32,852 bases of DNA, from positions 1 to 32,852 of the IMG/VR virus record IMGVR_UViG_3300025117_000176. One strand, 5' to 3'. This DNA is from a virus. Under the pieces are notes generated by a model. That model had not been told where the DNA came from and did not search any database. It worked only from the letters and a program-made list of their open reading frames with translations. Of the stretch, positions 1 to 32,852 are shown one piece after another (within the stretch, counting starts at the first letter, position 1; every line of letters starts with the position of its first letter). A program made the translations under genes and the position numbers.

Positions 1-1101
1 GACACTCGCGGCCTGCCAGGAGTCGCCGCCGTCATGGGTGACGGACACGATACCCGCGGCTGCAACTGCCACGCCGTCAAAGGCGTTGGCGAAGTGAACC
101 TGAGTGTAGTCGCCAGCGGTCAAGCCGCCCGACTCAACTGCCGTCCAGGTCACGGCTGCATCGGTGGATTTGTAGATGTAGCCAGCCGCGCCAGCCAGCC
201 AGATATGGAACTGGTCGAGAGCGAACAGGCCGCCGCCACGGGTCACGCCGTGCCCGGCTGCCGCGCCGCCGATGTTGACGGTGGTCGCGGCGGTGGCAAA
301 GCCGTCATCCGAGTAGCCGATTGAGCCTTGCGCGCCCGCGGGGGCTTCCAGGCCAATGACCAACCGCACGGTATCCCGCCCGACGATGAAGCGGGTGATC
401 GCCATGACGTTATCGGCAATGGCGTAGGGGTCAGTCGCGCCAGCCGTGAAGGTGGTGCCCTCATCGGTGGACAGGTAGACTTCTGGCTTTGCAGCGCCCG
501 CGCCGTCAGTCACGGTGTAGACATCTTGGCCGATATCCAGCGCGTCGCCGCAATCGCCCAGGCAGCGGCTTTCGGTGTTGGCGATAACATCGTTTTGGTC
601 AACGATGCTGGCGTGGGCTACCAGGTCGGCGTGCAGGTCGTCAACGTCCAGGACGGCCCAGCCCTTGATGGGCACGCTCAGGGTCATCTCAACGTCTTCC
701 TCGCGCTTCGCAAGGCCGGAATAGGTGCGCTCGGTCATGCGTGCGTTGGTGAGGATTTCGCCGCGGACATAGTTATCGAACACGCTTGCATCGCCGCAAT
801 CCCGCGCCAGGGCGTAAAGGCTGAAGGCGCAAGGGCCAAGCTTTTCCAGCCAGTCGCGTTGCTGCATGAGCAGGGTGTCAACACTCGTACTCGGCATGTC
901 GGGCGGCGCGGTGGTTTCGCCGATGACGTCCCACCCGGTGCCGTCAGATTTGAAACAGCGCAGGGGGGAGATGTCGCCTTCCGGGATGGTCAAATCGCCC
1001 AGGTCGTGACAACCCAGGAGATAGACGGGGTTGATCGGGGAAGGGCCATTGGGCTGAATCCACAGCGCGCCTTTTCGTGAAGTTAAGGCTTTATCAGTCA
1101 T
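1..1101 (-). CDS. Probable major tail tube protein with C-terminal BNR-type repeats (partial, 3' end outside window)
   Basis: 367 codons are visible from an ATG at 1101 behind AAAAAGGAGTG, and the frame stays open to the window edge. The first ~190 residues (MTDKALTSRKGALWIQPNG..., a Cys/Gly-rich middle, then a beta-rich stretch) look like a phage tail-tube or virion protein, and the gene directly follows the connector/neck genes, where the major tail protein is expected. The rest has repeated beta-propeller-like units with Asp-box-like pieces (YKSTDAAVTW near residues 315-324, THDGGDSW near 356-363), as in BNR/sortilin repeats. Together these suggest a tube protein carrying a surface-exposed propeller-like extension. 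The structural role is inferred from position. Alternatives are a different tail or decoration protein with BNR repeats. Confidence 0.7.
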   Translation of the reverse strand, partial: MTDKALTSRKGALWIQPNGPSPINPVYLLGCHDLGDLTIPEGDISPLRCFKSDGTGWDVIGETTAPPDMPSTSVDTLLMQQRDWLEKLGPCAFSLYALARDCGDASVFDNYVRGEILTNARMTERTYSGLAKREEDVEMTLSVPIKGWAVLDVDDLHADLVAHASIVDQNDVIANTESRCLGDCGDALDIGQDVYTVTDGAGAAKPEVYLSTDEGTTFTAGATDPYAIADNVMAITRFIVGRDTVRLVIGLEAPAGAQGSIGYSDDGFATAATTVNIGGAAAGHGVTRGGGLFALDQFHIWLAGAAGYIYKSTDAAVTWTAVESGGLTAGDYTQVHFANAFDGVAVAAAGIVSVTHDGGDSWQAASV

Positions 1102-1104
1102 TGT

Positions 1105-1512
1105 TTACACTCCTTTTTCATAGTTTCGGGCGGCCTGCAAAAGGGCCGCTAAATCAACTCGGTAGGTGGCCTGTAGTGCGCCAATGGCCCCGCGCGGGTT
1201 GGTTGATAAATCAGCAAGCGTCCAGATGCCATTGCCGCGCAGGGCGTTGGCAATCTTTTCTGGCGTGGCGGCCAGGGTGATGACATCTTCCCACGGCACG
1301 CCGTAAGGGGCGGCAATGTCCAGGTTGTCATCCGTCACCGTGCCGTCATCAATCAAGTTGTCAGGCAGGTAGCCGCGGCCCAGCCGTGTTTTGTCAACCC
1401 ACTCAACCAGCGCCGTGCCGTGGGCCGAGCTGATAACCTTGACCGCAATCCGCTTAGGCTTGCGCTTCGGTTTTGGTTCGCTAAATTCAATCGTTGTAAG
1501 TTCTTCAGTCAT
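1105..1512 (-). CDS. Phage neck/tail-joining region protein, unknown function
   Basis: 135 residues from the ATG at 1512 (MTEELTTIEF), chosen because AGGTG lies about 7 bases upstream; an upstream alternative start lacks such a site. The N-terminus is Lys/Pro-rich (PKPKRKPKR), followed by a beta-rich segment. The C-terminus is helical and rich in Ala/Leu (ATPEKIANALRGNGIWTLADL), resembling a helix-hairpin-helix or SAM-like fold. It ends 3 bases before the tail protein start and follows the HK97 gp10-like gene, so a role at the head-tail or tail-terminator position is likely. I do not recognise a named family. Confidence 0.75.
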   Translation of the reverse strand: MTEELTTIEFSEPKPKRKPKRIAVKVISSAHGTALVEWVDKTRLGRGYLPDNLIDDGTVTDDNLDIAAPYGVPWEDVITLAATPEKIANALRGNGIWTLADLSTNPRGAIGALQATYRVDLAALLQAARNYEKGV

Positions 1513-1525
1513 AATCACCTGCCTT

Positions 1526-2023
1526 TCAGATCGCATGGCCCGAAGCATACACCGCACGTGCCACTGCGTTTTTCATGCGGCGCTGTATTTCGGGTGTCCA
1601 TTCCTTGTCTATGATTGTGTCAAAGTTGCGTGGCTCGGTGCCGGGGTGAGGTACGCCACGGGCGTAGACCATGCCGCCCGAGGGGCCACCCGCACGCGAG
1701 CCGAGAGTATTTGGCGAAGTCTTGGCGGAGTAGCCGGAGCGGAAGGCCAGCACGCCGCCCGGCTTCTTGGGGTAAATCATGTGCGGCGGCGTTCCCCGGT
1801 TAACATAGCCATAAATCCTATCATCCGTGCCCACCAGGATAGACACGCCGTCACTGCCAATGTCAACCATATGCACAAAGTGCGGCTGGTGTTCCCAGGT
1901 CGCCGTGGTCAATTCGTACTCAAGCAGGATGTCAGCGGCGAGCGAATAGGCTTCGTCTATGATCTCGTCGCGGAAAATCGCCTTCTTGAATGTCTTCGGC
2001 TTAATCGCCCTGAATTTGAACAT
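1526..2023 (-). CDS. HK97 gp10-like head-tail joining (neck) protein
   Basis: 165 residues. The start was set at the ATG at 2023 (MFKFRAIKPKTF) because AGGAGG lies 7 bases upstream; a GTG two codons earlier would overlap that site. The layout (basic N-terminus, helical segment EAYSLAADILLEY, beta strands, Gly-rich loop, C-terminal helix with QRRMKNAVARAV) and the length match small neck/tail-completion proteins of the HK97 gp10 type. Position between a small stopper-like gene and the tail genes supports this. Assignment is by position and general appearance, not by a diagnostic motif. Confidence 0.65.
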   Translation of the reverse strand: MFKFRAIKPKTFKKAIFRDEIIDEAYSLAADILLEYELTTATWEHQPHFVHMVDIGSDGVSILVGTDDRIYGYVNRGTPPHMIYPKKPGGVLAFRSGYSAKTSPNTLGSRAGGPSGGMVYARGVPHPGTEPRNFDTIIDKEWTPEIQRRMKNAVARAVYASGHAI

Positions 2024-2025
2024 CC

Positions 2026-2244
2026 TCACGCCTCCTTATAATCCGGCCCCAAGAAAAACGCCGCGTCGCGCACATCCATAAACATGGTGGCTTGACGATT
2101 GAACGCATACGGGAAGCCGGTCACATCGCCCACCACAGGCGCGGCGGGTCGTGGCCCGATGCGGGTCACTTTCAGCGTACCCTTTTCGCCAAAGAGCGGC
2201 GGGGGCGGCGGTAGTGGGGCAACTGCCCCGATGCGTGCGTGCAC
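2026..2244 (-). CDS. Small head-tail joining protein (putative stopper-like)
   Basis: 72 residues from a GTG at 2244, preceded by AGGAGAG about 10 bases upstream. A poly-proline stretch (PLPPPPPLF) is followed by GTLKVTRIGPRP and a C-terminus reading FMDVRDAAFFLGPDYKEA. That ending, a beta strand then a short acidic tail, is common in short phage head-closure and tail-joining proteins and in a VxD-type motif that guides a residue to a pore. It sits between the connector gene and the gp10-like gene. The function is inferred from position. Another frame of the same region is also open but has no ribosome binding site. Confidence 0.6.
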   Translation of the reverse strand: MHARIGAVAPLPPPPPLFGEKGTLKVTRIGPRPAAPVVGDVTGFPYAFNRQATMFMDVRDAAFFLGPDYKEA

Positions 2245-2264
2245 TCACATACACTCTCCTACTC

Positions 2265-2696
2265 CTATGCGTCCCGGTCAATATCGTTGCTAATGATGCG
2301 CGCCGCGGCAAACTCGGACGCGCCTTGCTCGGCCCAACCGACTGCCGGGAACTCGGAGCCGGTTTCGCCTTCGCATAATTCCAGCTTGCCGCTGCGAATA
2401 TTGGTAAGCTGCTCATTGGCCCAGGTGAGATACATCTGCTTTTCGTCTTGCTTCAGGTTGGGCCAGCAGGGGGCAGAGTACATAATGGCGGCCAGGATGC
2501 AATTGAGTTGCATCAAATAGTTATCCGCTGCGTCCGACTTTGTGCAGCTATCCGCGCCCGCGGTAGACAGGGCCATCATGATATTGGCCGCGGCCATATC
2601 CATCAGGCGGTTTACCTGCGCCTCATAGCGGGCATCAATGTCCACGCCCCAATAGGTTGCAAAGTCGTTCGCGTCACCATAGGCTAAGTGGGGCAT
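2265..2696 (-). CDS. Head-tail connector (adaptor) protein, gp6-like
   Basis: 143 residues from an ATG at 2696 with GAGGAG 9 bases upstream. It is almost all alpha-helical: ARYEAQVNRLMDMAAANIMMALSTAG, then DNYLMQLNCILAAIMYS, then DEKQMYLTWANEQLTNIRSGKLEL, and a short C-terminal tail. A compact helical protein of this size, placed just before the neck genes in an HK97-like head module, fits the adaptor that docks under the portal (HK97 gp6 / SPP1 gp15 type). Two bases separate its start from the preceding stop, so translation is probably coupled. Confidence 0.6.
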   Translation of the reverse strand: MPHLAYGDANDFATYWGVDIDARYEAQVNRLMDMAAANIMMALSTAGADSCTKSDAADNYLMQLNCILAAIMYSAPCWPNLKQDEKQMYLTWANEQLTNIRSGKLELCEGETGSEFPAVGWAEQGASEFAAARIISNDIDRDA

Positions 2697-2698
2697 GG

Positions 2699-3649
2699 TC
2701 AGATACTCCTCGTCACATCACCCCGCACGGTGGCGCGCCCGGTGCGCAGGGTCAATACATCCGTGGCGGTGGCCTTCTGGAAGTCGTAATAAAAGCCGCC
2801 GCAATCCAGAAGCTTGGCAGTCTCAACCGCTTCTGTGCGGATGGTCACATTTCCGAGCACCAGGTTAGTGACGGTGATCGAGCCGTTGGCGGCGGCAGTC
2901 GGTGCACTCCCGGCAATGGCCTGAAGGCCGTCAGTCGCAAGCACCGGGGCGCTGAGTAGCACCTGAATGATGCTTTGCGGATCTGTTTTATCCTTGTCAT
3001 CCTTGATCGTGAACCAAAGCTCTGTGTAGCCGGTCAGGTCGCCCAGGTTGGTAATGTTCAGGATCATCGTGTCGCCGCGGTCAACCGCAATGTCAGTGCC
3101 TTTGAGCGCGGTCAGCAGGCTGGCCAGACTCATGGTCAGCGTGCGGTAGGTGTAGCTCCAAACGGCGGCAGCGATGCTGGCAAGCAGTGCCGGGCTGAAG
3201 GCGGTCAGCGTGCGGGTAACGTAAGTCCAGACATTGGCCGATATTGCCGCAAGTGCTACCCCGTTCGGGGCGTTGACTAAATCCATCTGCGCACCCGCGG
3301 CAAGGTCACTCGTGCCCACGCTTACCGGGCTGTTTACGGTGATGACCCACTCGGAGTCACACCACTGAGCGCCACCTACATCATGAGCAATCAGCGTGCC
3401 GTCGCGAGTGACGCCGGTGGTCTCGGCAATGGTCAGGACAATGTGACACTTACCATTGCCGTCATGTACTGCCGCGTTAGTCGTGGCAACCGGCGCGCCG
3501 TCATCTTTGGCCCAAAGAAAGTCGCCAATCGCCAGGGTAGGGGCAACCTGAATCAGCTTCGTATCGGCCTGTTGGTACAAGCCGAAAGTCAGCGTATAGG
3601 CCACGCCGGGGATAAATGGGTTGGCGGTGTTGTAGACGGTTACAGTCAC
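2699..3649 (-). CDS. BppU-like baseplate/virion surface protein
   Basis: 316 residues from a GTG at 3649 behind GGGAG. Three parts are visible. Residues 1-130 are a beta-rich Ig-like domain (VYNTANPFIPGVAYTLTF). Residues 135-180 hold two copies of a short repeat, NVWTYVTRTLT and AVWSYTYRTLT. Residues 188-316 (DRGDTMILNITNLGDLTGYTELWFTIK ... GGFYYDFQKA ... GRATVRGDVTRSI) resemble the N-terminal Ig-like domain of BppU-type upper baseplate proteins, with the typical FTIK strand and final xGxxxVxGDVT strand. It probably decorates the virion or forms part of a receptor-binding structure. It lies between the beta-helix genes and the connector gene, an unusual place for a baseplate gene. Confidence 0.6.
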   Translation of the reverse strand: MTVTVYNTANPFIPGVAYTLTFGLYQQADTKLIQVAPTLAIGDFLWAKDDGAPVATTNAAVHDGNGKCHIVLTIAETTGVTRDGTLIAHDVGGAQWCDSEWVITVNSPVSVGTSDLAAGAQMDLVNAPNGVALAAISANVWTYVTRTLTAFSPALLASIAAAVWSYTYRTLTMSLASLLTALKGTDIAVDRGDTMILNITNLGDLTGYTELWFTIKDDKDKTDPQSIIQVLLSAPVLATDGLQAIAGSAPTAAANGSITVTNLVLGNVTIRTEAVETAKLLDCGGFYYDFQKATATDVLTLRTGRATVRGDVTRSI

Positions 3650-3666
3650 TTCGATAAGCTCCCGTT

Positions 3667-3709
3667 GGGTCTGGGCGGGCCGGAGGAGAGGAGCGACCCG
3701 CCCAGACCC
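3667..3709 (-). other. Perfect 13-bp inverted repeat (intercistronic RNA hairpin)
   Basis: Arms 3667-3679 (GGGTCTGGGCGGG) and 3697-3709 (CCCGCCCAGACCC) are exactly complementary and enclose a 17-base loop. It lies just after the stop codon of the 56-residue gene and about 18 bases before the GTG of the next gene. There is no T-run on the minus-strand side, so it is not a classic terminator. In the transcript the loop reads CUCCUCUCCUCC, which is complementary to a GGAG-type ribosome binding site. Confidence 0.7.
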
Positions 3710-3715
3710 GTGCCA

Positions 3716-3886
3716 CTAATCGGGCCGGCCACGGCGGAGGAACGCCTGCGCCTCGCGGATGCGCTGGTCGGCTTCGGGGTCGGCTGCTTTGATCTTGGCG
3801 GGGGTGTCCAGGCCGAGAGCCACCAGGTCGGCGGCCCATTCGACCGGGATGCCGAGCTTGATGAGTTTGCTGAGTTTAGATTCCAT
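3716..3886 (-). CDS. 56-residue virion-operon protein, unknown
   Basis: A short open frame from ATG at 3886 to TAG at 3716, preceded by GAAGGGAG about 9 bases upstream. The protein (MESKLSKLIKLGIPVEWAADLVALGLDTPAKIKAADPEADQ...) is helical and charged. Its middle resembles a small helix-hairpin-helix or Rho-N-like unit (GLDTPAKIKAADPEADQRIREAQAFL). It fits neatly between two clearly coding genes and is followed by a strong hairpin. No family was recognised. Confidence 0.7.
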   Translation of the reverse strand: MESKLSKLIKLGIPVEWAADLVALGLDTPAKIKAADPEADQRIREAQAFLRRGRPD

Positions 3887-3906
3887 TCCGTGTCGCTCCC
3901 TTCGGT

Positions 3907-4899
3907 TTAAGTAGGCGCTGTGATGCTTTCGCCGTTCATTAGATGGTTATTGATCCAGGCGTCATCCGTGCCCGCGGTGTTGAAGTCGTCGTAGTCGCCA
4001 TTGGCGGCGGCGGGCAGAACACAACTCAGCCAGTTGTCAGACACAATGTTTTCTATTCCGCCCGTCAGGTTGATGCCTTCGTCCGCGACGGCTGCCACTT
4101 GGTTCGCGGCCACCTGGTTATAGATGCGGTTGGCATAGATCGCGGAGTTGTCGGTATCTTCTGCGAAGATGGCGAATTGCACGTTGTTGAACAAGTTTCC
4201 GTGAATGACGTTGTAAGCCGAGCCGCTGCCCGCTGTATCCACAAAGATACCGTATTCCAGGGCATGAGCGCCGTGGAAGATATTCTCGTGGATATCGCAA
4301 TACCAGGCATATTCCATTTGCACGCCAACGGCGCAGTTATAGAACGTACAGTTGCGCACGGTCATATTGTCGCCAAAGGCCGGGCCGCCGTCCCACAGGG
4401 CATAGATTGCACGCGTGCCGGTGTAGGTGTCGGTGTCGAAGATGAAGCCTTCGATGGTCACATCCACGGCGTTGACGGTGATGAGCGTCTGGCTGTTTGC
4501 GGTAGGCTGCCAGACCACGCCAAGAGAGCCAGCGGGGTGCACGCCAACGATGCGCACGCCGGGGCAGTTCACGGCCACGTTTTCGGCAATTGGGGTGGCG
4601 TACCCGTCAGTCGGGTCGCCATACTGCCAGGCGTTGTTTGCCATGACTGCGATGACGTCCCCGCGGAACGCTTCGCACTTGAGCAGCGCCGCGCCAATGG
4701 TAGACAGGGGGCTTTCTGGGTTGGTTCCGTCACGGTTATCGTTGTTGTCAACATGGTTCGGGTCAACCCAGAAAATCGTACCGGTGCAACTCTGGCGGAG
4801 GCCCCGATCGGAGTCTCCGCCAGGGACACCAGTTTGGCCTGGATACCAGGGCGTCAGGCGGGTGAGGGGCAAAGGCCATTGAACATTTGATCCAGGCAT
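3907..4899 (-). CDS. Right-handed beta-helix virion protein (tailspike/appendage-like), copy 2
   Basis: 330 residues from ATG at 4899, AAAGGAG 7-8 bases upstream. After a short N-terminal segment (PGQTGVPGGDSDRGLRQSCTGTIFWVDPNH) comes a region with regular beta-strand turns rich in Asn and hydrophobics: DVTIEGFIFD, NMTVRNCTFYNCAVGVQM, YCDIHENIFHG, AYNVIHGNLFNNVQFAIF, NSAIYANRIYN, NIVSDNWLS. This is the pattern of a right-handed parallel beta-helix of the pectate-lyase/tailspike type. The N-terminal ~60 residues are homologous to those of the next gene upstream (4912-6435). No enzymatic residues can be assigned. A virion spike or capsid appendage is likely because it lies within the structural operon next to the capsid gene. 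Confidence 0.75.
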   Translation of the reverse strand: MPGSNVQWPLPLTRLTPWYPGQTGVPGGDSDRGLRQSCTGTIFWVDPNHVDNNDNRDGTNPESPLSTIGAALLKCEAFRGDVIAVMANNAWQYGDPTDGYATPIAENVAVNCPGVRIVGVHPAGSLGVVWQPTANSQTLITVNAVDVTIEGFIFDTDTYTGTRAIYALWDGGPAFGDNMTVRNCTFYNCAVGVQMEYAWYCDIHENIFHGAHALEYGIFVDTAGSGSAYNVIHGNLFNNVQFAIFAEDTDNSAIYANRIYNQVAANQVAAVADEGINLTGGIENIVSDNWLSCVLPAAANGDYDDFNTAGTDDAWINNHLMNGESITAPT

Positions 4900-4911
4900 A
4901 GTTACACTCCT

Positions 4912-6435
4912 TTAGATTGCCACGACAGTTGCGCCAACGTTGAGCGGCACATAGACCACCGTCCATTGCACGCGCCCGCCGCCGCCGTCAGAGCCGTTGC
5001 AGTCAATCGAGATGTTGCCAACGGGCAGCACCACCTCGGTAGCCTGCTTTGCGACCGGCACGGTGATAGCGGTGTCAACCATTGCATTGGCGAAGGTGCC
5101 GGTGATGCTGTAACGCGTTCCGGCCACGTCACCAGTCACGTCAAAGTCAGCGCAGAGCGCCGTTGTGCCGTGGATGATTTGGGTAGCGTTTGGAACCGCG
5201 CCGATGTCAACGGTAACCGTTCCGATGATTTGCTTGATCAGCACATTGCCGCCCGCGACCGTGAACAGGTTCAGCGCGGCGGTCTGTGGCAGGGCGCTCG
5301 TTACGCGGTCAACCACCAGGCCATAGGCCGCCTGGCCCAGGGCATCGTTGGTGAAGGTTGCAACGTCAATCGCGGCGTTGGCAATCGCGGAGGCGTCGAT
5401 TGCGTCATTGGCGATTGCCGTAGCGTCTATTGCGCCAGCCGCAAAAGCATCCGCGGCGATTGCGCCCACCGCGATTGTGTCAGCGTCAATCGAGCCAGCC
5501 GGAAGCGGCCCCGCGGCGGTCGCCGGGATGGGCACTGCCGATTGGTCAATGGCGTCGGTCGCCATGTTGTCGGCGCACATCAAGCTGCCCGGATCAAAGC
5601 AGGTCGCCAGGGCGTCAGCGTAGAAGCGGTTGCCGATTGCCATGCCGGTTGCGGCGGCGCTCAGTTCCACTGCCCAATCGCCAGCGTTGACGTTGCGGAT
5701 GTAGTTACCGGTCAGCAGCATGTTGGTCAGGATTGAGCCGGAATGGATACCCGCGACCGCATAGTCGCCCGTGATCCAGTTGCCGACGATCTCAACGCCG
5801 TCCTGAACTGCGCCAATCTCGATTGCATGATTGGCCCCGGCGGCTTCGGAGATGAACTTGTTGCCGTAGATTTTGGCGCGGTCGGCCAGGTTGGCCCCGC
5901 CGCCGTTGATATCCACCGCCGTGAGCCATTGCATGGCCACGGCGGTATTCTCGCGCAGCTCGCAGTTGCGCATCGTGAAGTCGTCGGCGTTGACGTCAAT
6001 CATCACGGCCACGCTGTCAATGCCCACCAGGAACAGGATGTTCTCGATGGTGACATTGGCCGCGCCGATTGCAACGGTCGAAAGGGCATTCGTGAAGGTG
6101 ATGCGCGGGCGGTTCTGGCCCGTGCCAACGCCCAGGATATAGACGCCAGCCATGTCGCAGTTGATAGCCGCAGCGGTGGCAATGCTTTCGGCGTGGCCTG
6201 AGCCGACGATAATCCAGTCGTGACGGTTGGCGACGCACTTGCCAATCGCCCCGTCGATCGTGGTCAATGGATAGTTAGGGTCGGTGCCGTCATGGTTCGC
6301 GCCAGTGTTCAGGTGCGTATTATCCACATAATACACATTGCCCTGCGCGACGGTGCGCAGGCCCTGCGAAGAGTCGCTGCCCGGCACGCCCATTTGCCCA
6401 CCAAACCAGGGGGGGAGTTTAAGTTGTGGTAGCAT
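4912..6435 (-). CDS. Right-handed beta-helix virion protein with decapeptide repeats, copy 1
   Basis: 507 residues from ATG at 6435, AAAGGAG 8 bases upstream. Residues 1-65 (FGGQMGVPGSDSSQGLR...VYYVDNTH...DGTDPNYPLTTIDGAI) match the start of the adjacent beta-helix protein. Residues ~75-290 carry parallel beta-helix turns (NVTIENILFLVG, DFTMRNCELREN, GVEIVGNWITG, NMLLTGNYIRN, GMAIGNRFYAD). Residues ~313-372 are six decapeptide repeats of the type AGAIDATAIA. Residues ~375-507 form a separate beta-sandwich-like C-terminal domain ending in a Gly-rich loop and VQWTVVYVPL. The layout of helix, flexible or trimeric repeat stalk and terminal domain resembles tailspikes and capsid fibres. Cellular target is unknown. 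Confidence 0.75.
   Translation of the reverse strand: MLPQLKLPPWFGGQMGVPGSDSSQGLRTVAQGNVYYVDNTHLNTGANHDGTDPNYPLTTIDGAIGKCVANRHDWIIVGSGHAESIATAAAINCDMAGVYILGVGTGQNRPRITFTNALSTVAIGAANVTIENILFLVGIDSVAVMIDVNADDFTMRNCELRENTAVAMQWLTAVDINGGGANLADRAKIYGNKFISEAAGANHAIEIGAVQDGVEIVGNWITGDYAVAGIHSGSILTNMLLTGNYIRNVNAGDWAVELSAAATGMAIGNRFYADALATCFDPGSLMCADNMATDAIDQSAVPIPATAAGPLPAGSIDADTIAVGAIAADAFAAGAIDATAIANDAIDASAIANAAIDVATFTNDALGQAAYGLVVDRVTSALPQTAALNLFTVAGGNVLIKQIIGTVTVDIGAVPNATQIIHGTTALCADFDVTGDVAGTRYSITGTFANAMVDTAITVPVAKQATEVVLPVGNISIDCNGSDGGGGRVQWTVVYVPLNVGATVVAI
5326..5499 (-). repeat. Coding decapeptide repeats (about six copies)
   Basis: The segment encodes residues ~313-370 of the long beta-helix protein. 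Units are AGSIDADTIA, VGAIAADAFA, AGAIDATAIA, NDAIDASAIA, NAAIDVATFT, NDALGQAAYG, a 30-base period at DNA level. Ala/Ile/Asp decads of this kind are common in phage tail-fibre stalks. The central copies are the most alike. Confidence 0.75.
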
Positions 6436-6450
6436 GTATTTCGCTCCTTT

Positions 6451-6834
6451 TCAAACAGTTTCAGGCGTCCACAGCGGCGGGGCGTCTTTGGGTGCGCTCG
6501 GCGGGCCGCTCTCGAAGGCAGATACCTTTTGCTGGAGCACCAGGTTCGCCACCTGACCAGGGTCAGGGTAGTTCATAAATGGCGTAATCTGGTCTTCCAG
6601 CCGGTAGGTCTTGCCAGTCTTGGCGCTGGTATAGGTGATGTGCCCGTCTTTCTTGGTTTGCACAGGGTCGGTCACATCTACCAGGCCAATCAGAGCGGCA
6701 TGAGCCGCGGAGCCGTGCTGAACAAAATCCGGATTTGGCTTGTCGCCCGGCTCGCGCGGCATAGGCACGCCGAGGCGGCGCAAGGCTGCCTCTAGTTGCT
6801 TGACGCGGGTTTCGAGTTCGTTTTTATCAGTCAT
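6451..6834 (-). CDS. Small virion-operon protein with N-terminal coiled coil
   Basis: 127 residues from ATG at 6834 behind AAAGGGAG. Residues 1-22 (MTDKNELETRVKQLEAALRRLG) form a clear short coiled coil, probably an oligomerisation handle. The rest is Pro/Gly-rich with KKDGHITYTSAKTGKTYRLEDQI, which looks like beta hairpins, and ends ESGPPSAPKDAPPLWTPETV. It lies directly after the major capsid gene, a usual place for head-fibre, decoration or joining proteins. No family was recognised. Confidence 0.7.
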   Translation of the reverse strand: MTDKNELETRVKQLEAALRRLGVPMPREPGDKPNPDFVQHGSAAHAALIGLVDVTDPVQTKKDGHITYTSAKTGKTYRLEDQITPFMNYPDPGQVANLVLQQKVSAFESGPPSAPKDAPPLWTPETV

Positions 6835-6858
6835 TTCAATGCTCCCTTTTGATTAGAC

Positions 6859-7983
6859 TTATACGGCAGTGCCGCTGGAATAGTAAGCGCCGCGGTGATC
6901 GAACAGATTGCCGTCGGTGCCGTCAATGAAGGTGCCCCAGACGTCCAGCACTTTCAGCACGATGTTGCCGCTCTCGAAGTCACCCCAGACGGGGTTGACT
7001 GGCGTGCCATTACCCAGGATGCTGGTCACAGACTCAACGTCTGACTTCTTGCGCAGGATGAGCGGGCCGGGCACGCCCTGGCGACGGGCCAGAACGAAGG
7101 GCACGATGCCCGAGGTATTGGCGGTGAAGGCATACCAGGGCAGGTTGGGGGCCGTGCCGGTGATGTAGGGGTCTTTGATGCCAATCCAGCCGGTGCGCAC
7201 CACATTGGCCGCGTTGGTCGCCAACTCAGGAACAAGCTGGCTGGCCTTGATGGTGTTCACCACGTCTTCCAGGCCGCGGTGGTAGACGATGTAAGCCAGG
7301 TCGGCGTTGATCGGCTCGCCGCGGGCGTCGGTGCGCTGCCCAAAGGCCATGCGCGCCTCGCTGATGCGGGTGGAAGTCAGGCGGCCATTCTGGCTGTACA
7401 GCGCGCCCAGGGCCACCAGGCGGGCGATGGTCGTGGCGTTGGTGTACATGCGGCTCACGTATTTCTCCAAAGTGCGGCGAGCCGCCTCGCCCATCTTGAC
7501 CGCAACATCGTTGAAGTAGCCCAGGTCGTCATTGACAAGGGCTTCGTGGGAGAAGTCGAACTGCTTTTCCCAGCGGTACACCTGGTAGCTTTTCTTGGTG
7601 GCGTCGTCAACCGAACCGGCACGCGCCGGCCCTTTCTCGCCAACGTACTCCAGGTCGTCAAGCCCGCCGCGGTTCTGGTAGCGGGCGACGGCAAGGTAGT
7701 TGGGCAGGGTGTCCATCTTGACAAGCGGCTCGAAGTTAAATTCCATCTTCTGGTAGCCGGGCAGGGCAAGGCGCTGGACAAACTCTTGGATCGCATAGGT
7801 GAAGTCCCCGCTGGTCATCACTTCGGCCAGGTGCTCATTCGTGCCCGCGCCCTTGATGCCGTTCAATTCCTGGTCGAGATAAGCAAACTTATCCTCAACC
7901 TCTGCCAGCCGTTCGGGGGTGGCTGCGTTTTCGCTCAGTTGGCCCTTGCGGAGTTCCTTCAGGGCATACAAAATTTTACGCAT
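6859..7983 (-). CDS. Major capsid protein (HK97 fold)
   Basis: 374 residues from ATG at 7983, AAAGGAG upstream. The N-terminal ~50 residues are helical and charged (LKELRKGQLSENAATPERLAEVEDKFAYLDQEL), as in a scaffold-like delta domain. The body has E-loop and spine-helix-like features: DDLEYVGEKGPARAGSVDDATKKSYQVYRWEKQFDFSHEALVNDDLG, then NDVAVKMGEAARRTLEKYVSRMY. A C-terminal beta-rich part follows (GNIVLKVLDVWGTFIDGTDGNLFDHRGAYYSSGTAV). Size, composition and position after the protease and decoration genes all fit the major capsid protein. The closest type by eye is the Mu gpT-like branch; that detail is less certain. Confidence 0.85.
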   Translation of the reverse strand: MRKILYALKELRKGQLSENAATPERLAEVEDKFAYLDQELNGIKGAGTNEHLAEVMTSGDFTYAIQEFVQRLALPGYQKMEFNFEPLVKMDTLPNYLAVARYQNRGGLDDLEYVGEKGPARAGSVDDATKKSYQVYRWEKQFDFSHEALVNDDLGYFNDVAVKMGEAARRTLEKYVSRMYTNATTIARLVALGALYSQNGRLTSTRISEARMAFGQRTDARGEPINADLAYIVYHRGLEDVVNTIKASQLVPELATNAANVVRTGWIGIKDPYITGTAPNLPWYAFTANTSGIVPFVLARRQGVPGPLILRKKSDVESVTSILGNGTPVNPVWGDFESGNIVLKVLDVWGTFIDGTDGNLFDHRGAYYSSGTAV

Positions 7984-8001
7984 AGTTGTTTCTCCTTTCG
8001 C

Positions 8002-8598
8002 TTAGGCCAGTTCACGGCTGCCGTTGAAGAGCAGCACGCAAAATTCCTGTTCAACTTCTGAGTTGAGCAAGGTTGTATCAAAGGTAGCCGCCAGGTTGGG
8101 GCCACCCACGCCGCTATCGGCGTATTCGTCTTGGCAGTACCACAAAACGCCTGCCTGCGGGTTCTTGACGCCGGCACTGTTCAGGGGCGAGAAGCTCAGG
8201 GTGACGCCTTCGCTGAGTTGGGCGCTGTCGTCCACGTAGACGGGATAACCGGGTACAAGGGTCGTCTCGTAGGTTTCGCCGCCATAGGTCAGGTGGTTGT
8301 TGACAATCTGCCGAACGATGAAGCCGTCAGCAATGTTGACGCGCACCAGACCCAACGGGACGGTTAAGCCGGCGGTGAAACTCACCACAACGCCGGTAAG
8401 GTTTAGCGGGCGGCCCAGGGCGGCAGTACGTCCGCCGATGGCTACCACGGGGTGCAAGCCCTCATCAATGGCGTCTTTCGTGCCGCTGATTGAGTTATCG
8501 GCGATAGGCCAGATATCCGACTCGTGGACTTGTACAACCGTGTAAGGCCCGCTGGACTGTTGCCAGTCCGTTCCTGCGAAAAATGTTTCGTTTGCCAT
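8002..8598 (-). CDS. Putative capsid decoration protein, copy 2
   Basis: 198 residues from ATG at 8598 behind AAAGGA. It is a beta-rich protein and a clear paralogue of the neighbouring 203-residue protein, sharing blocks such as HESDIWPIADNSISG, HPVVAIGGRTAALGRP, VRVNIADGxIVRQ, SPLNSAG and the last residues LLFNGSRELA. Placement between prohead protease and major capsid protein is typical for head cement/decoration or minor capsid subunits. No motif shows enzymatic function. The role is inferred from position and abundance of beta structure. Confidence 0.7.
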   Translation of the reverse strand: MANETFFAGTDWQQSSGPYTVVQVHESDIWPIADNSISGTKDAIDEGLHPVVAIGGRTAALGRPLNLTGVVVSFTAGLTVPLGLVRVNIADGFIVRQIVNNHLTYGGETYETTLVPGYPVYVDDSAQLSEGVTLSFSPLNSAGVKNPQAGVLWYCQDEYADSGVGGPNLAATFDTTLLNSEVEQEFCVLLFNGSRELA

Positions 8599-8625
8599 AA
8601 ACTTATCCTTTCCTGTTAGTCAGTC

Positions 8626-9237
8626 TTAAGCCAACTCGCGCGAGCCATTGAAGAGCAGCACGCAGTAAACCTGCTCGGTTGCGGCGTTGGGTAGTGATAC
8701 GTCAAAGGGGCTGGTAATGTTCGGGCCACCCACACCGCTGTCGGCATACTCATCCTGGCAATACCAGAGCACGCCCACCTGGGGGTTTTTCAGCCCGGCG
8801 CTATTGAGCGGGGACATGCTCAGGGTGACGCCGTTGCTCAGGTCGTCGCTGTCGTCAGCGTAGACCGGCAGGCCGGGGATAGGGGCGGTCTGGTAGGTGG
8901 CCGGGTTGCCGCCGTTGTAGGTCAGGATGTTGTTGACATACTGGCGCACGATGTAACCATCGGCAATGTTGACCCGCACGGTGCCCAGGGCGGTCGTGCT
9001 GCCCGCGGTGTAGCTCAATACCACCCCGGTGATGTTCAAGGGGCGACCCAGGGCGGCGGTGCGGCCACCAATCGCCACGACGGGGTGCTTGCCAACCCCG
9101 ATGGTGTCCTTGACGCCGCTGATAGAGTTATCAGCGATAGGCCAGATGTCAGACTCGTGGCACTGGACAACGGTCAGCGGGCCGCTGGCTTGTTCGTAGT
9201 TCGTATCGGTGTAGAGATAGGTAACGCTTGCGGTCAT
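8626..9237 (-). CDS. Putative capsid decoration protein, copy 1
   Basis: 203 residues from ATG at 9237 with AAAAGGAG upstream. It aligns almost end to end with the next gene (8002-8598); the differences cluster in the first ~20 residues, a central loop (TYNGGNPATYQTAPIPGLP against TYGGETYETTLVPGYP) and near residue 180. Both end with the identical LLFNGSRELA. Two copies in tandem suggest a duplication that now supplies two related capsid surface subunits, or a heteromeric cement. Function is inferred. Confidence 0.7.
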   Translation of the reverse strand: MTASVTYLYTDTNYEQASGPLTVVQCHESDIWPIADNSISGVKDTIGVGKHPVVAIGGRTAALGRPLNITGVVLSYTAGSTTALGTVRVNIADGYIVRQYVNNILTYNGGNPATYQTAPIPGLPVYADDSDDLSNGVTLSMSPLNSAGLKNPQVGVLWYCQDEYADSGVGGPNITSPFDVSLPNAATEQVYCVLLFNGSRELA

Positions 9238-9254
9238 TTCTTCACACTCCTTTT

Positions 9255-11045
9255 CTAGATGTTTTGGCCCACTTCACGCATGATGCGGCGGAAGCGTTCA
9301 TCACCGCGCCGCTTGGCTGCCTCGGGGTCGGTTGGTTCGTTTTCGTTCAGTTTTGCGCCGTGGGCAAACGGCTTGCCGCTGCCCGTCATTTTCTTGACAC
9401 GGTTGCGCGCTTTGGTAATGGCGTCCATCAACTCTCTTTCGTCAAAGTACTCCGCCTCAGCGAGCCATTCCTGCGCCTCAGTGGGCAGTTTGCTCTCGGA
9501 CAGGATCACCGTCACCTGCGCCTCTTGCAAAGCGGCGGGTGGCGGGGGCGGCTGTACCGGGGCGGGCGGGGTGGGTTCTGCCTGCGCTGGTGTCTCAGCG
9601 GGCGCTGCATCTTCGTTTTCTGCGATGCTCATGGCGTGACCACCCGCGCCCGCCCGCGTCACCCAATCCACGGCGCGAACGGACGTGATGCTTTCCACGA
9701 TCTTTGCTTCCCTACCGTCAACCGTGCCGCGGCGGGCCGTTCCATCTGCCAAGATTGAGCACTCCAAAGTATCCAGCTTGCCAGCCTGGGCACGCGCCCG
9801 GACGCTCTCGGCAAAGTTGGGGTCGAATACTGTCACACGGGCAATCGGCGTGCCGTCCTCGCGATAACGGTCAATGCCGTCAATCACGGAGACTTCATTC
9901 CGCACGCTGCGCTCATTCTCTTTGTGGTCGGTGAGATACATCTTTGCGCCCGTGAACACGGCGGCATACTTTTCGAGCATATCCCGGCTGTAATAATGAT
10001 TGTCTTTCTTGTTGCCAAAGCCGGGGCGGATCAGCGCCACGTCAAGGGTAAGCGGGGAGCGGCTGGCGTCAAGTTGGGGTGATGCCTCTGCCAGGGTGAT
10101 GTCTGCGCCGTCAAAGCTCTCCGCCAGGCTCTCGGTCAATGGCTCATCGGCGGGCGCTTCTGGCTGCGCTTCGGTTGGCGTGGTCGCTTCGGCTTCAGTT
10201 GGCGGGTCGGTGGGCGTGACGGGGATGGTGCAAGCGGTGATCGAAGTGTCGCTGTCCGCCGTCTCTGCCGCTGCGCCAATGGCGGAAGGGGTAGCTACCA
10301 GGCGGTAGGTCATCAAGACTTCTTGCCAATCAGAGCGGGGGGCAAACTGGAAGTTGCCAGTGTCATCCATTGTGTAGCCGATGGCATAGCACTTGCCTTG
10401 CGCATGAGCCACCAGGGCATTGCCCATTTCGGCATGGCCTGCATAAACGTCAGCAACCCACCACGTGCCAGACTGCATAATCTGGTAATTGAACAGTTGC
10501 GGGTATTGCGCCTCGAATGCGCTGCGCACGCGTTGGGCCATGCCGTCCAGGCTGTCATAGGCTTCGCTTACGTTCGGCTTCGGTTCGGCGGGCGGTTCAG
10601 CCTCTGCATTTGCCGCCACCTCTGTTCCTGCCGCCGCCTCTTCTGGTTGGCTCTGAAACATCTTCACTTGTTTCTCGCGCTTCTCGGCAGCCTCCTCGGT
10701 GTCATACGGCCCGCCGAGCTTTTGCTTGCCGTCAGCGGTGTATAAATACCATTTGCCGTCCACCTGCTTGATGACCTCTTCCACTTCGGCGGGTTGAGTG
10801 TTGGCCTTGCTTTCTTCGTCGGCCTCGGTCGCCAGATCCGCCCAATTCTTGCGCATCGCTTCGCTGGCGGTCTCAAGCGAGCTACGCACGCCAGACGGCA
10901 GCGCCTTGTCGGTCAGCAGGGCGGTGATAGACTTCAGTAAGCTTTTGGCCTGGTTTTTGATGGTGACGGCCTCGGACAGGTCAGCCGTTTCGGGCGGGGC
11001 GTCAAGCTCTTTGATGTGTACTTTGAAACCACGGTTTTTAGGCAT
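9255..11045 (-). CDS. Prohead protease fused to scaffold-like regions
   Basis: 596 residues from ATG at 11045 behind AAAGGG. Segments: helical N-terminus (1-80); a small domain KWYLYTADGKQKLGGPYDTEEAAEKREKQVK (99-128) common in phage protease polyproteins; a beta-rich domain (~165-255); a low-complexity Pro/Glu/Ala linker (265-315); a protease core (~330-472); and a Pro-rich then helical C-terminus (480-596). In the core, H374 (YLTDHKENE) and S430 (LECSILADG), followed by SITSVRAVDWVTRAGAGG, match the His and Ser regions of the S78/herpes-type prohead protease fold. The C-terminal part, rich in charge and helix, probably acts as scaffold and would be cut away during maturation. The catalytic assignment is by motif and spacing. 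The long N-terminal extension is larger than usual for this family. Confidence 0.8.
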   Translation of the reverse strand: MPKNRGFKVHIKELDAPPETADLSEAVTIKNQAKSLLKSITALLTDKALPSGVRSSLETASEAMRKNWADLATEADEESKANTQPAEVEEVIKQVDGKWYLYTADGKQKLGGPYDTEEAAEKREKQVKMFQSQPEEAAAGTEVAANAEAEPPAEPKPNVSEAYDSLDGMAQRVRSAFEAQYPQLFNYQIMQSGTWWVADVYAGHAEMGNALVAHAQGKCYAIGYTMDDTGNFQFAPRSDWQEVLMTYRLVATPSAIGAAAETADSDTSITACTIPVTPTDPPTEAEATTPTEAQPEAPADEPLTESLAESFDGADITLAEASPQLDASRSPLTLDVALIRPGFGNKKDNHYYSRDMLEKYAAVFTGAKMYLTDHKENERSVRNEVSVIDGIDRYREDGTPIARVTVFDPNFAESVRARAQAGKLDTLECSILADGTARRGTVDGREAKIVESITSVRAVDWVTRAGAGGHAMSIAENEDAAPAETPAQAEPTPPAPVQPPPPPAALQEAQVTVILSESKLPTEAQEWLAEAEYFDERELMDAITKARNRVKKMTGSGKPFAHGAKLNENEPTDPEAAKRRGDERFRRIMREVGQNI

Positions 11046-11057
11046 AGTGTGTACCCT

Positions 11058-11459
11058 TTACGCAAATGTGATCGCGCCGGAAATGACCAGCGAGCCGTTG
11101 GGCATGATGAGCACCAGATACCAGGTTGCAACGCCCGATTCTGTCAGATCAATGTCAATGTCACCATCGGCTTCGCTTGTCAACAGGCCCGAAAGGTTGG
11201 CCGTCCATTCAATCATTGCGCCGTCAGCGCCGATTGCAATGCCACCATCCGGGGCAGTGGCAGAAGGCACGTTGCCATTGGCGTCATCGGCCAGGTAGAA
11301 AAGCACCGAAGCCTGACTGGTGATGTCAGACCCGGCGGCGTTCTGGAATTGAATGCCGACATTGATAACGTTGCCGCCTTCAACGCCGATGACAAAAGCG
11401 GCGTCAGCGAGCATCCCGTTCAGTACGGGGGTTGTAGTGGTTGTCAGGGGTATGGACAT
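11058..11459 (-). CDS. Small Ig-like virion protein
   Basis: 133 residues from ATG at 11459, GGAGG 6 bases upstream; the start overlaps the previous stop (TAATG). The sequence (GGNVINVGIQFQNAAGSDITSQASVLFYLADDANG ... IAIGADGAMIEWTANLSGLLTSEADGDIDIDLTESGVATWYLVLIMPNGSLVISGAITF) is a single beta-sandwich of a type seen repeatedly as decoration-like domains in phage structural proteins. It probably forms part of the virion surface. Confidence 0.7.
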   Translation of the reverse strand: MSIPLTTTTTPVLNGMLADAAFVIGVEGGNVINVGIQFQNAAGSDITSQASVLFYLADDANGNVPSATAPDGGIAIGADGAMIEWTANLSGLLTSEADGDIDIDLTESGVATWYLVLIMPNGSLVISGAITFA

Positions 11460-11917
11460 TAGCCGCCTCCGCCAGTTCCGATGTTGTCAATCATTGCCAT
11501 AATCTCAAGCGTGCCGGGCGTGCCGACTACGCCACTCTCGCGGGCTGCAATCCGCCAGCCTTCCACCGCGTCTATTTCGACAGGGCCATAGACGAAACGC
11601 TCGACTGCCGCGGCGGTTGAGCTGTAGGTTCGATAGTTGCGCTGTACGAAAGATTGGACGTCTGCGCCTGCAATCATCACGCCGGGCGCTTCGATGGTGG
11701 TCTGATACCAGTCGGTGCCCGCGGGTAGCGCCGTCTCAATCTTCCAGTCAAACGCGCCGCCCGCCGCGCCGCGGGTGTATTCGAAATAGAGCATGATGCG
11801 GGAAGTCGTGCCGATAATGACTTCTGTGGGGGCCGCGTCCCATGCGCCCGCCGCTGCCAGGGCTGCGCTGGCACGCAGTGTTACGGGGTTCGAAATGGTT
11901 GGGTAGATCGGTAGCAT
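11459..11917 (-). CDS. First gene of the virion operon, unknown structural protein
   Basis: 152 residues from ATG at 11917 with AAGGAGT upstream, the first gene after the control region at 11918-12158. The protein is beta-rich with no signal peptide or membrane segment (IIGTTSRIMLYFEYTRGAAGGAFDWKIETALPAGTDWYQTTIEAPG) and ends in GTGGGG. A virion role is likely from operon context. No family was recognised. Confidence 0.7.
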   Translation of the reverse strand: MLPIYPTISNPVTLRASAALAAAGAWDAAPTEVIIGTTSRIMLYFEYTRGAAGGAFDWKIETALPAGTDWYQTTIEAPGVMIAGADVQSFVQRNYRTYSSTAAAVERFVYGPVEIDAVEGWRIAARESGVVGTPGTLEIMAMIDNIGTGGGG

Positions 11918-11937
11918 CGTTACTCCTTAAAAAGCTA

Positions 11938-11973
11938 GTGGGGCCGCTCTCTCTTTCGAGAAAACAGCCCCAC
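11938..11973 (-). promoter_or_regulatory. Leader hairpin with GAAA tetraloop ahead of the virion operon (possible attenuator)
   Basis: In the minus-strand RNA, 16 bases pair with 16 (three G-U wobbles) around a GAAA tetraloop. The stem begins GUGGGGC and ends GCCCCAC. It is followed after four bases by five U residues and immediately by the AAGGAGT ribosome binding site of the first virion gene. The shape fits either an intrinsic terminator/attenuator that must be read through, or a stabilising 5' leader stem. Confidence 0.65.
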
Positions 11974-12024
11974 CAGGATAAAGCGTAGCCGTGTATTGAG
12001 TTGTCTTGCCTTTGCGCCGGTTAT

Positions 12025-12054
12025 AAAAAGGGCCGACTGTTAGACAGTCAGCCC
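12025..12054 (-). terminator. Rho-independent terminator
   Basis: In the minus-strand RNA, GGGCUGACUGU pairs with ACAGUCGGCCC (11 bp, one G-U pair) across a 3-base loop, followed directly by UUUUU. It can end transcription of the accessory cluster that stops at 12156 and also of any RNA begun at the promoter at 12101-12129. Confidence 0.85.
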
Positions 12055-12074
12055 CGCCACGAGTTAAGCGTAAC

Positions 12075-12089
12075 TGAAAATGATTATCA
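12075..12089 (-). promoter_or_regulatory. Fur-box-like palindrome (candidate operator)
   Basis: On the minus strand the 15 bases TGATAATCATTTTCA match the 7-1-7 Fur consensus TGATAATNATTATCA at all but one position. It lies just downstream of a candidate -10 element, where a bound repressor would cover the transcription start. Which protein binds, if any, is unknown. Confidence 0.4.
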
Positions 12090-12100
12090 CTTTCGTTTAT

Positions 12101-12129
12101 AGTGTATCATAATTCGGCCCGCTTTGCAA
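12101..12129 (-). promoter_or_regulatory. Candidate sigma70-type promoter for the virion operon
   Basis: Minus strand: -35 TTGCAA at 12129-12124, a 17-base spacer, and -10 TACACT at 12106-12101. Start would fall near 12094. A terminator follows about 40 bases downstream, so productive late transcription would need antitermination or another start. It is the only sizeable intergenic gap ahead of the virion genes. Confidence 0.45.
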
Positions 12130-12137
12130 CTGGCAAT

Positions 12138-12158
12138 TGATATGAATTTGCAATGTTA
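12138..12158. repeat. 21-bp intergenic element, copy A
   Basis: The 21 bases starting TGATATGAATTTGCAATGTT are identical to those at 14248-14268 and differ by two bases from a copy at 25274-25254 on the minus strand. This copy overlaps the stop codon of the 226-residue gene and has no -10-like sequence at the spacing seen in the other two. Confidence 0.75.
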
Positions 12159-12836
12159 AGCGCATTGCTCTATCACCCCGGCATGTTTTGTGCATACCGG
12201 GATAGGATGACCTACCACGGTTTCGGCCACCTTATCACACATCGCACACTTGACCGGCTTATCGCATGTTTCACACATGAGCGGTTCGACTTGCGCTATA
12301 AACGCACCGTCAAGCAAAGAAACAATTTCACCGTAACCCACCTTAGTATATCCTTCTGGATTTTCACAGGTGCAATACCAGTCATCCTTCCGGCCTGTGT
12401 CGCTCGCCCACCCCTTGCGCCACTCTACGCCGCACACACATTTGATGTGATACTCTGCCCGGTTGACGTGTTCATAAACCTTCCCACAGATGCAAACGAG
12501 AGTCTTGGTGTGGCGGTGACATTTGCAAGCGATTGGGTTGTCCTCGCTTGAGTAATGACATCCCCGGTGATCGTGCTGCATGGTGCTGTGAAAGCATTCC
12601 GGGCAAAGGCCAATTGCTTTGGCAACGGTAATACCAGCGGCGCCCAGGCACACGTCTTCTGGCGCCTCTTCTCGCGCCAAAACCGCCCTTATTTGCAGTT
12701 CCAACTTTTCGTTTTCGGCCTCCGCCTCAAGCAATTCCATTGTAGCTCTTTCGAGTTCGGCCAAGAGCCGGACGTTTTGGGCCTGCAACTCGATAACAGA
12801 GGCGGCGAGAGTTCGGATAATTTCTGTCTTTTTCAT
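12156..12836 (-). CDS. Coiled-coil protein with multiple zinc-knuckle motifs, unknown
   Basis: 226 residues from ATG at 12836 behind AAAGGGAG. Residues 1-55 are a continuous coiled coil (IRTLAASVIELQAQNVRLLAELERATMELLEAEAENEKLELQIRAVL). The rest is extremely rich in Cys and His: LCPECFH, HDHRGCHY, CKCHRH, CICGK, CVCG, CTCE, CETCDKPVKCAMCDK, CTKH. Several zinc sites are likely. The look is of a nucleic-acid or protein-binding adaptor. It is the last gene before the main control region. No named family. Confidence 0.7.
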   Translation of the reverse strand: MKKTEIIRTLAASVIELQAQNVRLLAELERATMELLEAEAENEKLELQIRAVLAREEAPEDVCLGAAGITVAKAIGLCPECFHSTMQHDHRGCHYSSEDNPIACKCHRHTKTLVCICGKVYEHVNRAEYHIKCVCGVEWRKGWASDTGRKDDWYCTCENPEGYTKVGYGEIVSLLDGAFIAQVEPLMCETCDKPVKCAMCDKVAETVVGHPIPVCTKHAGVIEQCA

Positions 12837-12892
12837 GGTGCGCTCCCTTTCGTTACAATCTTACCTGTTATTCTGCACGTTCACAGTTAATT

Positions 12893-13105
12893 CTACCCCA
12901 ACAATCTCTGACACGCAACCAACTCCCCGCCGCGCTTTTCCAGTTCCTCGCGCAGACTGTCAGGATAGGCCAGCGCGTCAGCTTCGCTCTCAAACGTCAT
13001 GCGGTACATTCCGCAAGTCTTGTACTTGCACAACATCACGCCTAAAACGCGGCCCGGTTCGGGGGCAACATCCCAAAAGACAACGGCGAAGGTGACGGTA
13101 ATCAT
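12893..13105 (-). CDS. 70-residue protein, paralogous to 26172-26399
   Basis: ATG at 13105 overlaps the previous stop (ATGA) and has GGAGG upstream. The C-terminal half (MYRMTFESEADALAYPDSLREELEKRGGELVACQRLL) aligns with VYRVTFPNQAALCAFPSAMREAIAANGGELILCEEI of the protein at 26172-26399, so the two are related copies of one small family. A beta strand plus helix plus GGEL-hC ending is visible. Function is unknown. Confidence 0.7.
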   Translation of the reverse strand: MITVTFAVVFWDVAPEPGRVLGVMLCKYKTCGMYRMTFESEADALAYPDSLREELEKRGGELVACQRLLG

Positions 13106-13497
13106 GATTTTCCTCCATTACGCCACAGGGTATAATTCCCTGTTACCACCGCGCGTATTCGCGCCCTCAGCACTACACTGGATTTGTTTTCGTCAATAAA
13201 CAGGCTTTCGAATTTCACAAGCCCTATCTCGTCAAATTCAATACGATCACAGTTTGTAATTTTTGACGGATCGCCGCATTCAATGTATCCAACCCTCAAG
13301 CCGTCAACGCTCTCGATATCAAAGACAAAAGCCATGTCCGGGAGTCGTCCGCTGGCAGCGATAATCCATTTTCCGGTTGGGAAGCCGTTGTCAATTTCTG
13401 CCTCAACCTTTTCGATCACCATGCTTGTGTAGATATTTGTGCCATAGGCTTGGTAGAAGACCGACTGGTGCTCATTATTCCATAATAAACTAATCAT
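13102..13497 (-). CDS. 131-residue hypothetical protein
   Basis: ATG at 13497 overlaps the upstream stop (ATGA) and follows GAGGAGG. The protein is mixed alpha/beta (NIYTSMVIEKVEAEIDNGFPTGKWIIAASGRLPDMAFVFDIESVDGLRVGYIECG ... VVLRARIRAVVTGNYTLWRNGG). No signal peptide, membrane span or catalytic motif is seen. It is translationally coupled to both neighbours in the accessory cluster. Confidence 0.65.
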   Translation of the reverse strand: MISLLWNNEHQSVFYQAYGTNIYTSMVIEKVEAEIDNGFPTGKWIIAASGRLPDMAFVFDIESVDGLRVGYIECGDPSKITNCDRIEFDEIGLVKFESLFIDENKSSVVLRARIRAVVTGNYTLWRNGGKS

Positions 13498-13766
13498 TTC
13501 TCATCCTCCTCTGGTAATTCTGGCAACTCAGTCCAGATGTCAAACATGCTGTCCGGCGTGCTGCTGAGCACGGTCAACAGCCACCACGAGTTATCCTTGT
13601 CGCTGAAGTATCGCGGCACAACTACGCCGGTTTCGGTGTTGCCTGTGATGTACCAGCCTGACGCGGCGGGGTGGGTGGCCTTTTCGTGCCAGTGAATTAC
13701 AAGGCGCTCGAATAGCTCTTGTAACTGGTCGTCTGGTAGGCGAATGGTAATATCACTGCTTGCCAC
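13494..13766 (-). CDS. 90-residue hypothetical protein
   Basis: GTG start at 13766, GGGAGGTG 7 bases upstream, overlapping nothing but lying 3 bases after the previous stop. Acidic protein (MASSDITIRLPDDQLQELFERLVIHWHEKATHPAASGWYITGN...) with a C-terminus ELPELPEEDEK. The first 30 residues look like a strand followed by an amphipathic helix. No family was recognised. Confidence 0.65.
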   Translation of the reverse strand: MASSDITIRLPDDQLQELFERLVIHWHEKATHPAASGWYITGNTETGVVVPRYFSDKDNSWWLLTVLSSTPDSMFDIWTELPELPEEDEK

Positions 13767-13769
13767 AGA

Positions 13770-14006
13770 TCACCTCCCGCTCCCGTTGCGCCTGAACTGC
13801 TTGCGGATGTCTGCCGTGGTGGGCACCATGCCAAGCATCCGCTCGATAGCGTCAAGCTCTGCCAGGATGGCGTCACGCATCAAGCGCAGGAAGGCGTCGC
13901 GTTCGTCAGTCTCAGAACTGATAAACAGCGCGTTGATATTCTTCTCGTTGTAACGCGGCCAGGGGGCAAGCGTTTCGCTCTTGTGTTGGGTGGGGTCATC
14001 GGTCAT
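13770..14006 (-). CDS. 78-residue hypothetical protein
   Basis: The start was set at ATG 14006 (MTDDPTQHKSETLAPWPRYNEK) because GGAG lies 9 bases upstream; a TTG eight codons earlier is less likely. The C-terminal half is helical (DERDAFLRLMRDAILAELDAIERMLG) and ends basic (RKQFRRNGSGR). It overlaps the preceding membrane-protein gene by 11 bases. Confidence 0.65.
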   Translation of the reverse strand: MTDDPTQHKSETLAPWPRYNEKNINALFISSETDERDAFLRLMRDAILAELDAIERMLGMVPTTADIRKQFRRNGSGR

Positions 14007-14229
14007 GGGGTTGCGCTCCAATATGCTCAATGATAAAAGCCGCCGCTACCAACGATGACGCGAGTCCGATGATAGCGGCGACAATCGCCAACAGTCCAAG
14101 CCCAGACATCAAGTCGCTGGAAAGCGCAAGCCCCACACCGATTATTGTAAGGGCAATCAAGCAAAATGCTATGCACAATCCGAGTTGCACAATCAAGGTA
14201 ATATCAGCGGCGTTAAATTTGTTTGTCAT
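13996..14229 (-). CDS. Small two-span membrane protein
   Basis: 77 residues from ATG at 14229 with GGGAG upstream. Two hydrophobic helices are visible: IVQLGLCIAFCLIALTIIGVGLAL (~13-36) and MSGLGLLAIVAAIIGLASSLVAAAFII (~41-67). It is the first gene of the minus-strand accessory cluster and diverges from the plus-strand gene at 14313. It could be holin-like or an inner-membrane accessory protein. No family can be named. Confidence 0.7.
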   Translation of the reverse strand: MTNKFNAADITLIVQLGLCIAFCLIALTIIGVGLALSSDLMSGLGLLAIVAAIIGLASSLVAAAFIIEHIGAQPHDR

Positions 14230-14247
14230 GTCACTGCGCTCCCTATC

Positions 14248-14291
14248 TGATATGAATTTGCAATGTTACAACGAGAAAATGGATGTATCAT
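14248..14291 (+). promoter_or_regulatory. Promoter with 21-bp element (copy B) for the plus-strand gene
   Basis: The 21-bp element covers 14248-14268, followed by TGTTAC (14264-14269), a 16-base spacer and -10-like TATCAT (14286-14291). The gene start is 21 bases further on. The same element, spacing, -10 type and start distance recur at 25274-25231 on the minus strand. The element is also 18 bases upstream of the minus-strand gene ending at 14229, so it may control both directions. Confidence 0.55.
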
Positions 14292-14312
14292 TAAGTTAAT
14301 CAGGAGATCAAA

Positions 14313-14714
14313 ATGGACGTCAAAACAATTATCATCAAGTACCAACTGGTCGAGATCGAAAAGAACGGGCACCAGGGCGTGCAGCCACTCAAGGGCAGCC
14401 CCACCGCCGCCGAAATTGAGTTTATTCGCAGCCACAAGGCCGAGATTATCACCATCCTGGATGCCAAGAAATTCAACCCAACTGGCCCTACCGCCGCCAC
14501 CGCCGCAATGGTCGCTTACAGAAAAGTTGCTAAGGCCGAAGCCGAGTACCGCCAGGCCGAGCGCAACGAAGAGAGCGCCCAGCACACCATCGCCGCACGC
14601 AATGCCTACGAGCAGGCCCTGAGTGATTGGCAGGCACAGTACCCCGAAGAGGCCGCCAAGTCTAGCAAAGTCCACTACAATGATGGTGCGACCAATAATC
14701 CCTGGAACCTCTAG
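14313..14714 (+). CDS. Lone plus-strand accessory protein, TubC_N-like N-terminus
   Basis: 133 residues from ATG at 14313, AGGAG 7 bases upstream. Residues ~8-52 (KYQLVEIEKNGHQGVQPLKGSPTAAEIEFIRSHKAEIITILD) resemble the small TubC_N-type docking fold with its hallmark HKAEII.hL ending, a unit also found at the ends of phage replication and accessory proteins. The remainder is a long charged helix (AAMVAYRKVAKAEAEYRQAERNEESAQHTIAARNAYEQALSDWQAQYPEEA). It is the only convincing plus-strand gene in the window and converges with the minor head gene, 5 bases apart. A regulatory or accessory function is likely but unproven. Confidence 0.75.
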   Translation: MDVKTIIIKYQLVEIEKNGHQGVQPLKGSPTAAEIEFIRSHKAEIITILDAKKFNPTGPTAATAAMVAYRKVAKAEAEYRQAERNEESAQHTIAARNAYEQALSDWQAQYPEEAAKSSKVHYNDGATNNPWNL

Positions 14715-14719
14715 TAATA

Positions 14720-16036
14720 TCATTTTCTTTTCGTCTCCTCGTATGTTGTCTCTATGGCTTCCGCATATGCCCGCCAGAACTTCCGGGCGTCTCTATTCAT
14801 TTGTTCTGGCGAATCCCCAAAGACACCCTCTCTATATCCTAGCATATCGGAAACATATTTGTCAGACCATTTGAATTTTGCTTGTGCCTGTTTCATGGCC
14901 TCGGCATGATTTCCCCATCCCTTCTCTGGTCTATTTATCGTGTATGTTCTGTATTTTCCAGTTACGGTTGTGGACGCGAGATTGGCGTCGGCGGCGGTGT
15001 CTATATCTTTGTCAGAAAAAGTCCATGTGTCAGAACCCAGGTCGGCAGACGGATGATTGTGTATCATGTGTGCGTCAACCACATCCTCTGCATTTATAGA
15101 AGATGTATCTACTTCGTGTTCATCTCCAGAAGAGACATCATATAATTGTTCACCGTCATCCGAGAAAATCAATATTCTCTCTGTGTCGGCAGAATAAAAG
15201 GACTCGTCCCCCGTCATAGAGAGAACCTTTCCAGCACCCCCACCCGGCCCGCTCCCTCCGATCTGCCCCGGTACGCCACTATGCCCAAAGTTACCACTCC
15301 CCGGCCCGCCCTCGCCTATCCTGCTGACGGTTACAGAACCACCTATCATAAACTCTACAAACGCCTGGCTCAATTCGCCCGCGCTCTCCCCGGCCCAATC
15401 CAGCGAGCCGTAACCGGCGAAGATGGCGCCGTCATCGTCAACAAGGTAATGCTGGCAATTCCACCCGCCGCAATCATAATTACGATTGCCCGCCTGCCCT
15501 GGTATCAACTCTTGCTCAACCCACCACTTCGCAGGCTTGCGCCGTCCTTTCAGGCTTTGGCACGTCTGGCAGCTTTCCGCGCCGTCATCACCATCGAACG
15601 TCAGGAACTTGTTCAGCGCGCCGCGCAGCTTGCCTTCTGAGTAGATACCGGGGATGGTGCTGGCATAGCTTACGGCGTGCGCAGCGGCAAAAGCTTCGCC
15701 CGCTTGAGGGGTGTAGTCGTCACTGTCGCGCAATGCTTTGGCGGATGTCCACAGGGTATCGGCAAAGCCCAATTCCGCCCCGATGCGTGCGTTCAGCCAG
15801 TCAACTTCATCTTCGGTAAGCGGATCGCCGTTACCGGCGTCTGCTTTGCCAGCGACAAAGGCCAGGGTGAAGGCGTCATTTACGGCGCGGTTGAAGGCAT
15901 TCTCAAACGTGGCAACGCTTCGGGTATCTTCCAGGTAGTCTACCAGCGCAACGTAGAGGCGGATCTCGTACTCGTTCTGAATGCCGCCAACGTCCTGGCC
16001 AGGGGTAAATTCGAGAAGTAATGAGACGTCACTCAT
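14720..16036 (-). CDS. MuF-type minor head protein with C-terminal JAB/MPN-like domain
   Basis: 438 residues; ATG at 16036 overlaps the preceding stop (ATGA). Residues 1-230 are a MuF/SPP1 gp7-like head morphogenesis domain with C156-x2-C159, C189-x4-C194-x-H196 (YDCGGWNCQHYLV) as the usual metal-binding end. Residues 243-268 are the Gly-rich linker GGPGSGNFGHSGVPGQIGG typical of MuF proteins that carry extra domains. The C-terminal domain (~270-438) contains ILIFSDDGEQLYDVSSG, then H326-N-H328-P-S and S341-x2-D344 (FSDKD), the arrangement of JAB/MPN metallopeptidase-like domains. In the particle it probably sits inside the head near the portal and could be injected with DNA. Whether the domain is catalytic is open; the His-His to Ser-Asp spacing is longer than in classic JAMM enzymes. 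Confidence 0.85.
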   Translation of the reverse strand: MSDVSLLLEFTPGQDVGGIQNEYEIRLYVALVDYLEDTRSVATFENAFNRAVNDAFTLAFVAGKADAGNGDPLTEDEVDWLNARIGAELGFADTLWTSAKALRDSDDYTPQAGEAFAAAHAVSYASTIPGIYSEGKLRGALNKFLTFDGDDGAESCQTCQSLKGRRKPAKWWVEQELIPGQAGNRNYDCGGWNCQHYLVDDDGAIFAGYGSLDWAGESAGELSQAFVEFMIGGSVTVSRIGEGGPGSGNFGHSGVPGQIGGSGPGGGAGKVLSMTGDESFYSADTERILIFSDDGEQLYDVSSGDEHEVDTSSINAEDVVDAHMIHNHPSADLGSDTWTFSDKDIDTAADANLASTTVTGKYRTYTINRPEKGWGNHAEAMKQAQAKFKWSDKYVSDMLGYREGVFGDSPEQMNRDARKFWRAYAEAIETTYEETKRK

Positions 16037-16227
16037 GGCTGTTTTGTTCCTGTCAATCTCTCGTACCGCTCAATCATGCGCCTGGCGTAGGCGGTCGCTT
16101 CAGTGGCGCGCTTGAAAAAGCGACGTGATATCCTGATACGTGCGGGCAGCCCATCCATCCGAATGGCGGGCACATAAAACTTGTTGAAGCGACGGTCAAC
16201 GATCTTGACGGGACGTAGGTCAATCAT
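16033..16227 (-). CDS. 64-residue basic protein
   Basis: ATG at 16227 with AAGGA upstream. Highly basic (MIDLRPVKIVDRRFNKFYVPAIRMDGLPARIRISRRFFKRATEATAYARRMIERYERLTGTK), a strand-rich half then a basic helix. The shape suggests nucleic-acid binding or AP2/integrase-arm-like folding; this is inference. Its stop overlaps the minor head protein start. Confidence 0.7.
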   Translation of the reverse strand: MIDLRPVKIVDRRFNKFYVPAIRMDGLPARIRISRRFFKRATEATAYARRMIERYERLTGTKQP

Positions 16228-16237
16228 GGCATTGTCC

Positions 16238-16621
16238 TTATCTGTCAGCTACTACCTGGACTCTGGCGACTTCGCTTAACGTGTCATTGCAAACAGTGAC
16301 GTGATAGCGGTCAACAGAGTAGAAGCCGGGCCACTGTCTGACAACTGGCTCCGGTGGGACGGTCGCATAATCGCCAGTGTAATACCAGACCTGGACAATC
16401 ATCGGGCGCGGCGGTAGGCCGTGCTGGAAGGTCTCGCACTTGCCCGGATCAATGGCGACGAATTGCGATACGTAGCGCGTGGCCTGAGTAGACGCAACCT
16501 CCGCCGAGGCCGCCCTCGCCTCATCAACAGACCACGCCGCGGCAAGTATGTACACACAGGCTACCAAGAAAGCGAACACCATGACAATAGTCAAGCCGAT
16601 GGGGATATTTCTATCGTTCAT
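16238..16621 (-). CDS. Single-span membrane protein
   Basis: 127 residues. Start placed at ATG 16621 (MNDRNIPIGLTIV) with GAGGAG 7 bases upstream. One hydrophobic helix at residues ~7-29 (PIGLTIVMVFAFLVACVYILAAA), then a soluble domain with CETFQHGLPPRPMIVQVWYYTGDYATVPPEPVVRQWPGFYSVDRYHVTVC containing two Cys that could pair outside the cytoplasm. It resembles a signal-anchored exported protein. Function is unknown. Confidence 0.7.
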   Translation of the reverse strand: MNDRNIPIGLTIVMVFAFLVACVYILAAAWSVDEARAASAEVASTQATRYVSQFVAIDPGKCETFQHGLPPRPMIVQVWYYTGDYATVPPEPVVRQWPGFYSVDRYHVTVCNDTLSEVARVQVVADR

Positions 16622-16641
16622 TCTGTCACTCCTCTTTCTGG

Positions 16642-16752
16642 TTATAAAGCAGTGAAAATTGCGGCAATACCGGCAATGCACCAGGCGGCAAGCAGAGCCA
16701 GGACTATGGCGAGAACAATGCCGGAAATGCGGGTATCTTTTTCGTTGCTCAT
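16642..16752 (-). CDS. 36-residue single-span membrane microprotein
   Basis: ATG at 16752, AGGAG 6 bases upstream, TAA at 16642. The protein is a short polar start (MSNEKDTRIS) followed by one hydrophobic helix (GIVLAIVLALLAAWCIAGIAAIFTAL). It is tucked between two other membrane-protein genes in the same direction with normal spacing, which supports real coding. Function is unknown. Confidence 0.65.
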   Translation of the reverse strand: MSNEKDTRISGIVLAIVLALLAAWCIAGIAAIFTAL

Positions 16753-16761
16753 TCTGTGCTC

Positions 16762-17007
16762 CTAGTCATCTATATCCGCCATAGCATTGGCGACCCGCTC
16801 AATGGCGCGCTCAAGGCCCACCCACACGGCGACAAGCGGGAACATGATGGTACACAGTACCCATGCAATCCCATTGGCTACCAAATCCAGCGCCTTCTCG
16901 TATAGCGTCAACTCAACCGGCGGGTCAGGCTCCACCCCCAACGCGTCAGCAAAATCCGCCATTGCCCTATTCATTTTGTCGAACGGCGAGTCCTCTCGAA
17001 TTGCCAT
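16762..17007 (-). CDS. 81-residue membrane protein
   Basis: ATG at 17007, AAGGGAG upstream. A polar N-terminus is followed by one long hydrophobic region (ALDLVANGIAWVLCTIMFPLVAVWVGL, ~43-69) and a short helix. It starts a run of three adjacent small membrane-protein genes just after the portal gene. No family was recognised. Confidence 0.7.
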   Translation of the reverse strand: MAIREDSPFDKMNRAMADFADALGVEPDPPVELTLYEKALDLVANGIAWVLCTIMFPLVAVWVGLERAIERVANAMADIDD

Positions 17008-17036
17008 GATATGCTCCCTTCTCTAAACTATGTTCC

Positions 17037-18692
17037 CTATTCCGCCAGCTTCAACACCCGCTCGCGCAGCGCGGCAATCCGCTTGAGCGCCTTTGCATTG
17101 GGCGGCGGCGCGGTCTCTCCCGCCGTGGCTGGCGTTGTCTGGGCTGGCGCTGGTTCTGCGTTGAAATAGGCTTCGTCTTCCGGTGCAATCTCGTTTACAT
17201 CTTCATCGCCATAGGCTTCAAGAAGCATACGGTTGAGATAGTTGACGGTTCGCTTTGCTTCTGGCGTGGGCATGAGATTGGCGGATACCATCGCGCTGAC
17301 CTGGGCCATGTAGGTTGTGACGTTGCCTGTCAGGGCAGGGATGTCAGTCTCAAGCAGGGTGTCAATGTTGACCTCCGCCCCAAAGTCTGTGTAATTCGTG
17401 CCGCCCCATTCGTTGCTGGCCCAAAGCACGATCCGCACCATGCGCTTGAATTGCGCCGACCAAAACTGCTGGTAGCGGTCGAAGTTTCGGTATTGTGGTT
17501 GATCCATACTTGTCGCGCTTGCAAGCCTATACGTTCCCACGCCAAGCCAGTGGGGGAACAGCCCACCCGACAGGCCCACCATCTGGAGTAGCGCCTCGCC
17601 GTCAGTCTTGGCATCCCCCGCCCCGCTGCCCAACGGGAGCCGCGTCAGATCCGCCGATTGGTTCTCAAGCCAGGTGCTACCCGGCGCGGCGGCGGGGTTG
17701 GTGTCGCTGTAATTCGTGCTGCTCAAGGCGCTTTGCAACTTGGCGCGCACGGACTCAACTGCCCGGCTGCCGCCTTGTACCTTGAGCTTATTGACGTACA
17801 TTGCCACCGCTGCAGCCACGGCCACCCGGTTCTCCCTGAACTGCTTGTGTGCCCTGGCCCAGGCCGTGCCGCTGGACATGATCGGCCAGCCACGATTGCC
17901 CGACTTGCGATTGTGTGAGATGTGCAAGACACAAACGGATGTGCTGTCATCCATCTCGTCGGCGCGGGTGATCCTGGCAGTCTTGATAATCTCGTCCATC
18001 TCGTCGCTGTAATCATCGGCAGACATCAAGGCGCTGGCGTCGGGGTAGTATGCCTCTTGCGTTCTGCCGTTCGTCTCAGTCCATTGGCGCTTGTAAAACA
18101 ACGGCACGCGCTTGTCATTCGGCGCGGTGATGACTTCTGACACCTCAGACGAGTCAAAGGTGCGCACCGTCACCTTGCCGTCAAGCTTCGATACGTAGAA
18201 GGCCAGGAACGTCTCACCGTCCACCAACACCGTGTCGCTCATTTCGTGCTGGTTATCGGCCGCCAGGATAGGTTCATTCCTGTCTGCCGTCCAAAACTCT
18301 TGCCAGGTTTCCGCGGCGGCCTCATCGTTCGGCGTGATGATGACGTTCTGCCCGAAGCCGAAGTTGGTCCAGGTGTTGATGATCCAACTTGCCAGCGGAT
18401 CGTAACGCCACAGGCGGCGGCACTCATTCATCACGCGGATGCGCTCGGCATCGGTGTCTTGCCCGTAGGTAGAGACGGCGCCAACCTTCTCCCATTCAAG
18501 CTGTGTCACCAAATCCTGAAGGATGGCCGAGTCATATTCGTGCAACTGGCGCAGCAGCTCCTCTGGCGGCAATTCGTAAGGCCCGTCAAGGTAAGCGCCC
18601 CACAGGGCGGCCATGCCAGCCTTGAGCTTGTCCTGCTCGGCGCGCAGGTCTTTGCCGCCAAGTGCTTCTGCTAATCGTGTGCGTAGTGTCAT
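17037..18692 (-). CDS. Portal protein
   Basis: 551 residues from ATG at 18692, AGGAG 9 bases upstream. The size, the position after terminase and before the MuF gene, and the sequence fit a dodecameric portal: conserved early region with RRLWRYDPLASWIINTWTNFGFGQNV, a wing region (TVRTFDSSEVSEVITAPNDKRVPLFYKR), and the core with GLSGGLFPHWLGVGTYRLASATSMDQPQYRNFDRYQQFWSAQFKRMVR that matches the stem/crown junction of SPP1- and HK97-like portals. The C-terminal tail is low in complexity and Ala/Pro-rich. It is the DNA entry channel and the head-tail junction. Confidence 0.9.
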   Translation of the reverse strand: MTLRTRLAEALGGKDLRAEQDKLKAGMAALWGAYLDGPYELPPEELLRQLHEYDSAILQDLVTQLEWEKVGAVSTYGQDTDAERIRVMNECRRLWRYDPLASWIINTWTNFGFGQNVIITPNDEAAAETWQEFWTADRNEPILAADNQHEMSDTVLVDGETFLAFYVSKLDGKVTVRTFDSSEVSEVITAPNDKRVPLFYKRQWTETNGRTQEAYYPDASALMSADDYSDEMDEIIKTARITRADEMDDSTSVCVLHISHNRKSGNRGWPIMSSGTAWARAHKQFRENRVAVAAAVAMYVNKLKVQGGSRAVESVRAKLQSALSSTNYSDTNPAAAPGSTWLENQSADLTRLPLGSGAGDAKTDGEALLQMVGLSGGLFPHWLGVGTYRLASATSMDQPQYRNFDRYQQFWSAQFKRMVRIVLWASNEWGGTNYTDFGAEVNIDTLLETDIPALTGNVTTYMAQVSAMVSANLMPTPEAKRTVNYLNRMLLEAYGDEDVNEIAPEDEAYFNAEPAPAQTTPATAGETAPPPNAKALKRIAALRERVLKLAE

Positions 18693-18698
18693 TTTTGA

Positions 18699-18932
18699 TT
18701 ACTCCTGTTTTCTGCCTTGCTTCAACTCATAATAACGATGGGCCTCGCTAATGACGTGCTTTTTTTCGGCTTCCAAATACATCACGCAAAACTCGTGCAC
18801 AATCTCAGCGCAATGTGGTGATAGTCTTTTGATGATTGACTCCATAAACCCAATGTCATGGCATAACATTGCATCTTCGCAAATCCAATATTGTCTGCTG
18901 AGCGCCCCATCTTCAATGGTTATGTCTGTCAT
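18699..18932 (-). CDS. 77-residue hypothetical protein
   Basis: Start set at ATG 18932 (MTDITIEDGALSRQYWICED) with GGAG about 9 bases upstream. The rest is mainly helical with several Cys (C17, C24, C42 region HCAEIVHEFCVMYLEAEKKHVI). It lies just before the portal gene. No family was recognised. Confidence 0.65.
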   Translation of the reverse strand: MTDITIEDGALSRQYWICEDAMLCHDIGFMESIIKRLSPHCAEIVHEFCVMYLEAEKKHVISEAHRYYELKQGRKQE

Positions 18933-18933
18933 T

Positions 18934-19311
18934 TTACACACTCCATATACACTCTAGCTCGCCGTTGGGAAGATAGCGATGTTGTGTAAACTGGTTACAT
19001 TTTTTGCACCATGTAACGAATAGTATTTCCTCCCGCTCTGGCGTATCGCACCCGTACATCGGCTTGATATACGCGGCCATCGCTTCGACTAGTTTACCTT
19101 CGACTTCCAGGCGCTCTTTCAGTCGCTTTATTTCTGCCTGGGCCTCAACAAGGTCGGGCCGATCAACGCGAAAGCCAAGCCGCTCCCATCGCAACTTGCG
19201 CGCCTCTGCCAGGGCGACATCTCTTTGGTTGCGGTAGTCGCGCGCCATGTCAATAGCTTCATCGCGTTCTTTGCGTGCATCGCACTGTGAACAAAGGTTA
19301 TTGGTTGCCAT
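18934..19311 (-). CDS. Coiled-coil protein with N- and C-terminal cysteine pairs
   Basis: 125 residues from ATG at 19311 behind GGGTGAGAG. CSQC at residues 7-10, a long coiled coil (RDYRNQRDVALAEARKLRWERLG... LVEAQAEIKRLKERLEVEGKLVEAMA) and a C-terminal zinc-knuckle-like half TWCKKCNQFTQHRYLPNGELECIW. A dimeric zinc-binding adaptor is a reasonable reading. Function is unknown. Confidence 0.7.
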   Translation of the reverse strand: MATNNLCSQCDARKERDEAIDMARDYRNQRDVALAEARKLRWERLGFRVDRPDLVEAQAEIKRLKERLEVEGKLVEAMAAYIKPMYGCDTPEREEILFVTWCKKCNQFTQHRYLPNGELECIWSV

Positions 19312-19314
19312 CTC

Positions 19315-19722
19315 TCACCCCGGTTCAATCGCGCTGTCTATCCACATATCAATGTGACACCTGAATGCAAGAAACTGGCCTATCTGCTCTAAGTTGAAGT
19401 GGCATATGTCACACAATACATATTCTTTTCCATTGATCTTGTCGCGATAGGGCATATCTGCGCGCTTGTTGCACGCATCGCATTTCAATTCTTTGGGGCC
19501 GCTATCGTTCCCTGCTAGATACATCGTGGCGACCGCCGCCAGTACATAATCCAGGGATGCTTCTTCTAGCAACAGCATACTGTGTGAGAATTTACCACAA
19601 ACAAAATCTATCAAAGTGCGCTCCCCCTTGCTTGATAGTTTCACCTCCCATTCGTAAGTGTGCGTCTTTTCAATAAGATACTGAAGCATCTTGTTGACGT
19701 GCTTTAGTTTGGTCATTTTCAT
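19315..19722 (-). CDS. Zinc-ribbon protein between terminase and portal
   Basis: 135 residues from ATG at 19722, GGGAG upstream. The first ~75 residues are alpha/beta (MLQYLIEKTHTYEWEVKLSSKGERTLIDFVCGKFSHSMLLL). The second half has a clean two-pair ribbon, CDACNKRADMPYRDKINGKEYVLCDIC. It ends directly before the gene at 18934-19311, with 3 bases between. Function is unknown. Confidence 0.7.
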   Translation of the reverse strand: MKMTKLKHVNKMLQYLIEKTHTYEWEVKLSSKGERTLIDFVCGKFSHSMLLLEEASLDYVLAAVATMYLAGNDSGPKELKCDACNKRADMPYRDKINGKEYVLCDICHFNLEQIGQFLAFRCHIDMWIDSAIEPG

Positions 19723-19738
19723 TTCATTGCTCCCTAGT

Positions 19739-21019
19739 CTAATAGTCCGGGCCGATCTTATAGTCGTTGAACATTACTCGTTGCATTGTCACTTCTTGCA
19801 GAAACAGCCACGTTGCAAGGTAGCCAACGCTGTCAATACTGTGATCGTTTTCCTTGACGGGCGCTTCTTTGTTATCCTGCCAAACGTAACTTTCAAACTC
19901 ATTGATCGTATTGACACAGGATGGGTCAATGGTCATGCGCGGGCGTCCATCCCCTTGCACCTTCAACAATTCTTGGATAAATGCTATCCTGTCCAGCACC
20001 CGCCCCTTTGCACCTTTTGCCTGAATGCCCTCGTTTTGCAGGTCGGCAATCAGGCCGGCGGCAGCAGCGTCAACGGCCACGGCGGCAATCCGATGTTGCT
20101 TGTGGTAATCCTCGATCACCTTGACGACGGCAGACTGTAGCGCGCCGGTCTGGTAGAACTCGCTTTCGACGTGCCAACGCATGTCAGCGTCAAGGCCAAT
20201 CAACAGCACAACAGCCGGGTTGGTGTAGCCCTCATCAACTGCCAGGCACCAGAAGTGCATCTCTGCCGGGTTGCGCGCCATGACGTGAATATCACGATCA
20301 AACGCCTCGAATACCGCGCCCTCTGCTTTGGCCCACTCCCCCAGGTATAACCGCTTGTATCGCATCCCGGTTAACTTACTCAGCCTGTCAAGCGTGCGGG
20401 TGCCCTGTTCGGTCAGGGTGCCGTCACGGTTGTAAAGAGTGGGGTTGTCTTGGTGGACTGACTTTATCAGTCTCAGCGCACCTGCTGCTGCCCGCTGCAA
20501 AATCCAGTGACGGCTAATGGATGGGTTGGCATCACCAAACAATTGCGGATATGGCACGACGGCAGAGCGGCCCGTAGTGCGGGTGGTCAACAACTCCCAG
20601 TCGTTCAGTATCAATTCCTCTGCCTGGTTTACGTAAATGCCATCTCGTTCAGATGACAACACTTTATCTGGGTTATCCAGCCCGCCAATCCATACCACTG
20701 ACCCATTGGCGTAAAGGTATCGCTCCGGAGTTTTACCGCCGTATGGTTCAACGGGTGCGCCAGCAATGACGCGCTGGAAAGTTTGCAGTACAGAACCGTA
20801 GACGCTCTTTTGTGTTTTGCGCACGATGGCAAGCTGTGCGCCGGGGTATTTACTGCAAAGTAAATGGACTTTCCAGCAAGCCGAAATGGTTTTGCCAGTT
20901 TCAGCCGGCCCGGCAATAATCACCTCCGGTTCGTGCGAATACATCAAGTCCAGTGCCCCGCCATATGGGGCATAGTTTGCATCCTTGATATTTTCGCCAG
21001 CCATGATGGTGTAGCCCAT
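19739..21019 (-). CDS. terL: Terminase large subunit
   Basis: 426 residues, ATG at 21019 with AAGG close upstream; ATG at 21004 (MAGEN) is an alternative. ATPase: Walker A GPAETGKT (37-44), then RERDGIYVNQAEEL (124-136 region) in the Walker B position with the AEE acidic pair, and TTRTTGR (145-151) as a coupling motif. Nuclease: acidic residues D262 (LAVDEGYTNPAV), D317 (VAVDAAAAGLIADL) and D396 (NDHSIDSVGYLA) fit the RNase H-like metal site. The enzyme pumps DNA into the prohead through the portal and cuts it to length. Position before portal and after the small subunit supports this. Confidence 0.93.
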   Translation of the reverse strand: MGYTIMAGENIKDANYAPYGGALDLMYSHEPEVIIAGPAETGKTISACWKVHLLCSKYPGAQLAIVRKTQKSVYGSVLQTFQRVIAGAPVEPYGGKTPERYLYANGSVVWIGGLDNPDKVLSSERDGIYVNQAEELILNDWELLTTRTTGRSAVVPYPQLFGDANPSISRHWILQRAAAGALRLIKSVHQDNPTLYNRDGTLTEQGTRTLDRLSKLTGMRYKRLYLGEWAKAEGAVFEAFDRDIHVMARNPAEMHFWCLAVDEGYTNPAVVLLIGLDADMRWHVESEFYQTGALQSAVVKVIEDYHKQHRIAAVAVDAAAAGLIADLQNEGIQAKGAKGRVLDRIAFIQELLKVQGDGRPRMTIDPSCVNTINEFESYVWQDNKEAPVKENDHSIDSVGYLATWLFLQEVTMQRVMFNDYKIGPDY

Positions 21020-21024
21020 GCGCC

Positions 21025-21519
21025 TTATACCTTATCGGTATCAATTCCAATTCTGATAATCTTGAGCGGCTCGCCCCCGCTGGTGACGTCCTGCTTTTGC
21101 ACCCGCCCCCCCGTCTCTTTTGCGATGTCATCCAACACGCCGCGATACTGCGTTATCTCTGCCGCGTTGAACTCCTCGTAGTCAACAATCTCTGCAATGT
21201 CACCACTGCCAACGCCTTTCACCTGGTCTGTCCAAATGAAGCCGCCGAATAAATCCTTCTCCATCAAGGCGGCCAAGATAGAGAGCTTGAATACCCGATG
21301 TTCTTTGAGTGCGTAACCAGAAACAAGCGCGTTCTTTTCGTCAATTGACTTGATTGCGTCAATATCAATCTTGCGCGCCTTGCGATAGTAATCAACCTGC
21401 TGACGAGAAACGCTAAACGGCGGATCGAAACTAGCCGCCCGAACGTTTATTTCGTCCGATTGAACGCCTTCTACTATCCAGGTTAGTACCGCTTCCTTCT
21501 GGCTCTTTTTTAGTCTCAT
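21025..21519 (-). CDS. terS: Terminase small subunit
   Basis: 164 residues from ATG at 21519, weak ribosome binding site. N-terminal helix-turn-helix-like segment (LKKSQKEAVLTWIVEGVQSDEINVRAASFDPPFSVSRQQVDYYRKARKI), then a helical oligomerisation core (ALKEHRVFKLSILAALMEKDLFGG), and a C-terminal segment RGVLDDIAKETGGRVQKQDV. Position 5 bases before the large subunit and DNA-binding start fit the small terminase that recognises the packaging site. The gene overlaps the preceding one by 89 bases. Confidence 0.8.
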   Translation of the reverse strand: MRLKKSQKEAVLTWIVEGVQSDEINVRAASFDPPFSVSRQQVDYYRKARKIDIDAIKSIDEKNALVSGYALKEHRVFKLSILAALMEKDLFGGFIWTDQVKGVGSGDIAEIVDYEEFNAAEITQYRGVLDDIAKETGGRVQKQDVTSGGEPLKIIRIGIDTDKV

Positions 21520-21715
21520 TGTCCAAATCCGTCAAAGTTTCCTGTTCTTTTGGTTCTGCCGTCACTTCCAGCACCGCGCCCCACCGCTTGCACTCCATCA
21601 ACTGAGCGGCTTGCATGATTGCATCCTCTCCCAAATCCAACGTCACGCGCAAGCCGCCATCAGCCAGGCTTTGCACCTTCGCAACCGCGGCGGTGAACTT
21701 AATGGGGTCGGTCAC
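21431..21715 (-). CDS. 94-residue hypothetical protein overlapping terS
   Basis: Start set at GTG 21715 (VTDPIKFTAAVAKVQSLADGGLRVTLDLGEDAIMQAAQLMECKRWGAVLEVTAEP) because the sequence from here reads as a compact beta-strand/helix protein common in phage small-gene regions; the upstream extension looks unlike protein. The C-terminus (KKEPEGSGTNLDSRRRSIGRNKRSGG) is basic and lies in the 89-base overlap with terS. Function is unknown. Confidence 0.65.
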   Translation of the reverse strand: MTDPIKFTAAVAKVQSLADGGLRVTLDLGEDAIMQAAQLMECKRWGAVLEVTAEPKEQETLTDLDNETKKEPEGSGTNLDSRRRSIGRNKRSGG

Positions 21716-21878
21716 GGCGCAACATCCACCCCGCCCATTCGGGCGCGCGAAGCCAGAAGCCAAGCGCAACGGGAACATAGCGCTCCCCGCTCGGATACTG
21801 TTTGAATGCCGGGCGCAACCCGCCCCAACGCTCGATCAAAAAGAAACGGCATTTGTAGATTGTTTCTGGCGATCCCAT
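21699..21878 (-). CDS. 59-residue hypothetical protein
   Basis: ATG at 21878, AAAGGAG 7 bases upstream. MGSPETIYKCRFFLIERWGGLRPAFKQYPSGERYVPVALGFWLRAPEWAGWMLRRDRPH is Trp/Arg-rich. It overlaps the next gene by 17 bases. No family was recognised. Confidence 0.65.
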   Translation of the reverse strand: MGSPETIYKCRFFLIERWGGLRPAFKQYPSGERYVPVALGFWLRAPEWAGWMLRRDRPH

Positions 21879-21889
21879 TTTATGCTCCT

Positions 21890-22099
21890 TTACGGATGAC
21901 ATACCCACCCCATTCTCTTGATGTAACCTTCGGCTATTTTCTTTTCGATATCATCCCACTCTGCTTGTGAGAAGCCGATATCTACAGTGTTGTTTGCCTT
22001 ATCATTGCTCACCACGAGCTCGATATGCACAAGGCCATCTGCGTATTCGTGGTAGACGTGAAAACTGTCGTTATGGTAGATTGTGCCTCTGGTGCTCAT
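21890..22099 (-). CDS. 69-residue hypothetical protein
   Basis: ATG at 22099, AAGGGTG upstream. The sequence (MSTRGTIYHNDSFHVYHEYADGLVHIELVVSNDKANNTVDIGFSQAEWDDIEKKIAEGYIKRMGW) reads as a beta sheet followed by one helix, a compact small domain. The opening MSTRGTIYxxxxxHVYxE recurs in phage-encoded small proteins. Function is unknown. Confidence 0.65.
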   Translation of the reverse strand: MSTRGTIYHNDSFHVYHEYADGLVHIELVVSNDKANNTVDIGFSQAEWDDIEKKIAEGYIKRMGWVCHP

Positions 22100-22103
22100 C
22101 TCA

Positions 22104-22388
22104 TCACCCTTCCCTACCTTTTATGTCTTTCGGTATAATCACCGGCACATCCCCGCCCGAAATTGTCACGGTGCAATTCGGGCAGTTGCACCCCGAAACC
22201 CACGGCGCGTTTACCTTGCCGCAACGGGGGCAAATCCAGCCCGTTGGCGAAAATGATTGCTTGTTGCATTTACAAATCCGATCTTCTATGTTGCCAATCG
22301 GGTCAAAGTAGCAATACGGCTTTCCGCATATTGGGCAATAGTTATTGCCGATGTTGTATGCCATTGGGCCACTTGTGCTATCGCTCAT
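22104..22388 (-). CDS. Double zinc-ribbon protein
   Basis: 94 residues; ATG at 22388 overlaps the previous stop (ATGA), with AGGAAGG upstream. Cys pairs: CPICGKPYC, ICKCNK, CPRCGK, CNCPNC. Two ribbons are separated by NIEDRICKCNKQSFSPTGW. The last 20 residues are a beta strand and basic tail (VPVIIPKDIKGREG). It could bind nucleic acid or partner proteins. Function is unknown. Confidence 0.7.
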   Translation of the reverse strand: MSDSTSGPMAYNIGNNYCPICGKPYCYFDPIGNIEDRICKCNKQSFSPTGWICPRCGKVNAPWVSGCNCPNCTVTISGGDVPVIIPKDIKGREG

Positions 22389-22594
22389 TTTGTGCCTTCC
22401 TCCCACGCATCCTGTGCCTCTAAAAACTCCGCGCCCGCTTCATCGAACACAAGGCAGGCATCTTTCACCGCCTGTGTAAGCGCCTTGCATTGCTCGATGA
22501 AGCGCCTATCGTGCGCGCGGACTTCTTCGGGTACTAACCATTTAGCGCCATTCTTGACAAGTTGCTCAATGACTGCTTGCGGATTATCCATCAT
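22385..22594 (-). CDS. 69-residue helical protein
   Basis: ATG at 22594 overlaps the previous stop (ATGA), GAGG upstream. MMDNPQAVIEQLVKNGAKWLVPEEVRAHDRRFIEQCKALTQAVKDACLVFDEAGAEFLEAQDAWEEG is a helical, acidic protein with no motif. Coupled with both neighbours. Confidence 0.6.
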   Translation of the reverse strand: MMDNPQAVIEQLVKNGAKWLVPEEVRAHDRRFIEQCKALTQAVKDACLVFDEAGAEFLEAQDAWEEGTK

Positions 22595-22788
22595 GCCATC
22601 CTCGTATCCGTATCTTCAATTCGTCTGACGGATTCAGCAATTCCTTTGGCACAGTCTGCGCAAATGTAAACACATCCCCGGTGCGGAAGCTCACAAACAG
22701 CAACGCGCTTTATGACACGGCACATGTCACACGCGCCAAACTTCACGACCATACATGTCTCACTTACAAATACATCGTTCTTTCTCAT
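22591..22788 (-). CDS. Small zinc-ribbon protein
   Basis: 65 residues from ATG at 22788, GGAGGGG upstream. CDMC (20-23) and CADC, with the stretch CELPHRGCVYICADC, form a likely single zinc site. Helical C-terminus (AKGIAESVRRIEDTD). Function is unknown. Confidence 0.65.
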   Translation of the reverse strand: MRKNDVFVSETCMVVKFGACDMCRVIKRVAVCELPHRGCVYICADCAKGIAESVRRIEDTDTRMA

Positions 22789-22791
22789 TCT

Positions 22792-23553
22792 CTACCCCTC
22801 CCTACTCACAATCGGCAGGTAAACATGGTACTCTTCGGGCGGCGGCGTCGCGTCACCCATGAACCATTCCCACATTTCGCCCGCGCTGCCGTAAAAGAAG
22901 TTTTCGTCACAGCCCAATTCGGGCACGCCGGGGATAGTGCCCGTCACGCCGTACTGGTGCGCTTCAATGTGTGCGCCTGTCGGGGCCAATGGGGTAAGCG
23001 TGCCGTAATGGGCCGTCCAAAAGCCGTAGTTGCCAATCCAGGTAGGCACGGGCCGCAAGAATGCCCAATAATATTTCGAGCTGTAAATGACAGGCGTCTT
23101 ACCCGTCAGGCGTTGGATTTCGTTCAGGCAAGCCAGCACCTTTGCGCTGTCATGATTATGGCTTATCTCTACATCCAACACGTATAAATTGCACCCGCCC
23201 CCAACCGTGTTGACAAAGTGGGCCGCCTGGGCTACAGGGTCAACGTTATCCCTGTAGAAGTGATAAGCGCCCCACCCCCGCCCCCGTGCGATGCTCCCTG
23301 CCTTGTTTGCGGCGAATTGGCTGTCAACAAACCAGTCGCTCTCGCTGGCCTTGAAAATGGACGCCATAAAATAGCGCGCCGCCGTGCTCCAATCAATCTC
23401 GCCGCTCCAATGAGAGAAGTCAGGGAAGTATGTTTTTACCGTGCTATCGGTGAGAAGAATCAGATCCGCCCGCACGCGGCGGGTGGCAATGGCGGGCCGC
23501 TGTGGCAGGGGCCTGCCGTCAGCGTCAAGGCTGGCGCGGGGGGAGAGTGTCAC
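22792..23553 (-). CDS. GH25 lysozyme (endolysin)
   Basis: 253 residues; GTG at 23553 with GAGGTG 5 bases upstream, overlapping the previous stop by one base. Residues ~40-230 match glycoside hydrolase family 25 muramidases: D45 in FPDFSHW, the ASIFKASES strand, GAYHFYR (96-101), the catalytic pair D127-x-E129 in LYVLDVEIS, and CDENFF near the end. It would cleave the N-acetylmuramic acid to N-acetylglucosamine bond of peptidoglycan. A ~35-residue N-terminal extension has no signal peptide. The C-terminal tail (PPPEEYHVYLPIVSREG) looks like the VYLPxV endings of exported Chloroflexota proteins. The neighbouring holin-like gene supports a lysis role. Confidence 0.88.
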   Translation of the reverse strand: MTLSPRASLDADGRPLPQRPAIATRRVRADLILLTDSTVKTYFPDFSHWSGEIDWSTAARYFMASIFKASESDWFVDSQFAANKAGSIARGRGWGAYHFYRDNVDPVAQAAHFVNTVGGGCNLYVLDVEISHNHDSAKVLACLNEIQRLTGKTPVIYSSKYYWAFLRPVPTWIGNYGFWTAHYGTLTPLAPTGAHIEAHQYGVTGTIPGVPELGCDENFFYGSAGEMWEWFMGDATPPPEEYHVYLPIVSREG

Positions 23554-23903
23554 TATTGCACCTCGTAAATATCAAACGGCCCGTCAGTCTGTTCGGCCTG
23601 GATAACAATATACTTTTCGTTATTCATTCCGCCCGACGCGGCAGTAGTCACAACGCCAGCAGATGAGACAATCTTGTCTTCGTGAAACCACGGGTTAACT
23701 GGCTCTTCCCAATCATCCCATGCCCCGGCAGTTTTCAAAAACTCTTTCATAAATTCGTCACTTTCCTCGGGCGTCATGGGGATGATATGCGCTCCCGCAT
23801 TCCACGATTCGCGCATACGCAAGCGCCCATCAAGGCTGCAGCGTTTAGACTTTGGCATTATCCCGTCTATCTCTATAGTTGTGGGCGTCACTGATTTTTC
23901 CAT
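23553..23903 (-). CDS. 116-residue hypothetical protein before the endolysin
   Basis: Start set at ATG 23903 (MEKSVTPTTIEIDGIMPKSKRCSLDGRLRMRESWNAGAHIIPMTPEESDEF) with GGAGAGG ~7 bases upstream. It has an acidic helical middle (DEFMKEFLKTAGAWDDWEEP) and a C-terminal beta strand pair (KYIVIQAEQTDGPFDIYEVQ). No family was recognised. Confidence 0.65.
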   Translation of the reverse strand: MEKSVTPTTIEIDGIMPKSKRCSLDGRLRMRESWNAGAHIIPMTPEESDEFMKEFLKTAGAWDDWEEPVNPWFHEDKIVSSAGVVTTAASGGMNNEKYIVIQAEQTDGPFDIYEVQ

Positions 23904-24105
23904 ACCGTTCCTCTCCTCGCTGAACGATCCGATATGTGTATGTTGATGTTTCGCACCCCGTTGCATCCGATGCGAAGGCCAGCGTTTTTATCCACCACGA
24001 CCCGCAATTGTCGCAATGATAGCGCGCGTCATTCCCGCTAGTGTATAACATTCCCCTCCCACAGTTTGGACACCGAATAGAGGCATCGGTTGCGGAATAC
24101 ATCAT
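23845..24105 (-). CDS. Zinc-ribbon protein within the lysis cassette
   Basis: 86 residues; ATG at 24105 overlaps the holin-like stop (ATGA). Two Cys pairs in CPNCGRGMLYTSGNDARYHCDNCG form one ribbon. It overlaps the next gene by about 59 bases, an unusually long overlap that suggests compression. Function is unknown. Confidence 0.6.
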   Translation of the reverse strand: MMYSATDASIRCPNCGRGMLYTSGNDARYHCDNCGSWWIKTLAFASDATGCETSTYTYRIVQRGEERYGKISDAHNYRDRRDNAKV

Positions 24106-24380
24106 TCCACCGGCGTATCAATATCTTCAACGTCCAACTCCACCGCGGGCGTATCAAACACCACCTCTACCGCCGCGCCCTTCTGGGCAGCATCTTCGTA
24201 TGCAGTCGTGCCCGCATAGGTGAACGCAGCCAGGAAATAGATCACCGCTTGCCACTCCGGGGGGATGTCCAGCCCCGACACGGCAAGGGCAGAGAAGAAC
24301 AGCGCCCAAAAGCGCGTTGAGCGGAACAGGCGAGTAACCCACGAAAAGTTATCTTGCATAAATTCCTTGAAATTATCCAT
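24102..24380 (-). CDS. Putative holin / small inner-membrane lysis protein
   Basis: 92 residues from ATG at 24380 (MDNFKEFMQDNFSWVTRLFRS), GGAG ~9 bases upstream. Two hydrophobic stretches: FWALFFSALAVSGLDI (~24-39) and WQAVIYFLAAFTYAGTTAY (~44-62), then an acidic C-terminal tail. Two spans with a short turn and a location two genes before the endolysin suggest a holin that makes the membrane pore. This is inferred from context; no diagnostic motif is seen. It is the first gene after the terminator/promoter at 24428-24468. Confidence 0.6.
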   Translation of the reverse strand: MDNFKEFMQDNFSWVTRLFRSTRFWALFFSALAVSGLDIPPEWQAVIYFLAAFTYAGTTAYEDAAQKGAAVEVVFDTPAVELDVEDIDTPVE

Positions 24381-24427
24381 TTGTATCAATCTCCATTGAC
24401 AGAAATATTGTTTTGTGCTACCCATCT

Positions 24428-24456
24428 ATTATAACAAAAAACGGGCCGTTGCACAA
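24428..24456 (-). promoter_or_regulatory. Promoter for the lysis/packaging genes, embedded in a terminator
   Basis: Minus strand: a perfect -10 TATAAT at 24433-24428, a 17-base spacer, and TTGTGC at 24456-24451 as a weak -35. The -35 lies in the loop of the terminator hairpin and the -10 directly follows its T-run. Transcription would start near 24421 and enter the holin-like gene. Confidence 0.6.
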
Positions 24457-24468
24457 CTGCGGCCCGTT
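24435..24468 (-). terminator. Rho-independent terminator
   Basis: On the minus strand, ACGGGCCG (24467-24460) pairs with CGGCCCGT (24448-24441) across an 11-base loop, followed by a run of six T. It ends the gene group that stops at 24493. Confidence 0.85.
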
Positions 24469-24492
24469 CTCGAATAATCTCGTATGCGATTT

Positions 24493-24699
24493 CTATCGAA
24501 TGGTGAATTTCTTGACCTCGGTCTCCCCGATGACACTCTTCCCGTCACCATCGATATCGACCCGCATGATGTGGATTGTCCAGCCTGACCCAAATTCGTG
24601 CCGGGCCTGCGCTGCCAGATCATTGATAGATGACGCGTGCCCGACATCCGTTGATGCGCCCTGCTCGTTTCCCGCCCATGCGTAGTAGTGGTTTTTCAT
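24493..24699 (-). CDS. 68-residue hypothetical protein
   Basis: Start set at ATG 24699 (MKNHYYAWAGNEQGASTDVGHASSINDLAAQARHEFGSGWTIHIMRVDIDGDGKSVIGETEVKKFTIR), with AAAGGAG 9 bases upstream; the upstream extension includes the poly-A stretch and is not protein-like. One helix and a beta hairpin are visible; the stretch EFGSGWTIHIMRV is compact. Last gene before the terminator. No family was recognised. Confidence 0.65.
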   Translation of the reverse strand: MKNHYYAWAGNEQGASTDVGHASSINDLAAQARHEFGSGWTIHIMRVDIDGDGKSVIGETEVKKFTIR

Positions 24700-24730
24700 C
24701 TCTCTCATCTCCTTTTTTTTGGTCGTGTTT

Positions 24731-25210
24731 TTATGCACTGCAATCGCCGTAGCAATGTGAGTGACACTTGCGGCAGTAACCATTCTCGCCGTGCCGGGGT
24801 TCGGTTTCGACGTAGGCATTGGCTTCGGCCCGCACTGTCACCGCCTCAATCTCTGTCTGCTCTTCCGTTTTCCCAATCTCAGCATCAAGTTCGCCAATCA
24901 TCGCCATTGCAAGATCGTACAACTTCTTCCCGACATAAGCATCACCAACGCGAGCATGTGCACCGTCCGGATATTTGCCGCTGTATTTATCTTGCAGTGC
25001 GAAAAACGCGAACCCACCGGGCTTGCCTGAAACCTTGATTGTCTTGCCGCTGTTCTTCAGGGTGATTTTGACATCGTAGTTCTCGTAAACTTCGCGCCCT
25101 GTCTTGATGTTATATCCATCGGAGTAGCTAACTTTGTCGCTGACTTCGCGGGTTAACTTGATTTCGATGATTGAGTTTTCGGTTTGCTGCGTCCTGGTTG
25201 CTGTAGTCAT
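24731..25210 (-). CDS. 159-residue accessory protein under a 21-bp-element promoter
   Basis: Start at ATG 25210 (MTTATRTQQTENSIIEIKLTREVSDK), TCAGGAGAT upstream. A beta-rich half (NYDVKITLKNSGKTIKVSGKPGGFAFFALQDKY) is followed by a helix (KKLYDLAMAMIGELDAEIGKTEEQTEIEAVTVRAE) and a C-terminal Cys/His tail (GYCRKCHSHCYGDCSA) that could hold a metal. The promoter layout equals that of the plus-strand gene at 14313. Function is unknown. Confidence 0.7.
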   Translation of the reverse strand: MTTATRTQQTENSIIEIKLTREVSDKVSYSDGYNIKTGREVYENYDVKITLKNSGKTIKVSGKPGGFAFFALQDKYSGKYPDGAHARVGDAYVGKKLYDLAMAMIGELDAEIGKTEEQTEIEAVTVRAEANAYVETEPRHGENGYCRKCHSHCYGDCSA

Positions 25211-25230
25211 GTTCGTTATCTCCTGACTTA

Positions 25231-25274
25231 ATAATACCACTTATCCCCGCTGTTAACATTGCAATATCATATCA
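25231..25274 (-). promoter_or_regulatory. Promoter with 21-bp element (copy C)
   Basis: The element (25274-25254) differs from the other copies at two adjacent positions. TGTTAA at 25258-25253, 16 bases, then -10 TATTAT at 25236-25231; the start codon is 20 bases on. Layout equals 14248-14291. Confidence 0.55.
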
Positions 25275-25303
25275 AATCAGGCCCGTTCGATTCCTTTCAC
25301 TGC

Positions 25304-25364
25304 GAATGAAAAGTATTCGGCTCAATCATTCGGCGGGAGCGAAAAGTGTTCGGCGGCTCAATCA
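25304..25364. repeat. Two imperfect direct repeats in the intergenic region (candidate operators)
   Basis: 25304-25328 (GAATGAAAAGTATTCGG then CTCAATCA) and 25337-25364 (GAGCGAAAAGTGTTCGG, CGG, CTCAATCA) repeat at a 33-base offset. Each contains a short inverted repeat, CGAAT..ATTCG and CGAA..TTCG, around GAAAAGT. They lie upstream of the promoter at 25274-25231 and just after the stop of the gene at 25378, so a regulator-binding role is plausible. The rest of the 167-base gap shows nothing else. Confidence 0.6.
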
Positions 25365-25377
25365 GCCTATCAACCAT

Positions 25378-25665
25378 TTACGGCCTCGGAGCGCCACATC
25401 CGTAATTTTCGTGCTGCCCGCAAAAAAGCATAGCGGCGGTGTTCACTTGACGGCAGTATGCGCAGCGCCATTCGTTGCTTGGGTAGTTCAACATTGCCCC
25501 GCTGAATGTCCAGCCGTCAGTCGCATCCCATCCGGGCGCAGCAAGATTCTGATAACTTTCCGCCAGGCTCGCCGCGCCTTTCGGTTGGTATGCAGCAATA
25601 CAATTTCCGATATCAATCATTTCGCCGCCTAACCACCAGGGGGCCTTGCGCGCATCGTTATTCAT
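25378..25665 (-). CDS. 95-residue protein with C-terminal zinc-knuckle-like motif
   Basis: Start at ATG 25665 (MNNDARKAPWWLGGEMIDIGNCIAAY), overlapping the previous stop (ATGA), GGAGG 7 bases upstream. The C-terminus has CAYCRQVNTAAMLFCGQHENYGCG, a RanBP2-type-like Cys arrangement (WRCAYCRQVNTAAMLFCGQC-like). Function is unknown. Confidence 0.65.
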   Translation of the reverse strand: MNNDARKAPWWLGGEMIDIGNCIAAYQPKGAASLAESYQNLAAPGWDATDGWTFSGAMLNYPSNEWRCAYCRQVNTAAMLFCGQHENYGCGAPRP

Positions 25666-25829
25666 CCCGCCGCCTCCAGCTCCCCTTCGCTTACCAGACT
25701 TGACTCGCTCCCCCAACGCACCCGGTAGGATATTTCGTCGCCTGCGATTACGATGTGCGTAACCGTGCCGAGCCATCCGTGCCCACGAAGATAGACGCGT
25801 TGGCCCACCTTGAAAAGTGGGGCGTTCAT
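25662..25829 (-). CDS. 55-residue SH3/KOW-like protein
   Basis: ATG at 25829 to TGA at 25662, overlapping both neighbours by ATGA. MNAPLFKVGQRVYLRGHGWLGTVTHIVIAG then EISYRVRWGSESSLVSEGELEA has the strand pattern of small SH3-like barrels (FKVGQRVYL..G..GTV..I....ISYRV.W). Small proteins of this kind are common in phages and may bind nucleic acid or protein. The function is not known. Confidence 0.7.
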   Translation of the reverse strand: MNAPLFKVGQRVYLRGHGWLGTVTHIVIAGDEISYRVRWGSESSLVSEGELEAAG

Positions 25830-26179
25830 TCTGCAAACTCTCCCGTCAGAGTTATGACAATCTCAAATTCAAGGAACGGCTTATCTGGATCATCAATCAT
25901 CCGTTCGGTGACAGTCACCGTCAGCGGATCATCATTGAACAGGGGGAATAAGTCTATCGCCGTGCGTTGCCTCGCGTCAGTTTTTTCGAAGTCAATATAT
26001 TCGTCACTTTGCGCAGCAAGCCGCCGGCTAAGCATTCGCTGAACGACAAACTTCTTTGTAATCATGGCTCCGGGGCGAACAATGTTACCGCACGACGCGC
26101 ACGGTAGCCCAGGAATACCGGCCTGAAAGCCGCAGCGGGGGCATGTGCAAAGCGGGCTTTTGCCAATGTCACTATTCAT
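25826..26179 (-). CDS. 117-residue zinc-ribbon protein
   Basis: Start at ATG 26179 (MNSDIGKSPLCTCPRCGFQAGIPGLPCASCGNIVRPG), GAGG upstream; an upstream ATG is possible. The N-terminal CxC..C..CxxC forms one ribbon. The remainder is alpha/beta with acidic strands (LTVTVTERMIDDPDKPFLEFEIVITLTG). It overlaps the previous gene by 8 bases. Confidence 0.65.
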   Translation of the reverse strand: MNSDIGKSPLCTCPRCGFQAGIPGLPCASCGNIVRPGAMITKKFVVQRMLSRRLAAQSDEYIDFEKTDARQRTAIDLFPLFNDDPLTVTVTERMIDDPDKPFLEFEIVITLTGEFAE

Positions 26180-26399
26180 ATTTCGCCTCAATCTCTTCGC
26201 ACAGGATCAACTCGCCGCCATTGGCTGCAATCGCCTCCCGCATTGCCGAAGGGAATGCACACAGCGCGGCTTGGTTCGGGAAGGTGACGCGGTAAACGTC
26301 ACTCTCGCGGCGGCGGATGGTGAGAGCGCCCTTGTCGCCAGCTATGAACGGCTCGCTCCAGGCGATAATGGCGAATACGGCGGTAATGGTATCTGTCAT
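26172..26399 (-). CDS. 75-residue protein, paralogous to 12893-13105
   Basis: ATG at 26399 overlaps the previous stop (ATGA), GAGGTG upstream. Its second half (VYRVTFPNQAALCAFPSAMREAIAANGGELILCEEIEAKYE) aligns with that of the 70-residue protein at 12893-13105: a YRhTF strand, an acidic or polar helix and a GGELhhC ending. The two copies are 13 kb apart. Function is unknown. Confidence 0.65.
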   Translation of the reverse strand: MTDTITAVFAIIAWSEPFIAGDKGALTIRRRESDVYRVTFPNQAALCAFPSAMREAIAANGGELILCEEIEAKYE

Positions 26400-26656
26400 T
26401 TCGTCACCTCATTCCCTTCAGCGTCGCACAGCTTCCCGTCAACAATACAGAACAGCGTCGGGCCTGCCGCCATTGCATCCCATCGTTGGCCCAAATCGCA
26501 GTTTGCCATAAACTCCATGCGCGCCCGGCTGAGCCATTCGATGTCCATGCCCATATCAAGCGCGGCGGCAATGTCGCTTGTCTTGTTGGTGATGGTCTTG
26601 CGGTTGATAAACGCGCCGACGATCTCATTGAGTTTGGTTGTGGGGGTGTCGGTCAT
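26396..26656 (-). CDS. 86-residue hypothetical protein
   Basis: ATG at 26656, AGGAGG upstream. MTDTPTTKLNEIVGAFINRKTITNKTSDIAAALDMGMDIEWLSRARMEFMANCDLGQRWDAMAAGP is mostly helical, then a beta hairpin (TLFCIVDGKLCDAEGN). No family was recognised. Confidence 0.65.
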   Translation of the reverse strand: MTDTPTTKLNEIVGAFINRKTITNKTSDIAAALDMGMDIEWLSRARMEFMANCDLGQRWDAMAAGPTLFCIVDGKLCDAEGNEVTK

Positions 26657-26901
26657 TCTGTGGCCTCCTGCGATTTCTCGTCAGACAAAAAAATAAACAC
26701 GGAATACGATGGGTTCTCGTCCTTGATATCGAAAATCCATTCGACGCTTTCCACCATTCCAAAAGCAACCTGATTGTCGCTATCGCCATCCCAAAGCGTG
26801 ACCTTCTCTCCGACTCGCGGAAGATTTATATCGGTATTTCCCTGGTTGAATACACAATCAACCCCGTTTGCATCCCGAATGATTACCTGAAACTCGCTCA
26901 T
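26653..26901 (-). CDS. 82-residue beta-rich protein
   Basis: ATG at 26901, GAGGTG upstream, overlapping the stop of the membrane protein gene (ATGA). MSEFQVIIRDANGVDCVFNQGNTDINLPRVGEKVTLWDGDSDNQVAFGMVESVEWIFDIKDENPSYSVFIFL is a small beta barrel-like fold, with LPRVGEKVTLW and FGMVESVEWIF resembling an SH3-type core. Function is unknown. Confidence 0.65.
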   Translation of the reverse strand: MSEFQVIIRDANGVDCVFNQGNTDINLPRVGEKVTLWDGDSDNQVAFGMVESVEWIFDIKDENPSYSVFIFLSDEKSQEATE

Positions 26902-27575
26902 TCCGTCACCTCAATTCCACCGTGCCCATTCCTTCTTGCCGCGACAACCCACCCTCTCGCCGTGCGCTCTTTGACGGCGTATTGCTTCGCAACCTGCTTG
27001 GGCGTCATATCGCGGATAAGTTGCCTGTCCTCTGCCGGTAATTTGCGCCAGTCTGGTTTTTCTGCCGGTGACTTCGTGGCAACAATGGCAGCGGGCGCTT
27101 GCTGTTTGGCAAGTATGCCATCCTGCTTGCGTTGCGCCCGTGCAACTTTTCCATCTGCCTTATCTTGTGCAACACCTGCCACCCTTGCGGCGTGGTCTTG
27201 CCGCATTGCCAGGATGACGAACGCGGCAAGGCTGAGCAGAGGGAAGATAGCCGGGGCGTAGCGGGCGAGCGGCGGCACAATGTCCAACGCCACGGTCAGA
27301 ATAATTGCCGTGGCAACGTAGGCCAGCAGCAGCCCCAGGGCGGCGACGAATGGCGCGGCTGGGTCGTCTTTGCGCTTCGTGGCGTTGAAGGAATAAAACT
27401 CCAGCGCCAGGACGCTTGCGCTCAGGCCAAGCAGTTCAATGGTGACGGCGGCGACAAGGGCAACGTACCAGGGCCATGCCAGGTGGCGCATGGTGGCAAC
27501 TGCCACAATCCAGGCGGTTGGAGCTGGTGCGCACCAGGGCGCAAGATTGGCGAGAAAGTTTGTCAGGCGGGTCAT
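26898..27575 (-). CDS. Membrane protein with C-terminal helix-turn-helix
   Basis: 225 residues from ATG at 27575 (MTRLTNFLANLAPW), AGAGG 7 bases upstream; the ATG at 27581 overlapping the preceding stop is equally possible. Three or four hydrophobic helices lie in the first half (YVALVAAVTIELLGLSASVLAL, FVAALGLLLAYVATAIILTVALDIV, YAPAIFPLLSLAAFVILAM), followed by a charged linker and DRQLIRDMTPKQVAKQYAVKERTARGWVVAARRNG, a typical helix-turn-helix. This is a membrane-anchored DNA-binding arrangement similar to some DUF2637-type proteins. A membrane-coupled regulator or a link of phage DNA to the membrane are possible roles. Confidence 0.7.
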   Translation of the reverse strand: MTRLTNFLANLAPWCAPAPTAWIVAVATMRHLAWPWYVALVAAVTIELLGLSASVLALEFYSFNATKRKDDPAAPFVAALGLLLAYVATAIILTVALDIVPPLARYAPAIFPLLSLAAFVILAMRQDHAARVAGVAQDKADGKVARAQRKQDGILAKQQAPAAIVATKSPAEKPDWRKLPAEDRQLIRDMTPKQVAKQYAVKERTARGWVVAARRNGHGGIEVTE

Positions 27576-27577
27576 TA

Positions 27578-27901
27578 TCATTCCTCTGCTCTCTTCTCTA
27601 TAATCTCATTTATCACCTTCCCGCAATATGGACAATACCGCATGCCGTTCTGAGATGGAGTTGCGTCAATGACAATGAAACTATCTCCACAGCCAGTATC
27701 CCATGTATCGTTGCGCCAATCATATTCCCATTTGCAACTGCCGCCCTTTTCGTAGGGCACCAATCTTAGCGCCTCTTTTAGGGCATTAAGTGCGCACTGC
27801 AACCGCTCACACTTGGCGCGCTCCTCAAAGAGTTCGTCAACTCGCTTTGTGGTTATCTCTACTTGCCTTTCAAACATTCTTTTGTAATCGGTATCGCTCA
27901 C
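27578..27901 (-). CDS. 107-residue coiled-coil protein with one zinc knuckle
   Basis: GTG at 27901 overlaps the previous stop (GTGA), with GGAG 8 bases upstream. MSDTDYKRMFERQVEITTKRVDELFEERAKCERLQCALNALKEALRLVPYEKGG is a helical start, and the C-terminal YCPYCGKVINEIIEKRAEE is a rubredoxin-like knuckle ending common in tiny phage proteins. Function is unknown. Confidence 0.65.
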   Translation of the reverse strand: MSDTDYKRMFERQVEITTKRVDELFEERAKCERLQCALNALKEALRLVPYEKGGSCKWEYDWRNDTWDTGCGDSFIVIDATPSQNGMRYCPYCGKVINEIIEKRAEE

Positions 27902-28089
27902 TTCCCACACTCCATTCCCTCGCGCTCAAACATAATCCCCACAAGCCGGGCAAGGCTGGATTTGGTGGGGCGGTAGAAATATCTCTCACTGTAACCCGGA
28001 TGCCAGTGGTGGATAAACTTCACCACTAGGCCATTGTCATATTCTGCCATCATGATATAGACGTGGTAGATACTTTTGCGGCGCTTCAT
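27898..28089 (-). CDS. 63-residue hypothetical protein
   Basis: ATG at 28089 overlaps the previous stop (ATGA). Basic, His/Tyr-rich (MKRRKSIYHVYIMMAEYDNGLVVKFIHHWHPGYSERYFYRPTKSSLARLVGIMFEREGMECGK). It ends MECGK, like two neighbouring genes, because the terminal codons double as the ribosome binding site of the next gene. Confidence 0.65.
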   Translation of the reverse strand: MKRRKSIYHVYIMMAEYDNGLVVKFIHHWHPGYSERYFYRPTKSSLARLVGIMFEREGMECGK

Positions 28090-28280
28090 CTTCCACGCTC
28101 CCGCTCAATCTCCCGTTCAATCCGTACCAGGATTTGCGCACACACGGCAATCATGAGTTTACCGTTCGGAGATTCGGGGTCGAATGCGCGAGTTTCTTTC
28201 CTGGTTTCATACCCGAAACTTGGCGCAAGACGCTCGTATGTATCATGGAATATTACAGCCAATCCAAGAGGGGTAATCAC
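28086..28280 (-). CDS. 64-residue hypothetical protein
   Basis: GTG at 28280 overlaps the previous stop (GTGA), with GAGGGG upstream. MITPLGLAVIFHDTYERLAPSFGYETRKETRAFDPESPNGKLMIAVCAQILVRIEREIERERGR resembles a small family often seen in phage genomes (YERLAPSFGYETR.ETR.FDP.SPNG). Function is unknown. Confidence 0.7.
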   Translation of the reverse strand: MITPLGLAVIFHDTYERLAPSFGYETRKETRAFDPESPNGKLMIAVCAQILVRIEREIERERGR

Positions 28281-28495
28281 TTTCCACACCCCTCATCTTC
28301 AATGATTGGCAGATGAAATGTCGGGTGTGCGCAGTCGTTACAAAGCACCTCGCCCAATACCTCATTCCACCCGTAATATGCGGGCCGCCATATACCGGCC
28401 TTGCCGCAAATATGGCAAATTATTTTCGGCTCGTACAGTTTTCCGCCAACAATTATAGGTGTTGGGCGGGGAATGAGAGTTGATCCGCGCATCAC
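28277..28495 (-). CDS. 72-residue zinc-ribbon protein
   Basis: GTG at 28495 overlaps the previous stop (GTGA), GGAG 8 bases upstream; ATG at 28492 is the next codon. Two pairs, CHICGKAGIWRPAYYGWNEVLGEVLCNDC, form one ribbon. It ends EGCGK. Function is unknown. Confidence 0.65.
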   Translation of the reverse strand: MMRGSTLIPRPTPIIVGGKLYEPKIICHICGKAGIWRPAYYGWNEVLGEVLCNDCAHPTFHLPIIEDEGCGK

Positions 28496-29139
28496 TTCCC
28501 ACACTCCGCACACTGGAATTTACCGTGCTCCACGACCACCACATCGCCGCCGCACTCAGAGCACCAGGCACAAGTGGCGCATCCAAAATTGTTTGATACG
28601 CGCGGCAACTCGATGTCGCCCATCTCCCATATATTCAGGATCAGCAATCGCAGCCGCTTGATTTCATTCTCGGCGTCCACCAGGTCGCGCACCGCTTCGC
28701 TACGTTCATCTTCGGCAATGTAGACTTTGCAATCCATGACAGCATTCTCGTACAACTGGACATTGAACATCTTGCGCCAGTAGATGGCCCAGGAGCGGGC
28801 CTCTTTCAACTCCACCGCAACTTCATGGCGTGCAAACACAAGGCCCGCTGGCGTGCCGATCTCGAATAGCTCATCAAGCTCGCGCCACGTTTGATAATAC
28901 TTGCGGGCTAGGGCACGGGCGTCGTCACGCTCCGAGCACAGCCGCTTGATGAAGTCGGGGAATGTCTCGAAGTTCGTGGCTCCATATTTGAGCCGCAACT
29001 CGGATAGCAAGTTGGCCGTGCCGTCAATGCGATTTTTGTAATCGTCGCGTTCCTTTGCGTAGAATTCCGCACGCTCGCGCAAATCGTCTAACTCCGCCAT
29101 AGCAAGATCGTACAATTGAGCAATGTCCAGTTTTCTCAT
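28492..29139 (-). CDS. Coiled-coil protein with C-terminal zinc ribbon
   Basis: 215 residues; ATG at 29139 overlaps the previous stop (ATGA), GAGGCGG upstream. Two long helical regions (MRKLDIAQLYDLAMAELDDLRERAEFYAKERDDYKNRIDG; RSEAVRDLVDAENEIKRLRLLILNIWEMG) frame a compact middle. The C-terminus CATCAWCSECGGDVVVVEHGKFQCAECGK carries three to four Cys pairs. The YDLAMAELDDL piece recalls YDLAMAMIGELDAEIG in the protein at 24731-25210. A partner-binding adaptor is plausible. Confidence 0.7.
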   Translation of the reverse strand: MRKLDIAQLYDLAMAELDDLRERAEFYAKERDDYKNRIDGTANLLSELRLKYGATNFETFPDFIKRLCSERDDARALARKYYQTWRELDELFEIGTPAGLVFARHEVAVELKEARSWAIYWRKMFNVQLYENAVMDCKVYIAEDERSEAVRDLVDAENEIKRLRLLILNIWEMGDIELPRVSNNFGCATCAWCSECGGDVVVVEHGKFQCAECGK

Positions 29140-29363
29140 TTGATCCGCCTCTCAATCTCGCTATCGCCATACTCTGACAATAACAGGCGGTAGAGTTTGC
29201 GCGCCATAGTGCGGGCCTCGTCGCACTCAAGCATCAATTCGATTTCTCGTATGCTGCTTGGGCACTTGCAATATACGCCACGGGCTTGATGCAAGCACCC
29301 GCCAGCGTGTTTGTGTTCATCCTGCTCGTGCCCGCACTCCGGGCAAGTCTTAGTGTCGCTCAT
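29136..29363 (-). CDS. 75-residue zinc-ribbon protein with His-rich loop
   Basis: ATG at 29363 overlaps the previous stop (ATGA), GAGAGG upstream. CPECGHEQDEHKHAGGCLHQARGVYCKC has four Cys pairs or Cys/His ligands, then a helix (REIELMLECDEARTMARKLYRLLLSEYGDSEIERRIK). Function is unknown. Confidence 0.65.
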   Translation of the reverse strand: MSDTKTCPECGHEQDEHKHAGGCLHQARGVYCKCPSSIREIELMLECDEARTMARKLYRLLLSEYGDSEIERRIK

Positions 29364-29533
29364 CTCTCTATCCTCTCAATCCTTCTCATGTAATTCCGGC
29401 TTGTCACAACCTTGTACCCGTCAGCAAACTCCACCAAACAACTGTTTTTCTTGCCACGCACCAACACCCGGCACGGTTGGCCTTTGCGTTCTGGCAGGCG
29501 GGATTTGACGCGCCAGTAATAGGGGTAAGTCAT
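29360..29533 (-). CDS. 57-residue KOW/SH3-like protein
   Basis: ATG at 29533, stop TGA overlapping the next start (ATGA). MTYPYYWRVKSRLPERKGQPCRVLVRGKKN then SCLVEFADGYKVVTSRNYMRR is a beta-rich basic protein of a type often found in phage genomes (WRVKSRLPER.G.PCRVL..G..NSCLVEF.DGYKVVTSRNY). It may bind RNA or DNA. Function is not known. Confidence 0.75.
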   Translation of the reverse strand: MTYPYYWRVKSRLPERKGQPCRVLVRGKKNSCLVEFADGYKVVTSRNYMRRIERIER

Positions 29534-30282
29534 TTGCTGCCTACCGTTTCTGGGCAGTTCTCTTTTGGCATTGGCCGATTGATAATGTCCATTGCCGTCA
29601 TGCCGTCATTGAAGTAAAAATCATTCCACGTTTCACGGCAAATTTTCAGACCGCCACGACTTTTCTTGAGCGCGCTGAAAGCCAATCGCCACTGTTTTTC
29701 ATATGGCATATCCCAAAACTTGTCGCTAAAACCTTCACTGCGGCCCAGGCCATACGGATTCGGAAAACCATCGCAAACACTGTAGCTCAATACAACCGGT
29801 GTCTTCGAATTGAGATTGAGCAATTTGATTACATCGTTCCAGCCCATCTCGCTACGAAGTAAATTAGTTTGCAGTCCGCTCTCAATAATTCCGGTAATCC
29901 ATGCCCTATCGCGTCCCGGTATCCAACAGTGAATTTCACATTGCCCATGAATGCGAACCATCAAGCGGACGACGTCATTTCCGAGTTTATATGCCGTATT
30001 TAGTGCAAGGCCAAACAATTCAACGTGCTTACCGTCTATGAGAAAATTGCCATCCATTCCAACGGAAAACCATATGCTAAAATCCCTTGCCCAATCTACA
30101 TCGGATTTATAGTCATTCTTGAGATAGCACGACGGCGGCAAAAGACTTAACAATTTGTCCTTTTGCCATTTCGGATTTATGATTGCCAAACTCAATTCAT
30201 TTATCACGCTGCCCATATAGGCCCGCTCTGATCCACTAACTTCTGCCGTATCTTCCGGCGAATGAAAATATACTCTACTCAT
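29530..30282 (-). CDS. 250-residue phage protein, unknown function
   Basis: Start at ATG 30282 (MSRVYFHSPEDTAEVSGSERAYMGSVINELSLAIINP), GAGAGG ~9 bases upstream; an upstream frame extension covers other genes and is rejected. The protein is alpha/beta with HVELFGLALNTAYKLGNDVVRLMVRIHGQCEIHCWIPGRDRAWITGIIESGLQTNLL in the middle and a Gly-Leu-rich YSVCDGFPNPYGLGRSEGFSD loop. The first line (SRVYFHSP...GSERAY) is recurrent in phage proteins of unknown function. No active-site motif could be assigned. Confidence 0.75.
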   Translation of the reverse strand: MSRVYFHSPEDTAEVSGSERAYMGSVINELSLAIINPKWQKDKLLSLLPPSCYLKNDYKSDVDWARDFSIWFSVGMDGNFLIDGKHVELFGLALNTAYKLGNDVVRLMVRIHGQCEIHCWIPGRDRAWITGIIESGLQTNLLRSEMGWNDVIKLLNLNSKTPVVLSYSVCDGFPNPYGLGRSEGFSDKFWDMPYEKQWRLAFSALKKSRGGLKICRETWNDFYFNDGMTAMDIINRPMPKENCPETVGSK

Positions 30283-30428
30283 TTCTTCATCCTCTCTACA
30301 ATCTGCCAAGCCGTTACTTCCCGGCCCGTTTTGGTATCTTGGAAGGTGATACCCTTCCAAATGGTGACATCGCAATACCTGAAGTCGCACAGGCCAAATT
30401 GCGCCCCAACGCTGAAGTCGCCGCCCAT
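30279..30428 (-). CDS. 49-residue phage protein overlapping the zinc-ribbon gene
   Basis: ATG at 30428 (MGGDFSVGAQFGLCDFRYCDVTIWKGITFQDTKTGREVTAWQIVERMKK) with AAGG 6 bases upstream and ATGA coupling to the next gene. DVTIWKGITFQDTKTGREVTAWQIVERMKK is compact and phage-like. It overlaps the end of the preceding gene by about 115 bases in another frame, so one of the two reading frames may be frameshifted or the overlap is real. Confidence 0.55.
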   Translation of the reverse strand: MGGDFSVGAQFGLCDFRYCDVTIWKGITFQDTKTGREVTAWQIVERMKK

Positions 30429-30610
30429 GTATACCTTGCCACCCGGAAGCGCTCTGGCTGGTTTGTGTTGCGCCCGTGCCAGGCTGCCAGGTTGCGCCCG
30501 TTGCGCCGCTCGCGCCGGCAATCATCGCAAAGATGGGCATGGCCACCGGCGTGCGTTTCGATGGGTGCGTCACAGTCAGAACAGCGGGTAACGATGCGGG
30601 TGGCGTTCAT
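30314..30610 (-). CDS. Zinc-ribbon protein with uncertain C-terminus
   Basis: ATG at 30610 overlaps the previous stop (ATGA), GGGAGGGG close upstream. The first ~45 residues are a clear ribbon (TRCSDCDAPIETHAGGHAHLCDDCRRERRNGRNLAAWHGRN). After residue ~55 the sequence turns less protein-like while another frame becomes convincing (see 30279-30428), so the true C-terminus may be shorter or frameshifted. Confidence 0.55.
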   Translation of the reverse strand: MNATRIVTRCSDCDAPIETHAGGHAHLCDDCRRERRNGRNLAAWHGRNTNQPERFRVARYTWAATSALGRNLACATSGIAMSPFGRVSPSKIPKRAGK

Positions 30611-31251
30611 TTCCCCTCCCGCCAATTCTTGAGCCAATCAAAGTCTACCGGGCCGCCTTCATCTGGCTCTGGCGTCTCAGGGTTGGGCCTGTCTGCGCCG
30701 AAGTTGGCATACCGCATGTTCTCGTAGTCCCATTCCCACCAGCGATCACGCTGCGCCTTGTTGCCCGTCCGGGAAGCTTTCACCGCCGCGTCCCACTGTT
30801 CTGGCGTTGGCAAGTCAACGGCGTCGGATTCGCGCGGATTGGGTTCGCCGCCGCGGAACACCCAGGCGCCCGACTTGCCGGGGTGCTTTTCTTCGTATTC
30901 CTTGCTAAGGTAGTATTCCGCTTCCGCCTCTTGCGGTGACAGCCAATACTTATTACGGTAACCATTTGCCGCGCCGCTGCTCATGGCCTCATCTGATATT
31001 TCTTTTGGGATGCCGTCAATGGGGTGCATGTGGATGCTTTCGCCCTTGATGCGTCCGAGCTTGATGAACTCGCCGGGTACGGTTTGCATCTCATCGTTGG
31101 CATGGCGGGCGGAGTAGCGCGCTTCGTACCGTTCAGCGGGCGTCTGGTAGCGGCGCAAGACAAGCTCGAAAAACAGGATTGCAGCCAGCGCAAAGCCGCC
31201 GCCATAAATAATGGCGTCCTTGAAAATGTACCAGAAATAGTCAAGCGTCAT
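30607..31251 (-). CDS. Membrane-anchored acidic protein
   Basis: 214 residues; ATG at 31251 overlaps the previous stop (ATGA). One N-terminal hydrophobic helix (AIIYGGGFALAAILFFELVL, ~13-32) then a large hydrophilic region with acidic and aromatic stretches (AEAEYYLSKEYEEKHPG; RDRWWEWDYENMRYANF). A cytoplasmic domain on a membrane anchor is likely. Function is unknown. Confidence 0.7.
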   Translation of the reverse strand: MTLDYFWYIFKDAIIYGGGFALAAILFFELVLRRYQTPAERYEARYSARHANDEMQTVPGEFIKLGRIKGESIHMHPIDGIPKEISDEAMSSGAANGYRNKYWLSPQEAEAEYYLSKEYEEKHPGKSGAWVFRGGEPNPRESDAVDLPTPEQWDAAVKASRTGNKAQRDRWWEWDYENMRYANFGADRPNPETPEPDEGGPVDFDWLKNWREGK

Positions 31252-31508
31252 TCTGGCACCGTCGCCTTTCGTATCAGCGCAATCAATTCGACAGACGAAC
31301 AGGCAACCGCGCCATTTTTCAGCGCCATTGCGCGCTTCGATTCCGTCAAATCATAATGGGGGTGTACTGGATGCTCTTGGAACCATCCCCGCTTCAATCC
31401 TATCTTTTCCGCCATTGCGTGCAACTCTTGACGCCCGCCGCTGGCCCACATGTGACACCACCATTTTGAGCCGCGATACTTAACCATGTCGTCAACATAG
31501 ACTGTCAT
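31248..31508 (-). CDS. DUF4031 family protein
   Basis: 86 residues from ATG at 31508, GAGGGAG upstream. MTVYVDDMVKYRG..WWCHMWASGGRQELHAMAEKIGLKRGWFQEHPVHPHYDLTESKRAMALKNGAV matches the DUF4031 pattern (MTVYVDD, W.HM.AD...ELH.FA..IGL.R.WFQ....HYD.T...R..A...GA). It is a small nucleotidyl/PIN-like fold of unknown activity. Common in phages and their hosts. Confidence 0.8.
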   Translation of the reverse strand: MTVYVDDMVKYRGSKWWCHMWASGGRQELHAMAEKIGLKRGWFQEHPVHPHYDLTESKRAMALKNGAVACSSVELIALIRKATVPE

Positions 31509-32149
31509 TCCGTCTCCCTCATCCCATTTGCTATTTGCTCTGCCCGTTCGATATCCAACACCTTCGCCGTGTTATTACCCACGGCCGGCCGAATTGCGCC
31601 TGCCCGTTCGAGCAGCTTGTAAAATTCATCGTAGGCTTTGCGCTCCAACGTGCCGTCACCCGCGCTGCGCTTTGCGGGCAGCCAGCCGTGATTGGCGCGG
31701 GCAAACTTCACGGCGCTCATGGCGTAGTAGCGCAAGCCGCTGGCCTGACCTGCCGCCGCGTCTCTGACCTGCGCAGCCTGGCGCATCTCTTCGGCCAGGG
31801 CGTGCATATCCGCCACAGCAATGGCCCTGTCATCTTCGTCACCTTGCGCGGCGATTACCATGTTGATCAGAGCTTCGAATCGTGCGGCAGGCATCTGGGC
31901 AACGGCGTCAAGAATTTGCATGATGCTGTACCACTGCGCGCCTTTGGCAGTGTTGGCCCAGAGTTGCCAGGTGTGAAACTGGAATACCCACCAATTCACG
32001 AACAGGAAAAACGCCAGCGCGCCCACGCCTAGCACGACGACGTACACCCAATCTGGATAGCCCAGGCCGAACGCGTCAACGCCCAACAGCCCGGCGGCTA
32101 TGCCGAGCAGGATGGACAGGTACAGGTGGGGCCTATCATTCATTGCCAT
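31505..32149 (-). CDS. Membrane protein with C-terminal soluble domain
   Basis: 214 residues; ATG at 32149 with AAGGA upstream (a second ATG at 32143 is possible). Two hydrophobic segments: LYLSILLGIAAGLLGVDAFGLGY and WVYVVVLGVGALAFFLFVNWWVF (~9-57), then a helical soluble domain with LERKAYDEFYKLLERAGAIRPAVGNNTAKVLDIERAEQIANGM. The C-terminal half has the look of a winged-helix-type or dimerisation segment. Function is unknown. Confidence 0.7.
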   Translation of the reverse strand: MAMNDRPHLYLSILLGIAAGLLGVDAFGLGYPDWVYVVVLGVGALAFFLFVNWWVFQFHTWQLWANTAKGAQWYSIMQILDAVAQMPAARFEALINMVIAAQGDEDDRAIAVADMHALAEEMRQAAQVRDAAAGQASGLRYYAMSAVKFARANHGWLPAKRSAGDGTLERKAYDEFYKLLERAGAIRPAVGNNTAKVLDIERAEQIANGMRETE

Positions 32150-32158
32150 GATTAATCC

Positions 32159-32852
32159 TTACCACTCACCCACCGCCGCCGCAAAAATACAGCGTGCGGA
32201 CTTGCGTGCGTGCGGGCAGGGGCATCTGGCACACCTTCTGGCAGTGGGGGGGGTAGTTGTCATCTCCACTGCCAAGATATTGCGCCCAATCCACTCAACT
32301 ACCTGTGGAACTACGGCGTTTCCGAGTGATTTAAGTCTGTCCACCCGTCCGGGAATCCCATGAGCCACTCGACCCACCGGGGGTTCAATTGCCCACCACG
32401 TACCATTTCTTTCAGTTGAAATCCGCCCATCCTCCCCGGCGGCTTGTGGTATGCCGGGCCGCCGGTTGCGTCGCTGCTCTTTGGCGTCGGAAATAATTTC
32501 ACCGCTCCCGATAACTTCAGTGCAATTCTGCCGTGACTGTTCTGATAATCCCCGCGAGACACTTGCGGCGTCGGCCACATATCCAACTCCCCCACCCGCG
32601 CCATGCCCTGAAGAGTCGGTATCTCGTTCTTCCTGTCCCCGCTCCGGCTGCTCCCCCCGCCCTTGCTGGAATCTGTCGGCGTGGGCAACAACGAAGACTC
32701 TCTCTCGCCTGTGCGGGGCATCGAAGGCGCAAGCCGGAATAACAATCGCCCCTGTGGTGTATCCCAAATCATCCAGGTCAGATAGCACCTGGTCGAGAAT
32801 AGTCGTTCTGATTCCAGGCACATTCTCACCAAGCACCCAACGGGGTCGGCAT
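32159..32852 (-). CDS. DNA (cytosine-5) methyltransferase, C-terminal part (5' end outside window)
   Basis: About 231 codons are visible and the frame is open at the window edge. RPRWVLGENVPGI holds motif IV (ENV); PHRRERVFVVA holds the QRRxR-type motif; WWAIEPPVGRVAHGIPGRVDRLKSLGNAVVPQVVEWIG holds the final GN motif of C5 methyltransferases. Between them is the variable target-recognition region. The last ~30 residues are Cys-rich (CARCPCPHARKSARC). It would methylate cytosines, probably to protect phage DNA from host restriction. The +1 frame of the same stretch (32832-32311) is also open and carries PTP repeats and LNPRWVEWLMGFPDGWTDL, itself typical of phage methyltransferase C-termini. 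The N-terminal catalytic part is not visible. Confidence 0.85.
   Translation of the reverse strand, partial: CRPRWVLGENVPGIRTTILDQVLSDLDDLGYTTGAIVIPACAFDAPHRRERVFVVAHADRFQQGRGEQPERGQEERDTDSSGHGAGGGVGYVADAASVSRGLSEQSRQNCTEVIGSGEIISDAKEQRRNRRPGIPQAAGEDGRISTERNGTWWAIEPPVGRVAHGIPGRVDRLKSLGNAVVPQVVEWIGRNILAVEMTTTPPTARRCARCPCPHARKSARCIFAAAVGEW

Follow-up and report, generated by a model that had tools for sequence, protein, structure and literature searches.

Short sites shared by the promoters of unrelated genes are already known in phages, and a shared phage switch site is ordinary in kind. The lambda CII promoters carry TTGC-N6-TTGC around the -35 position, and the CtrA box has the form TTAA-N7-TTAA. 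In phage Mu, the activator C has a site common to a few late-gene promoters that lies by or over a non-consensus -35 (PMC4461284). The operators and stoperators of cluster A mycobacteriophages are short, asymmetric intergenic sites of 13 bp, present in more than twenty copies, some of them at promoters (PMC9283540). Cluster K phages have phage-specific conserved sequences, SAS and ESAS, ahead of a gene set, with the SAS placed at the translation start (PMC3203893), whereas the phage-specific 17-bp repeats of cluster O are palindromic, number over 30, are in many cases intergenic and lie mostly off promoters, with an inter-repeat segment that is present in some genomes and absent from others (PMC4351075). 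Phages also use host regulators, for example via CtrA sites (PMC9437464), and a regulator from outside the phage could own such a site.

The window analysed here is an entire virus record of 32,852 bases (GC 0.56), the terminase, portal, capsid and GH25 lysozyme genes of which are all on the minus strand. Terminase relatives in genomes are spread over three phyla at 37-39% identity, and the capsid matches two Methanoculleus virus records at 27.6%. Among the proteins scanned, no integrase, repressor, sigma factor or RNA polymerase was recognised, and none was named as a helix-turn-helix protein by Pfam, PHROGs or NCBIfam; an Rfam scan gave no match at gathering scores. The window contains a 21-bp element in three copies:

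12138-12158, plus strand: copy 1, TGATATGAATTTGCAATGTTA, exact; its last TTA is the stop codon of the minus-strand ORF 12156-12836.
14248-14268, plus strand: copy 2, TGATATGAATTTGCAATGTTA, exact; in the 83-bp gap between ORF 13996-14229 (minus strand) and ORF 14313-14714 (plus strand).
25254-25274, minus strand: copy 3, with two changes at adjacent bases (AT/TA).

The initial annotation, which gave the first two copies as identical over 21 bases and the third (25274-25254) as differing at two, was right in both coordinates and letters. A fourth copy within 3 mismatches is absent from the whole 32,852-base record, and no element match at up to 3 mismatches turned up in 100 dinucleotide shuffles. 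Exact repeats in the window, on either strand, reach 21 bases at most, compared with maxima of 17 and 19 in 100 Markov simulations each of order 1 and order 3; at order 5, at least 21 bases was reached in 1 of 100. Non-coding sequence makes up about 4.2% of positions 2699-32836 (hand-made ORF list). AT-rich non-coding gaps of at least 80 bp number three, 11918-12155 (GC 0.46), 14230-14312 (0.36) and 25211-25377 (0.44), and one copy lies in each. The gaps of at least 80 bp without the element are 3650-3906, 16682-16761 and 21779-21889 (GC 0.67, 0.54 and 0.53), and the AT-rich gaps without it, 12837-12892 and 24700-24730, are both shorter. Since copy 1 overlaps a stop codon, it is intergenic except for 3 bases; the chance of three random 21-mers all being mostly non-coding is about 3e-5. 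The three-copy repeat is thus confirmed as real and beyond chance.

Copies 2 and 3 head promoters of the same layout, each followed by an ORF:

14264-14291, plus strand: copy 2 promoter core, TGTTAC (14264-14269), 16 bases, TATCAT (14286-14291), then TAAGT and CAGGAGAT (SD).
14313-14714, plus strand: copy-2 ORF, 133 aa, no family match.
25231-25258, minus strand: copy 3 promoter core, TGTTAA (25258-25253), 16 bases, TATTAT (25236-25231), then TAAGT and CAGGAGAT.
24731-25210, minus strand: copy-3 ORF, 159 aa, with a conserved C-rich end, C-terminal GYCRKCHSHCYGDC.

The distance from TATCAT to the ATG at 14313 is 21 bases and that from TATTAT, which is preceded by TGg, to the ATG at 25210 is 20 bases, which bears out the arrangement first described for these two copies, i.e. 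TGTTA(A/C), 16 bases, TAT(C/T)AT and about 20 bases to an ATG; the GTG start given by the ORF lister at 25240 falls within the copy 3 promoter. Copies 2 and 3 agree at 19/21 positions of the element and, at the same offset, at 10/11 positions of the -10 block, but at only 5/17 in the spacer and 6/20 in the 20 bases upstream. For such a 10/11 match at the same offset, the probability is 3.5e-5 among random pairs and 1.1e-3 among AT-rich pairs, and TAT[ACGT]ATTAAG occurs at only two places in the window, the copy 2 and copy 3 promoters. That the spacer is at chance level while the blocks on its two sides are kept points to selection on these blocks at a fixed distance. In both promoters the element spans about -50 to -30. 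Compared with TTGACA, the -35 hexamers agree at 1/6 and 2/6 positions, respectively, whereas both -10 hexamers match TATAAT at 5/6. The combination of a very poor -35 with a good -10 fits an activator-dependent promoter, and a conserved site at the -35 position is present in two promoters (copies 2 and 3, at the same -10 offset).

The best explanation, to which we give about an even chance, is that a single sequence-specific transcription regulator, most likely an activator, binds the element and serves a few phage promoters. In the promoters of copies 2 and 3, the element would replace a usable -35 hexamer, and the bound protein would bring RNA polymerase to the good -10 (TATCAT or TATTAT), leading to transcription of the plus-strand ORF at 14313 from copy 2 and, from copy 3, of the minus-strand unit starting at 25210, followed on this strand by further small ORFs and the GH25 lysozyme, terminase and portal genes; for copy 1, the target would be a minus-strand promoter around 12101-12136 that precedes the head-gene block. 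The repeat, its presence in three gaps, the fixed spacing, the drifted spacer and the poor -35 are observed, whereas we infer the binding of a protein, activation, the minus-strand role of copy 1 and the use of one common protein at all three copies. The initial proposal of a phage-specific promoter or an activator/operator site is partly supported, with a regulator site at promoters as the best reading, given the poor -35, the constant -10 and SD spacing and the drifted spacer; that one putative regulator coordinates distant genes, as also proposed, is plausible. Dyad symmetry of the element is not above that of shuffled letters (P 0.47-0.88) and neither is its internal direct repeat (TTGNNATG at 11-bp spacing, P 0.12-0.78), so the usual dimer-site signature is missing.

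With respect to the described systems, the element would, by analogy, work like activator-dependent phage promoters of the Mu C type, although no C homologue was recognised here; activation is predicted for this phage. The lambda CII promoters resemble copies 2 and 3 in combining an activator site in the -35 region with a good -10, but copies 2 and 3 lack a second TTGC at the required distance, the letters 10 bases to either side of their TTGC being others. Compared with the cluster A sites there are only three sites, of 21 bp, in 32.9 kb (the record may be incomplete); moreover, stoperators are oriented with transcription, whereas copy 1 runs against the minus-strand genes on both of its sides, and no repressor was found. 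Unlike the SAS, the element is upstream of the -10, ending 44 (copy 2) and 43 (copy 3) bases before the ATGs; unlike the cluster O repeats, it has no dyad above shuffles; nor is it of the CtrA box form. The element thus fits the defining features of none of the CII sites, stoperators, SAS/ESAS or cluster O repeats, and the literature gave no direct precedent among the matches listed.

Neither of the two headed ORFs (133 and 159 aa) has a match in Pfam, PHROGs or NCBIfam, and their predicted structures have mean pLDDT values of 64.7 and 65.7; a fold search with the second of them gave no viral match at an E of 0.001 or better. The 133-aa protein, whose ORF is the sole plus-strand reader among its neighbours, is modelled, at low confidence, as mostly helical. 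Comparisons of the two headed proteins with each other, and of the 14313 protein with L086, a record discussed below, revealed no kinship. Past the copy-3 ORF, the minus strand continues with small ORFs and then the GH25 lysozyme, terminase and portal genes, which, together with the copy-3 ORF, probably form one transcript; the terminator candidates on that strand from the copy-3 ORF down to 14720 are all short-stemmed (terminator scan).

A motif search of the genome and its relatives, put forward with the initial annotation, returned no further copies and no conservation, outcomes that the annotation had named as speaking against its proposal, although all of the relatives are distant. The viral contig collection has no exact copy of the element, and 51 related records (G001 and 50 others, the latter comprising those of 49 of the 80 terminase loci, plus L086) have none within 3 mismatches. 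The best terminase identity among the relatives is 62%, a distance at which absence of the element says little. In the available parts of 81 related loci, a 23-mer search at up to 6 mismatches gave three matches, all at 6 mismatches, and the promoter-layout pattern gave four matches at 5 mismatches. A looser form of the element, TATGANNTTGCAATGTTA, was found in 36 stretches of viral contigs, one copy each, none of which (0/36, by eye) has the -10 layout, and was set aside as background. Distant blastn of the promoter stretches gave, in phages, only 25-base matches at E 0.7, and the copy-2 promoter stretch had no match in plasmids. Among the repeats of at least 15 bases listed for the relatives (25 of 108 for G028), most are coding, tandem or terminal, and none is a comparable AT-rich intergenic repeat.

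The relatives are more informative on the copy-3 gene, homologues of which occur in two records, L004 (45% identity) and L086 (39% over the C-terminal 87 aa). Both have TTGACA-17-TATACT, with a perfect -35, at the same place before the homologue, which implies that the copy-3 gene is a promoter-headed gene; L004 also has the SD stretch GGAGATAAC in common with the window. The spacer of L004 is a perfect palindrome, ATAACCTA-ACGA-TAGGTTAT, which occurs once in its record, and that of L086 is a perfect palindrome of unlike sequence, AACCCAA-CCCC-TTGGGTT. Both palindromes are unrelated to the 21-bp element, which in the window occupies the place of the homologues' perfect -35. Thus the promoter is kept, and the control sequence of the copy-3 gene, palindrome or element, differs among relatives.

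These homologues bear on the first alternative, that the element is a repressor operator, of the immunity repressor or Cro type, shutting promoters from -50 to -30, with copy 1 acting as a block on the end of the neighbouring gene cluster or on the head-block promoter. We regard this as possible but doubtful. The element does overlap the -35 position, the consensus promoters of L004 and L086 with their spacer palindromes look repressor-controlled, and asymmetric phage repressor sites are known, such as the cluster A stoperators (PMC9283540); however, with so poor a -35 the promoters at copies 2 and 3 would be weak if unaided, the proteins scanned include no recognised integrase or repressor, and the L004 palindrome occurs only once in its record, so that no regulon is seen even there. 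The regulator of the element is more likely an activator than a repressor.

The surroundings of copy 1 include a cluster of accessory genes and the leader of the head-gene block:

12159-14247, ORFs on the minus strand: accessory cluster of six small ORFs, GC 0.520, bounded by copies 1 and 2.
12101-12129, minus strand: candidate promoter, a consensus match only; TTGCAA-17-TACACT, its -10 preceded by TGn, with a score of 9 (TG counted as one).
12136-12109, minus strand: alternative candidate promoter, TTGCCA-16-AATTAT; consensus match only.
12029-12055, minus strand: strong intrinsic terminator in the head-block leader, 12-bp stem, TTTTTAT tail.
11935-11976, minus strand: a further strong intrinsic terminator with a stem of 19 bp and the tail CTTTTT; it immediately precedes the SD of the gene that starts at 11917.

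As initially noted, a -10 is missing from copy 1 when it is read in its own direction. Seen from the minus strand, TTGCAA-17-TACACT lies 8 bases downstream of the copy and TTGCCA-16-AATTAT 1 base away; promoter matches of equal score in this stretch number two on the plus strand and one more on the minus strand. A minus-strand look-alike at copy 1 with 8 mismatches (12146-12124, ahead of TTGCAA-17-TACACT) was rejected, there being 7 such matches in the window. Copy 1 is oriented opposite to the candidate minus-strand promoter, with its centre near -54 rather than -40, and it may serve none of the candidate promoters. Its orientation and centre, together with the lack of dimer symmetry, of the element in the relatives searched and of a helix-turn-helix protein among those scanned, were counted against a regulator site.

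A transcript from the candidate minus-strand promoters is predicted to run through both strong terminators into the head-gene block, via a 185-nt leader with a z of -7.0. If the regulator is a phage activator acting at copy 3 (lysozyme, terminase and portal) and copy 1 (head block), the late programme might be gated twice, by activation at the shared 21-bp site and then by antitermination or tuned read-through at the two leader terminators, an elaboration that we consider unlikely.

The proposal that copy 1 is an operator at the end of the accessory cluster is incomplete, in that the copy adjoins minus-strand candidate promoters and is also a direct repeat of copy 2. A second alternative is a cassette exchange bounded by copies 1 and 2, with the six-ORF cluster gained or losable by recombination and copy 1 a relic rather than a working site. 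The two copies bracket the cluster as exact direct repeats at a distance of 2,110 bp, the last ORF of the cluster gets its stop codon from copy 1, and in the syntenic relative L127 the MuF-to-protease interval has unrelated genes, different throughout, showing that the place is variable; together these observations make a recombination origin of copy 1 possible. A repeat-flanked segment present in one cluster O mycobacteriophage genome and missing from four offers a parallel, although the same paper has few if any repeats taking part in rearrangements (PMC4351075). Against the exchange, copy 3 flanks nothing comparable, the flanks of copies 1 and 2 have no further shared sequence (5/20 and 1/17), searches with the last ORF of the cluster and with the adjoining gene found no relatives, nor was there a relative with an empty site, and the conservation of the -10 is left unexplained. 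Although unlikely as a full account, it is compatible with a regulator site, and both can hold together.

It is improbable that the 21-mer and -10 form a whole promoter for an alternative or phage-coded sigma factor or RNA polymerase; the long conserved upstream block, non-standard -35 and fixed 16-base spacing would suit one, but a stretch of 21 conserved bases exceeds the length of a sigma -35 element, a -10 is missing at copy 1 and the proteins scanned include no recognised factor or polymerase of this kind. A chance origin, or a recent neutral duplication, is very improbable, since, even with three copies only and an order-5 model that can yield a repeat this long, all three are placed in the few non-coding gaps, their flanks have diverged and the -10 block is kept.

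The preferred reading, a regulator site shared by a few promoters, would, if true, mean that sequence alone yields part of the control map for a group of uncultured phages, and the exact 21-bp element would be a bait toward its regulator. The comparison of the element with the palindromes ahead of the L004 and L086 homologues suggests that the control of one gene family may be swapped between phages, with the family apparently staying promoter-headed while its control sequence is exchanged.

The gene at 24731-25210 (minus strand), headed by the third copy of the 21-bp element (25274-25254, minus), encodes a 159-residue protein whose C-rich end is conserved in a relative encoded at 1615-2238 of record L086. 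There it is carried on a different, longer N-terminal part, and thus the C-rich end may be a mobile domain. The promoters of the homologous genes, at 9947-9975 in L004 and at 1541-1569 in L086, each have the spacer between -35 and -10 filled by a perfect palindrome, the two palindromes differing in sequence. Directly upstream of the third copy itself lies an imperfect direct repeat (GAATGAAAAGTATTCGGCTCAATCA / GAGCGAAAAGTGTTCGGCGGCTCAATCA, at 25304-25328 and 25337-25364). The related record G028 is probably complete, because a direct repeat of about 40 bp among the matches listed, and longer judging by their number, is common to both its ends (the start of part L123 and the end of L124).

The product of 14720-16036 (minus), which from its position we take to be a MuF-like head protein, is without a match in Pfam, PHROGs and NCBIfam; its long C-terminal extension bears HNHP...SxxD, which calls to mind JAMM/MPN peptidases. 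The genes at 8001-8598 and 8625-9237 (minus) are tandem duplicates with 71-73% DNA identity.

Near the first copy (12138-12158, plus), TGAAAATGATTATCA at 12075-12089, which sits at the predicted start of a candidate minus-strand promoter (12101-12129/12136-12109), has one mismatch to the Fur-type 7-1-7 box; with this consensus and up to three mismatches allowed, the whole window holds three matches versus 0.68 expected. Ahead of the first gene of the minus-strand head block, which starts at 11917, stands a tandem pair of strong intrinsic terminators (11935-12055, minus), possibly an antitermination or stoichiometry device.

Follow-up and report, generated by a model that had tools for sequence, protein, structure and literature searches.

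For M.EcoHK31I, Lee et al. reportedly found in 1995 that the small-chain gene lies within that of the large chain in a different reading frame and that activity requires both chains. The large chain of this enzyme carries motifs I-VIII and X and the small chain carries motif IX only, with the target-recognition domain predicted to lie in the large chain (PMC3404938). In M.AquI, motifs I-VIII belong to the catalytic chain and motif IX to another chain, and in single-chain C5 methyltransferases target recognition and motif IX are held by the small domain (PMC3404938).

Here we analyzed a virus record of 32,852 bases (the window), the final gene of which lies on the minus strand and runs past the contig end. 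Two other pairs of adjoining minus-strand genes were observed in the window. The genes at 8002-8598 and 8626-9237 encode very similar proteins (common ESDIWPIADNSISG...HPVVAIGGRTAALGRPLN), an apparent tandem duplication. Those at 3907-4899 and 4912-6435 encode possibly paralogous surface or tail proteins with similar N-terminal regions, which have in common the pattern GQ.GVPGxDSxxGLR... followed by VDxxH..x..N.DGT(N/D)P..PLxTI.

Two coding frames in the final gene

The final gene is open in two frames on the minus strand, and the peptides quoted for each frame in an earlier note on this sequence are present. Frame A (32159..32851), the putative alpha subunit of a C5-cytosine DNA methyltransferase, is open for 230 amino acids up to the contig edge, and frame B (32311..32850), a nested +1 gene for the putative beta subunit, is open for 179 amino acids up to the same edge. 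Profile searches matched frame A to Pfam DNA_methylase PF00145 (E 8.4e-13) and phrog_363 (E 2.6e-36), and frame B to phrog_1008 of PHROGs (E 2.1e-26); both endings are natural protein types, as the note had stated. No family in Pfam or NCBIfam was matched by frame B. Analysis with PADLOC matched frame A to methyltransferases and frame B to nothing. Judged from relatives, truncation at the contig end costs frame A about 110 codons (motifs I-IV) and frame B its start and N-terminal ~60 codons. The absence of a start and ribosome-binding site for the +1 frame, which the note had correctly remarked upon in the window, is accounted for by this missing N-terminus; relatives have both signals.

Direct reading of frame A in the window revealed motif VI (ENV, 32819..32827; E-N-V is invariant in alignments A2 and A4), the motif VIII region (HRRERVFVVA, 32684..32713; the A family aligns to M.HhaI 6-180) and motif X (GNAVVPQ, 32303..32323; LGNAVVPQ is conserved in the A family), and relatives display motifs I-VIII and X. 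Frame B contains three PTP blocks, all on the minus strand. The first (LLPTPTD, 32671..32691) reads VVAHADR in frame A, the synonymous sites of which are strongly constrained there in relatives; the second (WPTP, 32566..32577) and third (FPTP, 32482..32493) were read directly and in B alignment A3. They are followed by a motif-IX-like segment, LNPRWVEWLMGFPDGWTDL (32332..32388), that is nearly invariant in the same alignment. The middle of the overlap (32393..32674) occupies the position of the target-recognition domain, and in relatives this stretch is neutral and predicted to be disordered in frame A and constrained in frame B.

Synonymous codons of frame A were permuted 200 times with the A protein fixed, and frame B was scored with a +1-frame hidden Markov model trained on other loci. 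Frame B of the window was open in 0 of 200 shuffles (mean of 4.0 stops) and scored 196 bits in the real sequence compared with a mean of 35 and a maximum of 76 bits after shuffling. Examination of 12 loci gave real scores of 196-303 bits against shuffled means of 35-92 bits, with shuffling placing 2 to 9 stops, on average, into frame B. The converse result, obtained with the frame B protein fixed and the effect on A followed, was likewise true.

Selection was then resolved by frame. Third-base synonymous conservation of frame A was close to expectation upstream of B (z 0.4-4.5) and downstream (about 0); inside B these sites were strongly conserved, z reaching 81 at motif IX. Omega was estimated from 18 independent close pairs, each substitution being classified by what it changes in A and in B. 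The omega of B was 0.96 upstream of its start and the overlap, as for an unconstrained frame, and inside the overlap it was 0.23 over motifs IV-VIII, 0.17 (0.11-0.34) in the middle and 0.06 at motif IX. The omega of A was about 0.1 everywhere except in the middle of the overlap, where A is near neutral: B-nonsynonymous changes gave 0.91 (0.72-1.24) and B-synonymous changes 0.62 (0.40-1.10). Two coarser tests agreed with these estimates: there was hardly any extra conservation at B third positions in the overlap middle, and in a looser pair set the most variable codon position shifted from A third to A first (B third) in the middle and motif IX zone. Taken together, the shuffles and substitution rates demonstrate that frames A and B of the window are both real protein-coding sequences and not a product of chance, and that the locus carries two products, as the earlier note had allowed. 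In homologues, apart from a few rearranged or broken loci, the +1 frame stays open and is under purifying selection, with neither the stop codons nor the relaxed selection that the note had named as grounds for abandoning it.

Start signals, distribution and rearrangement of the pair

Start signals of frame B were compared in 77 loci. As a rule the strongest candidate lay 7-18 codons upstream of the PCQ motif of frame A, upstream of motif IV and well upstream of the variable region, and in most loci the open frame of B began just upstream of this candidate. At the best start, 71/77 loci matched the Shine-Dalgarno sequence over at least 4 bases and 55/77 over at least 5, compared with 5.4% of start codons in other frames with a match of at least 5; the counts take the best of several candidate starts, which inflates the figure somewhat but not to the extent observed. 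The start codon and ribosome-binding site that B possesses in relatives indicate that it would be made by internal initiation, with no need for a frameshift.

The same A/B pairing was identified at about 160 viral and 90 bacterial loci, in phages and prophages of many bacterial phyla, with both proteins under selection. A tblastn search with B returned 111 phage records at E<=1e-3. Natural proteins with the +1 sequence, whose absence would have counted against the earlier note, were found in databases; some carry the annotation 'internal gene', as in Paenibacillus phages such as Diva, in which this label assigns the nested ORF to the methyltransferase. All B proteins of our alignment (43/43) matched phrog_1008. 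In nearly all of the 80 viral contigs fetched with B, both frames were open across the overlap and the two end motifs were conserved. At 80 loci from bacterial genomes, spanning Firmicutes, Proteobacteria, Bacteroidetes, Acidobacteria, Chloroflexi and others, B was paired with A and nested in its +1 frame in all but four rearranged or broken loci. Among about 600 sampled genomes, B was present in 4/299 and 13/299, each fetched hit being nested in a methyltransferase. No freestanding B gene was detected in the 80 bacterial contigs from one scan and these sampled genomes. Since these locus sets had been chosen by B, 80 more viral loci were fetched using the A N-terminus alone, a query that lies outside the overlap. 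Seventy of the 79 complete loci carried B over threshold. Seven of the remaining nine were read, and all seven displayed a divergent B-like +1 frame, one of them shortened; these divergent partners carry motifs such as SETWPxSGMMxNG and MMGFPxGWT. B was found in none of 30 canonical single-chain C5 methyltransferases. The intact pair, as opposed to one or other of its members, is retained in all loci except a few that are rearranged or broken.

The neighboring genes of the few relatives examined were phage replication, terminase and similar genes, and no restriction partner was identified among ten neighboring proteins of three relatives, a sample too small to be decisive. Because of this phage gene context, the enzyme is likely to be an orphan protective methyltransferase, one that in phage probably shields the phage DNA from host restriction. 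One Roseovarius chromosome assembly (OX638333.1) contained five copies of the methyltransferase locus with equal match scores (L117-L121).

Several loci were rearranged. At L132 (2272-3571, from a Bacillota genome), an apparent duplication of the IX/X block was followed by in-frame fusion of the nested gene to motif X, and the ORF of the catalytic chain stops after motif VIII. Mycobacteriophage MeeZee also has a B that runs on in frame into motif X and an A that ends past motif VIII. Here (L084, 1559-2654) gp78 represents the motif I-VIII half and gp77 the B-plus-motif-X half; the two lie in different frames with a 23-base overlap and are both annotated as DNA methylase. Indels switch the frames of C-terminal blocks at L123 (2200-3260), L126 (2310-3300) and L152 (2160-3180), and L152 looks broken, with stops in frame B.

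Probable division of functions between the two chains

Frame A of relatives aligned with M.HhaI over residues 6-180 (motifs I-VIII) and weakly over 299-318 (motif X); motif IX was not aligned. The predicted structure of frame A from a relative was confident over the large domain and disordered at residues 181-264, and superposed on M.HhaI with a Z score of 22.5 over 182 aligned residues and on M.HaeIII with a Z score of 21.1. This limited alignment and the disordered segment indicate that A has no small domain. The window gene therefore departs from the single-chain PF00145 layout, with the recognition domain and motif IX absent from the chain that carries motifs I-VIII.

Frame B provided the complementary features. 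Its best local profile match to canonical C5 methyltransferases was exactly motif IX (LTPRECARLQGFPDSFR compared with LNPQWVEWLMGFPTGWT), a weak match (E 0.1) that gains support from the location of this segment just upstream of motif X, the genetic position of motif IX, and from the in-frame fusions to motif X in L132 and MeeZee. The middle PTP-block region varies strongly between loci; this suggests that recognition specificities probably differ from locus to locus. Target recognition is probably located in B, as judged from frame-specific selection in the overlap middle (omega 0.17 for B, 0.91 for A). The N-terminal half of B has no known counterpart among C5 methyltransferases. Modelled alone, frame B gave a structure of low confidence (pLDDT 60.6), for which Foldseek returned no match below E 0.001, and sequences in the Protein Data Bank gave no relevant match to B or to the L132 and MeeZee B proteins. 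A poor solo model would be expected of a partner-dependent chain but does not confirm one. Evidence for B at the level of protein was not found.

We consider it very probable that A and B are the two chains of one C5-cytosine methyltransferase and form an obligate pair, A being catalytic and B contributing recognition and motif IX. The computed results are that both frames code and are under selection, that B has start signals of its own inside A, that the motifs of A and B complement each other and that the two constantly occur together. From these we infer that the chains most likely assemble physically, that activity most likely depends on B, and that B probably recognizes the target. The large catalytic domain, with motifs I-VIII and X, would be formed by the alpha chain, in which a stretch that is neutral and flexible takes the place of the target-recognition domain and motif IX. 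The beta chain would be translated from an internal start with its own Shine-Dalgarno sequence, just upstream of the alpha PCQ motif, and would supply an N-terminal part overprinted on alpha motifs IV-VIII, the variable PTP-block region, which is probably the target-recognition part, and motif IX. The two chains would then assemble into the active enzyme.

Other readings of the locus were weighed against the same data. The earlier note had proposed that alternative target-recognition ends are chosen by frameshifting, so that recognition is swapped by a change of frame; a programmed shift from A to B would then yield an additional methyltransferase that differs in C-terminus and specificity. 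B is indeed in the +1 frame of A throughout the overlap and has a plausible motif IX, and the indels at a few loci (L123, L152) join the N-terminal half of A in frame with motif IX. However, B is preceded by a Shine-Dalgarno sequence of its own and starts upstream of motif IV, and in most loci its ORF opens just ahead of that start. Its coding signal spans the whole overlap including motifs IV-VIII, where selection on B would be needless for the product of a late frameshift, and that product would be without motif X. The two ends look like complementary parts of one enzyme, one with motif IX and the other with motif X, and the intact pair is kept. Based on the start-site, selection and co-occurrence evidence we rejected frameshift-selected recognition ends, which we regard as very unlikely. 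We also rejected, on the basis of the shuffles and frame-specific rates, the reading in which only A is translated and the openness and similarity of B are a shadow of A protein constraint and codon bias. Part of the similarity is indeed such a shadow, since shuffled A genes still score 35-92 bits as B-like; however, across the 12 loci real B scores lie ~11 or more standard deviations above the shuffles (maximum 140 bits), the synonymous constraint on A stops at the ends of B, and the overlap middle is constrained in B and neutral in A. The probability that we assign to this reading is negligible.

Alternatively, B might be a true overprinted protein that has only its DNA in common with A and serves another purpose, such as regulation, anti-restriction or nuclease activity. 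This would be in keeping with its want of a Pfam or NCBIfam family and of a fold match, and with an N-terminal half unlike any known C5 methyltransferase. This is nevertheless unlikely. A is without motif IX and a folded small domain, and B has a motif-IX-like end where motif IX is expected genetically; in the loci examined B always occurs together with A and never alone; at L132 and in MeeZee it is joined to motif X; and M.EcoHK31I provides a biochemical precedent (PMC3404938). Beyond the two-chain enzyme itself, we lean towards a broader proposal, namely that a widespread class of cytosine methyltransferases in phages has its whole specificity module (recognition and motif IX) in a second frame of the catalytic gene, that the catalytic chain keeps a neutral disordered linker, and that the specificity chain gained an N-terminal part over motifs IV-VIII.

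Implications and comparison with described enzymes

Two constrained proteins on about 200 shared codons represent an unusually clear and large natural case of dual coding. If the specificity module does lie in a second frame, specificity could evolve in one frame with the other holding catalysis unchanged, and alphas might swap their beta chains. Annotation pipelines record one frame or the other, so most such enzymes appear in the records as a methyltransferase by itself; a protein expressed from frame A without B would probably be inactive or unspecific. The PHROGs database labels phrog_363 and phrog_1008, matched by window frames A and B respectively, both as 'DNA methyltransferase', and the shared DNA and probable status as two subunits are not stated there. 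A search of the open-access literature did not find a paper describing the nested phage gene, which is a weak negative. What is new here is the breadth of the arrangement, its absence from Pfam and NCBIfam, and the evidence for target recognition in an overlapping frame.

Frame A superposes on the large domain of M.HhaI and M.HaeIII, but in those enzymes the recognition domain and motif IX are in the same chain. The arrangement of M.AquI (CYCGRG) is resembled by L132 and by MeeZee gp78/gp77, where motifs IX and X are both in the second chain; in contrast, motif X remains with the catalytic chain in the window and nearly all relatives, whose second gene is nested and not serial. L132 may represent a possible route between EcoHK31I-like and AquI-like arrangements. 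Of the enzymes characterized so far, the naturally two-chain M.EcoHK31I (YGGCCR) is the closest, a likeness in motif layout and gene organization: its large chain carries motifs I-VIII and X without IX, as does frame A of relatives, and its small gene reportedly lies in another frame inside the large one, as does the nested +1 ORF in the window and almost all loci. M.EcoHK31I belongs to a restriction-modification system, whereas the few relatives examined here sit among phage genes. The recognition domain is placed in the large chain of M.EcoHK31I by published prediction and in the small chain here by selection; frame-specific selection thus makes a concrete, testable claim on the site of recognition that departs from the M.EcoHK31I prediction.
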